Below, piece by piece: positions 1 through 64,000 of a stretch of DNA of 64,000 nt. Source of the DNA: Shewanella baltica (GTDB taxonomy: Bacteria; Pseudomonadota; Gammaproteobacteria; Enterobacterales; Shewanellaceae); NCBI RefSeq assembly GCF_900456975.1, contig NZ_UGYM01000002.1:1612001-1676000 (forward strand), in the 5' to 3' direction. The position numbers were made by a program, and so were the translations under genes. Position 1 is the stretch's first letter. Every line of letters begins with the position of its first letter. Below the pieces are notes generated by a model. It was given only the letters and a program-made list of their open reading frames with translations, ran no database searches and was not told where the DNA came from.

Positions 1-2
1 TG

Positions 3-746
3 CTGAAAGAAGGGCCAGCGGAAGATTTCGCCAACCGTGAACGTATCGCTGGCTTATTACGTTTTGCCTCGACCCATACGGGCAGTGCTGCGCCGACTGT
101 GTCACTCGATGACTACATCAGCCGCATGAAAGAAGGCCAAACTAAGATTTATTACATCGTTGCCGACAGCCATGAAGCCGCCGCTAACAGCCCACATTTA
201 GAGTTGCTACGTAAGAAAGGCATCGAAGTATTACTGATGTCAGAGCGTATCGACGAGTGGCTAATCAACCACTTAACTGAGTACAAAGAGAAACAACTGC
301 ACTCAGTGACCCGTGGTGACTTAGAGCTTGGCGAGCTGGAAGATGCCTCTGAAAAAGAAGCGCAAGAAAAGCTTGAGCAAGAATCGGTAGCTTTAGTTGA
401 ACGCATTAAAGCGGCATTAGGCTCGACTGTTGCGGATGTGAAAGTCACGTCACGCTTAACCGACACCCCAGCCTGTGTCGTGGCGGGTGAAGGCGAAATG
501 TCGACTCAGATGATCAAGCTGATGCAAGCTGCCGGTCAACCTGTGCCAGAAGTGAAGCCGACATTTGAGATCAATCCAGCGCACCCATTAGTGTCGCGCT
601 TAAATGATCTTCAAGATGAAGCCGCCTTCGCGGATTGGTCGAATCTGCTGCTGCAACAGGCGCAATTGTCTGAAAAAGGTAGCCTTGCGGACCCATCGGC
701 CTTTATCAAGCTGATGAACCAAATGTTACTGGCTAACATGAACTAA
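3..746 (+). CDS. htpG: Molecular chaperone HtpG (Hsp90), C-terminal part
   Basis: This reading frame is open from the left window edge, so about 248 codons of the C-terminal part of a roughly 640-residue protein are present. Bacterial Hsp90 is a cytosolic ATP-dependent dimeric chaperone. The visible part covers the end of the middle domain (LLRFASTH, then YYIVADS and the [12 protein letters not shown] segment) and the whole C-terminal dimerisation domain (from about [15 protein letters not shown] to the end). The N-terminal ATPase domain lies outside the window. A strong hairpin terminator follows the stop codon. Identification rests on the conserved HtpG sequence and on the neighbouring adk and hemH, a common gammaproteobacterial order. 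Confidence 0.97.
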
Positions 747-751
747 ATGAC

Positions 752-787
752 TATCGGGGCCTTTCTTTGAACGGCCCCGATATTGTT
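752..787 (+). terminator. Rho-independent terminator after htpG
   Basis: A 10-bp perfect stem (TATCGGGGCC / GGCCCCGATA) begins six bases after the htpG stop and is followed by a T-rich tail. Confidence 0.85.
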
Positions 788-907
788 TCTAGTGCAGGAA
801 GAGTGGTTTGCGCCTAGCCTGTCACTCAATTCAAATACAAGCGGTTAAGACAACGATTTTAAAATAGCGCGTTAACACTCAGTACTAGCGCTTCGTTTTA
901 AAAGAAT

Positions 908-931
908 AAGGCCTCCCATGATTGAGGCCTT
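908..931. other. Hairpin in the leader of the cnoX-like gene
   Basis: The perfect 8-bp inverted repeat AAGGCCTC / GAGGCCTT with a 7-nt loop lies about 20 bp upstream of the start at 950. There is no T tract on the plus strand, but the minus strand reads into T-rich sequence. It could be a leader structure or a terminator for antisense transcription. Confidence 0.4.
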
Positions 932-949
932 AAACGTTAAGGGAATACT

Positions 950-1813
950 ATGGACAATATCCTCAGCCTGACTAAAGACAATATTCAGCAAGTGGTTGAT
1001 GCCTCGATGCAGCAGATCGTGGTGTTAGCATTTTGGGCACAGCCGCAGGAACAAAGTGTGGCTATGCTGCACACCTTAGAGCAAATTGCCGCGCAAAATG
1101 CGGGTCGATTCGTGCTCGCTAAAGTTGACTGTGAAGCAGAATTAGAAATTGCCAATTACTTTCGCATTCAAAGTCTACCGACCACGTTAGTATTGGATAA
1201 AGGTCAGCCTGTCGATGGTTTTGCTGGCCTGCAAGATGCGGCGCAAGTCACAGCCATGCTGGATAAACATTTGCCGCCTATGTGGCAGTTACAGTTAGCA
1301 CAGGCCAAAGCATTACTCGCCCTTAGTCAAGTGAGCGCAGAGGATCTTGCCACTGCTGCCGTGTTGCTTAAAGACGCGCATGTAGGCTCAAATCAGGCGG
1401 GTGAGGTGAGTTTAGTGCTCGCCGATGTGTATCTGATGCAGGGCGAATTAGTGTTAGCGCAAGCCATGCTTGAGAAAGTCGGGCTTGCCGACCAAGATGG
1501 TTACTACCAGAGTTTAAAAGCTAAGCTCGCACTTGCCCTTGATGCGGCGGATACCCCTGAAATTCGCGATTTACAGCAAAAGTTTGAGCAAAATCCAACA
1601 GATTTAGTGTTATTACTCGAACTGAGTAAGGCATTGCATGCCGCCCACCGCGATGATGAAGCATTAGATCTGTTATTCGGTGTGCTCAGTAAAGATTTAG
1701 GTGCTGAAAATGGCACAGTAAAACAAGTATTTATGGAAGTATTAACGGCACTTGGCCAAGGTAATCCCATAGCCAATCAATACCGCCGTAAACTCTATAC
1801 CTTGCTCTATTAA
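950..1813 (+). CDS. cnoX: Thioredoxin-like chaperone, CnoX/YbbN family
   Basis: This 287-residue protein has an N-terminal thioredoxin fold (about residues 1-110; the active-site loop follows VVLAFWAQPQEQS, with the cis-Pro region near SLPTTLV) and a C-terminal tetratricopeptide region, as in E. coli YbbN/CnoX (284 residues). CnoX protects substrates from over-oxidation and hands them to GroEL and DnaK. The CXXC active site is absent here: the loop reads W-A-Q-P-Q-E-Q, with no cysteine. It is therefore a holdase-type rather than a redox-active thioredoxin. E. coli YbbN also has a degenerate motif. ATG at 950 follows AAGGGAATACT, an acceptable ribosome site. It lies between htpG and adk, in keeping with a proteostasis role. 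Confidence 0.88.
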   Translation: MDNILSLTKDNIQQVVDASMQQIVVLAFWAQPQEQSVAMLHTLEQIAAQNAGRFVLAKVDCEAELEIANYFRIQSLPTTLVLDKGQPVDGFAGLQDAAQVTAMLDKHLPPMWQLQLAQAKALLALSQVSAEDLATAAVLLKDAHVGSNQAGEVSLVLADVYLMQGELVLAQAMLEKVGLADQDGYYQSLKAKLALALDAADTPEIRDLQQKFEQNPTDLVLLLELSKALHAAHRDDEALDLLFGVLSKDLGAENGTVKQVFMEVLTALGQGNPIANQYRRKLYTLLY

Positions 1814-1920
1814 TGATAAAAATGCCTAAGGAACGGCAGTTTATTTGCGGTTTCTGAGGCTAAAGTCGAAGCTAAAAGCCTTCTCAATGGCGGCCAGATG
1901 TGCGAAGATCGCCGCCCTAA

Positions 1921-2598
<678 letters not shown>

Positions 2599-2638
2599 CC
2601 TAAAAAGCTTAATTTACGAGAACGAGTTCTCATATTAG

Positions 2639-2668
2639 AAAAAAGCCTGCCGATGCAGGCTTTTTTTA
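2639..2668 (+). terminator. Rho-independent terminator after adk
   Basis: A GCCTGC/GCAGGC stem flanked by a run of A on the left and seven T on the right gives a bidirectional-looking intrinsic terminator between adk and hemH. Confidence 0.9.
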
Positions 2669-2709
2669 TGAGCATCTGAATGTTAGCCTCCAAGTGAACT
2701 TCATTAACC

Positions 2710-3729
2710 ATGAGCCTAACGTTGAATCCTTCCCCTGCTTTTGGTGTGTTATTGGTTAACCTCGGCACGCCTGATGAACCTAGCCCTAAGGCCGTAAAAC
2801 GATTTTTAAGGCAGTTTTTAAGTGATCCGCGTGTCGTCGATTTATCACCGTGGATTTGGCAACCGCTGCTGAACGGCATTATCCTCAACACCCGTCCGGC
2901 TAAAGTCGCCAAACTCTACCAAAGCGTGTGGACGCCGGAAGGCTCACCCTTGATGGTGATAAGTGCACGCCAAGCACAAAAGCTGGCGGTGGACTTAAGC
3001 GCCACGTTTAACCAGACCATCCCGGTTGAACTGGGCATGAGTTACGGCAATCCCTCCATCGATGCGGGATTTGAACACTTGAAAGCCCAAGGGGCTGAGC
3101 GCATTGTTGTGCTGCCTTTGTATCCCCAGTATTCCTGCTCGACTGTGGCAAGTGTGTTTGATGCCGTTGCCCGTTATCTTAAAACCGTGCGTGACATACC
3201 TCAGGTTCGCTTTAATAAAGACTATTTTGACCATGATGCTTATATAGCGGCGCTGGCACACAGTGTGACGCGCCACTGGAAAACCCATGGGCAGGCCGAT
3301 AAGTTGCTCTTGTCATTTCATGGTATTCCACTGCGTTATGTGAAAGAGGGCGATCCTTACCGCGAGCAGTGTTTTGTCACGGCTAAACTGTTGGCGCAAA
3401 AACTTGAGCTGAGCGAGTCGCAGTGGCAAGTGTGCTTCCAATCGCGCTTTGGCCGCGAAGAATGGTTAACGCCCTACGCCGATAAATTACTGTCCGAGTT
3501 ACCTGCGCAAGGGATCAAAAGTGTCGATGTGATTTGCCCTGCGTTTGCGACCGATTGCCTCGAAACCTTAGAAGAAATCTCCATCGGTGCTAAGGAAACC
3601 TTTTTACATGCGGGTGGCAGCGACTATCGGGTTATCCCTTGTTTGAACGACGATGAGTTACACATTGAATTATTACGGCAATTAATCCAAGAACAAGCGG
3701 TATCTTGGGCCCATACCCAAGCCACCTGA
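2710..3729 (+). CDS. hemH: Ferrochelatase (protohaem ferro-lyase)
   Basis: Ferrochelatase inserts Fe2+ into protoporphyrin IX, the last step of haem synthesis. It is peripherally attached to the inner membrane. The 339-residue protein shows the N-terminal LLVNLGTPDEPSPKAVKRFLRQFLSDPRVV segment, the catalytic histidine in LLLSFHGIPLRY (about residue 204) and the conserved DCLETLEEI region (about residue 280) with the acidic residues lining the metal path. The dedicated haem supply fits a cytochrome-rich Shewanella; a di-haem peroxidase is encoded further right in the window. The start at 2710 has only a weak ribosome site. Confidence 0.97.
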   Translation: MSLTLNPSPAFGVLLVNLGTPDEPSPKAVKRFLRQFLSDPRVVDLSPWIWQPLLNGIILNTRPAKVAKLYQSVWTPEGSPLMVISARQAQKLAVDLSATFNQTIPVELGMSYGNPSIDAGFEHLKAQGAERIVVLPLYPQYSCSTVASVFDAVARYLKTVRDIPQVRFNKDYFDHDAYIAALAHSVTRHWKTHGQADKLLLSFHGIPLRYVKEGDPYREQCFVTAKLLAQKLELSESQWQVCFQSRFGREEWLTPYADKLLSELPAQGIKSVDVICPAFATDCLETLEEISIGAKETFLHAGGSDYRVIPCLNDDELHIELLRQLIQEQAVSWAHTQAT

Positions 3730-4209
3730 AGAGTCGAGTTTCAGAGCGCCTAGGGTGATTCAATTCAAGGCGCATCAATGACAGAATGTCGGCCACCTTT
3801 TGAATTGATGCAACACGGAAGTGGAGTGCCCTAGGCGTTCCGTCCCGGCGGCTGATGTTATTCACGGGGGTAACGCACTTTATACTGTGTTGACTATTTT
3901 TAACTTAGCCCACTAGGTCTGCAAATAACCGCAATCGCCATGGATGGCGTGAATGACATTTATGCAGGAGCAATAAATGGCCTTGCCTAAACCATTCCGT
4001 TAACTTCAGCCGCTGAATCCTACATCTTCAGGTTGTTTGGGTATTGGAGCACTGGCTTCGAACTGATTTTGTGATAGAATCTGCGCCCTTCCGGCTAAGG
4101 GGTGGTTTTTTTGTCTCGCTAGCCTAGACTCAATATTTTTAGGATGCTGCTTGGCTTGACCGCCTCGGCAGACGCCAATTAGCATGGATGCCAGGAAAAG
4201 AGAGCCACT
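3730..4209. other. Intergenic region with a nested inverted repeat
   Basis: There is no supported gene here. The left part (3747-3837) holds two nested inverted pairs: CGCCTAGGG (3747) with CCCTAGGCG (3829), and TCAATTCAA (3760) with TTGAATTGA (3800). This is the layout of a long hairpin with an internal arm. The right part is the leader of the kinase gene at 4210. Confidence 0.5.
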
Positions 4210-5514
4210 ATGAAGTTTCCCGGTCAGCGTAAATCTAAACATTATTTTCCGGTTAAAACCCGAGATCCGCTGCTTGAACAGCTGACTCAACAGCCTCAGC
4301 CGTTTGCGACCTATATCAGCGGTATTGATCAAACTTTAGTGGATATCGAAGCGAAAGTGGAGGACGAATTGCTGAGCCGTTATGGCTTACCCAAAGGCAA
4401 TTCGACCCTGATCAATGATGAACAGGCTCACAGACTCTACACTGAGTTAAAAATTCATGGTTTGATTAGCGATGAATTTGCTGGTGGCACTATTGGCAAC
4501 ACAGTGCACAATTATTCTATTCTGGCCGATGACCGTTCAGTGCTGTTTGGGGTAATGAGCCAGAATATCGAAGTGGGCAGTTACGCCTACCGCTATTTAT
4601 GCAATACCTCTTCTAAAGTCGACCTTAACTTTCTACAACCTGTAGATGGTCCTATCGGTCGCTGTTTTACCCTGATTTCTGAGTGCGGCGAGCGAACATT
4701 TGCAATTAGCAAAGGCGCGATGGATAAACTCACACCTGAATTTATCGATAAAGACGTAGTGCAGGGCAGTTCAGCCTTAGTGTTGACTGCATACTTAATG
4801 CGCGCCAGCGATGGCGACCGTATTACCGATGCGGCCATGTGCGCTATCGAATATGCAAAAGCTGCCGAAGTGCCCGTGGTATTAACCTTAGGCACGCGTT
4901 TCTTGATTGAAGAAGACCCGCAATGGTGGCAAAACTTCATCAAAGAACATGTCACCATTTTGGCGATGAATGAAGATGAAGGTGAAGCCCTAACCGGTTC
5001 ACGGGATCCTCTGCTCGCCAGTGAAAAAGCTTTGGAATGGTGTGACATGGTATTAACCACAGCGGGTCCAATCGGGCTTTATACTGCGGGTTATACTGAA
5101 GATTCTGAAAAGCGCGAAACCGTTCATACCCTGTTGCCGGGCGCGATTCCTGAATTTAACCGTTATGAGTTCTCCCGTCCAAAGCTTAAGAATGACTGTG
5201 AAACACCAATCAAAGTGTTTGCCCACATTTCACCTTATATGGGCGGTCCAGAAAAAATTGGGAATACTAATGGGGCAGGTGATGGTGCATTATCGGCGTT
5301 ATTGCACGATCTGGCGGCTAATACTTTCCACAAGACTAACGTGCCAGGTTCGAGCAAACATAAGCGCGATGGCCTGTGTTATTCCTCGTTTTCTCAAGTA
5401 TGTAAGTACGCTAACCGCGTCGCCTATGAAGTATTAGCCCAGCATAGTCCGCGTTTATCCCGTGGTTTACCTGAGCGCGAAGACAGCTTAGAAGAATCCT
5501 ACTGGGAAAGATAA
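4210..5514 (+). CDS. gsk: Inosine/guanosine kinase (PfkB family)
   Basis: This 434-residue sugar-kinase-fold protein matches the E. coli Gsk type, which phosphorylates guanosine and inosine with ATP in purine salvage. The N-terminal segment MKFPGQRKSKHYFPV is typical of Gsk. Substrate-binding elements appear near FAGGTIGNTVHNYS (residues 97-110). The C-terminal PfkB anion-hole signature reads NTNGAGDGALSALLHD (about residue 355), with the catalytic Asp in GAGD. GAAAAGAGAGCC precedes the ATG. It is monocistronic, with a hairpin terminator at 5555. Confidence 0.95.
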   Translation: MKFPGQRKSKHYFPVKTRDPLLEQLTQQPQPFATYISGIDQTLVDIEAKVEDELLSRYGLPKGNSTLINDEQAHRLYTELKIHGLISDEFAGGTIGNTVHNYSILADDRSVLFGVMSQNIEVGSYAYRYLCNTSSKVDLNFLQPVDGPIGRCFTLISECGERTFAISKGAMDKLTPEFIDKDVVQGSSALVLTAYLMRASDGDRITDAAMCAIEYAKAAEVPVVLTLGTRFLIEEDPQWWQNFIKEHVTILAMNEDEGEALTGSRDPLLASEKALEWCDMVLTTAGPIGLYTAGYTEDSEKRETVHTLLPGAIPEFNRYEFSRPKLKNDCETPIKVFAHISPYMGGPEKIGNTNGAGDGALSALLHDLAANTFHKTNVPGSSKHKRDGLCYSSFSQVCKYANRVAYEVLAQHSPRLSRGLPEREDSLEESYWER

Positions 5515-5554
5515 GCCAGTACCTGTATTGGTATTAAGCTGACTGATTTACGCT

Positions 5555-5592
5555 AGGGCAATAACGGCAAACCGTTGTTGCCCTTATTTTTA
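5555..5592 (+). terminator. Rho-independent terminator after gsk
   Basis: A 12-bp stem with one G-U pair (GGGCAATAACGG / CCGTTGTTGCCC) and a CAAA loop is followed by TTATTTTT. Confidence 0.88.
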
Positions 5593-5715
5593 TGGCGTTT
5601 ATCAACAATCAATCGGCCAAGCGCTAATTTTAACTACAGGCAGTTGCGAATAAATGTTAACGTTAGTCGGGTTCAGATAGTCCAAATACAGCGATTATTT
5701 AAGGTGGAATTTTCG

Positions 5716-6546
5716 GTGAAAGCGCAAATCTTAAGAGAAATGAAGGTACTCACGGCCATAGAGCCAGAGTTCGAAGTGCAACGTCGGGTCGCGTTTATTA
5801 AAACCAAACTAAAAGAAGCGCGCAGCAAGGCATTGGTATTAGGGATCAGCGGTGGGGTGGATTCTTCTACCGCTGGGCGTTTGTGTCAGTTGGCGGTGGA
5901 CAGTTTAAACCACGAAAATAGCCAAGGCGGTTACCAGTTTATCGCCGTGCGTTTACCCTATCAGATCCAAAAAGATGAGCATGAGGCGCAATTAGCCTGT
6001 CAGTTTATTCAGCCCTCTAAATTGGTCACAGTGAATGTTCATCAAGGTGTCGATGGCGTGCACAGCGCTACCGTCGCCGCATTAGCCGAAGCCGGATTGC
6101 CTTTGCCCGATGTGGCGAAAGTGGATTTTGTGAAGGGTAACGTTAAAGCTCGTATGCGGATGATCGCCCAGTATGAACTCGCTGGACTCGTGGGCGGGCT
6201 TGTGGTTGGGACAGATCACAGCGCCGAAAACATCACAGGTTTTTACACTAAGTGGGGCGATGGTGCCTGCGATTTAGCGCCTTTATTTGGTCTTAACAAG
6301 CGCCAGGTTCGCCAACTCGCCGCGTATCTTGGTGCGCCAGAGTCTTTAGTGCATAAAGCGCCGACCGCGGATCTAGAAGATAATAAACCGTTACTCGAAG
6401 ATGAAGTCGCACTTGGGCTAACCTATGCCCAAATCGATGATTTCCTTGAGGGTAAAGATGTCGACAAGGCGGTTGAAGACAAGTTGATTGGTATTTATAA
6501 GGCGACGCAGCATAAGCGTAAGCCTATCCCAACGATCTACGACTAA
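5716..6546 (+). CDS. nadE: NH3-dependent NAD+ synthetase
   Basis: NadE adenylates nicotinate adenine dinucleotide and amidates it with ammonia to give NAD+. The pyrophosphatase signature SGGVDSS sits near residue 46, and [12 protein letters not shown] and [11 protein letters not shown] are the conserved NaAD/ATP-binding stretches. An upstream extension of the frame to 5575 is possible, but the GTG at 5716 is preceded by AAGGTGG at ideal distance and gives 276 residues, matching the usual bacterial length (275). The first residues then read [13 protein letters not shown] terminator follows at 6566. Confidence 0.96.
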
Positions 6547-6565
6547 CGCTAAATCGTACACGAAT

Positions 6566-6604
6566 AAGCACTCGTTTGAACTCAGTTCACGAGTGCTTTT
6601 TTGT
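6566..6604 (+). terminator. Rho-independent terminator after nadE
   Basis: The perfect stem AAGCACTCGT / ACGAGTGCTT is followed by a run of T. Confidence 0.9.
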
Positions 6605-6748
6605 GTCTTTTCTTACCTAGTGACTGAGCTTGCGGCAGCCTTTACAGCTGTTGGCGTCGCTGTAGCTAGGAAACTGGTAGCGATTGTTCATTGAAGCTGA
6701 CTATCTTGCTGAAGCATCTCATAGAGGGATGTTGCAGAGGAATGTTGC

Positions 6749-7291
6749 TTAGACCTGTGACAGTGGCATCTGGTCGCAACATTTAGCAGCGGCATCTTGT
6801 TGTAGGGATAATGGAACGGCTAAGTGTTGGCGTGTCAGGGCGATCAGTTGGTTTGGGTACTGGCGATAATCCAAATAGGGCGTGAGTAAACAATGCTGCC
6901 CCTGCGAAGATGGAAGCGTCATCGCGGTTATGGATTTGTTTTGGGCAGTTAAATGCTGTGCACGAGTATCGCTTGCAGACATGGTGAGTCCTAAACACTT
7001 TGCAGCCACTTGCCCCGCGATGAGATGGATCTTCGTGTTTGCCATCAACTCAGTGCCGCCTATGCAGATCAGTTCATCTTGCTTGAGTAACACTTGGTCA
7101 CGATAGCTGCGCCAATCCTCTCCGACCGCGCTGATTTTTGCCATAATAGTGAAGATCTTACGCCAATGATTGCCATTTAACGCTATGAGAGCCCCGACAG
7201 CGTCTGGCTGAGTGTAATGCCAGTTGTCAGGTATTAGTGGCGCTGTAGGAAGATAGTAGGCGAATGTAGCGTGTGGATTACCGATAATCAT
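6749..7291 (-). CDS. Conserved hypothetical protein, 180 residues
   Basis: I do not recognise a domain with certainty. The soluble 180-residue product begins MIIGNPHATFAYYLPTAPLIPDNWHY and contains WRKIFTIMAK near the middle and a C-terminal segment rich in Gln and Leu. No signal peptide or membrane segment is seen. Sequence character and codon use match the backbone genes, and the gene is alone on the minus strand between two plus-strand genes. It resembles proteins annotated only as a Shewanella/Vibrio-restricted DUF; that assignment is from memory and uncertain. Confidence 0.75.
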   Translation of the reverse strand: MIIGNPHATFAYYLPTAPLIPDNWHYTQPDAVGALIALNGNHWRKIFTIMAKISAVGEDWRSYRDQVLLKQDELICIGGTELMANTKIHLIAGQVAAKCLGLTMSASDTRAQHLTAQNKSITAMTLPSSQGQHCLLTPYLDYRQYPNQLIALTRQHLAVPLSLQQDAAAKCCDQMPLSQV

Positions 7292-7623
7292 CGAGGGCGT
7301 ATAAGTTTCGTTGGAATAAGACTGCTTTGGATCCTAACCCGATTAAGGTCTATGCGGCTAATAAAATTGCGCGGCGGATATCTTGCGAGTGACTGAATTT
7401 GCTAGCGATGTCATTGGGTTGAAATTGAATAAGAGTGACTGAGTTTAAGTGACACTGTTTAGGTGATTAAGTTTAAGTGACTCTATTCAGGTGATTAAGC
7501 TGAGGTGACAACATTGTGGGCTTATGGCAGTGGATATTATTGTGGTAAAAAGTTTGAAGGATGTTTTTTTCTAACCGTATAATTGGCTTGCTCATTTTAT
7601 CTTATTGTTTTCTAGGAACAGCC
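7292..7623. repeat. Intergenic region with 28-bp tandem repeat
   Basis: Two adjacent 28-bp units (7443-7470 and 7471-7498), each beginning GTTTAAGTGAC and ending GGTGATTAA, differ at only a few positions. They are flanked by related GTGAC-containing fragments. No gene is supported. The right end holds the leader of the hydrolase gene. Confidence 0.7.
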
Positions 7624-9099
7624 ATGAAGGCCATCATCATAGGTTCGACAAAACACCTATTCTTAGCCGCATTGTATGCGAGCATTGGCATAGCGCTGGC
7701 GTTACTCGCGACCGGGATTTACTTTCTCAATGCGCGTCCCGAATTGTCACTTTGGCATACGGTCGAGCTAGAAAATGAGTTCCATTACAATACTAAACTC
7801 GCTAATTTTAATGAGTACTTAGCGCTAGAAGAGCGCTTATTCGCCGAAGTTGAGCGCAAAGTCGTCCAAAAAATTCCTGCCAATGAATTTTCTCCCGTGA
7901 ACCGCTATGTCAAAAATAGTTTATCCGATCCTGCCCATTGGCCCCAAAATTGGAATCGCAGTTATGAATGGCCCAAAGCCGATGCCGAGTTTGGGATATT
8001 GCTGCTCCACGGCATGTCAGACTCGCCCTATGCCTTATCCAATGTGGCAGCGCATTTTAAAGGTAAAGCCCATGTTCTGGGTTTAAGACTTCCAGGACAT
8101 GGCACGATTCCGAGTGGCTTAACAGAGGTTTATTGGCAAGATCTCGTCGCCGCGGTAAATTTAGCGACGGCGCATATGCGGCAAACACTGGAGGGTAAAC
8201 CGCTATTTGTTGTGGGTTTTTCGACCGGTGCCGCCATAGCACTAAACCATGAGTTAGAGCGTATTAGTCAAGATAAAACCCCAGATTATGCTGGGATGAT
8301 TTTTATCTCTCCCGCCATAGGGCTAGCGCCATTAGCGGCGGCCGCGCGCTGGCAGAGTTGGATAGGCCGATTGCTAGAACTGGATAAACTGCAGTGGAAC
8401 AGCATTCAAGTGGAGTACGATCCGTTTAAATATACTTCTTTTGCGGTCAATGCGGGCGATGTGGTGTATCAATTAGCGCTACGTAACCAAGGTTTATTGG
8501 CTGGGTTAACTTTGCCGCAAAGGGCACAAATCCCATCGATGCTCACTTTTCAGTCGGTCGTGGATGCAACCGTTTCAACTTCGGCGGTGGTGAATAATCT
8601 GTATCAAACGTTACCAGAAAAAGGCCATGAGCTCGTGCTGTTCGATATGAACCGACTCGATGTGAATACCAAAATGGTGTCCAATGATCCGTTAGCAGGC
8701 TTGCTGTCGAGCATCAATAGCCCTGCGCAGCATTATCGTGGCACTGTGGTGGAAAATATCAGTCATGAAACCACGCAAGTTCAAGCGCGCAGCTTTGGTT
8801 TAGATGCGCTAGGTAAAGTGGTCACAGAAGGTAAGGAAGTGCGCGCATTAGATTTGTATTGGCCCGCTGGCGTGTATTCCTTGTCCCATGTTGCGCTCCC
8901 CTTTGGTGTGGATGATGGCCTCTATGGCGCAGTTATTCAGCCTGATTTACATCGGATCCAAATTGGAGCCTCAGCTTCGCGGGGGGAGCGCGGTTTATAT
9001 AGCGTGTCGGCATCGGAAATGTTGCGCCAGAAATGGAATCCCTTCTTCCCGTATCTACTCGAGCGCATGGATGAGTATCGACTCGCGCATATGCACTAG
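7624..9099 (+). CDS. Membrane-anchored alpha/beta hydrolase
   Basis: A hydrophobic N-terminal segment (about residues 9-32, LFLAALYASIGIALALLATGIYFL) anchors the protein in the inner membrane and the rest probably faces the periplasm. The alpha/beta-hydrolase fold is shown by the oxyanion strand LLLHGMSDSPY (about residue 123) and the nucleophile elbow GFSTGA (G-x-S-x-G, about residue 199). A late acidic/His pair is expected, and SHVALPF near the C-terminus is a candidate. The upstream ATG at 7561 has its purine run abutting the codon, whereas ATG 7624 follows AGGAACAGCC at good spacing, giving 491 residues. The substrate is unknown; an esterase or lipase role is the family expectation. Confidence 0.85.
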   Translation: MKAIIIGSTKHLFLAALYASIGIALALLATGIYFLNARPELSLWHTVELENEFHYNTKLANFNEYLALEERLFAEVERKVVQKIPANEFSPVNRYVKNSLSDPAHWPQNWNRSYEWPKADAEFGILLLHGMSDSPYALSNVAAHFKGKAHVLGLRLPGHGTIPSGLTEVYWQDLVAAVNLATAHMRQTLEGKPLFVVGFSTGAAIALNHELERISQDKTPDYAGMIFISPAIGLAPLAAAARWQSWIGRLLELDKLQWNSIQVEYDPFKYTSFAVNAGDVVYQLALRNQGLLAGLTLPQRAQIPSMLTFQSVVDATVSTSAVVNNLYQTLPEKGHELVLFDMNRLDVNTKMVSNDPLAGLLSSINSPAQHYRGTVVENISHETTQVQARSFGLDALGKVVTEGKEVRALDLYWPAGVYSLSHVALPFGVDDGLYGAVIQPDLHRIQIGASASRGERGLYSVSASEMLRQKWNPFFPYLLERMDEYRLAHMH

Positions 9100-9197
9100 G
9101 ATTTTGTGCTTGATTAACCGCTCAGCTAATCTGGCCTAAACCTTCTTTACCTTTGAACGACTGCCTCTTCAACAGCTTTCTCCTAAACAAGCGCCAG

Positions 9198-11378
9198 TTA
9201 AACAATCAGGCTGCAAACAACCCGATCACGCCCCTGTTCCTTTACAAGATACAAGTTATTGTCGGCTTGCTTAAGCCAGTGCTCTAAAGAGTCGCTATAG
9301 GTGGCATTGGCAATCACAGCGCCAATACTCGCCGTGACATTGAAGCTTCGATTATCTTGCGGATTGATGATCACAGTATCAGCGAGTTGCTGTTTAAATT
9401 CATTAAGATGTGCTTCGACTTTCAGGGCATTACACATAGGCAAAATCAGTAGAAACTCTTCGCCGCCGTAGCGGGAGATCAAATCAATATCTCGCTTGAA
9501 GAGCGAGGTTAAGAGTTCAGCAACCACTTTTAAACACTCGTCGCCGCCCAAATGACCATAAGTATCATTGATTTGTTTGAAGTGGTCCAAGTCCATTATG
9601 GCAAGTGTCATGGCATCTTGACCCCGTTCACACATCTGTTGGATGAGCGGGAATTGGTGTTCGGTATAGCGGCGATTATAGAGATTCGTCAGCGGATCGC
9701 GCTCGGCTAAATCCTTTAATTTCACATTAGCGGCCTCTAAATCTTGGGTGCGCTGCTGTACTTTTTGTTCAAGTTCTTGTTGGTGTTCGAGTAAGGCTTG
9801 TTGGTTCGAGGCTAAACTTTCATACAAGCTATAGATTTCTTTAGGGGTGCTTTTATCGAGTAGATCATGCTCAAACTTCTCGTCACTGGCTTTTTCTTGC
9901 TTAGCGGGACCGAAATGCTGCGCTAAAAGCGACAGAGGTTCGGTCAGTAACTTACTGATGGCTTTAGTAATAAAAAAGGCACCGACTAAGGAGCAAAACA
10001 GCAAAATTACCGTGTTGACATATTGGCGCTCAGCCAGTTTTAGAAGCGGCACAAAAGGTTCTAAAACATAGAGTTGCCACCCATTGTTTAACTTATGCTG
10101 GGCATAGATATACTCAGGAGTATTTGAATCTAGGTTATGCAGGTTCATCAGTTGAAGCCGGGCGCGATAAATCTCACTGCCTTTGCTGAATGACAAGGGG
10201 GTGAGCGGTGCTAGTCCTAACCCTTCGGAGGCATAAATCAGATTATTGTTCTCATCTGTCAGTAAAATAGATTGCTGCTCATGGTGCAGGTTTTGTTTAT
10301 CTATGCTAGAAAAATAGCGTAAATCTAAGCTGCCTTCGACGATCCCTCTGGCTTGATTGGGATCATTTTGACTAAAAATCGGGGCACTAATGGCAACGAT
10401 CACGTCATTACCAAAACCTCTGCCGATAAACGCAGGTGATACAAAAGTTTTATGGTTATAAAACGCTTGGATAAAGTACTCCCTATCGCTCACCGAAGAA
10501 ATGTCAGAGAGACTGTCTAATTTTACTATATTGGCCATCGGACTGGCAGCGAGTAAGTTGCCTTGCTCATTAGCTAGTAACATGGTTTTAAAGCCTTGAT
10601 TACTATCGTGTACGCTCGACAGTAATGCCTGCCACTCATTGATATCTGCATTCGACAGGCTCAAAAACTTGGCTGTGCTAGAGATGACTTGGGTGTTGTA
10701 AGCGAGATAGTTGTCGGTTGCATGGCTCAAATGGGTTGCCGTATCGTCCAGATTGCGATTAATCAACACCTGTTGTTTATCAATGAAAAAGTGATTAAAG
10801 GCTAAGGACGAAACTAATAAACTCACAGTAATGATTAAGGTAAACAAGTAACTGAGCTGCGAGCTAAAAGTGCGCCGGTTAAGATTGGTCAGCTTGCCTT
10901 TAAAATGCCATAGGCTTGGAATAGCAACCACACAGAGTTCACCAATTGCAGCGTAAATCATGCCATTAACGGCTTGTTTTATCGCAGTAAAAGGAATATG
11001 GCTGGCGGGCATTTTAGCAATGACAGCCACATAAATGGCTAACAGCGGGATCCCCAATAATACCCAATAACTCACACTGGCATAGAGTATTTGAATGTCT
11101 CGGCGCCTTGCCAAACCAAGCCATAATGCCTCGAGTAAAAACAGTAAATACACGTGTGGACTCGACCACACGATCATGAGTCCCGTTGCGGTAAATAGGG
11201 CGGTGATCAACGCATACCAAGGTCCTAAGAGTATTGCCACTATCACCACGGCCACGTTGCCGAGAATCAATTGCACATTAGCGAATAAAGGGATGGGAAA
11301 AAGATTCAGGACTAAGCCGAATACACCCAGAATAATGGCCAGTCTGAGATGGGCGGTTTGGAAGGCGGGTAAATGCAA
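9198..11378 (-). CDS. Membrane sensor diguanylate cyclase (GGDEF)
   Basis: The protein has a multi-spanning N-terminal membrane module (about six hydrophobic segments, residues 10-200) and a large periplasmic Cache-like sensor between two further membrane helices (about residues 190-470; EYFIQAF and GNDVIVAISAPIF are typical dCache elements). A coiled coil follows (QQALLEHQQELEQKVQQRTQDLEAA), then a C-terminal GGDEF domain with the active-site loop RYGGEEFLLILP and the metal-site stretch IMDLDHFKQINDTYGH. It should make c-di-GMP in response to an extracellular ligand. The frame is open to a TTG at 11432. The TTG at 11378 has AGGGA seven bases upstream and gives 726 residues, so I prefer it. 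The RxxD inhibitory site is not seen. Confidence 0.9.
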   Translation of the reverse strand: MHLPAFQTAHLRLAIILGVFGLVLNLFPIPLFANVQLILGNVAVVIVAILLGPWYALITALFTATGLMIVWSSPHVYLLFLLEALWLGLARRRDIQILYASVSYWVLLGIPLLAIYVAVIAKMPASHIPFTAIKQAVNGMIYAAIGELCVVAIPSLWHFKGKLTNLNRRTFSSQLSYLFTLIITVSLLVSSLAFNHFFIDKQQVLINRNLDDTATHLSHATDNYLAYNTQVISSTAKFLSLSNADINEWQALLSSVHDSNQGFKTMLLANEQGNLLAASPMANIVKLDSLSDISSVSDREYFIQAFYNHKTFVSPAFIGRGFGNDVIVAISAPIFSQNDPNQARGIVEGSLDLRYFSSIDKQNLHHEQQSILLTDENNNLIYASEGLGLAPLTPLSFSKGSEIYRARLQLMNLHNLDSNTPEYIYAQHKLNNGWQLYVLEPFVPLLKLAERQYVNTVILLFCSLVGAFFITKAISKLLTEPLSLLAQHFGPAKQEKASDEKFEHDLLDKSTPKEIYSLYESLASNQQALLEHQQELEQKVQQRTQDLEAANVKLKDLAERDPLTNLYNRRYTEHQFPLIQQMCERGQDAMTLAIMDLDHFKQINDTYGHLGGDECLKVVAELLTSLFKRDIDLISRYGGEEFLLILPMCNALKVEAHLNEFKQQLADTVIINPQDNRSFNVTASIGAVIANATYSDSLEHWLKQADNNLYLVKEQGRDRVVCSLIV

Positions 11379-11891
11379 AGAAAAGTCCCTTTGAAAATTT
11401 GCTTGTGTTAACTGTCTGTGATTATGGCACAAATAAACCCAATGCCTCTATCCCAGATCTTCAATTGGAGCCCCCAATATAAAGCCATAACAGAAATGAA
11501 TTTGTAGAAACTGATTCTGGGAACGGATTAAAGAAACTAGTTATTGGGATGAATTATTGAGACGAATAGTGCCACTGCTTTATCTAGGTAAACATAGGCT
11601 GAATTACTGGTCAGTAACAGACTGATGATTAGCAGGGTCAATGGATGAGGCCATTTCCGAACGGTTATCGACGAAAATTGTGTCATTCAGAACATAAACT
11701 AACCAGTCGATCAAAGAGATGTAATGAAGCCCTTGCGCAGTTGCAAGGCAATTGCTACAGTTCTGGCTCACTTAAGATAAACCCCATAAACAGTATCTTA
11801 AGTGATGAGTGATTGAAAAAATTAGCTTGAAATAGCCACTAAGTTATAACGGACTAAATCAGCACTGATAATACATTCACTTAAAAAATTT
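11379..11891. other. Intergenic region before tRNA-Pro, with a perfect 12-bp inverted repeat
   Basis: No gene is supported. A perfect inverted repeat, TCACTTAAGATA (11768-11779) and TATCTTAAGTGA (11794-11805), with a 14-nt spacer lies about 90 bp upstream of the tRNA. The tRNA promoter must be in the AT-rich stretch just before 11892. Confidence 0.5.
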
Positions 11892-11968
11892 CGGTATGTA
11901 GCGCAGCCCGGTAGCGCACTGTCATGGGGTGTCAGGGGTCGGAGGTTCGAATCCTCTCATACCGACCA
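11892..11968 (+). tRNA. tRNA-Pro (anticodon GGG)
   Basis: The 77-nt gene folds as a cloverleaf. The acceptor stem is CGGTATG/CATACCG, the D arm contains GCGCAGCCCGGTAGCGC, the anticodon loop is ATGGGGT with GGG at 34-36, the T arm contains GGTTCGAATCC, and CCA is encoded. The sequence follows the E. coli proL pattern, including the U-U mismatch in the anticodon stem. Its 3' end from 11922 is duplicated at 50372, so this is the integration site of the 38-kb element; the gene is kept intact by the element's own copy. Confidence 0.96.
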
Positions 11969-11972
11969 AATT
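11922..11972. repeat. attL core (51-bp direct repeat, left copy)
   Basis: This is identical to 50372-50422 base for base, starting TCATGGGGTGTCAGG and ending CGACCAAATT. It covers the tRNA-Pro anticodon loop, T arm, acceptor 3' strand and CCA. Sequence on both outer sides differs, fixing the repeat limits. Confidence 0.95.
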
Positions 11973-11978
11973 CATAAA

Positions 11979-12018
11979 CAAAAAAGCCTGCAATCTTAAT
12001 CAGTTGCGGGCTTTTTTG
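11979..12018 (+). terminator. Terminator just inside attL, after tRNA-Pro
   Basis: The stem AAAAAAGCCTGCAA / TTGCGGGCTTTTTT ends tRNA transcription and shields the element's left end. It may also work for the integrase transcript from the other strand. Confidence 0.85.
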
Positions 12019-12051
12019 TGTCTATAATTTGGCTTTTTACTGCTTAGAGGT

Positions 12052-12081
12052 GGTGAAACTGTGGTGAAATGGGGGTGAAAC
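12052..12081. promoter_or_regulatory. Candidate integrase arm-binding sites (3 x GGTGAAAY)
   Basis: The octamer GGTGAAA(C/T) occurs at 12052, 12063 and 12074, exactly 11 bp apart, between the att core and the int gene. Phased short direct repeats in this position are typical of arm-type sites bound by the integrase N-terminal domain. That they bind Int is inferred. Confidence 0.5.
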
Positions 12082-12128
12082 GGGTTTCAGAATTACAGTG
12101 GTCAAGTGCGCTGGTTGCATTAGTTTTA

Positions 12129-13313
12129 TTAATGGCTGAATTTAATTTCAGCGTGAGGTACTTCGGTCCATTGCAGATGATCCCGCACATAGATTTTGGT
12201 GGACTTAGCATCGGTGTGAGCCATTCGGCCTTGAGGATCAACACCCATATCAGAAAACAATCTGGCGGAAAGCGCACGGATCTCGTGGAAGGTAGGCCGC
12301 TGGCTCATTTCTAAATGATTGAACAACGCTAACTCATCCCTTAATGCTGAAAACGCTCTGCTGAGATAATTAGGATCGAGCTGATAGCGGTGATCAGTCG
12401 CTTCACTTTGCTTATTGTGTTTGTCTGGTCGGCGATGAACCACATAAGGACAAAGCACTCCATCACGACTTTTATCAATAACGGCCTTTAATACCTCACC
12501 GATAGGGATTGCCACATGGCTGGCTTCTTGCTCTTCCACTTTTTGGCGATGAATAAATAATGTGCCGTAAATGCCATCGACAGGTTCATCAAACCATAGG
12601 CAACCACATTGGCCTTCCTTAGGTTTTTTAATGCTGTATTTTATCCGCGATACTTCAAGGCGTGCTTGGGTTGATTGCAAAGCAAGGTCCATCGCCGTTT
12701 GTAACCACAGTGGCGCAGCAGCATGGATTTGTTGATACACTTCAAAGCTTAAGCGTTGGCGTTCCTTACCTTTGGTTTTGCGTTTTTTCATCTTTCGAGA
12801 GGCCGGATTATCTAACATGATGGACTGGTCGATCGCGTAGTTAATCAGTTTCTCCAAAAATCCAAGTTTGCGGTTATGCACATTGGGGCTGGCATCAGGA
12901 TGGTATTGGTTTAGATAGCCGTTGATGTGCTCAAGGCTAATATCTTGGCTGCTAACCTCAGCAAAATAGGTTTTAACCCGTTCGGCATCGTTGCGCATAG
13001 TGCTGCCCAGTTGCTTACTTGGCGCTTCCTCTTTAAATATCAACTCTAAAAGGCGGTCCACATGGCTGGCAAAGGACAGTCCATCAGCTTGAGGTGAGGC
13101 GCATGAGGCTTCAATCAATTGATCCACCGTTAACCCAACGGTAGGTCGCATAATGCGGTTGTACTCAACCGCAATTTGAATCGCCTGCACTTTATCTTTA
13201 CCTAATGTTTTGCGAACACCATTTACCAGCGTAAAGCGGTAAGTGCCCTTGGAGCTATCAAACATTAGATGCTGAGGCAGATTTTTATTATGCGACTTTT
13301 TTGGGCGTACCAT
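12129..13313 (-). CDS. int: Tyrosine-type phage integrase
   Basis: This 394-residue site-specific recombinase should integrate and excise the element at tRNA-Pro. The C-terminal catalytic domain shows an Arg/His box, EIRALSARLFSDMG (H-x-x-R variant, about residue 340), followed by GRMAHTDAKSTKIYVRD with the nucleophilic tyrosine in KIYVRD. The N-terminal part (KSHNKNLPQHLMFDSSKGTYRF) resembles the arm-binding domain of lambdoid Rac/HK022-like integrases. The gene lies immediately inside attL and reads toward the attachment site, the standard layout. The excisionase-like gene ends six bases upstream. Confidence 0.92.
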   Translation of the reverse strand: MVRPKKSHNKNLPQHLMFDSSKGTYRFTLVNGVRKTLGKDKVQAIQIAVEYNRIMRPTVGLTVDQLIEASCASPQADGLSFASHVDRLLELIFKEEAPSKQLGSTMRNDAERVKTYFAEVSSQDISLEHINGYLNQYHPDASPNVHNRKLGFLEKLINYAIDQSIMLDNPASRKMKKRKTKGKERQRLSFEVYQQIHAAAPLWLQTAMDLALQSTQARLEVSRIKYSIKKPKEGQCGCLWFDEPVDGIYGTLFIHRQKVEEQEASHVAIPIGEVLKAVIDKSRDGVLCPYVVHRRPDKHNKQSEATDHRYQLDPNYLSRAFSALRDELALFNHLEMSQRPTFHEIRALSARLFSDMGVDPQGRMAHTDAKSTKIYVRDHLQWTEVPHAEIKFSH

Positions 13314-13318
13314 GTTAA

Positions 13319-13546
13319 TTACCTTGAGGCTGCAATTAAATCAGACACCGCGCTGCTAACGGCGGGCGCCACACCAAAGTGCTGGTCTTCGTAAACATAG
13401 ACCTTGTTATCTACAATGAGCCCGCGAATCACTCCACGTAAAATCCAACCTTTAATGGTACGATTTTGAGGCGCGGAATTGGCTGCAAACTCACGTTCAG
13501 ACCACTCACTGGCCCTCATTAGTTTGGAAGGTTTTTTAAATGACAT
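13319..13546 (-). CDS. xis: Excisionase-like DNA-binding protein
   Basis: This 75-residue basic protein with a winged-helix-like core (MRASEWSEREF...RTIKGWILRGVIRGLIVDNKVYVYEDQHF) matches the general pattern of Xis/AlpA-type excisionases, in which a helix is followed by a short beta wing ending in a conserved Tyr/Val strand. It sits just upstream of int on the same strand, the usual xis position. A GTG at 13558 is in frame, but AGTGGAG is correctly spaced only for ATG 13546. The C-terminal tail is Ala/Ser rich. The assignment is by position and pattern, not by a decisive motif. Confidence 0.7.
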   Translation of the reverse strand: MSFKKPSKLMRASEWSEREFAANSAPQNRTIKGWILRGVIRGLIVDNKVYVYEDQHFGVAPAVSSAVSDLIAASR

Positions 13547-13558
13547 ATTAAACTCCAC

Positions 13559-13762
13559 TTAATTCAATTCGTTAAGGTTATCTGCTTTTAAACTCATCCT
13601 ATCTAATCGAGCAATCACTGCTTGCTCACGTACTTGAACAGTTGATAGATCAAACTCAGGGCGATTACTCAGCATTGCCACTTGTTGCTCGAGCTCGACA
13701 ATTCTGGCTTTAATCTCAATGTTCTCAGCGATAGCTAGGTTAAGTCTGTCATTCATCGTCAT
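13559..13762 (-). CDS. Small coiled-coil phage protein
   Basis: The 67-residue product is mostly a predicted coiled coil (NLAIAENIEIKARIVELEQQVAMLSNR). ATG 13762 overlaps the stop of the upstream gene (13759-13761) in an ATGA arrangement and follows an AGGTG ribosome site; a second ATG two codons later is possible. Function is unknown. It belongs to the tightly packed leftward early operon running from 17969 to the integrase. Confidence 0.6.
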   Translation of the reverse strand: MTMNDRLNLAIAENIEIKARIVELEQQVAMLSNRPEFDLSTVQVREQAVIARLDRMSLKADNLNELN

Positions 13763-14067
13763 TCTGCACCTACCTGCGTTAAACAACCTTCATCCTCATC
13801 TTCTTGCCATTCACCTGAGTCGATTAATGCTTTGGTGCATTGACTGCAAATCTGATGGGTACTGCCGCAATGTTCGACAAAGGTTGGTCTATGCGCTTCA
13901 CAGAAATAACCCTCGCAGCTGATCTCATCTTCGCCATGCATACCACCACACGCATAAGAAAGGCCGCGGTCGATTTGTTTGTGGCAACCCGGATGATCAC
14001 AGGTTGCTTCGAAGGCATAACCAATGGGTCTGCCGTTACTATCCTCACCACAATTTGACCAGCTCAT
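13759..14067 (-). CDS. Cysteine-rich zinc-binding phage protein
   Basis: This 102-residue acidic protein has about ten Cys and several His in paired arrangements (CDHPGCHKQI, SYACGGMHG, CEGYFCEAH, HCGSTHQICSQCTKAL), which predicts two or three structural zinc sites. No specific family is recognised. The gene overlaps its neighbours by 4 bp on both sides, so translation is probably coupled. It is one of two adjacent small zinc-binding proteins in the operon. Confidence 0.7.
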   Translation of the reverse strand: MSWSNCGEDSNGRPIGYAFEATCDHPGCHKQIDRGLSYACGGMHGEDEISCEGYFCEAHRPTFVEHCGSTHQICSQCTKALIDSGEWQEDEDEGCLTQVGAE

Positions 14068-14249
14068 TGCTTACCATCCTCAATATAACGATGAAAATCA
14101 TCCTCGCCACACGTTGCAAACTCCTTTTCGCAATGCGCCCATGAACAGACAAATTCGTTTTCGCATAGATCTGATGCGTAAATCGTATTTTCACCGCCAC
14201 AGTGTGGACATGAAACTATTAGCCCAGCAGGCTTTGCCATCTTCTTCAT
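14064..14249 (-). CDS. Small zinc-ribbon protein
   Basis: The 61-residue protein has CPHCGGEN (about residue 14) and CSWAHCEKEFATC (about residue 35), a C2-C2/C-H zinc ribbon. It overlaps the next gene by 4 bp and the previous gene by 4 bp. Function is unknown. Small zinc-ribbon proteins in phage early operons often act on host transcription or replication, but nothing here shows that directly. Confidence 0.7.
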   Translation of the reverse strand: MKKMAKPAGLIVSCPHCGGENTIYASDLCENEFVCSWAHCEKEFATCGEDDFHRYIEDGKQ

Positions 14250-14560
14250 TGTTTACCACCATTTGTAACGCTTTTTTCTTGGCCGCAAATTTTTAGAAGC
14301 TCGTTCGCATCAGTTATTGCACTCTCGATTCCTAGGCACTGTGGATAGTCATTACTTAATACAAATAGGTTTGGCAGTGCTTGTGTAGATATGAAAGTTT
14401 TGAGCTTATCCACCTGCATCGCCAGCTGGCCGCGCTCAGCTGTTAGAGTGTCAATTTCTTGCGCTGCCTCAGCCGCAAGAGCCTTTTCACCACGACGAGA
14501 TAAGTCATCTTGATCTGTAGCGAACTGCTTTAGCCGTTCAGATAGTGAAAGCTGCTTCAT
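14246..14560 (-). CDS. Phage early protein with central coiled coil
   Basis: This 104-residue hydrophilic protein has a helical N-terminal half (EAAQEIDTLTAERGQLAMQVDKLKTF), which looks like a coiled coil of the kind seen in many small lambdoid ea-type proteins. A C-terminal segment (LGIESAITDANELLKICGQ) follows. No enzyme motif is seen. It overlaps both neighbours by 4 bp, so it is part of one translational unit. Confidence 0.65.
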   Translation of the reverse strand: MKQLSLSERLKQFATDQDDLSRRGEKALAAEAAQEIDTLTAERGQLAMQVDKLKTFISTQALPNLFVLSNDYPQCLGIESAITDANELLKICGQEKSVTNGGKQ

Positions 14561-14877
14561 GCTGCTTCCTTATCTTTCGGAGCGAAGAACAGCGCGACGG
14601 GGCCATCTTCGGTGTCGTGGATACTCAGCAAGAATGAGCCGGCCTTGTCGCAAACGGGTTGCCAATCGCTGATATCGGTGTCGCCCTCGTCAAAGTAGCG
14701 CTCGATCAGATTTTCAGGGGCATCGAGTTCAAACCAAATCGCCACAAACTCGCCGCCTTGGCGTGCCGCCCATGCTTCACACTCAACACGGGTTACCCCT
14801 TCATCCCACTCGGGCAAATCGGGATGGGTCCAATAACCTTCTTCACGTTCTACGCTTGCTGCTTGTATTGGGTTCAT
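14557..14877 (-). CDS. Hypothetical phage early protein, 106 residues
   Basis: The true start is ATG 14877, preceded by AGGAGAAGCAGC; the frame continues upstream without a better start. The acidic protein begins MNPIQAASVEREEGYWTHPDLPEWDEG and contains the run EFVAIWFELDAPENLIERYFDEGDTDISDW. No family is recognised. ATG overlaps the stop of the upstream gene by 4 bp. Confidence 0.65.
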   Translation of the reverse strand: MNPIQAASVEREEGYWTHPDLPEWDEGVTRVECEAWAARQGGEFVAIWFELDAPENLIERYFDEGDTDISDWQPVCDKAGSFLLSIHDTEDGPVALFFAPKDKEAA

Positions 14878-15104
14878 GCTGCTTCTCCTTTTATCCTGAG
14901 TTTTGATTCTGCGTTGAGTGCGAATACTTCGGCGTCGGCTTGGCCGAAGTCGCTGCACTCGATGGCGTTAAAAGACTTACAAATGCCCCAGCCGTGGTAA
15001 TTGTTGGGGGTGTACTTCACTTCGATTTGTTGCTGATCGCACATCAAGGTGGAGTAGGGCTTAGATAACGTGACCACGCCATCTTTAGTGCTAAACGTAT
15101 TCAT
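14874..15104 (-). CDS. Hypothetical phage early protein, 76 residues
   Basis: This short, probably beta-rich soluble protein (TKDGVVTLSKPYSTLMCDQQQIEVKYTP) ends KLRIKGEAA. The C-terminal E-A-A comes from the GCAGCATG ribosome-site/start overlap that recurs at several junctions in this operon. Function is unknown. It overlaps its neighbours by 4 bp. Confidence 0.6.
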   Translation of the reverse strand: MNTFSTKDGVVTLSKPYSTLMCDQQQIEVKYTPNNYHGWGICKSFNAIECSDFGQADAEVFALNAESKLRIKGEAA

Positions 15105-15379
15105 GCCGCCTCCTTGTTTTGGTTGTCGCTTGCTTGGCTGACAGGTTGGTGGCAGGGTAGGCGCATAGGGTGATATCGGTACGAATACACTATGGTGCGG
15201 CTAATGCCCTTGGCTAAGTTGGTTAAGCCGTTGCCCAATGCTTGCCAGTACAGGCAATCTAACGCGCCGAGCGCCAGCGCGATTTTGATGCTGTCGCCCG
15301 TTTTGGCCTTGAGTAACAGGCTTAACTTATGGCTGCGATAATGATTTAGCAGATGGCGAAACGCCGCTGATTGAGTCAT
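15101..15379 (-). CDS. Hypothetical phage early protein, 92 residues
   Basis: This basic, Leu/His-rich protein (FRHLLNHYRSHKLSLLLKAKTGDSIKIALALGALDCLYWQALG) has a probably helical first half and a low-complexity polar tail ending QASDNQNKEAA. No motif is recognised. The start sits directly next to the stop of the upstream gene (15380). Confidence 0.6.
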   Translation of the reverse strand: MTQSAAFRHLLNHYRSHKLSLLLKAKTGDSIKIALALGALDCLYWQALGNGLTNLAKGISRTIVYSYRYHPMRLPCHQPVSQASDNQNKEAA

Positions 15380-15673
15380 TTAGGCCACCTGCTTCGGTTG
15401 CAAAGGGCTTGTTTGCAAAGGGCTTAATTGCAGCTTGGCCCAGTCGATGGCTTTAATGGCCTCGACCGTAGCGGCGATTTGCTCTAGCTTCTTTTGCCCG
15501 CGCATAAAGTTCGACAGTTCAATACCGTGGCGAGCCGCCGCACGTTCGGCGGGCAGGGCGCTGGTGTAATGCAGCGTTAACGCGGCAATCACCTCGGGTG
15601 AACTAATGCGGGTAAGCGATAGCAATAACGCAACGCGCTCTTGTGATTCAAAGCCTGGGAGTAAGTGGTTCAT
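15380..15673 (-). CDS. PapB-like helix-turn-helix regulator
   Basis: Starting at ATG 15673 (overlapping the upstream stop by 4 bp), this 97-residue protein has the pattern of the PapB/adhesin-biosynthesis regulator family. A helix (SPEVIAALTLHYTSALPAERAAARHG) is followed by IELSNFMRGQKKLEQIAATVEAI, which aligns with the family's recognition helix and C-terminal helix. Proteins of this kind occur in prophages as probable DNA-binding regulators. The repeated SPLQTSPLQPKQ tail is low complexity. The family call is from pattern only. Confidence 0.55.
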   Translation of the reverse strand: MNHLLPGFESQERVALLLSLTRISSPEVIAALTLHYTSALPAERAAARHGIELSNFMRGQKKLEQIAATVEAIKAIDWAKLQLSPLQTSPLQPKQVA

Positions 15674-16320
15674 GCTGCACCGCCTGTGGTACTGATCACC
15701 CTGAACTCGACCACCCACACCCACGGGTTAGCATCAACGTTGTGATAGATTTGCTCCCAAGTGCGCAGGAATGCGGTGCGCGGCTTCTCATACCAGCCCG
15801 CCGATTTCGCCGCGGCAGAGCATGAATGATCAAAACCCTCTTTTATGGCATCGTCTTCTGAGATCTCATTTAATCGCTCAACCCGAACGGCAGTGACTTC
15901 AAGCAGAATGCGCGCCGCCCAGCGTGGCATGTGGATAGACGGAATAAACCCGCGATACTCAGCGCCACGATAATCAAAGTCTTCATCACCCGTGCCCGCT
16001 GTTAATCCGCCACAGACATAATGCAAATCAGGCCAGTGTGCTTTGGTCATTGCCTCACGCACCCACAGCTGATCACCAAGCGTGCCGAACGGTGAAACAA
16101 ACGCGCAATCTTCACTGCTAACCCCAAAAACATCATCATTTGCGGGTTGATAGAATCCGCGCTTATCAATGACTGTCGGTGTATACCATTCGGCATTTGT
16201 AGAAAATGGCGCCCATTCATCATGCGGCTGAGCTTTAAACACTCTCCGCGTTTGGGTTTTACGGCCATCAAGAATGGCGCGCACCATTTCGGTGTTGAAG
16301 ATAATAGGGCGCTGTTTCAT
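15670..16320 (-). CDS. ASCH/PUA-like phage protein
   Basis: This 216-residue protein follows the architecture of prophage ASCH-type proteins: an N-terminal FNTEMVRAILDGRKTQTRRV segment (about residues 8-27; the KTQTRR motif is highly characteristic), LGDQLWVREAM (about residue 82), MPRWAARILLEVTAVRVERLNEISEDDAIKEGF, and a C-terminal NPWVWVVEFRVI strand. ASCH domains are PUA-related and are expected to bind RNA or modified nucleotides. It overlaps both neighbouring genes by 4 bp. Confidence 0.8.
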   Translation of the reverse strand: MKQRPIIFNTEMVRAILDGRKTQTRRVFKAQPHDEWAPFSTNAEWYTPTVIDKRGFYQPANDDVFGVSSEDCAFVSPFGTLGDQLWVREAMTKAHWPDLHYVCGGLTAGTGDEDFDYRGAEYRGFIPSIHMPRWAARILLEVTAVRVERLNEISEDDAIKEGFDHSCSAAAKSAGWYEKPRTAFLRTWEQIYHNVDANPWVWVVEFRVISTTGGAA

Positions 16321-16907
16321 GCTTTCACCTCTGCCTTAGTCAGTGACAGGATCCAGTTGCGTAGCTCAATCATTTGAGGGCACAAATACATTGACGCGAC
16401 ATAGGTATATAGATGTGGGTAATCATGTTGCTTACGCCTGATAAACCAATTCGCATCGGCTTCGGTGAGGCAGGATTTAATGACCTCTTCAATTTCTTGA
16501 AAGTGAAGTTTGGTGAGGTTTGATGGCAAATCGTAATGATCTGAATCAACATCAAAATCTTCGATAAACGCTTGAGTGAATACGTCGGCAAATGATTCGA
16601 TTTCATCGTGATAAGATTCGATCTTGTCGTTCTCGAATAACCACGTTTTGCACCATTCGGCATCATGCTCTAGCAACCATTCAGCAAGGTTACTTTTATC
16701 GCCATCATCAGAGCGATAGAGCGTTGAATAATCACCATCTTCCCCGTAAAAAATCTCCCAGTGATGTTCGTTGTAGTCTTTTTCGGTGAGCAAATAGCGC
16801 TTGCAGCGCACTTGCCAGATTGGCTCCGCAGTAATGCGATTATCTTGTTGGTGCATTTGCTGAGACATTTCAAGCAAGAATGCGGGGATTTCGATGTGTT
16901 GGCTCAT
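16317..16907 (-). CDS. Hypothetical acidic phage protein, 196 residues
   Basis: The frame extends to 17072, but ATG 16907 is preceded by AAGGAAATCAGC and gives a compact 196-residue product starting MSQHIEIPAFLLEMSQQMHQQ. It is strongly acidic with many aromatic residues (WLLEHDAEWCKTWLFENDKIESYHDEIESF). No catalytic motif or membrane segment is found. The protein's size and acidity would fit a DNA-mimic or inhibitor, but this is speculation. Confidence 0.65.
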   Translation of the reverse strand: MSQHIEIPAFLLEMSQQMHQQDNRITAEPIWQVRCKRYLLTEKDYNEHHWEIFYGEDGDYSTLYRSDDGDKSNLAEWLLEHDAEWCKTWLFENDKIESYHDEIESFADVFTQAFIEDFDVDSDHYDLPSNLTKLHFQEIEEVIKSCLTEADANWFIRRKQHDYPHLYTYVASMYLCPQMIELRNWILSLTKAEVKA

Positions 16908-16917
16908 GCTGATTTCC

Positions 16918-17082
16918 TTATCTTTTAACCAAGAAACGGTGCAAACCTTTGGCGGCACGAATGGCGACAGTGCGGTCGGTGGTAAACTTGCCACCGGGCA
17001 ACATCCAACCTTCCTTAAACGCGACGATATGGCCAACGCCGATTTTGATATCGCTGTGTAGCGGTTTGTCATCAGTTAACAT
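16918..17082 (-). CDS. Small hypothetical protein, 54 residues
   Basis: This short frame begins MLTDDKPLHSDIKIGVGHIV and ends AAKGLHRFLVKR. ATG 17082 follows GAAAGGAAAGCAGC, the same ribosome-site style as its operon neighbours, and its stop is 10 bp before the next start. The larger frame through this region on the same strand would need a start with no ribosome site, so I take this small gene as real. Function is unknown. Confidence 0.55.
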   Translation of the reverse strand: MLTDDKPLHSDIKIGVGHIVAFKEGWMLPGGKFTTDRTVAIRAAKGLHRFLVKR

Positions 17083-17118
17083 GCTGCTTTCCTTCTCTCG
17101 TCATCACACTCAGCCGAG

Positions 17119-17466
17119 CTAAGCTGCGGCTTCGCCGTTAAACACCACCAGATTGATGATGGGTTTCTTGGTTTTGGGGTTCACCTTGTCCGACAGCTTG
17201 TGATAGCGAATATGCACATCGCGGTGGGCTTCTTGGGTCATGGCTAACACGATATATTGCTGGCACAGCGCGGGCGTCGATAACGAATGCGACAGGCGTT
17301 GTGGCTTCATGGTTTCAAACAAGTGCTGCGCCATATCATTCAACTTAGCTTGGTACTCGTCGGGGCTCAGTTGACGGCGGTTAGGGTGCGCGCCCACTGA
17401 GGTGCTGCACTTTTTGGCCGCTTGATTTTTCGCTAAGGTCATGGACACGCCGTAAACAAAAAACAT
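17119..17466 (-). CDS. Hypothetical phage early protein, 115 residues
   Basis: The start is ATG 17466, placed six bases after GGAGG (an upstream TTG is less likely). The protein begins MFFVYGVSMTLAKNQAAKKC and carries a basic middle (RRQLSPDEYQAKLNDMAQHLF). No family is recognised. It is separated from the upstream gene by about 140 bp in which no gene is seen. Confidence 0.6.
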   Translation of the reverse strand: MFFVYGVSMTLAKNQAAKKCSTSVGAHPNRRQLSPDEYQAKLNDMAQHLFETMKPQRLSHSLSTPALCQQYIVLAMTQEAHRDVHIRYHKLSDKVNPKTKKPIINLVVFNGEAAA

Positions 17467-17606
17467 AAATGCCTCCAACAAGGTGAAACTGTCGCCGTTA
17501 TCGTTATCGGGATATGGACCATCACCCCTTGGTTGCTTTGCTTTGGCTGCTTTGCTTAGATAGCCTAAATCGTGAATGTTCGCGGCGGCTCTGCGGCTCT
17601 ACTGCG

Positions 17607-17969
17607 TTAGTGGCCGACGGGCGTGGCTGTCGTCATCGTGTGCAGCGGATGCACATTAGTGACGGCTTGCGAGTCGTTACGCCACACCATCACCTTGCCG
17701 TACAAACCTTGTTGGGGCTCAGTAAAGCGCAGGCAGAAGTTCAGCCCGAGTTCGCCCGTGTGGCGAATAAACTGGCGGTAAAAGGCAGGGCTAGGGTGGT
17801 GATAGGCAAAATGCTTGACCAGCTCGGCGCAACGGACTTGCACCCGTGGGCAATCCATCGGGTCGGTGTGGCCCTTGGCTAGCGCCATCAAGCAGGCAAA
17901 ACGTATTGCAACCAGTAGACGAAACTCATCGCGTTGCTTAGGTGTGGTGTGAACTTTCGCTAGAATCAT
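17607..17969 (-). CDS. Hypothetical phage early protein, first gene of the leftward operon
   Basis: This 120-residue basic protein (MILAKVHTTPKQRDEFRLLVAIRFACLMALAKGH...) has a C-terminal low-complexity segment rich in Thr and His. No motif is recognised. It is the promoter-proximal gene of the leftward early operon. Repressor-type operator sequences lie at 18014 and 18203, upstream of its start, comparable to the PL/OL position of lambda. AAGGAA precedes the ATG. Confidence 0.6.
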   Translation of the reverse strand: MILAKVHTTPKQRDEFRLLVAIRFACLMALAKGHTDPMDCPRVQVRCAELVKHFAYHHPSPAFYRQFIRHTGELGLNFCLRFTEPQQGLYGKVMVWRNDSQAVTNVHPLHTMTTATPVGH

Positions 17970-18226
17970 TTCCTTGTCCTCGGCTGTCGAATTTTAAGTT
18001 GTGTTGATCTAGATTAGTTTTAGCTATACCAATCATTCGGTTAGCTTTGTGTTCAAGCAAAATTTGACAAATGGCAGTGTTAAAACAGTTCCCGTCAATG
18101 CCGTCAGAACGGAGCATGGTTGAACGTATTACTGATCACTTGCACAGTTAAGCCACTTTTGGTTCTGATTGGTTAAATCTTATTGGTAATCTCCATAATA
18201 ATATAGCTAAAGCTATTCGAGGTGTA

Positions 18227-18260
18227 AATACCCAAAGCAATAAATATTGCTTTGGGTATT
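18227..18260. repeat. Perfect 15-bp inverted repeat with AAAT loop
   Basis: The stem AATACCCAAAGCAAT / ATTGCTTTGGGTATT has no mismatch and a four-base loop. It is AT-flanked and may act as a bidirectional terminator or a protein-binding cruciform beside the operator at 18203. Confidence 0.75.
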
Positions 18261-18380
18261 ATTGTTTGTCCTAAAAAGTGATTTATTTTTCGTTTGGTAA
18301 TGAATTTTATGGAAGAGGTGGTGGTGAGTTGATGTCAGTTTTACGATTTAAAAAATTAGGCCGTAAAACACAGCAGGGGG

Positions 18381-18414
18381 ATGTATAAAAACCGCCATAG
18401 AGGTTTTTATACAT
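18381..18414 (-). terminator. Terminator after the HipA-like kinase pair
   Basis: The 13-bp stem ATGTATAAAAACC / GGTTTTTATACAT, with T runs on the minus strand, lies 7 bp beyond the stop of the 290-residue gene. Confidence 0.8.
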
Positions 18415-18421
18415 ATTACGT

Positions 18422-19294
18422 TTATGCAGCAGTGCTTAAAATGATGCTCGCAGCTTCTTCTATAGAGTAAACGGGTTGAATTTTTACATCATAAGTATCA
18501 GCTAAATCTTGAAGTGTTAAAAAAGCACTGTGTATTGTCTGAATATTCTTATCACTGTATGCCGGGTCATCATCCGTCGGGCGGAAAATTAGCATCTCAT
18601 GACTGTCGCGCTCAAAAAAGTTCCCATGTTTTTTTATGAGTGATAAATCGCTAATTTTTGCCTTACTATCAATAACTAAAGTGTTTAAATTCTGGGGAAA
18701 AAGCTTCCCTGTATTAATAGCCGCCGTATCACTTAGGTAGAAGATTTTGGCAGGTCGATGTCCATCTTCAAAACTATAGTTTTGATTGAAAAAAATCTGC
18801 CTTCTGGGGTCTTTACTAAGTACTGCATCAATTAGCTGGGTAGACCATTTATCTTTTCCAATGTCTGATTTTAGTGCGATGCTCTCAGCTTCATCATGTA
18901 ATGATGACAAGCTTGATGATAATGATACAGCTTGGCGTAAGATGCCTGCTGTTGTAGCTGAGGCTGCTGCTCTTTCGATACCAAGTGTTATACCAGAAAC
19001 TGGAGCAACCCAACTATGAAATTCTCCAGTTCTTTTTAAGTGCTGTTCAAGGCTATTAGCTATCATCTCGACCATCTTATTAAATGATGGAGCTTTAGCA
19101 TCATACATGGCATCAACAACTTCTTTCCTGATAGCAGGCTTTACTAATACATTGCCAGTGGAAGTTATTGTTGCAACGATAATAGTCAAACGTTCGCCTG
19201 AACCCAAGATAGGCTCTAAATATATAGATACCCACTTTGCTTTGATGGAAGGCAATGGAGGTACGTTTTTAAGAATAAAATCAATGTTTAGCAT
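18422..19294 (-). CDS. Unknown partner of the HipA-like kinase, 290 residues
   Basis: The protein begins MLNIDFILKNVPPLPSIKAKWVSIYLEPILGSGERLTIIVATI. The phrase 'EP..GSGER' resembles the start of DUF3037-type proteins, which I recall as frequent neighbours of HipA-like kinases; this resemblance is weak. The middle is a Ser/Ala-rich helical stretch (AVSLSSSLSSLHDEAESIALKSD), and the C-terminal half contains NLNTLVIDSKAKISDL and a final PVYSIEEAASIILSTAA. No membrane segment is seen. The start overlaps the kinase stop by 7 bp, so the two are one translationally coupled unit. Confidence 0.65.
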   Translation of the reverse strand: MLNIDFILKNVPPLPSIKAKWVSIYLEPILGSGERLTIIVATITSTGNVLVKPAIRKEVVDAMYDAKAPSFNKMVEMIANSLEQHLKRTGEFHSWVAPVSGITLGIERAAASATTAGILRQAVSLSSSLSSLHDEAESIALKSDIGKDKWSTQLIDAVLSKDPRRQIFFNQNYSFEDGHRPAKIFYLSDTAAINTGKLFPQNLNTLVIDSKAKISDLSLIKKHGNFFERDSHEMLIFRPTDDDPAYSDKNIQTIHSAFLTLQDLADTYDVKIQPVYSIEEAASIILSTAA

Positions 19295-20049
19295 GGGAAA
19301 TTCATCTGTGTCTGCATTGGTTTTATCTGCTGATAGAGCAAATGACTTATAACTCCGATTCGTAATGCTAAGAAGTTTAGCATCTGATGTTGTGTCTTGG
19401 CGTCGATTAATGAATCGGGAATTTGATCTTTTAGCCCATCGACTACAATATGCTTTTTGGCATCAGCCCAATCTCTAGAATGCTTAACTGTAGCTTGCAG
19501 AGCAATTTCATTGTGTGGATCAATGTTTGATTTAACAACATCTAACAATTGATTTAAATAGTAATCTACCCCCCATTGGTCAAAGCCTAGCCCAGGTGGA
19601 ATAGCATTTTCATGGTCGATCAATATGAAGTCTTCACCATTAAAGAGTAAATTACCATCGTGCCTGTCACCCATTGCGATTAACTCATCAAAAAGAGCCG
19701 CGTCTCTTAAAATCGGCCAATTGGTAAGTTTTTCCATTACAGTGCTATCTGTTGAGTCAATAACGTATTGGGCTAGACTGGGATAAGCTGCATCAACACT
19801 AGCAAAGAAAAGCTTGTTGTTTTCATCAAAAAGTACAACTGGCTCAGGTATTGGGATTGACAGTGCACGGCCTAAAGCTGCACATATTACTTCAGTAGAA
19901 ATTTCACGGGAGGATAATTCTTTTGCAAATACGACTACTTCTTCATAATCACCATTAGAAGTCATTAATGATGCAAACCCTTTTAGAGCTTGGTGTTGAC
20001 CTTCACGAATCTTTTGGCAACCGGGGAGAAGCCTTCCTATTCTTATCAC
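19288..20049 (-). CDS. HipA-like protein kinase-fold protein
   Basis: This 253-residue protein has a minimal kinase fold of the HipA/PI3-4K type. The probable ATP-binding lysine is in EEVVVFAKELSSREI (about residue 43), the catalytic loop is AMGDRHDGNLLF (D-x4-N, about residue 127), and the metal-binding Asp is in FILIDHENAI (about residue 142). The full-length HipA N-terminal domain is absent, so it belongs to the short 'HipA_2' type. GTG 20049 is the likely start, with AAAAGGA upstream. It lies beside the cI-like repressor, where prophages commonly keep exclusion or immunity genes. The phosphorylated target is unknown. Confidence 0.75.
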   Translation of the reverse strand: MIRIGRLLPGCQKIREGQHQALKGFASLMTSNGDYEEVVVFAKELSSREISTEVICAALGRALSIPIPEPVVLFDENNKLFFASVDAAYPSLAQYVIDSTDSTVMEKLTNWPILRDAALFDELIAMGDRHDGNLLFNGEDFILIDHENAIPPGLGFDQWGVDYYLNQLLDVVKSNIDPHNEIALQATVKHSRDWADAKKHIVVDGLKDQIPDSLIDAKTQHQMLNFLALRIGVISHLLYQQIKPMQTQMNFPC

Positions 20050-20267
20050 GTAAAAATCCTTTTAAATTTGATAAACTAAAAATACTTACTTTTTATAAAT
20101 GCTGATATGTCTAAATTCACATCATGAGCGTTCGATTATAAAAAGTAAACGTTTACCATTTGCTATACATTAACCACCACTGCCACAGTGCTGTTTTTCT
20201 TGAATAGTTCTTAATGATGCAACTGATTGTCGAAGAAGTAGAACCAATATCAGCCAGTTCAATTTGA
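20050..20267. promoter_or_regulatory. Promoter/operator region of the HipA-like pair
   Basis: A perfect 13-bp inverted repeat (TTACTTTTTATAA at 20086-20098, TTATAAAAAGTAA at 20136-20148) encloses 37 bp, and the perfect palindrome GTAAACGTTTAC (20145-20156) overlaps its right arm. On the minus strand TATAAT occurs inside the right arm and could be a -10 box. The arrangement suggests autoregulation of the kinase pair, independent of the repressor gene. Confidence 0.5.
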
Positions 20268-20993
20268 TCACACAATAACTGAATACCAGAAAACTCTACC
20301 GATTATTTCTACTGATTCAGCAGGCTTGTCCTCGGGCTCATATTCATCACTATTAAAACTCAAAATATTTAGCTTATCTGGTGAAGAACGGCGAAGTACT
20401 TTAATGCGTTTCCATCCATTCTCATTGATGGCATAAATTTTCCCATCAACAATCTTTTTATCGTTTGTATTTACAGCAACAGTTGTTCCATCAGGTATGT
20501 ATGGCTCCATGCTGTTTCCTCTGGCAGGGAAACAAATCACTCCAGAACCATCCGTATTAGCTCCAACTTTACGTAGAGTTGATTTAGAGAACCTTAGCTT
20601 GAAGCCATTGTAATCCTCATCATTAAAGGTTCCATCACCACAGGCAAATTCAACGTCTCGTAAGAATGGCACTTCAACTTCGTCACTATTAATTGGGGTT
20701 GAATCATCCCAAGCTTCAAGGGTACCCCATTCTGATTTATCAGGAATCTGTTGTTGTTTGTTTGAGAGTTCACCCAACCTCATGGGTTCGTGCCCATTGA
20801 GAAGCCATTCAGGACTCACTCTCAAAACTTTCGCAATTTCATAAAGCTTTCTGGTGTTTTTAGTTTTACCTGTTGTTAGTTTCCAGACGCTTGGTTGCGC
20901 CATGCCTATAGCCTCACCTAGTGATGCTTGAGTGTAACCAGCCTCATCCATGGCCGTTCTTAATCTATCCGCAAAAGATTCATTTTTATTCAT
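20268..20993 (-). CDS. Phage CI-type repressor (HTH + S24/LexA peptidase)
   Basis: The 241-residue protein has an N-terminal XRE helix-turn-helix (TQASLGEAIGMAQPSVWKLTTGKTKN, about residues 20-45) and a C-terminal LexA-type autopeptidase domain. The catalytic serine is in ARGNSMEPYIPDG (about residue 166) and the general-base lysine lies in the KRIKVL segment. A likely self-cleavage bond is Cys-Gly in EFACGDGT (about residue 117). It should hold the element quiescent and be inactivated by RecA during SOS. The gene diverges from the cro-like gene, with three operator sites in between. Confidence 0.92.
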   Translation of the reverse strand: MNKNESFADRLRTAMDEAGYTQASLGEAIGMAQPSVWKLTTGKTKNTRKLYEIAKVLRVSPEWLLNGHEPMRLGELSNKQQQIPDKSEWGTLEAWDDSTPINSDEVEVPFLRDVEFACGDGTFNDEDYNGFKLRFSKSTLRKVGANTDGSGVICFPARGNSMEPYIPDGTTVAVNTNDKKIVDGKIYAINENGWKRIKVLRRSSPDKLNILSFNSDEYEPEDKPAESVEIIGRVFWYSVIV

Positions 20994-21004
20994 AAGTGAA
21001 ATTT

Positions 21005-21067
21005 ATAGCCATAGTTATATCTCGTCAAATATCTAAAGCTATTTACATTGGCAATACCTTTGGCTAT
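21005..21067. promoter_or_regulatory. Three repressor/Cro operator sites
   Basis: Fourteen-base palindrome-like sites ATAGCCATAGTTAT (21005), ATATCTAAAGCTAT (21029) and ATACCTTTGGCTAT (21054) match ATAGCTNNAGCTAT or its complement at 11 to 13 of 14 positions. They are spaced 24 and 25 bp start to start, as the lambda OR sites are. They lie between the divergent cI-like and cro-like starts. The consensus was built from these and the two sites at 18.0-18.2 kb. Confidence 0.7.
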
Positions 21068-21100
21068 TATTTGGTTAATTTAAATGAGTGGAGGTATTTT

Positions 21101-21331
21101 ATGGCTGTAAAAGCTATTGCACAGGCTATAAATGTATTAGGAAGTCAGCAGAAACTTGCTGATGCCTGCAACGTAAAGCAGCCATCAGTTTGTGCATGGC
21201 TTCATGGCCGGAAAAAAGTTTCAGCAGAAAATGCGAAACGAATTGAAAAGGCAACTCATGGAGCCGTTCCTGCATACAAGATCCGCCCTGACTTGGTCGA
21301 TTTATTTCCACATCCAAATGAAGCTGCGTAA
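21101..21331 (+). CDS. Cro/YdaS-like HTH regulator
   Basis: The 76-residue protein has the helix-turn-helix LADACNVKQPSVCAWLHGRKKVSAENAKRIEKAT, typical of YdaS/Cro family proteins encoded first in the rightward early operon (Pfam YdaS_antitoxin type). ATG 21101 follows GGAGGTATTTT; a longer frame from 20996 would run through the operators and is rejected. It should repress cI-like and modulate early transcription through the sites at 21005-21067. Confidence 0.88.
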   Translation: MAVKAIAQAINVLGSQQKLADACNVKQPSVCAWLHGRKKVSAENAKRIEKATHGAVPAYKIRPDLVDLFPHPNEAA

Positions 21332-21359
21332 TCACTTCATGCTTAATAGTGGTAACTAT

Positions 21360-21665
21360 ATGAAAATATTTATCTTTATTCATCAAATACTCTCAGTTAT
21401 TCGTCAGTTTTATGCTGATGTGCGAAAGCATGAAGTAGGTATGCATTCAGGAACCATGTCTAAACAGATCTTTGCACTCTTTAGCAAAGTTAAATCTGAA
21501 AATGACAATGGTTGCTTACAGCTACGTGATGCAACTTATTTTGTTCACACCATAGGCAACCACTTGAATTTAAAAGCGACTCTATCAGACCGTCAATACT
21601 ACCAATCCAAACTCATTTGTACTTCCTACAACTGTAAATTAACAGAGAGAGGCTTATTAGCATGA
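21360..21665 (+). CDS. Hypothetical early protein between cro-like and ydaT-like genes
   Basis: The likely product from ATG 21360 is 101 residues (MKIFIFIHQILSVIRQFYADVRKHEVGMHSG...). An ATG at 21339 is also possible. The stop overlaps the next ATG (GCATGA), indicating coupling. It occupies the cII position but has no recognisable CII helix-turn-helix. Function is unknown. Confidence 0.5.
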   Translation: MKIFIFIHQILSVIRQFYADVRKHEVGMHSGTMSKQIFALFSKVKSENDNGCLQLRDATYFVHTIGNHLNLKATLSDRQYYQSKLICTSYNCKLTERGLLA

Positions 21666-22285
21666 AAACCCATTCACGAAAAAAAGATAGCCGTTTGAAT
21701 TTGTTGATGAAAACGATTCATCGGGTGTTGGAGTTACCCAAGATGACGCGCTTTGCGCTGGCGATTGATTTTGTTGCGGCAGTTGAGCGCCTTGGGCTGA
21801 GTGAGGTATTAGCGGCGGAGGGCATTAGCTTTGCGAGCACGCAAGACGTGCACAACGATGCGCGAATTAATGCCCAAAAGCTGTTCCGTTGGCTTGGCCA
21901 GTACGAGGGCCAACATCCGCAGGCGGATCGCTTGTTTCATGTTGAGCAAGCACTGGTGGCGGCATTGCCCGAGCAATTGCGAGTGCAGTATCTCAACGAT
22001 GTATTTGGCTGCACTGGGGTGACGGTAATAGCGGACCGCATGAATGATGGCCATGTGCTGCATGTGGCCGATATGGCGGCATCGTTAACCAAAGAGAACG
22101 CCGAGGCGCAAGTGGCGGTGATCCATTTGGGTCCGGCGCCGAAGCGCGAGCAGTTAGTGGCGGCGCACCGCGAGTTAAAAGAGTCGGCGGCAACCACGCA
22201 AGCGAGTATGGCAGCGTTAGAGCTGGCGTATCCGTATTTAGCGAGTCATGGCGGTAAGGCGGCGCAATACGCGGCCGAGAAGTGA
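21662..22285 (+). CDS. YdaT-like phage regulator
   Basis: The region INAQKLFRWLGQYEGQHPQADRLFHVEQALVAALPEQLRVQYLNDVFG (about residues 69-116) follows the YdaT pattern of the E. coli Rac prophage ('NTQKIFRW...' then a predicted helix with 'ALP'). YdaT follows YdaS there too; it has been described as a CII-like regulator and as a toxin to cells when expressed alone. The 207-residue protein has an additional Ala-rich C-terminal helix (QLVAAHRELKESAATTQASMAAL). It is translationally coupled to both neighbours. Confidence 0.6.
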   Translation: MKTHSRKKDSRLNLLMKTIHRVLELPKMTRFALAIDFVAAVERLGLSEVLAAEGISFASTQDVHNDARINAQKLFRWLGQYEGQHPQADRLFHVEQALVAALPEQLRVQYLNDVFGCTGVTVIADRMNDGHVLHVADMAASLTKENAEAQVAVIHLGPAPKREQLVAAHRELKESAATTQASMAALELAYPYLASHGGKAAQYAAEK

Positions 22286-22290
22286 CAGCG

Positions 22291-22617
22291 ATGCCGCAAT
22301 CGAACCTTAACATCAATGTTATCGCCAGTGCTAAGACTGAGCTGCATCAGCAGTTGATCCGCTTGGGCGACATGATCGGCGACGGTTTGCACTTAGAACC
22401 CGATGGCAAATGGATTGCGAAAGAATATGTAAAAGTGGCGCGGGCGTTAGGTTATCGGCCAAAACGCGCGAATCACAGCGCACAGATTAATGCGGTGATG
22501 CTTAAGCGGGTAGCTGATGTGCCGTGTGGCCAGTGCGGTTTGGCTTTAAAGCAAACCAAGTCGGGCTCAAAACGCGCCGTGTGTGCCAATGGGCATAAGT
22601 GGCAGTTGTTGAAATGA
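22291..22617 (+). CDS. Small zinc-finger phage protein
   Basis: The 108-residue protein has one C-terminal zinc knuckle, CGQCGLALKQTKSGSKRAVCANGHKW (C-x2-C...C-x3-H), and an N-terminal helical segment (KTELHQQLIRLGDMIGDGLHLEPDGKWIAKEY). A GTG at 22282 overlapping the preceding stop is an alternative start. Function is unknown; the position suggests a role in early regulation or replication. Confidence 0.6.
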   Translation: MPQSNLNINVIASAKTELHQQLIRLGDMIGDGLHLEPDGKWIAKEYVKVARALGYRPKRANHSAQINAVMLKRVADVPCGQCGLALKQTKSGSKRAVCANGHKWQLLK

Positions 22618-22660
22618 CTTGTTGGAATGAGCTGTTGAAATGAAAGAAGGAGTGAATGAC

Positions 22661-22771
22661 ATGTTCACAAATCAGTTAAGTGATAACTGGGCGCGTAAAA
22701 AACGCCGTTATCAAATTGCCCGCCACAGTTTGGCGACCGATGCGGGCTTGATACCTAAGATCATGAAGTGA
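22661..22771 (+). CDS. Tiny basic protein, 36 residues
   Basis: ATG 22661 follows AGAAGGAGTGAATGAC and encodes a basic peptide (MFTNQLSDNWARKKRRYQIA...). Its stop abuts AGGAGG, the ribosome site of the next gene. The last ten codons include a GCGACCGATGCGGGCTT segment that recurs at 23544, outside any gene, so the DNA rather than the peptide may be what is repeated. Confidence 0.45.
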   Translation: MFTNQLSDNWARKKRRYQIARHSLATDAGLIPKIMK

Positions 22772-22782
22772 GGAGGATAACG

Positions 22783-23505
22783 ATGTTTGATCCTGAATGT
22801 TTAATTTGTTGTTTGGAGGGCGGCGCCGCGTGTTCGGTACATGGGCAAGTTGGCCGTGCTGATGGGCCTGCCGTGGCTGCGCTTACCGAGATGGAAACCG
22901 CGCAAGTGACGTTACTCATGATGCAAGCAAAGCAGTTAATGCTTAAGGCGATGGCGCTTAAATCTAAGTCGAACATGCCTAATAGCACTGAGCCTAATGT
23001 GCCTGAGCTTAGCGCGGCAACCTCTGAACGGGCAGCGTTAAGTGGCGTGAACATGGGCAAAGACATTGCCTGTTTTCATGGGCATACCACGGCGGAGTTG
23101 TTTAAGCGAACGCAGGTGGGCCGAATGGTTGAGGTGTTAAGGAACTGCGATGAATTGCAGCATAGTCGCCCCGAGCGTTGGGCGGTTATCGCGACCGACA
23201 TCGTGGATAAGGCGTTGCTGGGTAGTAGCAAGCAGTTGTTGCTGCCGACGGTGAGCATCGATTGGATTATGAATTATCTGCTGATGGAAGAACAACGCGC
23301 GGAGCGTTCTATTGCGCTATTGGCGGCGGATGTAGGCGCGGCTGATGCGAGTGCGGCTGATATGAGTGCAATAGCGAAAAGCCGCAACGTGCACATTAAA
23401 CGGCGTGATTTTTTTAGCCAGTTGCGCAGTAACTTGGCGCACAAGGTTTACTTGCTTGGCAGTGAAGGCGAGCGAGCGGAGGGCAACGGGGCACATTGCA
23501 GTTGA
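22783..23505 (+). CDS. Hypothetical phage protein, 240 residues
   Basis: ATG 22783 has the perfect ribosome site AGGAGG. The N-terminus (MFDPECLICCLEGGAACSVHGQVG) has five Cys and one His and may bind a metal. The remainder is largely helical and Ala/Ser/Met-rich, with no recognised domain (IMNYLLMEEQRAERSIALLAADVGAADASAADMSAIA). It lies directly upstream of the replication genes. Confidence 0.6.
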   Translation: MFDPECLICCLEGGAACSVHGQVGRADGPAVAALTEMETAQVTLLMMQAKQLMLKAMALKSKSNMPNSTEPNVPELSAATSERAALSGVNMGKDIACFHGHTTAELFKRTQVGRMVEVLRNCDELQHSRPERWAVIATDIVDKALLGSSKQLLLPTVSIDWIMNYLLMEEQRAERSIALLAADVGAADASAADMSAIAKSRNVHIKRRDFFSQLRSNLAHKVYLLGSEGERAEGNGAHCS

Positions 23506-23655
23506 CCCGTTGTTGTAGACATAAGAAAGCCCGCTGAAGTTTTGGCGACCGATGCGGGCTTAATACCTATACCTAAAGTGAGGCAATAGCATGTTACTGA
23601 AGCATGGGGTTTGCGTCAATTCGAGTTTGTGGGTTGCTCTGTTTGGGGGTGACTT

Positions 23656-24513
23656 ATGAGCATGGAATTGATGGTAAAAGCGATGAAGGCCAAGGTGGGT
23701 AATCCACTGCGCAAGCTGGTGTTGATCAAGCTTGCTGATAACGCCAATGACCAAGGCGAATGCTGGCCGAGTTACGAGTATATTTCGCAGGCTTGTGAGA
23801 TAAGCGAGCGGTCGGCGATTAACCACATTAATGCGCTGGTTGACGTCGGACTGGTGCGCAAAATTACCCGCAAGAGTGAGCATAAACGCAATACATCTAA
23901 CCTGTATATTTTGGACTTTTCATCGTGTGTTCTGAGTGATAAACCTGCTCAAACCCTACCTTTTACTGAGGGTGCAGCAAATTCACCCCTAGAAAATACT
24001 CAGGGTGCAGCATATTCACCCCTAGAAAATATTGGGGGTGCGGCAGATTCACCCCTAGCCAATTTTGAGGGTGCAGCAAATGCACCCATGGGTGCAGGAG
24101 ATTCACCCTCTGAGGGTGCAGGAGCTGCACCCAGAATCTGTCACTCTTTTGAACCTATCAATGAATCTTTAAAAGACTCTTGTCCAGCAACGAGTGCTAA
24201 GTCGGTTTTCAATGCGTTTTTCAAAGCCTATCCCGCCCATCGCAAAGGCGGCTCGGATTCGGCTGCGTGGAAAGCGTGGAAGGCCGAAAAGCTGACCGAC
24301 GCCGATTGTGTGTTGGCGGTGACGTGGTTGAAGGAGGCTGCGGCGCTGGATACGAGTTGGGGCTTTAGCGCGAACGGCCAGTTTGTGCTCGGTATTACCA
24401 AGTTTATCCGCGAACGCCACTGGCTAACACCGTTGCCAAGACCAATGGCCGCGGCAGTTGGGCAAGTGGATTGGAGTTATGCGGTGTATGACCCAGAGGA
24501 CCCCTTGATATGA
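23656..24513 (+). CDS. Lambda O-like replication initiator
   Basis: This 285-residue protein has an N-terminal winged-helix domain of the phage replication O / helix_turn_helix type (LIKLADNANDQGECWPSYEYISQACEISERSAINHINALVDVGLVRKI, about residues 25-72). A middle linker built of repeated GAAxSP units (residues 106-155) is encoded by an iteron array. The C-terminal domain (FFKAYPAHRKGGSDSAAWKAWKAEKLTDADCVLAVTWLKEA...FVLGITKFIRERHW) is typical of phage replication proteins. It overlaps the P-like gene by 4 bp. It should recognise its own origin and recruit the helicase through the P-like partner. Confidence 0.85.
   Translation: MSMELMVKAMKAKVGNPLRKLVLIKLADNANDQGECWPSYEYISQACEISERSAINHINALVDVGLVRKITRKSEHKRNTSNLYILDFSSCVLSDKPAQTLPFTEGAANSPLENTQGAAYSPLENIGGAADSPLANFEGAANAPMGAGDSPSEGAGAAPRICHSFEPINESLKDSCPATSAKSVFNAFFKAYPAHRKGGSDSAAWKAWKAEKLTDADCVLAVTWLKEAAALDTSWGFSANGQFVLGITKFIRERHWLTPLPRPMAAAVGQVDWSYAVYDPEDPLI
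23970..24132. repeat. Iteron array, probable replication origin inside the O-like gene
   Basis: Six copies of a 19-bp partly palindromic sequence, consensus GGGTGCAGNANATTCACCC, begin at 23970, 24003, 24036, 24069, 24090 and 24114. The first four are exactly 33 bp apart and the last two are compressed. Lambda has its iterons at the same place, between the DNA-binding and C-terminal domains of O. Confidence 0.8.
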
Positions 24514-25193
24514 CGGCTAATCAAAATGCGAGCATGAAATCACTGCAGACCTTAATCCGCCAGCCGCTGGTTGGGCAAGGGCGTGTTAGTCAACCTGAGC
24601 CCACGGCAATGGACATGGCAATTGTGGACAGCGTGTTTAGCAAATTGCGGGTGTTGTTCCCGGTGAGTGCGCCGCGGCCTGAGGATGAAGCGACCCACAA
24701 AGCCGAGTGGCTTAAAACCTTGGCGGCGCAGGGGATTGCCAGCCGCGAGCAAGTGCAAGCGGGGCTGAATCGCGCCAGACGCGAGCAGGGCGACAGGCAG
24801 TTTTGGCCGACACCACGCCAGTTTGCTTTGTGGTGCCAACCGACAGCCTGTGATTTGGGGCTGCCCAAGTTAGAGGCGGCGTTTAAGGAGGCAACCCGCC
24901 ATTACCATCACCCTGACAAACATACGTGGAGCCATGATGTAGTGCGTTTAGCGGTGCGCGAGACGGGCAGTTGGATGTTTGCCACAGGGCTTGAAAAGGA
25001 TGTGTTGATGACGTTTGAGCGCAATTACAAAGTGCTATGCAGGCGCTTTAGCCGTGGCGAGTTGACCGATATTGAGTTGCCTAAGGCACTGCCTGAAACG
25101 GTGACGCGGCCCACTGAGGCGGCAAAGGCGAAATCAATTATTGCCAATTTACGAACCAACCTTGGGCTTAAGGGGGCAAACGATGGCGACTAA
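24510..25193 (+). CDS. Lambda P-like helicase loader
   Basis: This 227-residue protein shows the phage lambda P family pattern: VDSVFSKLRVLFP...EWLKTLAAQGIASREQVQAGLNRARREQGDRQFWPTPRQFALWCQP (residues 37-110). P proteins bind the host DnaB helicase and bring it to O at the origin. Start ATG 24510 overlaps the O-like stop by 4 bp. The C-terminal part (TGSWMFATGLEKDVLMTFERNYKVLCRRFSRGE) also follows the family. Confidence 0.85.
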   Translation: MTANQNASMKSLQTLIRQPLVGQGRVSQPEPTAMDMAIVDSVFSKLRVLFPVSAPRPEDEATHKAEWLKTLAAQGIASREQVQAGLNRARREQGDRQFWPTPRQFALWCQPTACDLGLPKLEAAFKEATRHYHHPDKHTWSHDVVRLAVRETGSWMFATGLEKDVLMTFERNYKVLCRRFSRGELTDIELPKALPETVTRPTEAAKAKSIIANLRTNLGLKGANDGD

Positions 25194-25407
25194 ACCACTG
25201 ACACAGCGCGAACGCTTAATGCGCATCATCACAGGGAAACGGTTTTGGACCCTGTTTGAAATCCAGCAAGAGAGCTTTAACCGCTTTGGGGTTCACGACA
25301 GCGAGACAGCGTTAAGTGCGCGGTTTCGGGATATGCCGATGAATCAGCGGGTAAAACGCATACGCTCGGGTACCCATCACACCTTTGAATATCGGTTGGA
25401 GGGCTAG
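25183..25407 (+). CDS. Small winged-helix-like phage protein
   Basis: The 74-residue protein from ATG 25183 (AAGGGGGCAAACG upstream) reads MATKPLTQRERLMRIITGKRFWTLFEIQQESFNRFG, a pattern expected of a small winged helix, ending in HHTFEYRLEG, a C-terminal beta-strand. It overlaps the P-like gene by 11 bp and adjoins the recombinase start. It could be a recombination directionality factor for that recombinase; this is only positional inference. Confidence 0.6.
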   Translation: MATKPLTQRERLMRIITGKRFWTLFEIQQESFNRFGVHDSETALSARFRDMPMNQRVKRIRSGTHHTFEYRLEG

Positions 25408-26676
25408 ATGGCACAGGTGATGACAGCCACAGGCGTAGAGCAAGGCAAGTTAAACGATGCGGTGTTGCGCCGTTGGTTGCGGGCAGGGATAACGCGGGAC
25501 TTTCGGGATACACAATTTCCGGCGGTGCGGTTACGGGCCTCGACCGATAGACGCCAAGCCTCGGTGTATTTAGTGATGAACGAAGCGGGCAAAACCGTGT
25601 GGCAAAAGCAGGGCGTGTGGCCAGTGATGTGCTTAAAGACCTTTTTAACCGAGTTACCTAGCTTGCTCGCCAAACGCAGCATGGGCCAAACGGTAATCAG
25701 CAACGAATTTACCACGGTCGTGCAATTGCTGGCGTGGTTTGTCACCCATGTGGAGTGCAATCGCACTTTAAGCAACAGCTGGCGCAGTAACTGTAAATCG
25801 TTAGTGAGTAAACATCTCAGCGGTTGCTTTGGTGAGTTACCGCTCAATGAGCTGAACTTTATCGCAGTGGACAGTTATTTAATCAAACCCATGTTGGCGC
25901 AGGGCTACTCGGCCAATTACATCAAAGCCGCGGTGAAGGTGTTAAAACGGGCGTTATCGGTTGCCGCCGATTTACGGGTGTTAGACAGCAATAGCTTGGC
26001 GGGGTATCGGGTGCAAATGAGTTTGAAGATGCCCCCTTTGGTGGGCACGCAATTAAGCGAGTCGGATGTGGGCCCGTTATTCAGTGCCCTACGGAATGCA
26101 GCAAGACCGGTGGCCATGTTGTTTGTGCTAATGCTGATGTTCGGTACCCGCATAGGTGAAACCCGCTTAGCACGTTGGGACCACTTTGCCGGCGATTACT
26201 GGTTTATTCCGGCTGAGAATGCCAAGAACCGCCAAGAGCATCGCTTACCTATGACGCCGACAGCCAAAAAGCTCATTACCCATTACGCCCAATGGCAATA
26301 CACGCATGTGGGCAAGCGGGCGTTTTTGTTCCCAGGCGAAGTAGGGCCGGTGAGCATTCGCACTGCGCAATATTGGAGTGAAACGATTCGATTTAAGGCG
26401 TTTACCTCCCACGCACTGCGCAAACTGTGCCGCACCATTATTGCCGATATGGGCGTAGATACCATGGTCGGTGAGCGAATATTGAATCACACCTTGCCGT
26501 TACTGCTGCGCACGTACGTTAACAGCACCTTAGATAAAGGCATGTTGATGGCATTAGATGCCTACCACGCACACTTAATCACACTGGGGTTTGACGATGT
26601 GGCGCCCGAGATTATGCGCCAATCGACCACTGAGACGAGTGAGCCAGACGAGCCAATGTTAGTGGGGTGGTTATGA
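25408..26676 (+). CDS. Second tyrosine recombinase, inside the replication operon
   Basis: This 422-residue phage-integrase family protein has the first catalytic Arg in MFGTRIGETRLARWDHF (about residue 250), the His-x-x-Arg box in SHALRKLCRTIIADMG (about residue 333), the second His in GERILNHTLP and a Tyr nucleophile candidate in LLRTYVNSTLDKG (about residue 370). It is co-transcribed with the replication genes and far from att, so it is unlikely to be the tRNA-Pro integrase. Roles such as dimer resolution of the replicating circle, or inversion/integration elsewhere, are possible. Confidence 0.85.
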   Translation: MAQVMTATGVEQGKLNDAVLRRWLRAGITRDFRDTQFPAVRLRASTDRRQASVYLVMNEAGKTVWQKQGVWPVMCLKTFLTELPSLLAKRSMGQTVISNEFTTVVQLLAWFVTHVECNRTLSNSWRSNCKSLVSKHLSGCFGELPLNELNFIAVDSYLIKPMLAQGYSANYIKAAVKVLKRALSVAADLRVLDSNSLAGYRVQMSLKMPPLVGTQLSESDVGPLFSALRNAARPVAMLFVLMLMFGTRIGETRLARWDHFAGDYWFIPAENAKNRQEHRLPMTPTAKKLITHYAQWQYTHVGKRAFLFPGEVGPVSIRTAQYWSETIRFKAFTSHALRKLCRTIIADMGVDTMVGERILNHTLPLLLRTYVNSTLDKGMLMALDAYHAHLITLGFDDVAPEIMRQSTTETSEPDEPMLVGWL

Positions 26677-26724
26677 CGATGACAATTAGAACAACTAGGT
26701 TATGGACTTCACGTAGGAGGATTT

Positions 26725-26940
26725 ATGGCTAATCGCGCCGCGGATGTATTGAAAGTAGGGCGCCGTTTACGGGGCATGACCCAAGACGAAGTGGCTGAGA
26801 TTTACGGCATTAGCCGCAACACTTACCAACGTTGGGAAAATGGCCGTACGACTGCGCCCTATGACGATGTGACATCGATATGCCTTGATGTGTTTAAGCT
26901 TTCCATCGAGAAGATAAATGAGGTGGCCAATGGGCTTTAG
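26725..26940 (+). CDS. XRE-family HTH regulator
   Basis: This 71-residue single-domain DNA-binding protein has the helix-turn-helix LRGMTQDEVAEIYGISRNTYQRWENGRTTAPYDDVTSIC. AGGAGGATTT precedes the ATG, the strongest ribosome site of this part of the operon. It overlaps the Q-like start. It may be an auxiliary late regulator. Confidence 0.82.
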   Translation: MANRAADVLKVGRRLRGMTQDEVAEIYGISRNTYQRWENGRTTAPYDDVTSICLDVFKLSIEKINEVANGL

Positions 26941-27289
26941 CGATGAACCCGAGCAGAGGATGAACATTAAGGCGTTGCGGTTAGGGCTGTATCGCTGGGG
27001 CCGTTATTGGGTGTACCAAGAGTTGGGCAAGGGGTTTTCAAACCGCAGCGCCTGCGACCGTTTAGGTGAAGCTTTGGGCGGTGGCAACCTAAAGCACGAA
27101 CTCAACGTGCCAGCCCACGTCGCCCATTTTGACCACCTCGTTGAGCAGTTATCCATTAACTGTAAACGCGCCATTCGTGCCCATTACCTGTGCAAAGAGC
27201 AATGGGCCTTAATGGGATTTGACAGTAAAAAGTCATACATCTTCTGGCTAAGAAAAGCCGAAATGGCACTGCTAGATAGGATGAATTAG
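26930..27289 (+). CDS. Q-like late regulator (putative antiterminator)
   Basis: The 119-residue protein, starting at ATG 26930 after GAGGTGGCCA, has the features of the short phage antiterminator Q family: an N-terminal RLGLYRWGRYWVYQELGKGF helix pair, a central HVAHFDHLVEQLSINCKRAIRAHYL segment and a C-terminal DSKKSYIFWLRKAEMALLDRMN, a helix-turn-helix-like end. It is the last gene of the phage early region, exactly where Q sits in lambda. The late genes it would control are gone, replaced by the integron. Confidence 0.6.
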   Translation: MGFSDEPEQRMNIKALRLGLYRWGRYWVYQELGKGFSNRSACDRLGEALGGGNLKHELNVPAHVAHFDHLVEQLSINCKRAIRAHYLCKEQWALMGFDSKKSYIFWLRKAEMALLDRMN

Positions 27290-27658
27290 AAGGAACGCCC
27301 TCTTGCGAGGGCTGGCGGGTTAGCCGGTTGTCCACCAAGACTGCTAACCCGTTGACAGGATTTTATCAAAGGTTCGGACAGATACCTATGCAAAATCATT
27401 CGCGATTAAATGATGCACTGAGCTTAGGTGTGATCTCTATATTGATCACAATGAAACTAGGCTTTTACAAATGATTGTTTTGTGGGTTTATCATTCTGGT
27501 GCTCTTGCCGCAATACGCCTTTATGCATTTGTTTGGGCTAACGCCAGTTACCCCCAAGTGTTTTACGGGGCTATCCAAACACTCTGTAAGTTAAGTGTTA
27601 GTTGACCTGAATTAGTAAGACTACTAGAGGCAATCGAGATTGCTTTATTACTTAGAAT
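27290..27658. other. Junction between phage early region and integron
   Basis: Two hairpins follow the Q-like stop: GCCCTC/GAGGGC (27297-27312) and CGGGTTAGC/GCTAACCCG (27316-27324 with 27343-27351). TTGACA follows at 27352. Two short frames (starting 27389 and 27473) begin MQNHSRLNDALSLGVIS and MIVLWVYHSGALAAIRL; they could be remnants of a holin-like gene but are unsupported. The integron integrase ends at 27659. Confidence 0.45.
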
Positions 27659-28618
27659 TTATAACTTATCTAATGGACTCGTTGTCCCTGCGTAATGTTG
27701 GCCAAGCACATGGGTGTAGATTTGTGTTGTACTAACGTCATTATGGCCAAGTAGCTCCTGAACACTTCTGATATCACTGCCCGATTGAAGTAGATGGGTT
27801 GCAAAGCTATGTCTAAATGTATGACAGGTAACACGCTTAGTTATTTTGATGTTACGCACCGCATTGCCGAGCACTTTACGAATAACACTCTGATGAAGAT
27901 GATGCCTGCAAAGCGTTCCTGTATAAGGATTAATGCAGGTTGTGGTTGAAGGGAAAATGAACATCCATCCGTGTTGCTTAAAGGCATTTGGATACTTACG
28001 CTCTAACGCATTGGGTAGGGAAGGGCCGATCCCTTGTTGGTTGTCACGGTGTTGAATCTCCATTGCCTTATTAATATATGCTGTGAGTTTAATGGCACAT
28101 TTATGGCTAAGGATTGTTTGTCTATCTTTATGACCTTTACCATCCCTCACAGTCAACGAAGCTTGTTCAATATCAATATCTTGGATACGTAACCTGAGGC
28201 ATTCTGAAACTCTAAGTCCACTACCATAGAGTAGTTCTATTATTAGCCTATCGCGGCCATCAAGCTCATTTAGTATTAGTGAGATTTCTGAAGGGGATAA
28301 CACTGTAGGTAAATAACGTTGTTTAGTGGCATAGCAAAAACCTAAGTTTCCAAGCTCATGATGCAAATGTTTCTGGTACAAATAGGCTAACGCGTTCAGT
28401 GCAATTTTTTGAGTGTTGATAGCCACATTCCGTTGATTGGCAAGGAAGGTTAAGAATTGTGCGACCTCCTCTGTTCCCATCGTTTCAGGATGACGCTTGT
28501 GGTGAAAGTTAATGAACGCCTTTATCCAATACAGGTAGGATTTTTCTGTTCTAATACTGTAACCACGCATGCGCATTTCTTCTTGAACACCGCTTAAAAA
28601 AGGGCTTTTTATACTCAT
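27659..28618 (-). CDS. intI: Integron integrase IntI
   Basis: This 319-residue tyrosine recombinase has the IntI-specific extra patch between catalytic boxes (GIGPSLPNALERKYPNAFKQHGWMFIFPS, about residues 195-225), which distinguishes integron integrases from XerCD. Catalytic residues are Arg in LLYGSGLRVSECLRLR (about residue 135), His-x-x-Arg in CHTFRHSFATHLL, His in QELLGHNDVSTTQIYTHVL and the Tyr in the same segment. It excises and inserts cassettes at attI and attC. The gene is divergent from the array, and a LexA box lies 21 bp upstream, so expression should be SOS-induced. The frame is complete. Confidence 0.95.
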   Translation of the reverse strand: MSIKSPFLSGVQEEMRMRGYSIRTEKSYLYWIKAFINFHHKRHPETMGTEEVAQFLTFLANQRNVAINTQKIALNALAYLYQKHLHHELGNLGFCYATKQRYLPTVLSPSEISLILNELDGRDRLIIELLYGSGLRVSECLRLRIQDIDIEQASLTVRDGKGHKDRQTILSHKCAIKLTAYINKAMEIQHRDNQQGIGPSLPNALERKYPNAFKQHGWMFIFPSTTTCINPYTGTLCRHHLHQSVIRKVLGNAVRNIKITKRVTCHTFRHSFATHLLQSGSDIRSVQELLGHNDVSTTQIYTHVLGQHYAGTTSPLDKL

Positions 28619-28638
28619 GATAGCAATCCTTGCTTTTA

Positions 28639-28654
28639 CTGTTTATATATACAG
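28639..28654 (-). promoter_or_regulatory. LexA (SOS) box upstream of intI
   Basis: CTGTTTATATATACAG matches the gammaproteobacterial LexA consensus (CTGT-N8-ACAG, AT-rich centre) exactly at the conserved positions. It lies between intI and attI. SOS control is well documented for integron integrases with such a box. Confidence 0.9.
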
Positions 28655-28700
28655 TATTATTTAGAAATCGCTTAAATCAAGGAAGAGTGTAAATTTTTTT

Positions 28701-28919
28701 GCGCGTTTACACTTATGTTAAATTATATATTGTATTAATTATCAATAAGTTATTTTTTGATGGTTTGAGATAATAGGTTTGGGAAACGCGCATGCGCGTT
28801 TTTCCAGATGGTGTATTTGAAAAAAGCTGATAAGTTCCTTTTATTACAAGTAATTAACAGTGCGCGTTTTTACTGGTCTAATGAGGTAAACGCGCATGCG
28901 CACTAATAAAATGTTAGGG
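28701..28919 (+). promoter_or_regulatory. attI recombination region, with possible cassette promoter
   Basis: The core site GTTAGGG (28913-28919) is where the first cassette begins; its complement CCCTAAC closes that cassette. Upstream are repeated half-sites: GCGCGTTTAC (28701), the perfect palindrome AAACGCGCATGCGCGTTT (28784-28801), GCGCGTTTTT (28862) and GTAAACGCGC (28886). These are good candidates for IntI accessory binding sites. A TTGAAA (28817) with an AT-rich -10 region near 28840 is a weak Pc promoter candidate. Confidence 0.75.
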
Positions 28920-28923
28920 CACT

Positions 28924-29256
28924 ATGAGACTCCTTGCCATATTTTTAATCATCGCTACTGTGGGCTGTTCATCTAGCCTGAAAGTGATAGATGGGACTGA
29001 GTCAGGTGAAGGAATTGTAATAATGAGCCAAAATGGAGAAATGATATTGGCTCAAGTAATCTCTTATCCTTCTAGAAGTTATTCGTTCTATCTAAAAGAA
29101 ATAAATAAATTTTCGGGTAATTATTGTGGTAGCAATTATGAAGTTACCCTGAGAGATGACATGATCGTTGTCATTAGCTATGAATGTCGGTCTGGTGGTT
29201 GCGGCGAATCACCAAATCAAGCATATGTTTTTGAAATAAAGTGCCCTAACAAATAA
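28924..29256 (+). CDS. Cassette 1: small lipoprotein
   Basis: The 110-residue protein has a lipoprotein signal (MRLLAIFLIIATVGC, lipobox TVGC with Cys at residue 15) followed by a beta-rich domain with five further Cys (NYCGSNYEV, ECRSGGCGE, IKCPNK). It is anchored to a membrane after lipidation. Function is unknown. It starts 5 bp after the attI core, so its leader is essentially attI sequence. The C-terminal codons run into the attC (PNK stop within AACAAATAA). Confidence 0.75.
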   Translation: MRLLAIFLIIATVGCSSSLKVIDGTESGEGIVIMSQNGEMILAQVISYPSRSYSFYLKEINKFSGNYCGSNYEVTLRDDMIVVISYECRSGGCGESPNQAYVFEIKCPNK

Positions 29257-29299
29257 GGATAGGCCGCGCGTAGCCGCGACCTTATCCCAAGTGTTGAAC
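29244..29299 (+). repeat. attC of cassette 1
   Basis: The left core CCCTAAC (29244) complements the attI core GTTAGGG. The right core is GTTGAAC (29293). A short ATAAGG/CCTTAT stem lies between them. Confidence 0.75.
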
Positions 29300-29502
29300 A
29301 AGCCCGATGCTGGTTGTTGACACTTTATTATGCAAATAGCTGATTGAGAATTTGAGGGTGCTAAGGTCGTACTTTGAAAGAGACTTTTTTGCAGACATGA
29401 CCCGCCCTTAGCGAACGAGCTAATATTTTTATCACTTGTTCATCAAGCTGTTATCGAGTCCTCATTCTGTTTGGTTAACCCGTTATCCTTATACTTCTCG
29501 CC

Positions 29503-30588
29503 TTAAGCGGTGATATTAGCGCCTGTCGGTCGATGACGCATATGAACACCCATAAAATGCATAGCTTGATGGCAGCAAGGGCAATAGCGCACGGCTAAGG
29601 TACGTTTGACCTCAGGTAACATGGGGAACACTGCACCTGCGACAGCCAACATTAGTTGGATTTGTTGCCGTAGCTTTTTGGCATTGCCTCGCAGTAAGCC
29701 ATAGTCTCGTACTCGCCGTAATCCTTTGGGTAACACATGTTGTAATATCAACCACAGAAATTCGACCGCGGGCAAGCTGCGTACTTGTTGGCAGCGAGTC
29801 TGACTGTCTTGATAGGTAAAGCTCACCTGATTATCGACATGACGACAAATACTGCTGTCGGGTAAAACGCCCCGATAAAGGTAGCGCGACAGATATTGCA
29901 GTGCAGGAGCACCTTTACCGACGAACTGACAATCGACCACCCATTTCGACTGGGATTGATGTGGCAGTTTAAGCTGAAGCGTGTCACTCAGATAAGCCAG
30001 TAAACGTGCTCGCCACACCTTGGCAAGATTAAAGGCGTTAAATAAGTAATGGGTTTGACACTTGCGCCATTGCCGCTTGCCTGAGTGGTAGCTCCCTGCT
30101 GGGATAATGAAGTGCAGATGTGGATGGTAGTCTCTGCGCCGACTGTGAGTATGCAGTACGCCGGTGAAGCCGATGTCACCACTGAGCTTAGGGGAGCGTG
30201 CGGCAAAGTCTTTGAGTACACTCGCTGCCACGGTAAACATGGCGTGATAGAACGGCTCGGGTTGCGACTTCGCTATGGCTCTTAATTCAAACGGCAAGGT
30301 AAAGGTCACCATAAAATAATTCACCGGTAATAACTTGGCTTGTTGTTTACTCAGCCAGTCACATGTGGTGCCGTGTTGGCACTGTGGGCAACTACGATGA
30401 CCACAAGAGAGCGGAAACTCAAGCTGTTGCTCGCAGGTTTGACAATCCCAGCAACTCACCCTCGCCGTGTTGCAACGACAGCTGAGCATGGCATGGATAG
30501 CAGCATGTATTTCTGGGGTGATTTGATGGGCATAACGCCGCCGAAAATCCGCCAGATGTTGGCGTAAAATATCGATAAACTGGCTCAT
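29503..30588 (-). CDS. IS91-family transposase (HUH, Y2-type)
   Basis: This 361-residue rolling-circle transposase has an N-terminal zinc finger (CRCNTARVSCWDCQTCEQQ...CGHRSCPQCQHG, residues 33-73), the HUH motif in RRDYHPHLHFIIPAG (about residue 155) and the nucleophilic tyrosine pair in YLSRYLYRG (about residue 230). A final Cys4 cluster (RYCPCCHQAM) completes it. ATG 30588 overlaps the stop of the upstream recombinase (ATGA), so the two are coupled. An upstream GTG at 30603 is less likely. Confidence 0.92.
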   Translation of the reverse strand: MSQFIDILRQHLADFRRRYAHQITPEIHAAIHAMLSCRCNTARVSCWDCQTCEQQLEFPLSCGHRSCPQCQHGTTCDWLSKQQAKLLPVNYFMVTFTLPFELRAIAKSQPEPFYHAMFTVAASVLKDFAARSPKLSGDIGFTGVLHTHSRRRDYHPHLHFIIPAGSYHSGKRQWRKCQTHYLFNAFNLAKVWRARLLAYLSDTLQLKLPHQSQSKWVVDCQFVGKGAPALQYLSRYLYRGVLPDSSICRHVDNQVSFTYQDSQTRCQQVRSLPAVEFLWLILQHVLPKGLRRVRDYGLLRGNAKKLRQQIQLMLAVAGAVFPMLPEVKRTLAVRYCPCCHQAMHFMGVHMRHRPTGANITA

Positions 30589-31475
30589 AACCCACACTCC
30601 CACCTCAAAGCTAAGTCGTTGGTCAGTTGGTTAATTGCCTCACAGGTATTTTTACGGGTGATATCAGTGAGCCGCGTGTAACGGGCGGTGGTATTCAGGC
30701 TGTGATGGCCAAGCAGTGTTTGCACTGAGCGCAAATCGAGTCCTTGCTCCAGTAAATGGGTGGCATAACTGTGGCGTAGACTGTGCGGGCTGATGGCTTT
30801 ATGAATGTTGCACTCGGAAATGACTTGCTTCATGGCTTTTTGGAGCCCGCCTCTGTCCATGAGTGAATCAGGTTGATTATCTTTACCCGGAAACAACAAA
30901 CGAGGATGACGGTGGGTGCGCCAATAATAGCGTAAAGCTAACAAGGTGCGTTGAGGTAACGGCACCAGTCTATCCTTGCCACCTTTAGCATCACGGATAT
31001 GCACCTGCATGAGTCCTGCATCAATATCCCCGACCTGCAATGAAATCGCTTCACCAAGGCGCAATCCCATGCTGTACAGGGTTAAGAAACAAACCTGATA
31101 ACGCAGTTGACGCGTGAGGCTGATAACCATCGCGACCTCGCAGGGCGTCAGGATATCGGGCAGGTGTTTCACCTGTGGTGGCTTAACAATATTAAGCCAC
31201 TGCCAAGATTTATTGAGGACGTGAAAGTAGAAAAACTGCAAACCGTTGCGATCGAGTTTGACGGTGCTCCATGAATGTGAGGCAATCAAATCAGCAAAAT
31301 AGCGTTTTAAATCATCGGTGGTCAGGGTATCGGGGCAGCAGTCAAAATATGCCGCAATACGGCGTATAGCTCGGCTATAGGCATCAATGGTTGCAGGCCG
31401 CTTGCCTTGCAAGGTTAAGTTGGTAAGATGTTGTTCATAAAGTAAATCAAAGCGTTGTTGTTCGTGAATGTCCAT
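30585..31475 (-). CDS. Tyrosine recombinase associated with the IS91 element
   Basis: This 296-residue XerCD/phage-integrase-type protein has catalytic Arg in YSMGLRLGEAISLQ, His-x-x-Arg in SPHSLRHSYATHLLEQG, His in VQTLLGHHSLNTTARYTRLTD and the Tyr in the same stretch. Such accessory recombinases accompany a subgroup of IS91 elements, including Shewanella ones (ISSod25-like, from memory). Start ATG 31475 follows AGGAGTATCATC; the longer frame to 31520 is not needed. Its exact role in transposition is not established. Confidence 0.88.
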   Translation of the reverse strand: MDIHEQQRFDLLYEQHLTNLTLQGKRPATIDAYSRAIRRIAAYFDCCPDTLTTDDLKRYFADLIASHSWSTVKLDRNGLQFFYFHVLNKSWQWLNIVKPPQVKHLPDILTPCEVAMVISLTRQLRYQVCFLTLYSMGLRLGEAISLQVGDIDAGLMQVHIRDAKGGKDRLVPLPQRTLLALRYYWRTHRHPRLLFPGKDNQPDSLMDRGGLQKAMKQVISECNIHKAISPHSLRHSYATHLLEQGLDLRSVQTLLGHHSLNTTARYTRLTDITRKNTCEAINQLTNDLALRWECGL

Positions 31476-31579
31476 GATGATACTCCTAGGTTTGCGACCG
31501 AAGCAGGTCGCGTCTAGCAAGTATTTAGGATGAGGGGCAAAAGGATGGCTTTATCTTGTTCCTGCCGCAAAGCGGCTTC

Positions 31580-31680
31580 GTTCAACAAGGCCTTAAAGTC
31601 GGATTCGTAACAGTTGGCTCGGTTCCGCTTCGCTTCACAGTTTAGCCAACTATTACTCACCGGTTAAGGCGGCGTTAGGC
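31580..31680 (+). repeat. attC of cassette 2 (contains the IS91 element)
   Basis: GTTCAAC (31580) complements GTTGAAC at the cassette's left end. The right core is GTTAGGC (31674). Long internal complementary arms (AGTTGGCT / AGCCAACT) give a VCR-like hairpin of about 100 nt. Confidence 0.8.
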
Positions 31681-31687
31681 ATACACA

Positions 31688-32071
31688 ATGAGCCGTAGAT
31701 ATCTCAATCTTCAGGAAGCCGAATCGGCGCTTAAACGAGGAAAAGCAGTTGAGTGCTTCCTTGGCGGATGCGAACGGGATGGCCGTGCCGGCATAAAGTG
31801 GCTAAGCATTCGGGGGGCCGGCCCCCAAATAGATGTCTCGGTTTACGAAACAGCCGACTTGGGTGATGAGTCATTCCTTGATATTTATGAATTTGGTCCG
31901 CTTGATCCAGACCTGGAGCTTGAAGAAGCAAATGAAGACATATCGTTCGCTTCATTTGGACAAGCGATCGAATTTATTGAGCAGCGATTCACTGGATCAT
32001 CTGAAAAGTTACTGAATGAGCTAATGATTCAAGACGAATATGCTGACTATATCTCGAGAGGTAGGGAGTAG
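31688..32071 (+). CDS. Cassette 3: hypothetical protein, 127 residues
   Basis: This soluble acidic protein (MSRRYLNLQEAESALKRGKAVECFLGGCERDGRAGIKWLSIRG...) has a beta-rich N-terminal half and a helical C-terminal half (FASFGQAIEFIEQRFTG). I do not recognise a named family. It is promoterless, starts 7 bp after the attC core and ends just before the next attC, as cassette genes do. Confidence 0.7.
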   Translation: MSRRYLNLQEAESALKRGKAVECFLGGCERDGRAGIKWLSIRGAGPQIDVSVYETADLGDESFLDIYEFGPLDPDLELEEANEDISFASFGQAIEFIEQRFTGSSEKLLNELMIQDEYADYISRGRE

Positions 32072-32075
32072 AAAT

Positions 32076-32159
32076 GCCTAACAATCGCAGGCACAGCGAC
32101 GGCTTTTTCGTTGCGGCTTCGCCTCCACTACAAAGCCGCGCGTGCTGCTGGCGTTAGGC
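32076..32159 (+). repeat. attC of cassette 3
   Basis: Cores are GCCTAAC (32076) and GTTAGGC (32153). The body is nearly identical to the attC at 35425-35508. Confidence 0.88.
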
Positions 32160-32169
32160 ATTCATCATT

Positions 32170-32502
32170 ATGAGTCCATATATCCTACCAGTAGCGCCAT
32201 TGTCCCAGGTCGTGTTCGTTCATGACTACATTCAGTTGGTGTTTCAGGATGCTTGTTTTAGCATTTACAACACAGCTGAACTAAAGCAGGACGGAAATTT
32301 GTTACTGCAAGGGCAGTTTGGTTTTTGTGATGCATTGGTAAGTCTTATCGGTTTACCGTTAACATCAGCTTCAAGTCAGCCCTTGTTGTCACTTAGATTT
32401 CAAGGTGGGGCGGAGTTTGTTGTTACAGAAGCTTGTAGCGGGCCTGAAGCATGGCAGTACAGTTCACCAAGCTCGCAAACAGTGGTTGTTCAAAATGCCT
32501 AA
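32170..32502 (+). CDS. Cassette 4: hypothetical protein, 110 residues
   Basis: This is a probably all-beta soluble protein (SQVVFVHDYIQLVFQDACFSIYNTAELKQDGNLLLQGQFGF...). The stop codon lies inside the attC left core (TGCCTAAC), a common cassette arrangement. No family is recognised. The size and beta content would fit an immunity-like or ligand-binding protein, without direct evidence. Confidence 0.7.
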   Translation: MSPYILPVAPLSQVVFVHDYIQLVFQDACFSIYNTAELKQDGNLLLQGQFGFCDALVSLIGLPLTSASSQPLLSLRFQGGAEFVVTEACSGPEAWQYSSPSSQTVVVQNA

Positions 32503-32578
32503 CAAAGCAGCGGTGCACAGGCAAAAAGCGCCTGTGCTGGACCTCACTATCGTTCGGCCGCTGTTTGCGGCGTTAAGT
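32497..32578 (+). repeat. attC of cassette 4
   Basis: Cores are GCCTAAC (32497), complement of the GTTAGGC at 32153, and GTTAAGT (32572). Internal arms are CAGCGG / CCGCTG and CACAGGC / GCCTGTG. Confidence 0.88.
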
Positions 32579-32582
32579 GTCT

Positions 32583-32924
32583 ATGAGAACTGAGCACGAT
32601 ATAAAATTAATGCAGTACGCCCAGAATGCACTTCTAGGTGAAGTTGCTCCATCCTTTAGGGCTGTATCATTCAAGTTGTCCTTAGACGGTGAAGACTTTG
32701 TTGCACGTTTTATATTCGATGGCGAACCCAGTGAAGAATCTAAGGAAGTTGCTAGTGTTGTACTAACCAATATCCTCGCAAATTATTCTAACAACCATCG
32801 TAGTTATTCAGAGGAGATGTTGGCTGTTCCATATCCCAATAGAATGGAGCATCTTCCATTGCTGGTCTACCTACGTAACGAAGACGATTGGAACTCATGG
32901 TCAAAACAGTACAAAAACACTTAA
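32583..32924 (+). CDS. Cassette 5: hypothetical protein, 113 residues
   Basis: The protein starts MRTEHDIKLMQYAQNALLGEVAPSFRAVSFKLSLDGEDFVARFIF. The pattern of an N-terminal helix, then strands with DGEDFVARF, then NILANY and VPYPNRMEHLPLLVYLRNEDDW is a small alpha/beta fold seen in several uncharacterised cassette proteins. The start could alternatively be GTG 32577, inside the attC core. The stop is at the next attC core. Confidence 0.7.
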   Translation: MRTEHDIKLMQYAQNALLGEVAPSFRAVSFKLSLDGEDFVARFIFDGEPSEESKEVASVVLTNILANYSNNHRSYSEEMLAVPYPNRMEHLPLLVYLRNEDDWNSWSKQYKNT

Positions 32925-32994
32925 CAAGTTTGGTAAGCGGGACAAATTTAAGCGTGGCTCCGCCACAAATTCGCCCCTTCCAAAAGCGTTAGCT
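32919..32994 (+). repeat. attC of cassette 5
   Basis: The left core ACTTAAC (32919) is the exact complement of GTTAAGT at 32572. The right core is GTTAGCT (32988). A GTGGCTCCGCCAC hairpin forms the tip. Confidence 0.88.
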
Positions 32995-33005
32995 AAGGAT
33001 AAAAT

Positions 33006-33521
33006 TTGCGTAATCTAATACTTGTTCTTTTTATATTGATTGCTGGATGTGCGCCAAATACGGCCACTTTTATGAGTCCAAAAGGACTTGGTGGTGACGT
33101 CATTATAAATGGCTGCGCACAAATCCCATCAACTTTTCGATATGAAATGGAAGGGGCCAGTTTTAAAGTTAATTTAGGTAACAATTCTGTTTATTTGGTA
33201 GTCGAAGTCGTAGATGGTAGTAGTGTTGAATGGCAAAACAATGAAATAAGTGTTCAGGTAAATAATGAAAAATTCACTGAAAAAGCCAAGGATTTAATAC
33301 AAAGTGATCGAATTAGAGAGCCTTGTGGTGGTTTCACTAGTACGTTTAACTGTAAATCTTATCGAAGCTACCATTTGAATATAGAGTTTGAATCGCTCAT
33401 TGGTGCTTCTAAAGTAAAAATATTGCCTCCAATACCTATGGTAAATAAAGTGCCTTTTAAAGTTTCAGAAATAGAATACAAAAAAGTGACAAAAACACTA
33501 ATGCTGGCAATCAACTGCTAA
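33006..33521 (+). CDS. Cassette 6: lipoprotein, 171 residues
   Basis: The TTG start at 33006 (AAGGAT upstream) gives MRNLILVLFILIAGCAPNTATF, a clear lipoprotein signal with lipobox IAGC (Cys at residue 15). The mature part is beta-rich (GGDVIINGCAQIPSTFRYEMEGASFKVNLG) with four further Cys (DRIREPCGGFTSTFNCKSY). It is probably periplasmic or outer-membrane anchored. It has no recognised domain. The stop is inside the attC core. Confidence 0.72.
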   Translation: MRNLILVLFILIAGCAPNTATFMSPKGLGGDVIINGCAQIPSTFRYEMEGASFKVNLGNNSVYLVVEVVDGSSVEWQNNEISVQVNNEKFTEKAKDLIQSDRIREPCGGFTSTFNCKSYRSYHLNIEFESLIGASKVKILPPIPMVNKVPFKVSEIEYKKVTKTLMLAINC

Positions 33522-33570
33522 CAAGAAAAGCCTGCCGACACGTACCGCGCAGCTGCTTTGGGCGTTAGAG
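33516..33570 (+). repeat. attC of cassette 6
   Basis: The left core TGCTAAC (33516) matches the complement of GTTAGCT at 32988 in 6 of 7 bases. The right core is GTTAGAG (33564). This is a short, 55-bp site. Confidence 0.8.
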
Positions 33571-33582
33571 CTAAGGAAAGTC

Positions 33583-34020
33583 ATGAGTATCACATTGGAA
33601 GAGATTACAAGTTCAAATTATGAAGACGTATGTGACTTAGATGTCACGAATGAGCAACAGGAATATGTTGCGAGCAATATGTGGTCTTTGGTTGAATCAC
33701 ATTACTGCCAAGGGCATACCTGCAGAGCTATCTATCAGAACGATAAGCCTGTCGGTTTTTTCATGTGGGTATCTGAAACGCCTGAAAAAGTTTCTATCTG
33801 GCGCTTTATGGTGGATCAACGCTATCAACAATCTGGTATTGGCAGAGTTGCACTAAATTTGGCGCTCAATGAAATCAAATCCAGTGACAAAGTAAAAGAA
33901 ATAGAAATTTGCTATGACCCTGAAAACCCGGTGGCCAAAGATTTTTATTCACGTTTTGGCTTTCAGGAAGTGGGTTTGGATGAAGATGGTGAAGATATGT
34001 TGGCAGTCATCAAGCTGTGA
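33583..34020 (+). CDS. Cassette 7: GNAT-family N-acetyltransferase
   Basis: The 145-residue protein has a GNAT fold. Strand GFFMWVSETPEKVSIWRFMVDQRYQQSGIGRVALNLAL contains the acetyl-CoA pyrophosphate-binding motif A (Q-Q-S-G-I-G, Q/R-x-x-G-x-G/A type, about residues 85-90). It is followed by EICYDPENPVAKDFYSRFGFQEVGLDEDGEDMLAVIKL, a typical motif B. The acceptor is unknown; small-molecule or protein acetylation are both possible. Acetyltransferases are a frequent cassette cargo. Confidence 0.88.
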   Translation: MSITLEEITSSNYEDVCDLDVTNEQQEYVASNMWSLVESHYCQGHTCRAIYQNDKPVGFFMWVSETPEKVSIWRFMVDQRYQQSGIGRVALNLALNEIKSSDKVKEIEICYDPENPVAKDFYSRFGFQEVGLDEDGEDMLAVIKL

Positions 34021-34021
34021 G

Positions 34022-34095
34022 CTCTCACAATCGCCTTAAACATCGCGGCCTCTGGACTCGCAACAAGCTGCTCGCCGTTTAGGCGAGCGTTAAAT
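34022..34095 (+). repeat. attC of cassette 7
   Basis: The left core CTCTCAC (34022) is one base from the complement of GTTAGAG (33564), so it is slightly decayed. The right core is GTTAAAT (34089). Confidence 0.7.
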
Positions 34096-34098
34096 GCC

Positions 34099-34506
34099 AT
34101 GGACACATTAGAGAAACTCGCACAGAAAAATAAAGCTCATCAGAAGCAGCAGAGTAATGATCGCTTTTCTACTGTCGCCATGATCTTGGTTTTGGTTCCA
34201 TTTTTATTTGGAATTGCCATCGATGTAGGGGCTATTAATTCATCTCTGAACTTTAACCTTTGGTTGTATGGCTTCGGTGCGCTTTGCTTTGGGTTACTTC
34301 TAGCGGCCATGGGAGATCTTATGCTTTTCTCGCGCTGGTTAAAAATTTCTGGTTTAATTATTAGCCAAGGTTGGTTCATTTACTTTTGGGCTTTTCAAAT
34401 GCAATCTTGGCTAGCGTTTGTACCATTAGTGCCAGCATTTGTTTTACTACAAATACAAATGCCCAAAATCAAAAAACAAGCTGAGCGCGAGAAAAATGGC
34501 ATTTAA
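34099..34506 (+). CDS. Cassette 8: integral membrane protein
   Basis: This 135-residue protein has a charged N-terminus (LEKLAQKNKAHQKQQSNDR) and four hydrophobic segments (about residues 25-43, 52-70, 78-97 and 100-120), then a charged tail KIKKQAEREKNGI. It should span the inner membrane with both ends probably cytosolic. Its function is unknown; no transport motif is seen. The last codon precedes the attC core ATTTAAC. Confidence 0.75.
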   Translation: MDTLEKLAQKNKAHQKQQSNDRFSTVAMILVLVPFLFGIAIDVGAINSSLNFNLWLYGFGALCFGLLLAAMGDLMLFSRWLKISGLIISQGWFIYFWAFQMQSWLAFVPLVPAFVLLQIQMPKIKKQAEREKNGI

Positions 34507-34581
34507 CAAGTTAAATCATCGGAAAACCGCTCACTGGCTGCGCCAAAACGTTCGCGTTTTCCGCTGTTTAAAGCGTTATAA
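34501..34581 (+). repeat. attC of cassette 8
   Basis: The left core ATTTAAC (34501) is the exact complement of GTTAAAT (34089). The right core is GTTATAA (34575). Arms CGGAAAACCG / CGCGTTTTCCG pair. Confidence 0.88.
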
Positions 34582-34593
34582 ATCTAGGTAAAT

Positions 34594-35046
34594 ATGGAAG
34601 TAGCCGAAAAAATAATTGATCAATTAGAATTAATGGGACACGATTTAGAGGGGGAAATATCTTTTCCTGCTTTAGGTGAAAGTGTTTTGTTTACTATAGG
34701 GTTATCTGGTTCTGGTGAAATAGAGCAGTCGCATAAAGATTCTATCAACTGGCTTTACAATAATATCGAACTTGAGTTCCCTAAAATTGAGGAAGCAATT
34801 TTCCAATATTACCAGAGAGTCTTACCTGATTATCATCTTGGTTTAGGGGAGTATGCCGACGAGCTAATGCCAAAGCTATTCGCACCTAATGAAGTGTGGA
34901 ACTATATCACCGAACCAGGAGTGTTCATGTTTCCTGAAGATGAAGGTGGAGAACTTCATTTAGAGTATGAGTGTACCTTCGATGTAGAGCATGGTTTGAG
35001 AGTCGTAATTAAAAACGGAAAAATATTAAGGGTTGGCTTAGAGTAA
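34594..35046 (+). CDS. Cassette 9: DUF6985-like (immunity-type) protein
   Basis: The acidic 150-residue protein ends in LHLEYECTFDVEHGLRVVIKNGKILRVGLE. This C-terminal 'W/F-D-x-EHGL-x-V-x-x-x-NGK-x-x-x-VG' signature is typical of DUF6985 proteins, often found as immunity proteins in polymorphic toxin loci. The N-terminal half (FPALGESVLFTIGLSGSGEIEQSHKDSINWLYNN) also fits. The family name is from memory. No partner toxin is encoded nearby, as is usual for solitary cassettes. Confidence 0.6.
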   Translation: MEVAEKIIDQLELMGHDLEGEISFPALGESVLFTIGLSGSGEIEQSHKDSINWLYNNIELEFPKIEEAIFQYYQRVLPDYHLGLGEYADELMPKLFAPNEVWNYITEPGVFMFPEDEGGELHLEYECTFDVEHGLRVVIKNGKILRVGLE

Positions 35047-35051
35047 TCGAT

Positions 35052-35156
35052 TTATAACAAGGCCATTATGGTAGTTGGACGCAAAACGCTTGGCTTGCGC
35101 TCCTTCGTCGCTAAGTTTAGCCAAGCATTTGTGCGCCCTATATGGCGGCGTTAACT
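35052..35156 (+). repeat. attC of cassette 9
   Basis: The left core TTATAAC (35052) is the exact complement of GTTATAA (34575). The right core is GTTAACT (35150). A long 105-bp site has arms GCTTGGCT / AGCCAAGC. Confidence 0.88.
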
Positions 35157-35169
35157 GTAAAAGCAAACT

Positions 35170-35430
35170 ATGGAAGAAACCGAGAAAATCGAAATGTTAG
35201 CTGATGCGGTGAGCATCGCTAAGAAAATATTGGCGGGTGATATTGATCCTAACCTTGGTTGTGCCAAGCTCGGAGAAATCAACCGTGATCTTGATTGGCC
35301 AACTGAGCTGGCAGCATTTGGTCTTCTTGCACACGAACAATACGACCATGAGAACATAGGCATCACAGTAGAAAGCTGCGTTCCGGAAATTATCGATGAA
35401 TGCACCAAGTTGGTTGCCAGCCACAGTTAA
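35170..35430 (+). CDS. Cassette 10: small acidic protein, 86 residues
   Basis: The sequence MEETEKIEMLADAVSIAKKILAGDIDPNLGCAKLGEINRDLDWPTELAAFGLLAHEQYDHENIGIT is mostly helical and acidic. The size and acidity recall colicin-type immunity proteins, but no specific motif supports that. The stop lies in the attC core (AGTTAACAAG). Confidence 0.68.
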   Translation: MEETEKIEMLADAVSIAKKILAGDIDPNLGCAKLGEINRDLDWPTELAAFGLLAHEQYDHENIGITVESCVPEIIDECTKLVASHS

Positions 35431-35508
35431 CAAGCGCAGGCACAGCGACGGCTTTTTCGTTGCGGCTTCGCCTCCACTACAAGGCCGCGCGTGCTGCGGG
35501 CGTTATAG
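35425..35508 (+). repeat. attC of cassette 10
   Basis: The left core AGTTAAC (35425) is the exact complement of GTTAACT (35150). The right core is GTTATAG (35502). The central 60-odd bases are nearly identical to the attC at 32076. Confidence 0.88.
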
Positions 35509-35521
35509 CTACAGGACTGCA

Positions 35522-35818
35522 ATGAAAGGAAAGTACACAAAAATTATTTATGAGTTTTGCCAAAAAGAAGGCATAGATATTCCTATTGGTTTTGGTAGGA
35601 ACTCTGCTTCTCATTTAGTGGTAATACGTTATGACCTTGAGAGGCCAAAGTTGATTGCCAAAACCTTTTTCAAGAAAGAAGACTTACACTATTATATTTC
35701 CACATATTTAATGGATTTACCTCGCAATGGTGATGGCTTAATACCAGCGAAAGTTGTGGACTTCAAAGAAAATCTAAGTTACCAAGTTTTGGAAAGCGGT
35801 GCTCTTGTGCTGCTATAA
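35522..35818 (+). CDS. Cassette 11: hypothetical protein, 98 residues
   Basis: ATG 35522 is the first start after the attC core. The basic protein (MKGKYTKIIYEFCQKEGIDIPIGFGRNSASHLVVIRYDLERPKLIAKTFFKKEDLHYYI) is a small alpha/beta domain without a recognised family. The frame continues upstream through the attC, but a start there would lie in the neighbouring cassette. The stop is inside the next attC core (GCTATAAC). Confidence 0.68.
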   Translation: MKGKYTKIIYEFCQKEGIDIPIGFGRNSASHLVVIRYDLERPKLIAKTFFKKEDLHYYISTYLMDLPRNGDGLIPAKVVDFKENLSYQVLESGALVLL

Positions 35819-35944
35819 CAAATCGCGCCAGGCTCGCAAACTTCGTTTGCTGGATGCTTTGTAAGTCGCGCATTTAGCGAATCGCTGCGCGAAGTTTATC
35901 GCACATGCGCAACTTACAACGCGCCCCTGCGCTCAACGTTATGC
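35813..35944 (+). repeat. attC of cassette 11
   Basis: The left core CTATAAC (35813) is the exact complement of GTTATAG (35502). The right core is GTTATGC (35938). At 132 bp it resembles the long VCR class, with arms GTAAGTCGCGCATTT and complementary GCGCAACTTAC. Confidence 0.88.
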
Positions 35945-35958
35945 ATTTTGAGGTTTAT

Positions 35959-36351
35959 GTGCACAGAATTTTATGGTTGATCTCTGGTCTGCTTGCAAGT
36001 AGCGCATTTGCTTCAGATCTAGCTACACACAAGGCCGGAATCTGGACTATTGAATCTACCGAAAATATGAGTCGGTGGGTCATCATTCATAACCTTGAGA
36101 GCGCAGCGACTACCGGTGTATTTCATATTGAAGTGATTGGTCGAAAACATGGCAATGCTGCTTGGCAAGTCGAGCGCTTAGTTCGCCATATGGCAATCAC
36201 AGAAAAAGTATTGAAGGCCAGTGTTAAAGACTCTCTGAATAAAGGCGGTGTTTATCCTGAATCTTTTGACAATGCTTATTCGTCTTGGCAGAAAGAAAAC
36301 AATGGCAAGGGTGGGGCAATTTGCGACACATCCTTAATAGAGTGCATGTAA
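35959..36351 (+). CDS. Cassette 12: secreted/periplasmic protein, 130 residues
   Basis: GTG 35959, with TGAGG at good distance, starts a Sec signal peptide (MHRILWLISGLLASSAFA, cleavage after AFA) and a mature domain with beta strands (LATHKAGIWTIESTENMSRWVIIHNL) and two C-terminal Cys (CDTSLIECM). An upstream in-frame ATG at 35941 overlaps the attC core and is possible. The mature protein should be periplasmic. No family is recognised. Confidence 0.68.
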   Translation: MHRILWLISGLLASSAFASDLATHKAGIWTIESTENMSRWVIIHNLESAATTGVFHIEVIGRKHGNAAWQVERLVRHMAITEKVLKASVKDSLNKGGVYPESFDNAYSSWQKENNGKGGAICDTSLIECM

Positions 36352-36353
36352 AT

Positions 36354-36454
36354 GCATAACCAGGCGTTGCAGTGGATGCCCGACACTGTGCGCTTACTTG
36401 CACAATGTGCAAGTAGGCACTCCGTTCCGGCCACCACTGAACTTGGCGTTATGC
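36354..36454 (+). repeat. attC of cassette 12
   Basis: The left core GCATAAC (36354) is the exact complement of GTTATGC (35938). The right core is GTTATGC (36448). A CTTGCACAATGTGCAAG hairpin lies inside. Confidence 0.88.
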
Positions 36455-36478
36455 CTTAGTGAGTAGGTGCTCCGAACT

Positions 36479-36799
36479 ATGAAACCAAGTGCGCCAGCGG
36501 AAATGCCGTTTACGCGAGAATCAGTGATACAAATGCTTGGATGGGGCGCAACCCCAGAAGCATCCCCATACTCGCACAGGCAGATCGCAGAATGGTGCGA
36601 TAGGTTCTGGTGTCAGTATCTCGATGTTGATGCCGTTCCAGAAATTGAGAGATTGCTCCCTGTTCTCACAGATGTGGAAACTCAGTGGGATCTCTATCTG
36701 GCAAACACATATACGCTTGAAGAGCTCCGGACCAAAGACTTTGAGGCCGAGCAAATGCCCAAGGAGTGGTTCAATGATTGGCTTCGGCAATTGGCATAA
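36479..36799 (+). CDS. Cassette 13: hypothetical protein, 106 residues
   Basis: This acidic, Trp-rich soluble protein (ESVIQMLGWGATPEASPYSHRQIAEWCDRFWCQYLDVD...) has a C-terminal FEAEQMPKEWFNDWLRQLA helix. It looks like a small all-helical protein. GTG 36467 is an alternative start. I do not recognise a named family, though similar proteins are common as cassette products. Confidence 0.68.
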   Translation: MKPSAPAEMPFTRESVIQMLGWGATPEASPYSHRQIAEWCDRFWCQYLDVDAVPEIERLLPVLTDVETQWDLYLANTYTLEELRTKDFEAEQMPKEWFNDWLRQLA

Positions 36800-36868
36800 C
36801 AAGGCCCGGCAGCACGCAGCCTTCGGCTGCTGGACTCGCTACGCTCGCCGCTGCGGGCATTGTTAGCT
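36794..36868 (+). repeat. attC of cassette 13
   Basis: The left core GCATAAC (36794) is the exact complement of GTTATGC (36448). The right core is GTTAGCT (36862). The tip contains CAGCCTTCGGCTGCTGG. Confidence 0.88.
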
Positions 36869-36880
36869 GCCTAGAGAATT

Positions 36881-37264
36881 ATGGAAGCAATATTCAAGAG
36901 AACAGAAGGTGATTATCTAGAGGCCACTTTAGAAATAAACGGCCAAGAGATTATTGCTATGGATGAATTTGGTGGTAGCAAACTCAAGCCCGGAGATACT
37001 GTTGATATTGAGTTATCTGTGGGACTCGCTTATGAGGATGAAGAACAAAACTCGATGTTAGATAGCAACGTTGATGGTGTGAAAAAATTAGAGCACCAAC
37101 GAAGTTGGTCATATCGAGCATTTGGGATTGTAACCAGCATCGAAAATGAAACCCTAGTCGATGTAGGTTTATGTGAATTGGCTGCACCATTCGAAACAAC
37201 CATCACGGGTGAGAGTATAGCTTTCACCATAACTAGGCTCGATGCGTATGCAGCTAACAAGTAA
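36881..37264 (+). CDS. Cassette 14: beta-rich hypothetical protein, 127 residues
   Basis: The protein MEAIFKRTEGDYLEATLEINGQEIIAMDEFGGSKLKPGDTVDIELSVGL reads like a small OB- or beta-barrel-type domain, with alternating strands through SWSYRAFGIVTSIENETLVDVGLCELAAPF. It carries no signal peptide. Its function is unknown. The stop lies within the attC (AGCTAACAAGTAA). Confidence 0.68.
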   Translation: MEAIFKRTEGDYLEATLEINGQEIIAMDEFGGSKLKPGDTVDIELSVGLAYEDEEQNSMLDSNVDGVKKLEHQRSWSYRAFGIVTSIENETLVDVGLCELAAPFETTITGESIAFTITRLDAYAANK

Positions 37265-37328
37265 AGGCACCGGACATCAAAACCGTCGCTTCGCTCTGTT
37301 TTTGCTGCCGGTGCTTTAGGTGTTAACT
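37252..37328 (+). repeat. attC of cassette 14
   Basis: The left core AGCTAAC (37252) is the exact complement of GTTAGCT (36862). The right core is GTTAACT (37322). Arms are GGCACCGG / CCGGTGC. Confidence 0.88.
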
Positions 37329-37340
37329 GCATGGATTAGC

Positions 37341-37721
37341 ATGGTCAAGTTTCTGAAAGTAATTGCATATGTTCTTATTGGAGGAGTGGTCATAGTTGGT
37401 GCATTGCTTTTGTGGTTTGACCGCTCAAAAGATATAGATTTTACCATTTACCATCCTGATGCTTGGGTTACATGCAACGGAAAAATCAACAAGGATTCAG
37501 TTGAATATGCTCAGCTTAATAAATGGTTACAACTGAATAACTCAAGTTGGCAAAACTATGTAGCAACTGCTGCTCCTGGTTATTTTTATAAATCAGACGA
37601 TATTACGATTCATGTATATAAGCATGGCGTAGTCGTTAATTATTATGACGGTCAAAACTGGTCTCAAGTGCAAAAGTCCGTTGATACAAAGGAAATTCAT
37701 GGTATTTGCAAAAGCAGTTAA
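37341..37721 (+). CDS. Cassette 15: single-pass membrane protein
   Basis: ATG 37341 starts a protein with one N-terminal hydrophobic helix (about residues 5-25, FLKVIAYVLIGGVVIVGALLLW) and a roughly 100-residue extracytoplasmic domain with two Cys (WVTCNGKIN, HGICKSS) that may form a disulfide. No family is recognised. The stop falls inside the attC core. Confidence 0.7.
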   Translation: MVKFLKVIAYVLIGGVVIVGALLLWFDRSKDIDFTIYHPDAWVTCNGKINKDSVEYAQLNKWLQLNNSSWQNYVATAAPGYFYKSDDITIHVYKHGVVVNYYDGQNWSQVQKSVDTKEIHGICKSS

Positions 37722-37790
37722 CAAGCCAATTCAGCGGAAATTTTACTCGCTGAAAAACGCTCATAAAATCCCCTGCTTGGGGCGTTAGTA
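37716..37790 (+). repeat. attC of cassette 15
   Basis: The left core AGTTAAC (37716) is the exact complement of GTTAACT (37322). The right core is GTTAGTA (37784). Arms CAGCGGAAATTTTA / TAAAATCCCCTG pair partly. Confidence 0.87.
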
Positions 37791-37796
37791 CGATAA

Positions 37797-38123
37797 ATGA
37801 CGAATCGAGAAATTATCACTCTCATGCACAAGCTATCACACGGCAGAATAGGACCTTGTGGTAATTGGGTGCGGGTTTTTAATGATAGTGAAGAACTGGA
37901 CGATCGGAAGTTTAGTAAACTCCTAAAAGATACTATTCAATCCGACATCGTTCTGATATATCAAAGTTCAATCAATGTCACTGAAGCGAAAGCTTCTGAA
38001 GCTTTCGAAATAGTTGCCCAGTTTGTTAAGCACGGTGTAGTTAAAATAGCAGACGTAAGGTTTACGTCGCAGATTGAAATAGACCCGTTAGGCGTTGGTG
38101 CGGTATATCGTACTAACAAGTAA
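37797..38123 (+). CDS. Cassette 16: hypothetical protein, 108 residues
   Basis: This mixed alpha/beta soluble protein (MTNREIITLMHKLSHGRIGPCGNWVRVFNDSEELDDRKFSKLLKDTIQSDIVLIYQSS...) has no signal or membrane segment. The ATG lies 7 bp after the attC core with no clear ribosome site. No family is recognised. Confidence 0.66.
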   Translation: MTNREIITLMHKLSHGRIGPCGNWVRVFNDSEELDDRKFSKLLKDTIQSDIVLIYQSSINVTEAKASEAFEIVAQFVKHGVVKIADVRFTSQIEIDPLGVGAVYRTNK

Positions 38124-38192
38124 ATTATGTTCGCCCAGCAAGCTGGGCTGGGACGCGAAAACAGCACGCGCCCCATATTTAAAGCGTTATGT
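38111..38192 (+). repeat. attC of cassette 16
   Basis: The left core TACTAAC (38111) is the exact complement of GTTAGTA (37784). The right core is GTTATGT (38186). Inside lies the hairpin GCCCAGCAAGCTGGGC. Confidence 0.87.
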
Positions 38193-38204
38193 TTCAGGAC
38201 AGTC

Positions 38205-38639
38205 ATGAGTGAATATTTGGAATTTGAGCGATTATCCGAAATAGATGATCTGCTGAAACTAAGAGTGAAAGGCGAAAGTAGTGGATTTGCCGGTATAGCC
38301 GATTGCTACGTTAACGAAGACCAATTTCAAGAGTTTTGCACTCAACTAATTGGCTTTCCCAAGAAACGAGAGGATAGCGTTCGGTTTTACTCTGGTGAGA
38401 GTGATCAGTTGTCTCATTTCGATATTGTGTTCTCTTGCGCCGATAATTCTGGGCGCATATTGGCGACTATACAAATTGTATCCAGAGATACCCGTTATCC
38501 CCGAGAAAAGGTATGTTTTGTAGCTTCATTCTCATTTAAGGTGGAACCAGCCGTATTTGATCGTTTTGTAGGTGGCTTATCTCGGATATCGGTAATTAAT
38601 AATGTGGGTTCAAAAGCGGCCCTAGTAAATGGAACATAA
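38205..38639 (+). CDS. Cassette 17: hypothetical protein, 144 residues
   Basis: From ATG 38205 the protein reads MSEYLEFERLSEIDDLLKLRVKGESSGFAGIADCYVNEDQFQEFCTQLIGFPKKRED. The beta-strand-then-helix pattern 'L.V.....GF.G..DCYVN..Q..EFC..L..FP' resembles uncharacterised immunity-like or DUF proteins of about 130-150 residues. I have no secure family name. The stop overlaps the decayed attC core. Confidence 0.68.
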   Translation: MSEYLEFERLSEIDDLLKLRVKGESSGFAGIADCYVNEDQFQEFCTQLIGFPKKREDSVRFYSGESDQLSHFDIVFSCADNSGRILATIQIVSRDTRYPREKVCFVASFSFKVEPAVFDRFVGGLSRISVINNVGSKAALVNGT

Positions 38640-38702
38640 TAATACGCATCACTTGCGGCCTGCGACCGCTGCGCCTCGTCGCCAGTGTGCTTTGCGTTAG
38701 GA
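38634..38702 (+). repeat. attC of cassette 17
   Basis: The left core ACATAAT (38634) is one base from the complement of GTTATGT (38186). The right core is GTTAGGA (38696). Confidence 0.72.
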
Positions 38703-38713
38703 TCCTTTGCTAT

Positions 38714-39022
38714 ATGCCACTCATAAGAATCAATTTACTGTTACTGTTCAGCTTATTGGCAACAATAGTATTACTGGTTGCTGCTTTTTTTTCTTACGAT
38801 TTAGCGCATGGAAATTTATGGCGTTTTTTATCATGGCCTGCTCATAAGGCTCGCATCTGGAATGGCGGCATCGTGCTCCAATCAATAACTGACTTCATAT
38901 TCACAAAGCACAGCCAAGGCAATGTACATATCGCAGAAGCCTTGATATTAATTTTTACGTGGTGGCCAGTAACATTTGCAGCCATGTACTTTACATTCCG
39001 AACCAAGCGTACAGGCCCCTAA
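38714..39022 (+). CDS. Cassette 18: small membrane protein
   Basis: From ATG 38714 the 102-residue protein has an N-terminal hydrophobic helix (INLLLLFSLLATIVLLVAAFF, about residues 5-25) and a second near the C-terminus (AEALILIFTWWPVTFAAMYF), with a loop containing HKARIWNGGIVLQSITDFIF. It probably spans the inner membrane twice. Its function is unknown. Confidence 0.68.
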   Translation: MPLIRINLLLLFSLLATIVLLVAAFFSYDLAHGNLWRFLSWPAHKARIWNGGIVLQSITDFIFTKHSQGNVHIAEALILIFTWWPVTFAAMYFTFRTKRTGP

Positions 39023-39087
39023 CTAGTGGTTCAAATCGCTCGCTTCGTTCACTGGGATGAGCCCCGCCCCTTAACCAAATGTTAGGT
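39017..39087 (+). repeat. attC of cassette 18
   Basis: The left core CCCTAAC (39017) differs by one base from the complement of GTTAGGA (38696). The right core is GTTAGGT (39081). No complementary ACCTAAC follows downstream, so the next cassette has lost its right end. Confidence 0.72.
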
Positions 39088-39095
39088 TTCGAAAC

Positions 39096-39179
39096 ATGAT
39101 CGCACATCGACTGTTTTTGTTTTTATCCTGCACGGTCTATGTTGCGGGTTGTGCGGGTGTCATGGGGAGTTCGCACTAA
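39096..39179 (+). pseudogene. Truncated cassette lipoprotein
   Basis: ATG 39096 begins MIAHRLFLFLSCTVYVAGCAG, a perfect lipoprotein signal with lipobox VAGC, but the frame stops after 27 codons (MGSSH). As the cassette's own attC end is missing, I take it as the 5' end of a longer lipoprotein gene cut by deletion. A genuine tiny lipoprotein cannot be excluded. Confidence 0.5.
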
Positions 39180-40655
39180 CTCATAATGGGGCAGAAGTGA
39201 ACTAAAGCAGCCAGTCGAATCTGTTTGCATCGTGATTTGAATATTGGCAGGTTAAGTCACTAATCCAGTTCAATCGTGTGTTCAGTTCGACCTGTTCTTA
39301 GACCACTATTTTCACCTTCATACGTGTCACCCGATAACATTACGCTTCATGCCCTGTCGTCAGCTTTAACCAATCCCAATACACATAATGAGCCGTGGGC
39401 AGTAATGCACTAATGCCGGTGATCGATGATGGCCGGTACGTAAGCGTGTTGTTCCTATGTTCCTGCCGCGTGTTAACACTGCAAGTGTGTCTGCTAATTT
39501 TATGCTGGCTAATTGCTTGTTGGGATAAAGGGATGGATAGGGCCGATGCCTAGCATTAATGTGCATGTTTACGTTTGTAAGCGGCTTTACCTGCAGGTGC
39601 GTTAGTCGTTCAGGCATTTACTCATGTCTGTGGGTGAAGCCGGCAATGTTAGGGCAGATATAGGCGTGTTGTGTGACGATGACGAGGGAGAATACCGCAC
39701 GTTTCCTTAGGTTAATTTGTTACTAATATGTTTTATTTATATAGGTCCATTACACCATTAGGGTTCAACAGTGCTTCGATGCGGCCTAGATAATCCCTAG
39801 ATCCCCTCAAAAAGTTGGGAGCACTCAAACCCATGCAGCAGTAGGGCTACAGGCGAGTCGTTGCATCAACCCTACAGGAGGATGCAACGGCTCGCTTTTG
39901 TTGCTGTTGTGTTAACGCTTGAAGGGCGTAAAGGGTAGGGTAAAAGGTGAGTTTTTTGGCAGTTCTGGGTGAATTGATGGCGCCTAAATGGATCCTTCTA
40001 TTCGGCTCACTGTTTCGGTCGCGGCCTCATCCTGCGAAGGCGTTATCAGCTCCCCGTTTTTAGTCATCGAAAGCAGGTGAACTGGGATGATCTGCACACT
40101 GTTTCTGGGTGATTGAACGCGTTTTTAGGCTCATGCTGCCTTAATCTGAATTGTTAGTGATATGTTTCTATTCAATAGGTGTTGTTCAGTGTCTTGCACC
40201 AATATGGTTCAACCGTTTTTTGATGCGGCCTAGATAATCCCTAGATAGCCTCAAAAAGTTGGGAGCACTCTAGCCCATGCAGCAGTAAGGCTACAGACGA
40301 GTCATTGCATCAACCCTAAGGAAGGATGCAATAGCGTGCATTTGTTGCTTTGGTGTTAAATGATGGCAATGGGGTGAAGAGGGTAAAAGCCAAGGTTTTA
40401 AACGGTTTTAGACGGTTTTAGGTGAATTGCTTCTGTCTAGGACTAGGCTCATTTTAACCGAGTGCCAGACTCGTTATCTTTACCTATATTAGTCATCCTG
40501 CATGGATAGGAATGGAGCGATGATCATGTGCAATTATGAGGAATTTTGATTTTCAGATGGGCGGATTTTGTGTCTCGCTGATGCTCACGGTTTGATTGAA
40601 ACCGAACGCGACACTTTATGATGATGAGAATCGCTCTCAACTCGATGTAGATGCG
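39180..40655. other. Gene-free region with two diverged copies of a 0.4-kb unit
   Basis: No frame here has gene-like features. A unit of about 430 bp at 39707-40138 is followed directly by a second, diverged copy (40139 to about 40530). The best-conserved block begins GCGGCCTAGATAATCCCTAG and ends in a hairpin. The region leads into the cos-like site, so it may be a remnant of the phage DNA once located between the lysis genes and cos. Confidence 0.55.
39853..39899 (+). terminator. Hairpin with T tail in repeat unit 1
   Basis: The 15-bp stem GCGAGTCGTTGCATC / GATGCAACGGCTCGC (one G-U pair) is followed by TTTT. The second unit keeps only the inner part of the stem (ATTGCATC / GATGCAAT, about 40309-40330). 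Confidence 0.65.
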
Positions 40656-40668
40656 AACCATTATCATC

Positions 40669-40710
40669 GCGGGTCCTTCCGGCGCGGTTGATTGCGGGGG
40701 CGGCGACACG
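40669..40710 (+). other. Lambda-type cos-like packaging site
   Basis: GCGGGTCCTTCCGGCG (40669-40684) contains the heptamer GGGTCCT known as the core of lambda cosQ. Fourteen bases on comes CGGGGGCGGCGACACG (40695-40710), which matches the lambda cosN cohesive-end region GGGCGGCGACCT in the first 10 of 12 bases. Distance cosQ to cosN is 27 bp here and 30 bp in lambda. The orientation agrees with rightward O-P-Q. No Nu1-type binding sites or terminase gene are seen to the right. Confidence 0.65.
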
Positions 40711-40739
40711 CAGTGCTTCACTACATATGAGGATTTTAG

Positions 40740-41612
40740 AGGGCTTGGTTGTTGTTTTATTAACGGGCTTTTAGGGGGCGTTCATAATTTTGAACGCTAT
40801 TTATGGCGTTGATTTTATTTGCTTATTATTCCTATTTCCTCAGGAGTTCAAAAAATAGGTGTGCTCTGATATACCAACTTCAACAGATCGATTTTGTGAT
40901 CCTTTGATCTTTGTTGAATGGGCCGATATTTTGCGTCTCTTGGTAAGCGAGTCACTATAAAGCGGAGAACAGGGAGGGGAGAAACCTACCTTTAGTTTGA
41001 ACACATCTGAGTGCCACCACCTAGGCATAGCGTTTCGTTCTAGCTTTATCCCAAAATCACTTAACTGATAACTAAATCATTCCAAATTTACTCACCGGTT
41101 AGTGCTGTATGTCATGACTGTTATTTTATGCAGTACTTAATCAATGCTTGCCACTGCAAAAAGCTCGCACTAATCAACTTGCAATCAAACAAACCATTGG
41201 TGGTATTGGCGAGTCCTTTGATTAAGGAGGACTGTTTGTGGTCATGTCCGCAATGCCAGCTAGGTCATTTGCAGTTTATTAGGCTGATAAGACCACAGGG
41301 ACTAGTGATGATTAACACTTAAAGTACTGCTAGTACGCATGTCAGGATAACCACTCCCTCAAGATGTAGCGTAATGACCGACAGCGAGAAGCAGCCAGCC
41401 TTATGGGGTTAGGGTGTGAGTGGCAGCCTGAATGTGGGCCCCAATGCTGTCAGCCAAGGTCAATAATTAGACGAAAATGAGCGTGGCAGAATGAGAAAGC
41501 TAAAACGATATCAAGTGATTACCCATCAAACTGTATAAAAAATCGCTACCGCAAAAAGGAAAATTCCTATAGCATCATTTATACCCATTTACACGGATGT
41601 GGCAGCGGCCAA
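40740..41612. other. Gene-poor region right of the cos-like site
   Basis: I see no well-supported gene. A 64-codon frame at 41128-41322 ends in LWSCPQCQLGHLQFIRLIRPQGL, which could be the C-terminal tail of a decayed transposase, but it has no ribosome site and is short. The terminase genes expected here in a lambdoid phage are absent. Confidence 0.45.
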
Positions 41613-41671
41613 GTCCAACAAGCGATTTATGCCCTGCAAACAGCGCAGCGCATAAATACTAAGACGTTATA
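41613..41671 (+). repeat. attC-like site upstream of cassette at 41.7 kb
   Basis: GTCCAAC (41613) and GTTATAT (41665) flank the perfect arms ATTTATGC / GCATAAAT. The partner left end of the preceding cassette is not found, which fits a deletion between 39.1 and 41.6 kb. Confidence 0.72.
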
Positions 41672-41687
41672 TTTCTTTGGAAGTCGC

Positions 41688-42044
41688 ATGAATAACGAAG
41701 CATTTGTTAATCTAATCAAAAAGCATTCTCGAGACTTTACTATTGATTGGGCTGAGGGAGATAACTCTGGTGTTACTAAAGAGGCTCAAGATTGGCAATC
41801 CAGTTTGTCCATTCAAGAGAAAGCTTTCTTACGAGAGATCGTTACTGAGGCATTAGATAATGGCATTGTTAATCTGCTTGAGATTATGGATGGAGTTCAC
41901 CCAGATAACTCTTGTCCCATAGAGGCGAGTGCAGGTAACAATAAAATTTCAGGCCAAGGATGTAAGCAACTTCATGACTTATATGCAGGCAAAATAGAAC
42001 AAGTGGAAGCATGCTCGCCCTTTGGGCTGGACCTCAGGCAATAG
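41688..42044 (+). CDS. Cassette: hypothetical acidic protein, 118 residues
   Basis: The protein MNNEAFVNLIKKHSRDFTIDWAEGDNSGVTKEAQDWQSSLSIQEKAFLREIVTEALDNGIVNLLEIMDGVHPDNSCPIEASAGNNKISGQGCKQLHDLYAGKI is hydrophilic and helical. Internal stretches (SIQEKAFLREIVTEALDNGI, then LLEIMDG) resemble the DUF2247/barstar-like small proteins loosely; I make no family call. It is framed by attC-like sites on both sides. Confidence 0.65.
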   Translation: MNNEAFVNLIKKHSRDFTIDWAEGDNSGVTKEAQDWQSSLSIQEKAFLREIVTEALDNGIVNLLEIMDGVHPDNSCPIEASAGNNKISGQGCKQLHDLYAGKIEQVEACSPFGLDLRQ

Positions 42045-42074
42045 TCACCTACGGCCTATGCTGCGGCGTTAACA
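41994..42074 (+). repeat. attC (partly decayed) of the 41.7-kb cassette
   Basis: The left core ATAGAAC (41994) is one base off the complement of GTTATAT (41665). The right core is GTTAACA (42068). Confidence 0.62.
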
Positions 42075-42102
42075 TTCGAAGAGAACATCAAAGGAAATAT
42101 AA

Positions 42103-42909
42103 ATGCCTCGAGTTTTGCTTTGCATATTGCTTCTCCTCTCTTTCAGCTCAAGCGCCATCGTGATTCGACACGACGTTGACGACTTAAAGTATCGAATTCA
42201 GGCTGCAGAGTTTCCAGCTCTCGCTGACATGCCTGTTGAGGGGCATGGCGTATTAATTGCGTCGCAATGGATTGTAACCGCCGCTCATGCGATCACATGG
42301 CAACCTGAAATCAAACAAATTATGGTGGGCGGTCTCCCCAGAGCCGTTGAGCGTATTGAGATACATCCTGGTTATAAAGCGCCCCCCAAACAACTACTCG
42401 AACAAGCACTGGTGACTTGGGATTGGACGCTGTTCAGGGTTCTACTCGCTTCATCGGATGATATCGCTCTGGTGAAATTAGCAAAGCCCATTACCGATGT
42501 CGCACCTGTGTCTATTTTTAGTAGCAATAGCGAGTTCGGACAAGTCGCTAAAATTATCGGAAAAGGCGCCACAGGGAATGGCGTGAGTGGCTATGAATTC
42601 AGCGCCCCTCATCGCACTGAAATACGCCAAGCCTTCAACAAAATCACCAGCGCGAATGGCCGCTGGCTCTGTTATCTGTTTGACAATTCTACAGAGTCTT
42701 TAGCACTTGAAGGAGGTTCTGGGAGTGGCGATAGTGGTGGTCCAGTCTTGATTGAGGGTAAAACCGAGTGGCAATTAGCCGGTCTTGCTTCTTGGACTGA
42801 TGCGCAAAGTGCCAACAGAACACTTGGGCAATATGGTCAGATCACTTGTAATGTCCGGTTAAGTCATTACCAAAAATGGATACAAGGCCTCATATCTGTA
42901 CAACTGTAA
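42103..42909 (+). CDS. Cassette: secreted trypsin-like serine protease (S1)
   Basis: The 268-residue protein begins with a signal peptide (MPRVLLCILLLLSFSSSA). The chymotrypsin-fold catalytic triad is complete: His in WIVTAAHAI (about residue 64), Asp in ASSDDIALVKLAKPI (about residue 125) and Ser in GGSGSGDSGGPVL (about residue 211). It should act in the periplasm or be secreted. The typical RIVNG activation site is replaced by SSAIVIRHDVDD, so the mature N-terminus may form by signal cleavage. It follows an attC right core by 29 bp, while its own right attC is decayed. Confidence 0.9.
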   Translation: MPRVLLCILLLLSFSSSAIVIRHDVDDLKYRIQAAEFPALADMPVEGHGVLIASQWIVTAAHAITWQPEIKQIMVGGLPRAVERIEIHPGYKAPPKQLLEQALVTWDWTLFRVLLASSDDIALVKLAKPITDVAPVSIFSSNSEFGQVAKIIGKGATGNGVSGYEFSAPHRTEIRQAFNKITSANGRWLCYLFDNSTESLALEGGSGSGDSGGPVLIEGKTEWQLAGLASWTDAQSANRTLGQYGQITCNVRLSHYQKWIQGLISVQL

Positions 42910-42966
42910 CATAATGCTGGCTACAAACGACAGCACACGGCTATAAAACAGATAGGAAGCATCGAT

Positions 42967-43347
42967 GTGAATCATTTGTATAGAGTTGTTCCTAAAGAAG
43001 ATTGGGTTGAGGCTCAGCGTTGCGGGCGTGTCCCTCGATGTCAGGCAGATAAACGGCGGGGCAGAGTTCATCTGAACGAATTGAAGGATGTGGAGCTTGT
43101 CGCGAACAGATGGTTTTCTGTTGAGGAAGATCCTGTCGTTCTTGAGATTGATGTTTCTGGGGTGGCGGAATATCTGAAATGGGAGGAGAGGACTGAGGAG
43201 CCTTTGGGTACCTGGCCAAATCTCTATGTTGAGGGCGTACCAGTTGAGAATGTGGTTCGAGCTTTTGCGTTAGACGCAAGGCCAGATGACGAAGGTGCTG
43301 TCTCGTTTCGGATTGGAAAAGCTCTGTCTGAGGAGTCTGTATTCTAA
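42967..43347 (+). CDS. DUF952-like protein
   Basis: The 126-residue protein follows the DUF952 pattern: LYRVVPKEDWVEAQRCGRVPRCQADKRRGRVHLNELKDVELVANRWF (the family reads 'iyri...eW..a...G......D...GfiHls...q'), then VVLEIDVSGVAEYLKWEERTEEPLGTWPNLYVEGVPVENVVRA (family 'l.Ll.id...l...l.we.......fPHlYg.l....V'). The fold is related to ADP-ribosyl-binding enzymes; function is uncharacterised. Codon use and GC are higher than in the flanking cassettes. The stop is at a TTCTAAC core-like sequence, but no right core was found. Confidence 0.7.
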   Translation: MNHLYRVVPKEDWVEAQRCGRVPRCQADKRRGRVHLNELKDVELVANRWFSVEEDPVVLEIDVSGVAEYLKWEERTEEPLGTWPNLYVEGVPVENVVRAFALDARPDDEGAVSFRIGKALSEESVF

Positions 43348-43772
43348 CTAAGCATTGGAGCACACTCTCTGCGCGACGCTAAATTAAAAAAGAGGGTCGG
43401 GTGAATATCTATTTTTCAGACTATTTCGGGGGCAGCTAATAAGAACTTGATGCTTATGGTGCATTTAATGTATCTCCCATAAACGACCTTCCTGTTTTTA
43501 TCGATCTATTTCTTCTTTTTTGGCAGTGAGAAAGATGAGTATCATTCATCAGTCATAGACTGTTAATTCCTTGTCTGCCGTAAAGCTAATGTCTTTGTTT
43601 ATGCAGGGATTACAGCAGAGTAAATCGAGCCAATTGAGTATTATTGAAGATAGACATTAGAACAGGTTCAATGAAAAATGGGTCATCTTGATTGATTTTG
43701 CATTTTTGACCCGCAGTTACTACATTTCAACGTAGCAGAATAGGTTGTTTATTTGCAAAGGAAAGCAGAACC
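43348..43772. other. Gene-free interval
   Basis: This is AT-rich sequence with no gene-like frame. GGGTCA (43680) and TGACCC (43706) flank a T-rich loop and could form a weak terminator. No attC is recognised. Confidence 0.5.
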
Positions 43773-44003
43773 ATGCTCTTCAGACCAGTGCGAGTCTTTG
43801 TCACAACATTACTTTTAACCGCTTTTAGCTTCTTAATCTTGTTTCTGGTGCAGTTGTCGGAACCTACCTGTGTTGATGATTTATCTGAACTAAAAGATGT
43901 CGTTGCAAAGATACACCAGACGGGTGACACCACCGCGGTGAATTTTGACGTGGGGTTTGATAAAGAAAAGAACCAATGGTGTTACATCGAAACATCACAA
44001 TAA
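43773..44003 (+). CDS. Hypothetical single-pass membrane/secreted protein, 76 residues
   Basis: ATG 43773 follows AAAGGAAAGCAGAACC. The N-terminus (MLFRPVRVFVTTLLLTAFSFLILFLVQLSE) is a signal anchor. The remaining about 45 residues are polar with two Cys (PTCVDDLS, NQWCYIE). Its function is unknown. It lies immediately before the SOS box of umuDC but appears to be a separate unit. Confidence 0.6.
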   Translation: MLFRPVRVFVTTLLLTAFSFLILFLVQLSEPTCVDDLSELKDVVAKIHQTGDTTAVNFDVGFDKEKNQWCYIETSQ

Positions 44004-44036
44004 TTCTTGCCAGTTAGCTAACAACGCCTATAATTA

Positions 44037-44052
44037 CTGTATATAAAAACAG
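44037..44052 (+). promoter_or_regulatory. LexA (SOS) box upstream of umuDC
   Basis: CTGTATATAAAAACAG is a near-perfect LexA operator (consensus CTGTATATATATACAG, 14 of 16) ending 12 bp before the umuD ATG at 44064. Confidence 0.92.
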
Positions 44053-44063
44053 TGGTGTTGACT

Positions 44064-44471
44064 ATGCGTATTATCCCTATCTATGCCAGTGCCGGTATCA
44101 CCGGCTTCGAAAGCCCTGCAGCTGAATATAGTCAGCTGGGTCTCAGCCTTGATGAGTTGTTAGTTGTGCATCCTAGCGCGACTTTTATTGGTGTCGCAAA
44201 AGGTGACTCAATGCAGGGCGTGGGCATTTTTTATGGCGATATATTGATTGTTGACCGTCAGGAAACTGCGCGTCATGGTGATGTGATTGTTGCCAATTTC
44301 AACGGTGAATTTGTATGTAAAATCCTCGATAAAACGCATCGCATGCTGCTGTCATCGAATGAACAGCACCTACCTCAGCCTATTCATGATTACGATAACT
44401 TTACCATTGAAGGTGTTGTTATTCGTTCTGTTCGTTGTCATCGCCAAAGTCCATTATTAGCGGATATCTGA
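44064..44471 (+). CDS. umuD: UmuD-type SOS mutagenesis protein
   Basis: The 135-residue UmuD-like S24 peptidase has catalytic Ser49 (GVAKGDSMQG) and Lys86 (GEFVCKIL), separated by 37 residues exactly as Ser60/Lys97 in E. coli. Autocleavage yields UmuD', the accessory subunit of DNA polymerase V. The cleavage region reads ASAGITGFESPAAEY: the bond aligned with E. coli Cys24-Gly25 is Thr13-Gly14, while Ala10-Gly11 is a canonical pair three residues earlier. It is SOS-controlled and overlaps umuC by one base (TGATG). Confidence 0.93.
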   Translation: MRIIPIYASAGITGFESPAAEYSQLGLSLDELLVVHPSATFIGVAKGDSMQGVGIFYGDILIVDRQETARHGDVIVANFNGEFVCKILDKTHRMLLSSNEQHLPQPIHDYDNFTIEGVVIRSVRCHRQSPLLADI

Positions 44472-45727
44472 TGTTTGCCTTGGTTGACGCCAACAGTTTT
44501 TATTGCAGTGCCGAGCAGGTATTTAGACCTGATTGGCGTGGTAAGCCAATGATTGTGTTGAGCAACAATGATGGCTGCATCGTAGCGGCAAACAAGCAAG
44601 CGAAAGAACGGGGTGTTCCTAAGTTTGCGCCATACTTTCAAGTCAAAGACCTGTGTACGAAATTAGGTGTCATTGTTTGTTCAAGTAACTATGAACTCTA
44701 TGCCGATTTATCTGCAAAGATGATGAATATCATTGGCCGATTTGCACCAGAGCAGCATGTCTATTCCATTGATGAAAGCTTTCTCTCCTTTAAAAATTGT
44801 TATCCCGCCATTAAGTGCTTACAAACCCAAGGCCAGTTGATTCGAAAAGCGGTTTGGAAAGAGACACGTTTACCGGTTTGTGTCGGCATAGGCTCAACAC
44901 TTACACTGGCTAAAGCGGCCAATCACGCGGCAAAGAAGTTACCTGGCTATCAGGGTGTGTGTGTTATTGATAATGAACAAGACAGGATTTCAATTTTACA
45001 ATCAATGAATGTGAATGATGTCTGGGGCATTGGGCGCAGGATAAGCAAAAAACTTGAATTGATGAACGTCAAGACCGCCTATGACTTAGCCAAAATCCCT
45101 GCAGGTTTAGCGCGGAAGCAATTTAGTATTGAAATAGAACGCACTGTGCGTGAACTTAATGGGCAAGCGTGCAAAGTGTGGGACGAGGCGAGGGCGGATA
45201 AGAAACAAATATTCTCAACTCGTAGTGTGGGCGAGCGTATTACCGAGTATGAAGATTTACTGCAAGCCTTAAGTAAACATGTGGCGATTGCTGCAGCGAA
45301 AGCGCGCAAGCAAGGTTCAAGCTGTAAAACCATGTTGTTGTTTGCTAGCAATTCTCCCTACGATGAACGCCCAACAGGCTTTAAGACCTTAGTGCACTTT
45401 GCTTGTGCCACCGATTGCAGCATTGAACTCACTCAAGGTATGACACAAGCAGCATCTCAACTTTTCCGTGCCGGTGTACGTTATTATAAAGTCGGTGTAG
45501 GTCTGATTGATTTGGTCAGCACCCAGCATGGCCAGTTAGATTTATTCAATGCTTCAAAAGCCAAACCAGCATTAATGAAGACTCTTGATGGCATTAATCA
45601 ACGTTATGGCACAGATACCTTATTCATTGCTGCCCAAGGTATCGAGCAAAAATGGGCCATGCGCCGTGATCTACTCACCCCACAGTACACCACCAATTGG
45701 TTAGATGTTCCCATCATTAACTGCTAA
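44471..45727 (+). CDS. umuC: UmuC-type Y-family DNA polymerase (Pol V catalytic subunit)
   Basis: The 418-residue translesion polymerase has the N-terminal MFALVDANSFYCSAEQVF (metal-binding Asp) and YSIDESFLSF (catalytic Asp-Glu, about residue 101) motifs. Palm and fingers are complete (VVLSNNDGCIVAANKQAKERGV-type), a helix-hairpin-helix region follows (VNDVWGIGRRISKKLELMNVKTAYDLAK), and the little-finger domain and C-terminus are intact. It forms Pol V with UmuD'2. Plasmid and element-borne homologues (RumB, ImpB, MucB) are common, and this copy is element-borne too. Confidence 0.95.
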   Translation: MFALVDANSFYCSAEQVFRPDWRGKPMIVLSNNDGCIVAANKQAKERGVPKFAPYFQVKDLCTKLGVIVCSSNYELYADLSAKMMNIIGRFAPEQHVYSIDESFLSFKNCYPAIKCLQTQGQLIRKAVWKETRLPVCVGIGSTLTLAKAANHAAKKLPGYQGVCVIDNEQDRISILQSMNVNDVWGIGRRISKKLELMNVKTAYDLAKIPAGLARKQFSIEIERTVRELNGQACKVWDEARADKKQIFSTRSVGERITEYEDLLQALSKHVAIAAAKARKQGSSCKTMLLFASNSPYDERPTGFKTLVHFACATDCSIELTQGMTQAASQLFRAGVRYYKVGVGLIDLVSTQHGQLDLFNASKAKPALMKTLDGINQRYGTDTLFIAAQGIEQKWAMRRDLLTPQYTTNWLDVPIINC

Positions 45728-45888
45728 ACATCTTTGTCATTCGCTAACTCCTATCAAACGGCTAGATAAGCATACAGTCGTATTCAAAATCTCAGTATTT
45801 AGAACGATTTTTATCCTCTACTCGTGCGTATTTACTCATTTCTTTTTAAAATAGCATTAAAATTAGTTAGTTATATCTTTTTTCAGTA

Positions 45889-46039
45889 GATAATAGGTTT
45901 GGGAAAAGTGCATGCACGTTTTTCCAGATAGAGTATTTGATAGAAAACTGATAAGTTCTTTACATACAGATAGTTAACTGTGCGCGTTTTCACTGCTCCA
46001 ACGAGATAAACACCTATGCGCATGAATAAAATATTAGCA
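45889..46039 (+). promoter_or_regulatory. Second attI-like site (attI'), no adjacent integrase
   Basis: This stretch is clearly homologous to the attI leader at about 28769-28919: GATAATAGGTTTGGGAAA, TTTTTCCAGAT, CTGATAAGTT, TGCGCGTTTT and AATAAAAT-TTAG occur in the same order and spacing. The palindrome is GTGCATGCAC here. The core reads ATTAGCA (46033) where attI has GTTAGGG. Its complement, TGCTAAC, occurs at 49942, closing the following cassette. Confidence 0.78.
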
Positions 46040-46099
46040 GAAAAATCAAAAGCTCGATCTTGGGTGTAATCTATGGGCCCTATAAAAATCGGAGAAAGA

Positions 46100-48205
46100 A
46101 TGAAAGAAGCAGTAGACGATACTCCTTATTTATCATCTCTACAGAGTTGTAATCGAGTTGCTAGAGAAGAATATACAGCCGTACAAGCTTATTTTGAGAG
46201 CTGCGATACCATTATTGAAGCTCTGAGAAAAAAACTGCAGGGCGTGATTGAACATGGCAGTAAGGCGCTATCCGAAAACAAAATGGTGGAGGATGGTCTG
46301 ACCAACATGCTGCAGGATCTTGAGAGAGACTATGGAAGGCTTCTCTCGAAACGAAACGCCAATCTCGCCAAGTTGAAACGAAGCCTAGATTGCTTCAATG
46401 TCATGCTCTTTGGCCGAACGATGGCTGGCAAGAGCACTATTCGTGAGGCTATCACTCGCGGGGATGGTCAGACCATTGGTAAAGGAGCGCAAAGAACTAC
46501 GCGCGACGTTAAAGAGTACGAATGGAACAACTTGAGGATAATCGACACCCCAGGCTTCGGAGCATATAACGGTCAAGAGGACACGCAGATTGCGCATGAG
46601 ATTCTTGAACAGTCAGACGTCGTGCTGTTCATGCTCAACAGCGACAGCATCCAAGAGTCAACCTTTATTGAGCTTGACTATGTTCATAAACTTAACAAGC
46701 CCTTGATCTTCGTTTTGAACATAAAAAAAGATCTAGAGAATGAAGGTAACCGGCGCCGGGCATTGAGGAGTCCAGAAAAATATATTTTTAAAGAAGAAGA
46801 TATTCAGGAGCATACTGACCGTTTAAACAACCTTGCCAGCCGTGCAGGCATAAATCCAAGCACAGTCCGAATCATCCCAATTCATGCCCAGGCCGCATTC
46901 TTGGCAACCGTCATGCCGGGGGAAGAAGGCTTACAATTACATGAGCTGAGCCGAATAGATCAGGTTCTTAATGCGCTCATTGATGAGGTTGAAGGTAACG
47001 GGCCGATCCGTAGGGTCCAGACGTTTCTCGATTCAAGCCTTCATCATGTTGAGGAACAGAGCTTGCTAATTTTAAGCCAAAGGGATCGGCTCACCAAGCT
47101 CTTGCAACAGTATGAAAGCGGTCTCACCCGTATTTACCAATGGAAGGTAAAAACTCTTCGTGATGCGCCGCGGTTGCTCTCTAAGGAAGTGGATGTTGCT
47201 TTTAAACCACTAGTTGACTCTGTTGCAGATTTTGTTGATGACCACATTGAGGATGAGAATGCAGCAGTAGCTTGGGAGCGTCATTACAAGAGTTTTAAAA
47301 TTACAAAAAAGGTAGAGCGATCGGTACAAGCTTTGGCAGAACAGGTGGTAGAAGAACTTCAAGATTTCAATCGAGAAATGAATGAGGGCTTGGAAATTAC
47401 CTTGTCTTTCGAGGTTGCTCACGATGGGCGGAACTTCAGTGAATTCGACTTCAAGCGTATAAACGGTTGGGGCTCCGCTATAGCTGGGGTTGTAACCGCA
47501 ATTGCCTTTTTTAACTCATGGAACCCTGTCGGCTGGGTGGCGGCTGGTGTCGGCATTTTGTTCACAATTTTTTCATTATTTTCCGATAGTCGTGCTAAGA
47601 AACTCAAAGAGGCTAAGTCTAAACAGCGTCAGGCTTTGCTTGAAGATATAGAGAAAAGTAAGCAAAAAATAAAAGCTAGTTTAGAAAGCTGGTTCGACAT
47701 AAGTATCTATCGAGCAGTTATTTTGCCTGTAGAACACAACCTATCTCTTCTCTGTCAAGCGCTTAATGGTTTTATAAGTGAGATGGATAGCACTGATAGT
47801 CAGCTCTATTCTCTAAGGCATGATATTAATTTTCGCCTACTTAATCGAGTTTCTTATATCATCAAAAAACAGCATTTTGTCATGCCGAAAGTGTTAAAGA
47901 TTGTGAGGCTTCCTGGCTATGCTTGTTATTTTCTGACCTCTGATTATTTTCGAGATTCTGAACTTCTTCGGGCTATGGGCAAAGCCATGAGAGAGAAAAT
48001 TATTTTAGTGTATGACACTAGCTTGGATAAAAAAATATCCCATCTTTATAGGGGGCTTGTAGAGAAAATCGAGCTTTCCGAAAAAGATAAAGTGTCCGTG
48101 TTTGCTCAGAAGCGAAATATTAGCAAGATCATTGGAAAAGACCACCGCCGAATAAAAATGGTGGCTGCACTTTGTTCCTGTGAAATTACCCTCATTCCCA
48201 TTTAA
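46100..48205 (+). CDS. Dynamin-like GTPase, LeoBC/Eleos-like (first gene)
   Basis: ATG 46100 follows CGGAGAAAGA; an upstream ATG at 46073 has no ribosome site. The 701-residue protein has a coiled N-terminal region (residues 10-95) and a dynamin-type G domain with P-loop FGRTMAGKST (about residue 105), switch II IIDTPGFGAYNG (about 150) and G4 NIKKD (about 206). A long helical stalk follows, then a hydrophobic hairpin (GSAIAGVVTAIAFFNSWNPVGWVAAGVGILFTIFSLF, about residues 455-490) that should insert into membrane, and a KH-like end IIGKDHRRIK. The pairing and sizes resemble LeoBC plus LeoA of the Eleos anti-phage system. This is family resemblance, not proof. Confidence 0.82.
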   Translation: MKEAVDDTPYLSSLQSCNRVAREEYTAVQAYFESCDTIIEALRKKLQGVIEHGSKALSENKMVEDGLTNMLQDLERDYGRLLSKRNANLAKLKRSLDCFNVMLFGRTMAGKSTIREAITRGDGQTIGKGAQRTTRDVKEYEWNNLRIIDTPGFGAYNGQEDTQIAHEILEQSDVVLFMLNSDSIQESTFIELDYVHKLNKPLIFVLNIKKDLENEGNRRRALRSPEKYIFKEEDIQEHTDRLNNLASRAGINPSTVRIIPIHAQAAFLATVMPGEEGLQLHELSRIDQVLNALIDEVEGNGPIRRVQTFLDSSLHHVEEQSLLILSQRDRLTKLLQQYESGLTRIYQWKVKTLRDAPRLLSKEVDVAFKPLVDSVADFVDDHIEDENAAVAWERHYKSFKITKKVERSVQALAEQVVEELQDFNREMNEGLEITLSFEVAHDGRNFSEFDFKRINGWGSAIAGVVTAIAFFNSWNPVGWVAAGVGILFTIFSLFSDSRAKKLKEAKSKQRQALLEDIEKSKQKIKASLESWFDISIYRAVILPVEHNLSLLCQALNGFISEMDSTDSQLYSLRHDINFRLLNRVSYIIKKQHFVMPKVLKIVRLPGYACYFLTSDYFRDSELLRAMGKAMREKIILVYDTSLDKKISHLYRGLVEKIELSEKDKVSVFAQKRNISKIIGKDHRRIKMVAALCSCEITLIPI

Positions 48206-48214
48206 GGATGAATC

Positions 48215-49924
48215 ATGACTGAAATTGGTTACAGTGCTCTCAAAGAAAAGGTAGCAAGCCTTTACCAGCGTTCTAATGAGCTATGGAACGCTAGCAACTT
48301 CAAGGCATCGGAGGCAGAGTTTGATATTCATGTAGCGCCTTTGAATCTTGTTTTTGCTGGCCAGTACAGTGCTGGTAAGTCCTCCTTAATTAAAATGTTG
48401 ACAGGTATTGAGCATATTAAGATAGGGGCTGGCGTAACAACAGATGTGGTCACTCAATACCAATATAAATCGATAAATATCTGGGATACCCCTGGTATCC
48501 TTGCGGGTGAGTGCGAGCAACATGATGCAAAAGCGCTTGAGGCCATAGCGAAAGCAGACCTGCTGATTTACGTAATTACTAATGAACTGTTCGACGATAT
48601 CGTGGGTGCCGCCTTTCGCGATCTTTGTTTTATCCAAGGTCGCGCTAAGGAGATGATGATCGTTATCAACAAGTTTGAAAGTGACTCGGCTGACAAAGAG
48701 ACCAAGGTCGAGGGCATCACGCAGGTGCTTGAACCCAAAATTCCAGAGGACTTTCCCATCGTCTTCACTGACGCCCAGTCATTCTTCGATTCATTGGATG
48801 AGGAAGACGAGCAAGAGCGCAGAGAGTTATTGGCGCTTTCCAATGCTGAAGGGCTCACCAAAGCAATTGATGATTTTGTAGCGCAACGGGGTCTATACGC
48901 CAGACTGACGACGCCGCTCCAGCAGCTTCAAATCACGCTGGAATCAAAAATTGACGAACTGACCATATCTGATCCGTTGCAAAAGGGCTTGGTTAGCCTG
49001 CTCATGCAAAACAAGCGCGTTTTTCAAGCCAATAAACGAGACCTCATCAAAAAGGTCGGAGCGGACCTAGACAAGCTTAACGGCCAGATTGTTGAGCAAG
49101 GAAATCAGCTTGCCGATGCTTTGGGTGGAGAGCAGGAAGAATTTGAAAAGGTACAGGACAGTTCAACATATGAATGTGAACGACTCATAAACTCTGCCTT
49201 GGAAGATCTGCAGGTCACTGTGAGCGAATGCCTATCAGATCTTGAGGCTGAGTTAGTCGAGTTAGCGAATACTCCTGCTAGTTTGAAGATAAATGAAGCT
49301 TTGGATACTGCAAAGAATTTCAATCCTGATGCTGAAAATGGGAAAGTCGGCAGCTTCTCCAAGGATGATCCCGTGAAGCTTAACAGTGCCATCAGCCAGA
49401 GTATGACGAAATCCGCAGAAAAAGGATTCTCCTTCCTTGCAAAAAGTGCTGTTGGCGATGCATCTAAAACAGGACTCAAATCAGTATCGGGTAGTACTCT
49501 ACACAGTGCTATTAAAGAGGTTGGCGGCTTTTTTGGCTACAAGTTCAAGGCTTGGGAGGCCGTGAAAATAGCGGACAAAATAGGTAAGGGCGCGAGATTT
49601 CTAGGTCCAGCCATGGCGATTTTTGGGGTTGGTATGCAGATGTATGACGACTATCAGCAGTCCGAGCATGCAAAAATGATTCTTAAAATAAAGCGGGATA
49701 TTCGCAAAAGCTTCAAAGAGTACAGTGATGACGTGCGTAAGAGTATCGACGCCCAGCTCGAGAAACTACTTGATACCGGCTTTGATCTGCCTATTACGAA
49801 TATCGATGAGGCCCTTCAAGAAATACGTTCACAGGCTGAGGGTAAGTCAGATAGCGTTAATGCGCTGCGCTTGCAACTAGAAGGTGTAGTCATGCTTCGC
49901 GAAGAAATACAATCATTATATTGA
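48215..49924 (+). CDS. Dynamin-like GTPase, LeoA/Eleos-like (second gene)
   Basis: The 569-residue protein is close in length to LeoA of enterotoxigenic E. coli (about 571). Its G domain has P-loop VFAGQYSAGKSSLIKMLTG (about residues 46-64), switch I around GAGVTTDVV, switch II IWDTPGIL (about residue 90) and G4 VINKFESD (about residue 149). A long helical bundle follows with coiled-coil stretches, and a hydrophobic hairpin-like segment (AVKIADKIGKGARFLGPAMAIFGVGMQMYDDY, about residues 450-480) probably contacts membrane. It lies 10 bp after the first GTPase, so the two are one operon. Membrane remodelling on infection is the family-level guess. Confidence 0.82.
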   Translation: MTEIGYSALKEKVASLYQRSNELWNASNFKASEAEFDIHVAPLNLVFAGQYSAGKSSLIKMLTGIEHIKIGAGVTTDVVTQYQYKSINIWDTPGILAGECEQHDAKALEAIAKADLLIYVITNELFDDIVGAAFRDLCFIQGRAKEMMIVINKFESDSADKETKVEGITQVLEPKIPEDFPIVFTDAQSFFDSLDEEDEQERRELLALSNAEGLTKAIDDFVAQRGLYARLTTPLQQLQITLESKIDELTISDPLQKGLVSLLMQNKRVFQANKRDLIKKVGADLDKLNGQIVEQGNQLADALGGEQEEFEKVQDSSTYECERLINSALEDLQVTVSECLSDLEAELVELANTPASLKINEALDTAKNFNPDAENGKVGSFSKDDPVKLNSAISQSMTKSAEKGFSFLAKSAVGDASKTGLKSVSGSTLHSAIKEVGGFFGYKFKAWEAVKIADKIGKGARFLGPAMAIFGVGMQMYDDYQQSEHAKMILKIKRDIRKSFKEYSDDVRKSIDAQLEKLLDTGFDLPITNIDEALQEIRSQAEGKSDSVNALRLQLEGVVMLREEIQSLY

Positions 49925-49941
49925 GCTAATGCTGCGAGGTC

Positions 49942-50013
49942 TGCTAACAAAGCGCTGCTGTCGGACAAATTATTCGCTGCACTGCAAATTTGTCGCAGCG
50001 CGCGGCGTTAGCT
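49942..50013 (+). repeat. attC closing the dynamin-like GTPase cassette
   Basis: The left core TGCTAAC (49942) is the complement of TTAGCA at the attI' junction (46034). The right core is GTTAGCT (50007). Arms GACAAATT / AATTTGTC and GCGCTGC / GCAGCGC fold into an attC hairpin. The two cores delimit a cassette of about 3.97 kb. Confidence 0.85.
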
Positions 50014-50371
50014 ATTTCAATACCAACATTTTCAGTTCGAGATTGCCGACTGGCGCTTATCTGTGATGGTATGAATAAGTTCATTAAACTCATCGCAATG
50101 CATGTGGACTCGTTTGATTCTGAAAAATGACCATATTATCGTCGAATTAATAATGCTGTAGTGGTTGTTCCAAGAATAAAGAAACGCATTAGAATTACTA
50201 GGAAGAAATTTACTCTATAATTAGGGGACTAACTCTTTGTAAGTCTATGAAAACAAAGAGTGCAAAAAACGCAAACTAGGTTTAAAATAGGCATTGTCCT
50301 AGGCTAATTTTTGTAGGGTATTTTTAGTTAAATTCTTTAGCATCAATGGTTTAAGGTTTTTTAAAGGTCAA
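50014..50371. other. Gene-free right end of the element
   Basis: AT-rich sequence between the last attC and attR. The cassette opened by GTTAGCT at 50007 has no closing AGCTAAC, so it is truncated. No arm-type GGTGAAA repeats like those at attL are seen. Confidence 0.55.
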
Positions 50372-50422
50372 TCATGGGGTGTCAGGGGTCGGAGGTTCGA
50401 ATCCTCTCATACCGACCAAATT
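50372..50422. repeat. attR core (51-bp direct repeat, right copy)
   Basis: Exact copy of 11922-11972. It is only the 3' part of the tRNA-Pro sequence, without acceptor 5' strand or D arm, so no second tRNA gene is present. Confidence 0.95.
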
Positions 50423-50478
50423 AAATACTTAATTGTTAGGCTGTTTTAATTATTAAGATAAGTGACAGTTAAGTAAAA

Positions 50479-50518
50479 ACAAAACCCCGTGGTAGCATTG
50501 CTATACGGGGTTTTGTTT
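50479..50518 (+). terminator. Terminator outside attR
   Basis: The stem AAAACCCCGT / ACGGGGTTTT with A-rich and T-rich flanks is bidirectional. It is possibly the original chromosomal terminator downstream of tRNA-Pro. Confidence 0.85.
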
Positions 50519-50689
50519 TTTTATATCTTTTTTGTAGTCATGAGGACTAACGCTAATCGTTTCAGCTCGAGTGATCGACGTCATTGATACAGCTAAGACA
50601 AAAATCCTCAACGTGAAATGACACGTTTCACACCGATATTTGCATTCGCCATTTAGCATTTAAGACATTATTGAGTAGGACATTTACCT

Positions 50690-51286
50690 ATGCGCGCGTT
50701 TGTTTTACGAGCAAGATCAGCACCTACTGACAGTCAGTTGTTTTTGGCTTCTGTCGGCCAAGAGGCACACACCGAGATTTTGGCTCATACCCTAATGAAC
50801 ACTATCTTTGTGGCTCAGTCCCATCGAAACGATGTTGTCGTTTATCTAGTGTTAGAAAGTACCCATGATTTTTCCCGCACTATTTGCTTTGATACCCGAA
50901 ATATTTGCCATATTGGCGGTTTTCACGAACAAGCTTTGCTGACGAAAATTGCCAAGGCCTTAGATATTTCTCGGGGCATGACGAAAGAGCAAACTCGCGT
51001 TGTGGATGAGGGCATAACTGTGAGCACCATCAGTTTTGAAAAGCTGGTGCAGGACCTCGCGGTGGATTATCAATTGTTTATGATGGATAAGAAGGGCACT
51101 TCTATCCGTGAGCAGGAGTTTGTGGGTAATCCGTGCTTTTTGCTGACCGATCATATTCCTATGCCGAAGAAAAGTTTTAATACCTTGAAACGACTCGGTG
51201 CGCAAAAGATCAGCCTTGGGCCTAAGATGCTGTTTGCTTCCCAGTGCGTGGTGTTGATCCATAATGAATTGGATATCAATCAGTAG
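50690..51286 (+). CDS. trmY: tRNA pseudouridine(54) N1-methyltransferase-like SPOUT protein (TrmY family)
   Basis: The 198-residue protein begins MRAFVLRARSAPTDSQLFLASVGQEAHTEILAHTLMNTIFVAQSHRNDVVVYLVLESTHDFSRTICFD, a clear TrmY pattern (COG1901). The C-terminal SPOUT knot signature is FLLTDHIPMPKKSFNTLKRLGAQKISLGPKMLFASQCVVLIHNELD, where the deep knot binds S-adenosylmethionine. In archaea TrmY methylates pseudouridine 54 of tRNA. The substrate of the bacterial form is unproven. A terminator follows. Confidence 0.85.
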   Translation: MRAFVLRARSAPTDSQLFLASVGQEAHTEILAHTLMNTIFVAQSHRNDVVVYLVLESTHDFSRTICFDTRNICHIGGFHEQALLTKIAKALDISRGMTKEQTRVVDEGITVSTISFEKLVQDLAVDYQLFMMDKKGTSIREQEFVGNPCFLLTDHIPMPKKSFNTLKRLGAQKISLGPKMLFASQCVVLIHNELDINQ

Positions 51287-51344
51287 CCGCTGAGCCTTAT
51301 GTCTCGCCGCTAACGCTGACGATTCTCGTGTTGCAGCTCGTATT

Positions 51345-51376
51345 AAGCCCCACTTTTGAATGGGGCTTTTTTGTTT
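51345..51376 (+). terminator. Terminator after trmY
   Basis: The stem AAGCCCCA / TGGGGCTT is followed by a long T run. Confidence 0.88.
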
Positions 51377-51432
51377 TTTAGCTACAGGTAACACCTTGGC
51401 ATCGCGTTTTTAATGAGTTGCTTTAAATTGCG

Positions 51433-51459
51433 ACACTGACACTGACACTGACACTGACA
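51433..51459. repeat. Hexanucleotide microsatellite (ACACTG)n
   Basis: Four and a half tandem copies of ACACTG lie downstream of the LysR gene's stop, outside any supported gene. Copy-number slippage is possible. Confidence 0.85.
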
Positions 51460-51516
51460 GTGGCTTGGGTTTTATAAGGACTTTATCCGTACAAGGAGGA
51501 GAGTAATATAAGGCTT

Positions 51517-52389
51517 TTATATCTTCCCCTTTAAAAATGTAATCGCTTTTTGGGCTCTGCGTGACAAGGGCCATTCCGCGCGGTGGATAAGCCAAATGGT
51601 GTCTACAACTTGGCTGCCACATTCCACAACATAGATATCTTGTTGTCGTTCAAAGGCTTTGCGGGCGTATTGCGGTATAACTGTAAATCCTAGTCCTTTC
51701 GCGACAGGTTCGAGGATCAGGCTGATTTGGTTGGTAAATCCTTTACAGGGAATGTCTTGAATACCGGGATTACTTGGATATTTTCGGCTAAGTAACCGGG
51801 TTGCCATGGCCTCGCCATCGGGATGGGAGATAAACCCTAGCCGTTGTAAATCAACCCATTCATTTTGTTTGTGGCACGCAGGTACGACGAGCTCAAGCGG
51901 CTCTTCGGTGAAATGAGTGCTGTGAATGCGAGGATCAGACGGTTTTAAGGTCACCATGCCGATTTCATGTTCATTGGCTAATACCGAGGCGACTATTTCA
52001 CTGTCAGGGGCAAAACGGTGGCGAATGTTTAATGCCGGAAAGGCTTGTTGAAGTTCGATTAACAACGGAAAGAGTGTTAAACCAATGCTTCCCGGAGTGA
52101 TAAGGCTAATGTCGCCGACCTCAGCATCATCATGGATCAGTTTCTGCTGTAAGCGTTTTTGCGCGCATTCGACGTCTTTAACGTAGGTCAGCAGGTTTTC
52201 GCCAATCGGAGTGATTTCAAGTTGACGGGGGCGGCGTAAAAACAGTGTGCCGTATTCCTCTTCTAAGCGACTGATATGTTGGCTCACGGCCGCTTGGGTG
52301 ATACCAATGGCTTCGGCGGTTCGGGTGAAGTTACCTTTCTCGACCAGAACAGCAAAGGTGTGTAACCACTGTGGATTTATCATAAGCAA
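51517..52389 (-). CDS. LysR-family transcriptional regulator
   Basis: The 290-residue regulator has an N-terminal winged helix-turn-helix (NFTRTAEAIGITQAAVSQHISRLEEEYGTLFLRRPRQLEITPIG, about residues 15-60) and a C-terminal periplasmic-binding-type effector domain (VGDISLITPGSIGLTLFPLLIELQQAFPALNIRH...). It is divergent from the flavin oxidoreductase gene 112 bp away, the standard LysR arrangement. It very likely controls that gene in response to an unidentified electrophile or redox ligand. Confidence 0.93.
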   Translation of the reverse strand: MLMINPQWLHTFAVLVEKGNFTRTAEAIGITQAAVSQHISRLEEEYGTLFLRRPRQLEITPIGENLLTYVKDVECAQKRLQQKLIHDDAEVGDISLITPGSIGLTLFPLLIELQQAFPALNIRHRFAPDSEIVASVLANEHEIGMVTLKPSDPRIHSTHFTEEPLELVVPACHKQNEWVDLQRLGFISHPDGEAMATRLLSRKYPSNPGIQDIPCKGFTNQISLILEPVAKGLGFTVIPQYARKAFERQQDIYVVECGSQVVDTIWLIHRAEWPLSRRAQKAITFLKGKI

Positions 52390-52501
52390 ACTTTATCAAC
52401 TCTATAATCTGTGCGTGCTTTTAATTATGACACGATAAGGCTAGTCTGTCGTCATTCACTATTCCATTCCTTTTTGATTCTATTTGACACAGGAAACACC
52501 T

Positions 52502-53608
52502 ATGGCCGATCTATTTTCATCCTTCAAACTTAAAGACATTACCCTCAAAAATCGTATTGCCGTTGCGCCCATGTGCCAATATCAAGCTACGGACGGACTC
52601 ATCAACGACTGGCATCAGGTGCATTATACTAGCCTTGCCCGTGGCGGAGCGGGTCTTGTTGTAGTTGAAGCCACTGCAGTTTCTCCTGAAGGACGCATTA
52701 CCCCCAAATGCCTTGGACTATGGAATGACGAACAAGCCCAAGGCCTAGCTAAGGTCGCCAGAGCGATTAAAAATGCCGGCGCAGTGGCTGGTATTCAGAT
52801 TGGTCATGCGGGCCGTAAAGCGAGTGCCAATATCCCGTGGGAAGGCGATGATCATATTCCCAATGGTGAAGGACAAGGCTGGCAACCGATTGCGCCGTCT
52901 GCCGTTGCTTTTGGTGCAAACTTACCTAAAGTACCAACTGCTATGACGATTGAGGACATTGAGCGCGTTAAAGCAGACTTTGTGGCGGCGGCAAAACGGG
53001 CCTTAGCTGCAGGATTTGAATGGTTAGAGCTGCATTTCGCCCACGGTTATTTAGCCCAAAGTTTCTTCTCAACCTATGCCAATGAACGCACCGACCAATA
53101 TGGTGGCAGTGCCGAAGGGCGTGGACGCTTTTTGCTCGAAACGGTTGCAGCGGTAAGAGACGTTTGGCCACAGCATTTACCCTTAACGGCGCGATTTGGT
53201 GTGATTGAATTCGACCATAAAGATGAAGAAACGCTAACTGAATCAATCGCCTTGGTGAAGCAATTTAAACAAGCTGGGCTCGATATGTTAAACGTCAGCA
53301 TTTGCTTCTCTACGCCGACGGCAAATATTCCATGGAGTCCGGCGTTCTTGGCGCCTATTGCTGCGCGGGTTCGCCAAGAAGTAGGTTTCCCTATTGCGAC
53401 GTCGTGGGGCATGGATAATCCACACCATGCCAATGCGGCCATTGAAGATGAACAAATGGATTTAGTGATGATAGGTAAAGCCTTTTTAGCGAATCCACAT
53501 TGGCCATATCAAGCGGCACAAACCTTAAAGATTGCGCGCCCATCTTGGGTATTACCCGCTTCCTACGCCCATTGGTTAGAGCGTTACTCCACGGTTAAAG
53601 CCGATTGA
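52502..53608 (+). CDS. Old yellow enzyme-family NADPH:flavin oxidoreductase
   Basis: ATG 52502 follows CAGGAAACACCT; a TTG 18 bp upstream is less likely. The 368-residue FMN TIM barrel is of the YqjM/thermophilic-like OYE class: ADLFSSFKLKDITLKNRIAVAPMCQYQA with the Cys near residue 25, GAGLVVVEATAVSPEGRI, FEWLELHFAHGYLAQSFFSTYANERTDQYGGSAEGRGRF and GKAFLANPHWPYQAA. It reduces alpha,beta-unsaturated carbonyls or related electrophiles. Regulated probably by the divergent LysR gene. A terminator follows at 53697. Confidence 0.95.
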   Translation: MADLFSSFKLKDITLKNRIAVAPMCQYQATDGLINDWHQVHYTSLARGGAGLVVVEATAVSPEGRITPKCLGLWNDEQAQGLAKVARAIKNAGAVAGIQIGHAGRKASANIPWEGDDHIPNGEGQGWQPIAPSAVAFGANLPKVPTAMTIEDIERVKADFVAAAKRALAAGFEWLELHFAHGYLAQSFFSTYANERTDQYGGSAEGRGRFLLETVAAVRDVWPQHLPLTARFGVIEFDHKDEETLTESIALVKQFKQAGLDMLNVSICFSTPTANIPWSPAFLAPIAARVRQEVGFPIATSWGMDNPHHANAAIEDEQMDLVMIGKAFLANPHWPYQAAQTLKIARPSWVLPASYAHWLERYSTVKAD

Positions 53609-53696
53609 TTGTGAGTTTGAGAGTGAGCTGACTTAGTTATCGTACTGGCTTGATTGTGTACAAGGTAAATACAAGCCTCTAGATTCTGCCTAAGTT

Positions 53697-53731
53697 TTAA
53701 AAGCCGCTATCCATGGATAGCGGCTTTTTGC
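53697..53731 (+). terminator. Terminator after the old yellow enzyme gene
   Basis: The perfect stem AAAAGCCGCTATCC / GGATAGCGGCTTTT is followed by TTG. Confidence 0.9.
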
Positions 53732-53875
53732 TTTGTGAATACACCATACTTAGGTTGAAGGCGCCGCAAGGCTGATCGCTTATATCAGACTCTTATATTG
53801 AACTCTGAGTTGGACTTTTAGTGGGATTCTGAGTTGAACACTGAGTTTTAGTGCACTCATCCTACCGCTAGGGAA

Positions 53876-53912
53876 TAAAAAAGCCCCAATCCGCTAGGAG
53901 TGGGGCTTCTTC
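53876..53912 (-). terminator. Terminator of the yejM-like transcript (minus strand)
   Basis: The stem AAGCCCCA / TGGGGCTT, with a T run on the minus strand, lies 17 bp beyond the yejM-like stop. Confidence 0.87.
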
Positions 53913-53928
53913 AAGCAGAGGATGAAGG

Positions 53929-55716
53929 TTAGTGATTATAGAAACGTCGACCTTCGCGCATCACTTCAATCAACTCAGGCGCACTCATTTTCTTATTGAG
54001 CCTATGTTCATAGTTTTCATCGTAAATACGGTATTTGCCGTGGCGGTCAATCACTGTCACTTCCGCTTCTTGGTAGATAGCGAAGATGCGGCTATCACCA
54101 ATATAGATCCACGTTTCTTTACTCGGCTGCAATAGACTGCGGCCAGCGCTGTATTCAGTGGTGTTATTGGTACAACCGAGCACATGGGTCATCAGGGTCG
54201 GCGCGATGCCGTAATGGCTAGTGCGGTATTTGACCTTAGACGCGCCCGTATTGGGCCAGTGGATCACTAAGGGCACTTTGACACTCTGTGGTGACAGGTT
54301 GCGATTCGCTTCGTCACTGTTACTGGTGAACATCTTGCCATTCACCCCTGTGATAATCACTAAGGTATCCTTGGGCACATTGGCCAGCATTGCCTTAAGT
54401 TGCTGATCGACAAAATATAGTGATTGGCGATATTGATTAAACAGTACCTTTTGCGCTGGCATTAGGGCGGGATCGGCTTTTACCGTTTCAATGCCAAGGA
54501 AACCCACGGGAGTATCGAAATTTTCCGGCGCTTTTAAGTTAACAAGTGCAAACCAAGGTTTATTTTGGATGCTGTGCCACTCGTTAAAACTGGCCACTGT
54601 GTGCAAGTCGGCATCGGCGCTGCCATTGGTTTCTTTAGCAATCACAGGATTAAAGTCATTAAACATTGCCTGTGACGAACGCAAATTAAGATTGGTTTCA
54701 GGCAGGAAAAGCCCCAGTTCATAACCCGCTTGCTGGAAGCTTCTGGTCATTAGCGGACTGGTGCTATTAAAAATTCGCGCATCGCCATAACTGCCTTGCA
54801 GGCCGTAGAGTAGCGAAAACATACCGGTTCTAAATTGGTTGCCGCCGCTGAAATGCTGGGTAAAAGACTGATTACTTTCAGTGTATTGCTGCAAGAATGG
54901 CATGCTTTTGCCATCGACCATATCGGCACGCAAACTATCGATGGTGATCATCAACACATTGATTTTAGTGTCTGCTTGGCAGGTCAGTGGCTGCTCTGGA
55001 TAATTGAGTACACTGGTATTGTGATTGACATCGTCACCTTGTGACGAGCCATCAATACCGTGACTTTCCATAAAGGAGCGCGCAGTCGCAGGGTATGATA
55101 AAGGATAAGTATCATCGAAACGGGTAATTTCAGTGATATCGGCGGCATCGGCCCAAATGTGGATCAAGTGGCTACTGACAAAACAGATACCCACTAAGGT
55201 GATGACTTTATTGCCTAAATTCAGCTTTTGGATCTTCTCTATTCGCTTCCACAAAAAGTTCGCTGCCGTAAGCTCAATAGCAATAATGGCGAGTGGCGTG
55301 ACGATATAGGAAGTGCCGTGGAGCAGGGCATTGAGATCCGCCCAGGCCAAATCGAAGGCGAAGGGGCTCAAGTGCATGCCGTAATCGGCGTAAACAATAG
55401 TATCGTACAATAAGATACAGAGACTTAGGGTCGCGATCACCGCCGCGACGCCTCTTAATATCTTCGAATAAGGCAATATCAAGGTCAGTGGGAACAGACA
55501 GATCAAATAGGCGATAAAGGCGAGAAAGCTAAACTGACCAATAGTGCTGACGCTTAGATAAACCCAGCCATACCAAGTTTCTGGATAACCCACGCTGCCA
55601 AGATATCGGCTGCCGACTATCATGGCTAATATGCCATTGAAGAAGGCGAACCAATGTCCCCAGTTGATGAGCCGGGAAACCCGATCGCGGCTCATTTGCT
55701 TTTTTCGCTCGACCAT
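53929..55716 (-). CDS. lapC: Inner-membrane sulfatase-fold protein YejM/PbgA (LapC)
   Basis: The 595-residue protein has five N-terminal membrane helices (about residues 15-190, DUF3413) and a periplasmic alkaline-phosphatase/sulfatase-fold domain (starting NVLMITIDSLRADMVDGKSMPFLQQY, about residue 250). E. coli LapC senses periplasmic LPS and restrains LapB-FtsH degradation of LpxC, balancing LPS synthesis. The Thr/Ser of active sulfatases is present as 'SLRAD', but the hydrolytic activity is thought to be lost in this family. It is followed by yejL and yejK as in E. coli. Confidence 0.93.
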   Translation of the reverse strand: MVERKKQMSRDRVSRLINWGHWFAFFNGILAMIVGSRYLGSVGYPETWYGWVYLSVSTIGQFSFLAFIAYLICLFPLTLILPYSKILRGVAAVIATLSLCILLYDTIVYADYGMHLSPFAFDLAWADLNALLHGTSYIVTPLAIIAIELTAANFLWKRIEKIQKLNLGNKVITLVGICFVSSHLIHIWADAADITEITRFDDTYPLSYPATARSFMESHGIDGSSQGDDVNHNTSVLNYPEQPLTCQADTKINVLMITIDSLRADMVDGKSMPFLQQYTESNQSFTQHFSGGNQFRTGMFSLLYGLQGSYGDARIFNSTSPLMTRSFQQAGYELGLFLPETNLNLRSSQAMFNDFNPVIAKETNGSADADLHTVASFNEWHSIQNKPWFALVNLKAPENFDTPVGFLGIETVKADPALMPAQKVLFNQYRQSLYFVDQQLKAMLANVPKDTLVIITGVNGKMFTSNSDEANRNLSPQSVKVPLVIHWPNTGASKVKYRTSHYGIAPTLMTHVLGCTNNTTEYSAGRSLLQPSKETWIYIGDSRIFAIYQEAEVTVIDRHGKYRIYDENYEHRLNKKMSAPELIEVMREGRRFYNH

Positions 55717-55782
55717 AGTGATCCGCTTATTCCTAAAAGACCTTGTATCTTATATTCTTTTGACGATTATTACCCAGTTAAC

Positions 55783-56001
55783 TTACTGGGATTTAACCGA
55801 TTGTGCGAGTGCTTTTGCAAATTGTTCGGCCACGGCTTGGCGCGATTCGCTTGGCACTTTACGTTCTAGCAGGTTTGTCACGCAGTTACCCAATGCCATC
55901 AGGCTCAGGTCAGTCGGTGCTTTATGCTTTTCTAACACAGCCAATATTTCGGCGATTAATGATTCAACTTGGGTGTTTGAGTATTTCGATTGGATTGCCA
56001 T
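55783..56001 (-). CDS. yejL: YejL family protein (DUF1414)
   Basis: The 72-residue helical protein [65 protein letters not shown] is a typical YejL (75 residues in E. coli). The frame extends to 56040, but ATG 56001 gives the family start. It lies between yejM and the divergent yejK, as in Enterobacteria. Its function is not known. Confidence 0.92.
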
Positions 56002-56078
56002 AATCAAAAAATGTTTCACTTTGGAATGGATTAGCGGCATATAATAGCGGATTTATCCCAGTATCACTATCAGGGCTT

Positions 56079-57107
56079 ATGAGTATTAACATCGAACACG
56101 CAATTATTCACGAGATTTCTCAGGACAGTCAGGGGCAATTACGCTGCCGTTTGCGTCCTCAACCTCTGCTGAACGGTCAGGCGGTCGAGGTGATGCTCGA
56201 CGAGTTGCATCAAACTTATACGGGAAAGGCCGGTAAAGGTTTTGGCTATTTTGGTATCCATGGCGACGACGGTGAGGCCAATCCTGCTTTTGCCAATGCG
56301 CTAACTCAATACCGTGGCGGCGATTTAGGATTTGTGGAATTTTCTGGCCATGCCAGTAAATTACTGCAAGAAGAATTGTCGAAATACGATTTCAGTCAAG
56401 GCGGTTTTTTGCTGATGTCTTGCTACACCAGCATCACCAGCGATTATCTGTTTGTCGCTTTATTAAGTGCTAAGTCATCGATGACTGTGCTAGACGATAT
56501 GGAACTGTCGCAAAATAATCATTTGGATTTAAACAATATCCAACTGGCGGCACGTATCGATTTGACCGAGTGGCAAGCCGATAAAGAATCGCGTAAATAC
56601 ATTTCCTTTATCCGTGGCCGTGCGGGACGCAAAGTCGCTGACTTTTTCCTCGACTTTATGGGCTGCGTCGAAGGCGTCAACACTAAGGCGCAAAACAAAA
56701 CCTTAATGAATGCAGTTGAAGATTTTGTTGCCAGCAGTGAGTTGACGAAAGACGAGCGTCAGCAGTGCCGTAATAAAGTGTTTGAATATTGCAGTGAGCG
56801 CTTCGATGAAGGCGCTGACATCGAGATCAAAGACTTGGCCGATGAGTTAGCCGACCAAGGTATGGACTCTTTCTACGATTTTGCCCGTGGCGGCAGTTAT
56901 GAGCTCGATGAAGAGTTTCCGGCCGACAAATCAACCCTGCGCCAATTGAAGAAGTTTTCAGGTACTGGCGGCGGCGTGACGTTAAGTTTTGATGGCGGCC
57001 ACTTGGGTCAACGGGTGATTTACGATCCTATCTCGGACACTATTTTAATCAAAGGTGTACCTGCAAACTTAAAAGATCAGCTTGACCGTCGTCTTAAAGG
57101 CGAATAA
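56079..57107 (+). CDS. ndpA: Nucleoid-associated protein NdpA/YejK
   Basis: The 342-residue protein matches the 37-kDa nucleoid-associated family (YejK). It begins [59 protein letters not shown] and carries a C-terminal basic helix-rich region ([26 protein letters not shown]). It binds DNA loosely throughout the nucleoid. It diverges from yejL with 77 bp between them. A terminator follows. Confidence 0.94.
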
Positions 57108-57148
57108 ACCGCGATAAACCTGTTGGTTTAATCAAGGTAATGAACGTG

Positions 57149-57181
57149 AAAAGGCCGAGAGTGTCTACTCTTGGCCTTTTT
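57149..57181 (+). terminator. Terminator between yejK and ccpA
   Basis: The 13-bp stem AAAAGGCCGAGAG / CTCTTGGCCTTTT has one G-U pair and ends in T. Confidence 0.88.
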
Positions 57182-57246
57182 GTTGGGTCTGTTCCGTCCT
57201 AAATAGCGTTGTCGATTTAGTGACTATTACTACTTAGTGACTGTTA

Positions 57247-58281
57247 CTACTTTAATAGCTCACTGCTAACTGGCTTGCTACTCATTGGATCATGGCTAAA
57301 AGGCACTGGGCGCGGTGTGTTCTTGTTGGATGGCGGTAAAATCGGCAAGGTGATCTGAGGTTGATCCCCCGTCAACGAGACGAGAAAGGCGACCATTTCT
57401 AGATTTTCTTTGTCCGACAGTTTTTGGCCTAATTGAATATCGGCCATAGTGTTCACCGCTTCTTCTAAGGTCCAGACACTGCCGTCGTGGAAGTAGGGAT
57501 AGGTGAGTTCAATATTGCGCAGTGTCGGCACTTTAAAGACAAACTTATCGGCTTCTTTACCTGTGACGGCGATACGACCTTCGGCGGGATTATTGGTGTG
57601 GAAAGGTTTAATCAATCCCATCTTCATATACATAGTGCCACCGACGGCTGGACCGTTATGGCAGCTTACGCACCCTTTGCTCTTAAACAGTTGGTAACCC
57701 GCTTTGGCATCCACACTGATCGCATCTTGCTTACCCAATAAATATTGATCGAACGGACTATTTGGCGTGACTAAGGTTTTTTCAAAGGTGGAAATCGCAT
57801 CTGTTAAGCGATCAATCGTGACGTTTTCATCGCCATAGACTTTGGCAAAATGCGCCCGATAGGCCGGCATAGAGGCAATAGTTTGTGTCGCGAGTGCATG
57901 GCTATAGCCCATTTCCTTAGGATTCTCGATAGGGCCAGCGGCTTGTGCTTGTAAATCACTGGCGCGGCCATCCCAAAATTGCGCCAGCATATAATTGGCA
58001 TTGAGCACTGTGGGCGAGTTAATCGGGCCTTGTTGCCAATTATGGCCAACAGAGGTTGGTAGGGCATCGACTCCGCCAGTGGCTAAATTATGGCAAGAGT
58101 TACAGGAGATGTAGCCCGATTTGGATAGTCTTGGTTCGAAGAACAGCATTTTACCGAGTTCAACTTTCTCCGGTTCGGTAACTTTCACCGCTTTTATCAC
58201 TTCAATGGGTTCAGCACTGATGGCATGGACACTGGCGAAAATACCCGCAATGAAAATAGCAATAGATGTGAGTTTGGTCAT
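57247..58281 (-). CDS. ccpA: Di-haem cytochrome c peroxidase
   Basis: The 344-residue periplasmic enzyme reduces H2O2 with electrons from cytochrome c. It has a signal peptide (MTKLTSIAIFIAGIFASVHAISA). Two haem c sites are present: CNSCH (about residue 60, low-potential peroxidatic haem) and CVSCH (about residue 205, electron-transfer haem). The axial-ligand regions include FWDGRASDLQAQAAGPI and the Met in MYMKMGLIKPF. In Shewanella CcpA works in anaerobic peroxide defence; control by Fnr/Crp-type factors is expected but no site was read here. Confidence 0.96.
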   Translation of the reverse strand: MTKLTSIAIFIAGIFASVHAISAEPIEVIKAVKVTEPEKVELGKMLFFEPRLSKSGYISCNSCHNLATGGVDALPTSVGHNWQQGPINSPTVLNANYMLAQFWDGRASDLQAQAAGPIENPKEMGYSHALATQTIASMPAYRAHFAKVYGDENVTIDRLTDAISTFEKTLVTPNSPFDQYLLGKQDAISVDAKAGYQLFKSKGCVSCHNGPAVGGTMYMKMGLIKPFHTNNPAEGRIAVTGKEADKFVFKVPTLRNIELTYPYFHDGSVWTLEEAVNTMADIQLGQKLSDKENLEMVAFLVSLTGDQPQITLPILPPSNKNTPRPVPFSHDPMSSKPVSSELLK

Positions 58282-59024
58282 CTTGTTTTTCCTGTATAAC
58301 CTTAATTAAATTGTGGTTTACAAAGGGATGGTAGAGGTTAATGTTAACAATTGATAACACCTTGTTTCGATTGGGTCTATCGCTGTTACGGATTAAGCTT
58401 TTGCGATCTCATTCGCTGTTTTCACTGTGTTATTTTGCTAGGTTAAATCCTGTTTCGGTTAGGGTTTTATCTGTTAATCGGCAAGGTCGATGCATTGTGA
58501 CTTTTTTGTCTATCAATATCTGATGATTACTCTATTTTCTCGATTAATATCTCGCACGATTAAGGTAGTGATAAACTCAAACAAGTAAAATCGTGGACGC
58601 GGGTGAGTTAAGGCTAGGATATTGGCAGCGTTAGCGTTGAAAATGGCGGACTCATTTTTGGGCAAATGCACTTTTTGTTAGAGTTAATGCAATACTCGGA
58701 TTGAGTGCAGGGGTAAGTTTTAATGCGTTTTAATACAACTCAGGATCAGAATGCTGCTCGGGGTTTGAACCAAAAACGGGTTCCTAAACTAAGCATTAAG
58801 TATCATTGCTGGATTTTTGCGTACCTGATACAAAAATAGAGACTCAACCTAATACAAATTTGCGGCAGAGCTGATTCATTTGTCGCGACAAGCGGCGGAA
58901 TTGATTAGAATCTCCATTCATGTTGAGTTTACTCGTTTTGGGTACTCAAGTTAGCACGCTCGGCCATCGCTAAGTGGTGCTTTCAAATTAAGTAGGTGGA
59001 CTGTTTTTCTGCCGAGGAGCGTTA
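58282..59024. other. Intergenic region, 743 bp
   Basis: No supported gene. A 60-codon frame at 58341 has no ribosome site and is basic and cysteine-containing in a way typical of chance frames. The stretch presumably holds the divergent promoters of the peroxidase and PTPS-like genes. Confidence 0.5.
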
Positions 59025-59897
59025 ATGCAACTGTTTGTCAAAGATTTAACTGTGATCGATTTTTCCTATTTGTGCCCAAAGCGCGGCATGGTGGGGGAGA
59101 GTTGGATTGTCGATGTTCTGCTTGAGGGCGGATTAGACGAGCAAAACATGGTGCTCGATTTTGCTAAGGTGAAACGTACCATCAAGCAGACCATAGATGC
59201 GGTGGCCGATCATCGTTTACTCGTACCTACAGCGTGCAGCAGTGTGCGTTGGCAGCAACAGGGCGATAGAGTGTGGATGGATTTTGATAGCCAGTTAGGT
59301 GAAATCCATTTGGCCTGTCCTTCCCAAGCCTTTGCCTTAGTGCCGACCGAACAAATTGATATTCCAAGCGTGAATGCTTTTTTACAGAAAGCGTTACGCG
59401 AAGCCTTACCTAAGAATGTCGAAGGGATCACGCTCACTTTGAGACATGAAATCCTCGATACGCCTTATTATCATTACAGCCATGGTTTACGTAAACATGA
59501 TGGTAATTGCCAGCGTATCGCCCATGGACATCGTAGCCCAATTCATGTGTTTGAGAATGGCAGCCCAGCACCAAAGTGGGATGAGTATTGGGCCAAGCGC
59601 TGGCACGATATTTATTTAGGCAGTGAAGAGGATTTGGTTTCTGTTGACACCCTGAATTTATCGTCGCAAACGCGGATCACCGATGACAGTCATTATGGTT
59701 TCCATTACCAAGCGCCCCAAGGGGATTTCCAATTGGCGATGCCAAAGGAAGGCTGTGATTTAATTCCCCACGACACGACGGTTGAGTTGTTAGCCGACTA
59801 TATTGCCACGACACTCGTCGCTAAAGTGCCCGGAAGTCAGTTTAAAGTGGTGGCATTTGAAGGTGTGGGTAAAGGCGCGATTGTGTCTAAGGGATAA
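59025..59897 (+). CDS. 6-pyruvoyl/6-carboxy-tetrahydropterin synthase-like protein, double T-fold
   Basis: The 290-residue protein combines two tunnelling-fold halves of the PTPS/QueD superfamily. In the first half, VKDLTVIDFSYLCPKRGMVGESWIVDVLLEGGLDEQNMVLDFAKVKRTIKQTIDAVADHRLLVP shows the 'DF..vK..vk..id..DH..L' signature. The second half has HYSHGLRKHDGNCQRIAHGHRSPIHVF, the zinc-ligand His cluster. The exact reaction is unknown; pterin or 7-deazaguanine-related metabolism is the family expectation. The double-domain form is longer than the about 120-residue QueD. A ribosome site GAGGAGCGTTA precedes ATG. Confidence 0.85.
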   Translation: MQLFVKDLTVIDFSYLCPKRGMVGESWIVDVLLEGGLDEQNMVLDFAKVKRTIKQTIDAVADHRLLVPTACSSVRWQQQGDRVWMDFDSQLGEIHLACPSQAFALVPTEQIDIPSVNAFLQKALREALPKNVEGITLTLRHEILDTPYYHYSHGLRKHDGNCQRIAHGHRSPIHVFENGSPAPKWDEYWAKRWHDIYLGSEEDLVSVDTLNLSSQTRITDDSHYGFHYQAPQGDFQLAMPKEGCDLIPHDTTVELLADYIATTLVAKVPGSQFKVVAFEGVGKGAIVSKG

Positions 59898-60327
59898 GCG
59901 CTAAGTTTGAGTAATGGCGTCGAGTAGAATTAAATGACTTGCTCAATGGGCCTCGGCAGATTGTCGGGGCTTTTTTGTGTCTTCATAACCTTAGATAAAG
60001 CGCGATTGCTATTGTATGCAATACATCATTAGGTATTTGCGCCGCTGTGGATCGATTTTTATGGCGGGTTAGGTTAACGTGACGCATGGGTTTAATCGGT
60101 CAGAGTTTAGTGATTCAGTGTTAGCGATGAGTTAGTGGTGTGCTGGTGATGCGTTAGTGTCGTGCAGAACGCATTCAATTGGCCTTGGACCAAGTTGACC
60201 ATCGAGAAGATTTTTTGTGAAGATGTTTATGGCTATGATGTTCGAGGCTAAGATGCCCGATAATAGAATATTAGGAACTCAGATTTTGGAACCTATTGGT
60301 TTGGGAAACGTTTCGGGAAGAAATAAG
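59898..60327. other. Intergenic region with terminator
   Basis: A stem around GCCTCGG / TCGGGGC with T6 (59949-59977) terminates the PTPS-like gene. The remainder is the leader of the M23 peptidase gene. A longer frame reaching back to 60217 is rejected because it lacks a signal peptide at its start. Confidence 0.6.
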
Positions 60328-61191
60328 ATGTTGGGAAATCGTTTATCGGCATTATTCACTTTGGGCCTAGTGCTCATAGCGCCTCAGGTGCAAGCAGCGG
60401 TGACTTTGCAAGGCAAGCTAGAGCAAGGCGCATTAATGCGTGGTCAAGCGCCAGCGGGCACTCAGATTAGCTTAAATGGTGAAGCCATCAAGGTTACGCC
60501 CGACGGTCATTTTGCCTTTGGTTTTGATCGCGATGGCGAACTGAGTCAGCAATTAACCTTGGTTTATCCCGATGGTTTGACTGAGGTTAAGCCTTTAACT
60601 TTGGCCAAGCGTGAGTACAACATTCAAAGTGTGAAGGGCATTAGCTCGAAGATTATGAAGCCCGATCCCGTCGCGCAGGAAAGAGCAGCGAAAGATACGG
60701 CGCAGGTCAAAGCGGCGCGGGCAACATTTAGCGAGCAAACGGCCTTTTTACAGGAGTTTATTTGGCCTCTGACTGGGCGTATTTCCGGTGTTTACGGCAG
60801 CCAACGTATTTATAATGACGTACCCGGTAATCCGCACTTTGGTGTGGATGTGGCGGCGAAAACGGGCACTGTAGTGGTGGCGCCCGCCGATGGTGTGATC
60901 AGCCTGTCTGTGCCCGACATGTTTTATTCGGGCGGGACTATGGTGATCGATCATGGTTATGGCGTGAGTTCGAGCTTTTTGCACTTGAGTAAGCTGTACG
61001 TCAATGCGGGTGAAGTGGTTAAGCAAGGTCAAGCCGTGGCAGAGGTGGGTTCGACAGGCCGTGCTAATGGCCCGCATTTAGATTGGCGAGTAAACTGGTA
61101 TCAAATGCGCCTCGATCCCACGACCATAGTGCCACCCATGGCAACTGTGCTGGCGAATGAGAAAGCCAACAAAGCGGCTAAAAAGGGCTAG
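60328..61191 (+). CDS. Periplasmic M23-family metallopeptidase
   Basis: ATG 60328 follows GGGAAGAAATAAG and opens a signal peptide (MLGNRLSALFTLGLVLIAPQVQA). The mature protein has a beta N-terminal domain and a C-terminal M23 LytM-type peptidase: HFGVDVAAKTGTVVVAPADGVI (zinc ligands His and Asp, about residue 172), SSSFLHLSKLYV and GPHLDWRVNWYQMRLDP (zinc-binding His region HLDW, about residue 250). It should cleave peptidoglycan crosslinks. A terminator at 61219 follows. Confidence 0.93.
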   Translation: MLGNRLSALFTLGLVLIAPQVQAAVTLQGKLEQGALMRGQAPAGTQISLNGEAIKVTPDGHFAFGFDRDGELSQQLTLVYPDGLTEVKPLTLAKREYNIQSVKGISSKIMKPDPVAQERAAKDTAQVKAARATFSEQTAFLQEFIWPLTGRISGVYGSQRIYNDVPGNPHFGVDVAAKTGTVVVAPADGVISLSVPDMFYSGGTMVIDHGYGVSSSFLHLSKLYVNAGEVVKQGQAVAEVGSTGRANGPHLDWRVNWYQMRLDPTTIVPPMATVLANEKANKAAKKG

Positions 61192-61218
61192 ATTCGATAT
61201 ACAGTTCTTGCACACTAA

Positions 61219-61246
61219 CATGGCGCAATGATGCGCCATTTTTTAT
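61219..61246 (+). terminator. Terminator after the M23 peptidase gene
   Basis: The stem ATGGCGCA / TGCGCCAT with an ATGA loop is followed by T6. Confidence 0.88.
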
Positions 61247-61343
61247 GATTATTATCGTTAGCACTCAGTGAGTTGGATTGTTCTAGACTCGTTTCAACTG
61301 TCCGCTTGCAGATAATGAGTTTCAACCGATTAGCTTAAAAAAA

Positions 61344-61604
61344 TTACTTCAACAATGGATGATCGACGGGTAGCTGGCGGGTGATCCACAAAATCAGTTT
61401 GTGCTTCATGTTTGGCCCATCTTCTTTATCTTTGGCCAGTGGCTGGATTAAGTTGTCGGTGACCAATAAACGGTAAATACATTCCACTTTGTCTTTGGGC
61501 GAGATGCCCTTGTCGAAGTCCGCATATCCGCGCTTTTTGGCATATCCAACACCTATTTCCATGGCGAACTTCAATATTTGCGCTTCGTTCTTGTGTGGCT
61601 TCAT
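61344..61604 (-). CDS. Small conserved protein, DUF5062-like
   Basis: The 86-residue helical protein MKPHKNEAQILKFAMEIGVGYAKKRGYADFDKGISPKDKVECIYRLLVTDNLIQPLAKDKEDGPNMKHKLILWITRQLPVDHPLLK matches a family of small gammaproteobacterial proteins (Shewanella, Vibrio) of unknown function; the DUF5062 label is from memory. AAAGAGGATCGCCA precedes the ATG. It is a separate minus-strand gene. Confidence 0.8.
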   Translation of the reverse strand: MKPHKNEAQILKFAMEIGVGYAKKRGYADFDKGISPKDKVECIYRLLVTDNLIQPLAKDKEDGPNMKHKLILWITRQLPVDHPLLK

Positions 61605-61957
61605 TGGCGATCCTCTGTTTGCACATCGAATCCATCAAGTGGACTCGATAATGTGTGCCTGATGGCATCTGCGAGTTATACGTCCTAAGTTACGCTAAAT
61701 ATGCTGTTTTCTAGATTTAATTTTGGCAATTTTTGACAAAACCACCAAAAAACGGGCCTAAAAATAATCTGAACACTGAGTCTGATTAAATAGTCATCAA
61801 CTCAGGTCATCACTTAGGCATTATCTTCGATTTTGACTTAGTTTTTAATTCAGATTTTAACTCAGGTATTCGCTAAGGCGAGTGCGGCAAGTGCCAATGG
61901 AAATCTAAGCTCAGTGTTTTCTTCTTTCTGATTTTAAGCCCGCCTAAAATATTCCCG
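61605..61957. other. Intergenic region, 353 bp
   Basis: No gene or strong hairpin is seen. The stretch is A/T-rich with imperfect AACTCAGGT repeats (about 61800 and 61859). Confidence 0.45.
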
Positions 61958-62623
61958 CTACGTTTGCTCGCTGGCGATCACCGCTTTTATGCCATGGGGA
62001 TGCACTTTAATGCACACATCATCGCGTTTAAAGGCGATAGTCGGATTGGCTAAACGCTCTTTATCTCCTTTGGGCGAGCTCATCTTAATTTTTATCCCAG
62101 CAAGGGATGCTAAGCCTTGTGAACTCAAGTCTGGTGATCTTGACTGAACGGGCTCAGCAGCCTGTTCAGATGGCAGTAAAGCGCTGAGTTTTGGACACAG
62201 GGCGAGCAAATCTTGGCTCAGGGTATCGCACTCTGTCGCTTTTGAATCAATGACTAGTTCTATGTGTTCCCAGCCTTCCTGCGGATAGACTTTGTCGCTG
62301 GGGTAGGGAAGTTCAACACAGGCAATGCTGAATTGACCGAGCGTGAGTGGGGTATCCAGTTCGATAATCAGAATCGTACGGCCATTGATAATATTGTCTG
62401 AAATGATCTTACCGACGCAGGCAAAGGCATCGCGCAGGGCATCGGCACTGGCGATGGAATTAACGCGCAGCGCGACATGATCGCAAACCAGTGCTTTATC
62501 CGCTAAACCTAAGGTTTCAAGCAAGGCTAAAATCTGTGCTTCGAAGGCGGGCCAGCTTTGGGTTAATAGCTCATAACTGATGCTTGTGCTCTGCGGCGCG
62601 GCAGCTTCATTGGATGATGACAT
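61958..62623 (-). CDS. yecM: YecM-like VOC-superfamily protein
   Basis: The 221-residue protein belongs to the YecM group: LALLETLGLADKALVCDHVALRVNSIASADALRDAFACVGKIISDNIINGRTILIIELDTPLTLGQFSIACVELPYPSDKVYPQEGWEHIELVI. His (CDHVALRV) and Glu (GWEHIELVI) are VOC metal ligand candidates. It carries an additional variable segment (SEQAAEPVQSRSPDLSSQG) before the C-terminus. Function is unproven; a metal-dependent enzyme of the vicinal-oxygen-chelate fold is the structural inference. Confidence 0.85.
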   Translation of the reverse strand: MSSSNEAAAPQSTSISYELLTQSWPAFEAQILALLETLGLADKALVCDHVALRVNSIASADALRDAFACVGKIISDNIINGRTILIIELDTPLTLGQFSIACVELPYPSDKVYPQEGWEHIELVIDSKATECDTLSQDLLALCPKLSALLPSEQAAEPVQSRSPDLSSQGLASLAGIKIKMSSPKGDKERLANPTIAFKRDDVCIKVHPHGIKAVIASEQT

Positions 62624-62727
62624 AAAGACTCCAAGTTATTTATTATTGCCGTCAGTTTTTATCCCTTACACAAATAACGGGGATAATACAGCTAACGATA
62701 TGATGTAAATGGCTAAATGCTAAATAA

Positions 62728-62752
62728 AAACGCCCATTAAGCTGGGCGTGTT
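62728..62752 (-). terminator. Terminator after the L,D-transpeptidase gene (minus strand)
   Basis: The stem ACGCCCA / TGGGCGT lies 54 bp beyond the stop and ends in T-rich sequence on the minus strand. Confidence 0.8.
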
Positions 62753-62805
62753 TGATATCGTGCAATTATCTATTTGGCGTGTTGCCATCGGGAAGTTGGC
62801 TAAAG

Positions 62806-63318
62806 TTACGGCCAAATCTCAATCGGCGTTCCTTCATCGACAACTTTCCACACTTCATCCATTTCGGCGTTGGTTATGGCGATACAGCCGTCGGTCCAGT
62901 TGTATTGCTGGGCTTGTTCTGGCGGCAGCGGCGACTTAGGGTTCTGACCGTGGATCATGATCATGCCACCGGGTCTAATGCCTAAAGCTTTGGCTCTGAG
63001 TTTATCTTCTTCGTTGGGATATGAAATATGGATCGATTTATAATAGGCACTGTCGGGCTTTTTATAATCTAAGGTATAACGCCCCTGTGGTGTGCGTTGA
63101 TCGCCTTCCTTTAATTTGTGTCCTGCGGGCAAGTCACCCATGGCAATGCGATATTGTTTGAGTATTTTGCCATCGCGCAATAAAGCCATACTGGATTCGG
63201 ATTTTGTGATCACCACAAGATCCACTTTACCCATGCCAGAGGCATGTAATACGGGTGAAACGAGTGCCGCGATAGTCACAGTGAGGGTGGTCAATGTGGA
63301 AAGTAGGGTGGCGCGCAT
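62806..63318 (-). CDS. L,D-transpeptidase-family protein (YkuD domain)
   Basis: From ATG 63318 (GAGGACTTC upstream) the 170-residue protein starts with a signal peptide (MRATLLSTLTTLTVTIAALVSPVLHA). The YkuD fold shows the catalytic His in GGMIMIHGQNP and the Cys in NWTDGCIAITNAEMDEVW. The usual S-x-x-x-G-C-[IV]-R reads WTDGCIA here. It probably makes L,D-crosslinks or modifies peptidoglycan in the periplasm. A longer frame to 63372 lacks a signal at its start. Confidence 0.92.
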   Translation of the reverse strand: MRATLLSTLTTLTVTIAALVSPVLHASGMGKVDLVVITKSESSMALLRDGKILKQYRIAMGDLPAGHKLKEGDQRTPQGRYTLDYKKPDSAYYKSIHISYPNEEDKLRAKALGIRPGGMIMIHGQNPKSPLPPEQAQQYNWTDGCIAITNAEMDEVWKVVDEGTPIEIWP

Positions 63319-63490
63319 GAAGTCCTCGAAAATTAACACTAGTTGTTGGCTTTTTTCGGCATCATACCGCAATTTTATCTGGCTGTGAGTAGATAATTTT
63401 GAGCTGAGTGCAATTGCATGGCAGACTCGTGGGATATTTATGGTGTAATCCGAGTGTTACTTAGTTTGTTGCAAGGAAGTCAAAGTTTGT

Positions 63491-64000
63491 ATGTCTGAAA
63501 ATATCGAATCCGAAAGTCCATTAAAACGTCAATTACGTACCATTATTTTTGGCACTGATACCCCCGCTGGCCGCTATTTTGATATCGCCTTAATGGTGTG
63601 CATTGTGCTGAGTGTCGGTTTGGTGTTCCTCGATACGGTGGAAATGTTCCATCGTGAATATGGGCAGATTATTCGCGTCTTGGAATGGGTCTTTACTGTC
63701 ATCTTTACCATTGAATATGGTCTACGTTTGTACTGTGCGACTCATCCTGTGTTATATGCCCGCAGTTTTTATGGCGTCGTCGATTTATTATCGGTATTGC
63801 CAAGTTATCTGGCGTTGCTGATCCCTGGCGCCAACTTTACCTTAGTCATCCGGATACTGAGGTTATTTAGGATTTTCCGCGTACTCAAATTACTGCGTTA
63901 TTTGAGTGAAGGAAATGTGCTGCTTAGGGCGATGATGCAGTCGAGCCGTAAGGTATTTTTGTTTTTCTTCTCGGTCAGTTTGATCGTTATGGTGCTCAGT
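63491..64000 (+). CDS. Voltage-gated ion channel, N-terminal part
   Basis: The frame opens at ATG 63491 and runs off the right window edge after 170 codons. It has four membrane segments, S1 (FDIALMVCIVLSVGLVFLD), S2 (IRVLEWVFTVIFTIEYGLRL), S3 (FYGVVDLLSVLPSYLALL) and S4. S4 has the voltage-sensor pattern of basic residues every third position (VIRILRLFRIFRVLKLLRYL). S5 starts at KVFLFFFSVSLIVMVLS. Bacterial relatives are potassium channels of the Kv type; the selectivity filter lies outside the window. Confidence 0.9.
   Translation, partial: MSENIESESPLKRQLRTIIFGTDTPAGRYFDIALMVCIVLSVGLVFLDTVEMFHREYGQIIRVLEWVFTVIFTIEYGLRLYCATHPVLYARSFYGVVDLLSVLPSYLALLIPGANFTLVIRILRLFRIFRVLKLLRYLSEGNVLLRAMMQSSRKVFLFFFSVSLIVMVLS

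Follow-up and report, generated by a model that had tools for sequence, protein, structure and literature searches.

Movement of integrons is generally attributed to transposons or conjugation. An integron inside a Shewanella prophage has already been published: vB_SspM_M16-3 is described as carrying a complete integron and a CALIN, with an attI in each (PMC9892861). In E. coli O157 Sakai, lambdoid prophages with defects are reported to be induced, packaged and partly transferred, and those lacking head or packaging genes were packed via complementation by other prophages in the cell (PMC2669165). The Gram-negative PICI EcCICFT073 uses a lambda-like cosN, through which lambdoid helpers package it in heads of full size (PMC6092414), and phage satellites are stated to span 7-20 kb (PMC13376191). 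In addition, single cassettes distant from intI are common in Shewanella, where 115 SALINs were reported (PMC9229058).

Here, we describe a 38.45-kb element of Shewanella baltica (11922-50422, from repeat to repeat) in a window of 64 kb, which is the whole stretch of DNA analysed. The element resembles M16-3 in having a related IntI with the same attI 28-mer, in the placement of the integron within a prophage, in its second attI and in a LexA site at intI, which is annotated in M16-3. M16-3 differs in being classed in the Peduoviridae and in having genes for tail, scaffold and terminase (PMC9892861); the early half of the window gave no megablast match to a phage collection. Packaging by complementation, as in Sakai, is also proposed for the element. 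However, the Sakai case was shown by experiment and its defects vary per prophage (PMC2669165), whereas our element, known from sequence alone, has a fixed late-less plan, a predicted cos and swapped cargo. PICIs like EcCICFT073 are about one third of helper size and use AlpA and Pri-Rep (PMC6092414), whereas the element is of full length and carries cI/cro/cII/O/P; no AlpA or Pri-Rep Pfam family was found in 27 element ORFs (of 30 scanned) or 24 array ORFs, and a lambda-P-type gene is present instead. With its 38.45 kb, where p3 (a prophage with late genes in the same chromosome) measures 43.0 kb, it differs from the PICI proportion and exceeds the satellite range of 7-20 kb (PMC13376191). 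As in satellites generally, an integrase with att sites is present and no virion structural gene was found.

Results

Boundaries and early genes

The sequence-only reading had bounded the element by 51-bp repeats, one at tRNA-Pro, and both direct-repeat comparison and ARAGORN, which places tRNA-Pro(GGG) at the left repeat, agreed with it (Table 1). Among exact direct repeats of the window it ranks first in length, ahead of a 48-bp pair of attC-like sites. When the pair was sought in relatives, it was found in G082, G015 and G002 (Int 75-95% identical), with the core free of mismatches at both ends.

Among the phage genes first read as int, xis-like, cI/cro, O/P and Q-like, int, cI, cro and P were supported by matches; Int matches the solved lambda Int weakly, and P (24510-25193) is Phage_lambda_P by Pfam. 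O was assigned by position and HTH_36. Only its position identifies the Q-position gene: the family it matches, PHROG 27007, lacks an assigned function, and 0 of the 22 homologues found carry a functional name. Family searches gave no match for the xis-like ORF (13319-13558), whose identity as xis is only possible. The int, cI, cII, O and P genes all keep open frames.

Table 1. Coordinates of features in the element (window positions)
Feature	Position	Strand	Remark
attL core, 51 bp	11922-11972	+	3' part of tRNA-Pro(GGG) 11892-11968
Lambda-Int-like integrase, 394 aa	12129-13313	-	PHROG integrase, E 6.7e-26
Left early block of small phage ORFs	13319-20049	-	
PapB-like regulator	15380-15724	-	in left early block
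Ea22-like ORF	16317-17072	-	in left early block
HipA-like kinase	19288-20049	-	in left early block
cI-like repressor with S24 peptidase domain	20268-20993	-	
Cro-like gene	20996-21331	+	
CII-like gene	21662-22285	+	
Replication genes O and P	23656-25193	+	
TYR422, second tyrosine recombinase	25408-26676	+	98-100% allele marks late-less lineage
Q-position gene, 123 aa	26918-27289	+	assigned from position only
Integron integrase IntI	27659-28618	-	
LexA box of intI	28639-28654		
attI1	28768-28919	+	copy of dispersed attI family
Main cassette array	28924-39087	+	
IS91-like unit: Y2 transposase and tyrosine recombinase	29245-31589	-	splits attC of cassette 1
2.5-kb block without convincing genes	39189-41669	+	common to other late-less elements; attI-like terminus at end
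cos block (predicted)	40613-40764	+	cosQ/cosN pattern at 40671-40712
Further cargo: 118-aa ORF, trypsin-like protein, 126-aa ORF	41688-43347	+	
Phage umuD and umuC	44037-45727	+	LexA box at 44037
Second insertion: attI2, dynamin pair and attC	45735-50187	+	
attI2	45761-46035	+	
LeoBC/LeoA-like dynamin pair	46073-49924	+	cassette behind attI2
attC of attI2 cassette	49942-50013	+	reaches strict attC score
Phage right end and attR core	50188-50422	+	attR 50372-50422

Integron, umuDC and dispersed attI copies

IntI aligns from residue 5 to its C-terminal end with the solved integron integrase 2a3v (E 3.5e-83); the tyrosine-recombinase core and the IntI-specific region are present, and the ALER motif, named in PMC9229058, is visible. 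The published Shewanella attI 28-mer (PMC9892861) is found in the element's attI. About 16-18 attC-like sites were read by eye at 29244-39087, which makes the original count of at least 17 cassettes plausible, although only seven array sites, together with the one behind attI2, reach the strict score. With IntI, attI, an attC array and a LexA box at intI all recognizable, the integron is complete, as had been proposed. A search of the element for perfect LexA boxes (CTGTN8ACAG) gave two, one at 28639 (intI) and the other at 44037 (umuD).

The described order, with umuDC after the cassettes and then a second attI, is present, but umuDC should be separated from the integron: the pair adjoins attR in G082 and G015 and also occurs in p2, another element of the same chromosome, and by this comparison it is an ancestral phage gene pair. 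The second attI is likewise present, with the correction that it is one of many dispersed copies, about 14 in this chromosome. Because its core reads ATTAGCA where the attC of its cassette (TGCTAAC) implies GTTAGCA, attI2 may no longer be active. The cassette holds LeoBC and LeoA homologues side by side (E 2.4e-112 and 1.2e-124), a putative defence pair.

The DNA behind a shared attI site was wholly different in 30 of 33 strain pairs (control, 3 of 254), which suggests that one integrase may serve many docking sites by acting in trans on dispersed attI; full attI counts cover four genomes, and genus-wide scoring covers six candidates per genome. Like the SALINs and CALINs of Shewanella, these are single cassettes away from intI, whereas cassettes behind dispersed attI copies, and orthologous copies with different cassettes, are not stated in the account of SALINs and CALINs in PMC9229058. 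The same attI type was also observed on enterobacterial plasmids, with a cassette-type gene behind attI in both plasmid records inspected.

Replacement of the late genes in a late-less lineage

Lysis, terminase, capsid and tail genes had not been visible at first reading, and this was borne out: none of 20 late-region ORFs of prophage G082 matched the element (tblastn, 1e-5), and 24 ORFs within 28924-44003 had PHROG matches to acetyltransferases only. Late genes elsewhere inside the repeats were rejected, as none were found by PHROG and tblastn. The element is thus not a complete lambdoid prophage, its late operon (terminase, portal, capsid, tail) scoring 0/20. The same 0/20 was obtained for each of three late-less elements, against 18/20 in p3, G002C3 and G015 and 17/20 in G130. 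In G082 and G015, prophages at the same tRNA in two other Shewanella genomes, int to Q is followed by late genes, umuDC and then about 235 bp to attR; the comparison shows that 25-27 kb of late genes is replaced in the element, in agreement with the earlier proposal that the late half was lost and the integron took its place. At E 1e-40, one matching terminase was found in each of G000 and G002, in the relative with late genes; in the element's chromosome it is that of p3, the only one found.

The late-less elements known are the window element, p2 and a third in another Shewanella species. All three keep cos and a length of 38-45 kb (38.5, 44.9 and 40.6 kb between repeats; phages that retain late genes measure 41.2, 43.8 and 43.0 kb), and the two sisters have the same plan with other cargo. 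Two sites, two different integrases and two species are represented among the elements with this plan. The element belongs to a late-less lineage, which is new here; the sample is three complete elements of one lineage. TYR422 at 98-100% identity marks seven loci, four of them truncated viral records; no terminase occurs in the sequence available for the seven, four of which are cut off 0-4.5 kb after Q. Of the 33 TYR422 loci in the genus, the other 30 show 52-73% identity.

Phage DNA shared with p2 flanks the integron, up to 27542 and again from 43544. The 39189-41669 block was rejected as a cassette, as it occurs in two elements without an array there and contains phage-derived pieces. The short repeats at 39786 and 40230 were considered as TYR422 target sites; given their likeness to the 3' end of this gene in other phages, they are likelier to be degenerate copies of it.

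Selection within the lineage is indicated by dN/dS of 0-0.03 for Q and about 0.02 for TYR422, at dS 0.22-0.31; the lineage alleles of both genes were absent from the intact phages seen. P (99% aa identity with p3) and cII are equally close to p3 and to the sister elements, and the O genes of the window element and p2 are different alleles (dN/dS 0.49), which points to exchange of modules among prophages; therefore, any selection on P and cII may have taken place while they were part of intact phages.

A predicted cos site

The 2.5-kb block contains a pattern of cosQ and cosN, subsites of lambda-type cos. The assignment is based on position and on local alignment against 1014 controls. Compared with cos junctions of 110 bases, the block scored 54.5 against lambda and 57.5 against N15. 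The 1014 control windows, each of 150 bases and taken from both strands of the rest of the element, scored 30 at most, and none reached the cos score; the other seven Shewanella cos blocks likewise exceed all control windows. By these measures the element keeps a lambda/N15-type cos site (cosQ and cosN), which is new here. Across 129 Shewanella genomes the pattern was found at 14 sites and a control pattern at none, with a large terminase 2.7-4.7 kb downstream at 10 of the 14, three of the 14 being late-less elements; seven sites were used to build the pattern, and terminase is present at 6 of the 7 independent ones. The blocks of the element and p3 are similar, not identical. A GTTGTTGTTTTAT stretch after cosN, a possible trace of cosB with its terminase-binding repeats, is common to 8/8 Shewanella sequences and resembles N15.

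This likeness is visible only by direct comparison with lambda and N15 ends: blastn of the block against 50,697 phage records gave no lambda-like match (best E 0.3), and HK97 ends show no similarity to it. Ungapped 50-mer scoring gave 28 and 29 of 50, and was dropped in favour of local alignment as too weak alone, an unrelated HK97 50-mer reaching 30 by chance. No conservation peak was found at cos within its 2.5-kb block, where 36-48% of 90-bp windows are equally conserved. An approximately 4-kb remnant in G069, with a Q-like gene and two cos sites beside a GroEL-like ORF (judged by ORFs only), was rejected as a fourth late-less element; because it keeps two cos sites, cos can outlive a prophage by chance.

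Discussion

We favour, with moderate confidence, the explanation that the element is a lambdoid phage which, having lost its late genes, survives as a satellite of full length with a cos site, in effect a natural cosmid that a helper would move. The phage-satellite-like vehicle suggested earlier is consistent with Int and att sites, the lack of a virion gene and the predicted cos shared with p3. Excision and replication alone would not carry the element between cells, and a retained cos together with a helper is likely the missing piece for transfer. In the proposed mechanism, DNA damage would derepress the element, which would excise through Int and replicate through O and P into concatemers; the putative helper p3 would supply the terminase that cleaves these at cos and the heads that take up the DNA. 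The integron would travel as cargo, its LexA-controlled IntI induced by the same signal, and the cargo replacing the late genes would hold the genome near packaging length.

The strongest competing explanation, which we regard as possible but rather unlikely, is a cryptic prophage in decay, in which late genes were deleted, IS and cassettes entered, and early genes and cos remain for lack of time. The missing late genes, the IS in the array, the lost core G of attI2 and the persistence of cos in the plain G069 remnant would fit such decay, and M16-3 itself was called cryptic (PMC9892861). However, decay does not readily account for a late-less ancestry common to elements of two species and two sites, among which integrase and cargo are swapped, for dN/dS of about 0-0.03 in Q and TYR422, or for open int, cI, cII, O and P frames at a kept genome length. 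It is much less probable that the integron was resident at tRNA-Pro and became enclosed by a prophage via deletion between neighbouring elements: although integron or IS91-like DNA lies close to an int relic at this tRNA in G060, G044 and G093, and attC-like matches are present 1-3.5 kb beyond attR in G015, the integron lies inside the repeats with p2-shared phage DNA on both sides, and IntI relatives elsewhere occupy other loci. Least probable of all is that the element, although able to excise and replicate, owes its transfer to recombination into intact relatives, general transduction or natural transformation, with no role for cos, since this would leave cos and phage-like length in three elements unexplained, even though the modules shared with p3, such as P, imply active prophage recombination.

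If the natural-cosmid explanation is true, the emptied late half would be a load bay for about 20 kb of foreign DNA, roughly as much as the largest small satellites of the cited literature measure in full, and a complete integron would be mobile in a satellite. More tentatively, one member of a natural-cosmid lineage of Shewanella may ship an SOS-controlled integron into a genome with a dozen or more attI, allowing cassette exchange at many places at once. An integrase acting in trans would then make the single cassettes across the chromosome one exchangeable set, and the dispersed attI copies make trans action of integron integrases a testable question. In addition, it would become possible to test whether 'defective' prophages represent a stable lifestyle.

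Origin of the element at tRNA-Pro

The anatomy of the element is firmly established. The genome (G000) is 5.30 Mb in size, with the window at 1612001-1676000 of its 5.29-Mb contig; the relatives of the window are Shewanella, the named one being S. oncorhynchi S-1, and our genus-wide searches covered 129 Shewanella genomes. The exact 51-bp repeat pair is the longest exact direct repeat within the 64-kb window, its copies are spaced 38,450 bp apart, and the left copy comprises the 3' part of tRNA-Pro and four bases. At a cutoff of E 1e-20, Int (P0003) has matches in 10 genomes out of 117, among them G000 itself; three of the ten match only partially. In two Shewanella genomes, G082 and G015, Int is 95% identical to that of the window, and the prophages (41.2 and 43.8 kb, respectively) are likewise inserted at tRNA-Pro and bounded on either side by the identical 51-bp core, which is the repeat pair that the sequence-only reading expected in relatives with this int. 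Both prophages are arranged as int, early genes, cI, cII, O, P, TYR422 (a second tyrosine recombinase gene), the Q-position gene, late genes, umuDC, about 235 bp, and attR. When 20 ORFs of the late part of G082 were scanned, the best 25 of 61 PHROG families included terminase, portal, head protease, major tail, tape-measure and tail families. The interval between the Q-position gene and umuD spans 25.3 kb in G082 and 27.0 kb in G015; in the window it measures 16.8 kb and consists of other DNA. Based on this gene order and the content of the Q-to-umuD interval in G082 and G015, the window is without late genes and umuDC is judged to be an ancestral phage gene pair. None of the 20 late ORFs of G082 matches the window element, so that no late genes were found elsewhere inside the repeats and the proposed loss of the phage late half is borne out.

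The empty tRNA-Pro site that had been suggested for relatives was found in G097, G127, G024 and G117, in which the fetched stretch holds a single att core and, within 3.0-4.7 kb behind it, the LysR gene flanking the window element; these four genomes therefore have no prophage at tRNA-Pro. At the same tRNA-Pro, int relics adjoin integron or IS91-like DNA in G060 (L034/L065), G044 (L032) and G093 (L033); in G060, an intI gene of 92% identity lies about 8 kb from the int relic.

Late-less sister elements and their marker

Three extra TYR422 copies occur in G000, the second 99%, the third 67% and the distant fourth 31% identical, and two of them belong to the further phage-related elements p2 and p3.

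Positions of the sister elements and of selected features of the window element
Feature	Position	Length	Remarks
p2 (G000)	C2:2526134-2571084	44.9 kb	16-bp bounding repeat; carries second TYR422
p3 (G000)	C2:3959678-4002738	43.0 kb	27-bp bounding repeat; carries third TYR422
G002-C23 late-less element	tRNA-Pro	40.6 kb	without umuDC
IS91-like unit	29245-31589		interrupts the attC of the first cassette; own tyrosine recombinase
attI2 (L133)	45761-46035		between umuC and phage right end; dynamin-like pair behind it
Dynamin-like pair	46073-49924	3.9 kb	single cassette; matches LeoBC and LeoA models; attC at its end

The early stretches of p2 are mostly 94-96% identical to those of the window (one 88%), its integrase is a different one, and the window Int has no match in p2. 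Its cargo of 26 kb is followed by umuDC with 95% identity to the window, and includes families such as TonB receptor, PepSY, HipA, TIR, SEFIR, LysR and group II intron parts as well as two IS91-like units; no virion parts were seen among the best 25 of 50 PHROG families (24 proteins). The cargo of the G002-C23 element comprises a chemotaxis receptor, motAB, BacA, TrkH and TerC. The IMG/VR record G129 has the junction behind Q in common with this element along with 2.2 kb of its cargo, which argues against misassembly. Like the window element, p2 and G002-C23 hold 0 of the 20 G082 late ORFs each; 18 of 20 are kept in p3 and 18 of 20 in a relative on contig C3 of G002. The right repeat of p3 adjoins a 366-aa ORF that resembles a tyrosine recombinase by eye.

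TYR422, whose position is between P and Q, appears to belong to the core gene set of these phages: it was detected in 28 of 129 genomes, a matching terminase in 28, and both in 26. At E 1e-100 the genus has 33 TYR422 loci, of which 30 are 52-73% identical to the window gene and three are 99-100% identical, namely those of the late-less elements (window, p2 and G002-C23). Seven loci were found in IMG/VR. The three with 68-73% identity all have terminase and portal; the four with 98-99% showed no terminase in the available 0-4.5 kb after Q. In two of the IMG genomes that carry the marker (matched by record number), a phage contig of 39-40 kb with cos is present as well; no terminase was seen in these two, as the loci extend just 364-1046 bases beyond cos. 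In L259, another marker-bearing relative, the attI-like terminus (window 41338-41670) is found some 130 bp past the point after Q where the shared sequence ends. In the window, the gene-free block holds two repeats (39786 and 40230) resembling the TYR422 3' end of other phages.

A retained cos site and selection on early genes

All three late-less elements keep a stretch of 90-150 bp that in the five late-gene phages compared (G082, G015, p3, G002C3 and the IMG/VR record G130) is located 80-890 bp behind Q. The sequence of this stretch reads as cosQ plus cosN of the lambda/N15 type. In local alignments with fetched records, eight Shewanella cos blocks scored 33.5-54.5 against lambda and 53.5-70.5 against N15, and the 1014 control windows taken from the element all scored 30 or less. 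A degenerate cos pattern has 14 occurrences, spread over 11 of the 129 genomes, and a control pattern has none. Seven of the 14 are the source sequences of the pattern itself; six of the seven independent places have a terminase. Overall, terminase lies 2.7-4.7 kb downstream at 10 of the 14, and the other four are the three late-less elements and a remnant in G069. Among 19 IMG/VR contigs with the pattern, 11 carry both terminase genes, the small and the large one, at 2.2-3.6 kb behind cos; seven of the other eight reach just 283-2696 bp past cos. In the remaining one, G130, no terminase lies in the 5 kb behind cos, but one is kept farther on. Selection on cos itself is disfavoured by the finding that the stretch is not a conservation peak, much of the surrounding block being just as conserved.

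Comparison of the window with p2, G002-C23 and G129 gave dN/dS values of 0.02-0.025 for TYR422, 0-0.03 for the Q-position gene, and 0.04-0.06 for cII and P; against p2, umuD gave 0.04 and umuC 0.08. For O, the value was 0.10-0.11 against G002-C23 and G129 and 0.49 against p2, whose O is a different allele from that of the window. TYR422 and Q are the clean cases of selection because their alleles were seen in no late-gene phage. For P and cII, p3 is about as close as the sister elements (dS 0.23-0.33), and these modules have therefore been exchanged.

Integron and dispersed attI sites

IntI aligns nearly end to end with the solved IntI4, and at E 1e-40 relatives of it are present in 83 of the 129 genomes, in diverse locations, many of them with <60% identity. 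In the fetched G000 DNA, the IS91-like unit of the window recurs in three more complete copies of identical sequence and in a partial one; the loci with the unit include p2, L175 and L180. The ends compared in three copies (the window and two in p2) place the insertion right after an attC-like TAACA.

The second attI recognized in the sequence-only reading is present (attI2), with its core G now A, and proved to be one of many copies in G000. The first protein of the dynamin-like pair has relatives of 82-87% in named Halomonas, Stutzerimonas and Pseudomonas. The attI region has 15 matches in the G000 chromosome, one of just 44 bases, and the dispersed attI-like sequence of 150-300 bp occupies 12 places besides attI2 (L127-L132 and L134-L139); those in other genomes are L142-L207. 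G024 has 16 copies, G127 17 and G097 10, and at least one copy was found in 66 of 129 genomes (six candidates scored per genome).

For analysis, 66 copies were fetched, each with at least 2.5 kb. Only three adjoin intI; 58 of the other 63 have GTT at the expected junction, and the DNA behind it is varied. First, an ORF of at least 50 residues starts within 50 bp behind attI in 56 of 63 copies, compared with 423 of 1000 random genomic starts. Second, 13 of 63 copies have an attC-like site in the 1.08 kb that follow (upstream controls, 0 of 63), using a detector that finds only about half of the sites in the window array. Third, 33 pairs were formed, each joining copies of two different genomes whose upstream flanks agree over at least 400 matched bases. 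Of these, 30 have nothing in common downstream, and the remaining three share 72, 232 and 1256 matched bases. The 33 pairs represent 14 places by our grouping and are not independent of one another. As a matched control, windows with shared upstream DNA were taken around tRNA-Pro from three of these genomes, and 3 of 254 were without shared downstream DNA. The same attI is present in 20 plasmid records, 13 of them of Shewanella; in four records examined, the genes behind it include dfrA1 and one of the FosG type. The gene tables of these four, which are incomplete, name no integron integrase within 3 kb of attI, and one of them lists another site-specific integrase. The FosG-type gene is that of an IncC plasmid, and dfrA1 is carried by a plasmid of Moellerella (L208 and L209). 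There is good comparative evidence that the dispersed copies may be docking sites served in trans. Non-classical attG sites have reportedly been the subject of earlier work.

Conclusion

In conclusion, the best reading of the element is a full-length satellite that would be packaged through cos and moved by a helper, a mechanism that we consider moderately probable. Among the matches listed in the literature (e.g. best 20 of 56 and 20 of 164), there was no description of a late-less, cos-bearing lambdoid lineage or of dispersed attI. The mere occurrence of an integron in a prophage is not the new part; what is new is a full-length late-less lineage with cos and its role as an integron carrier.
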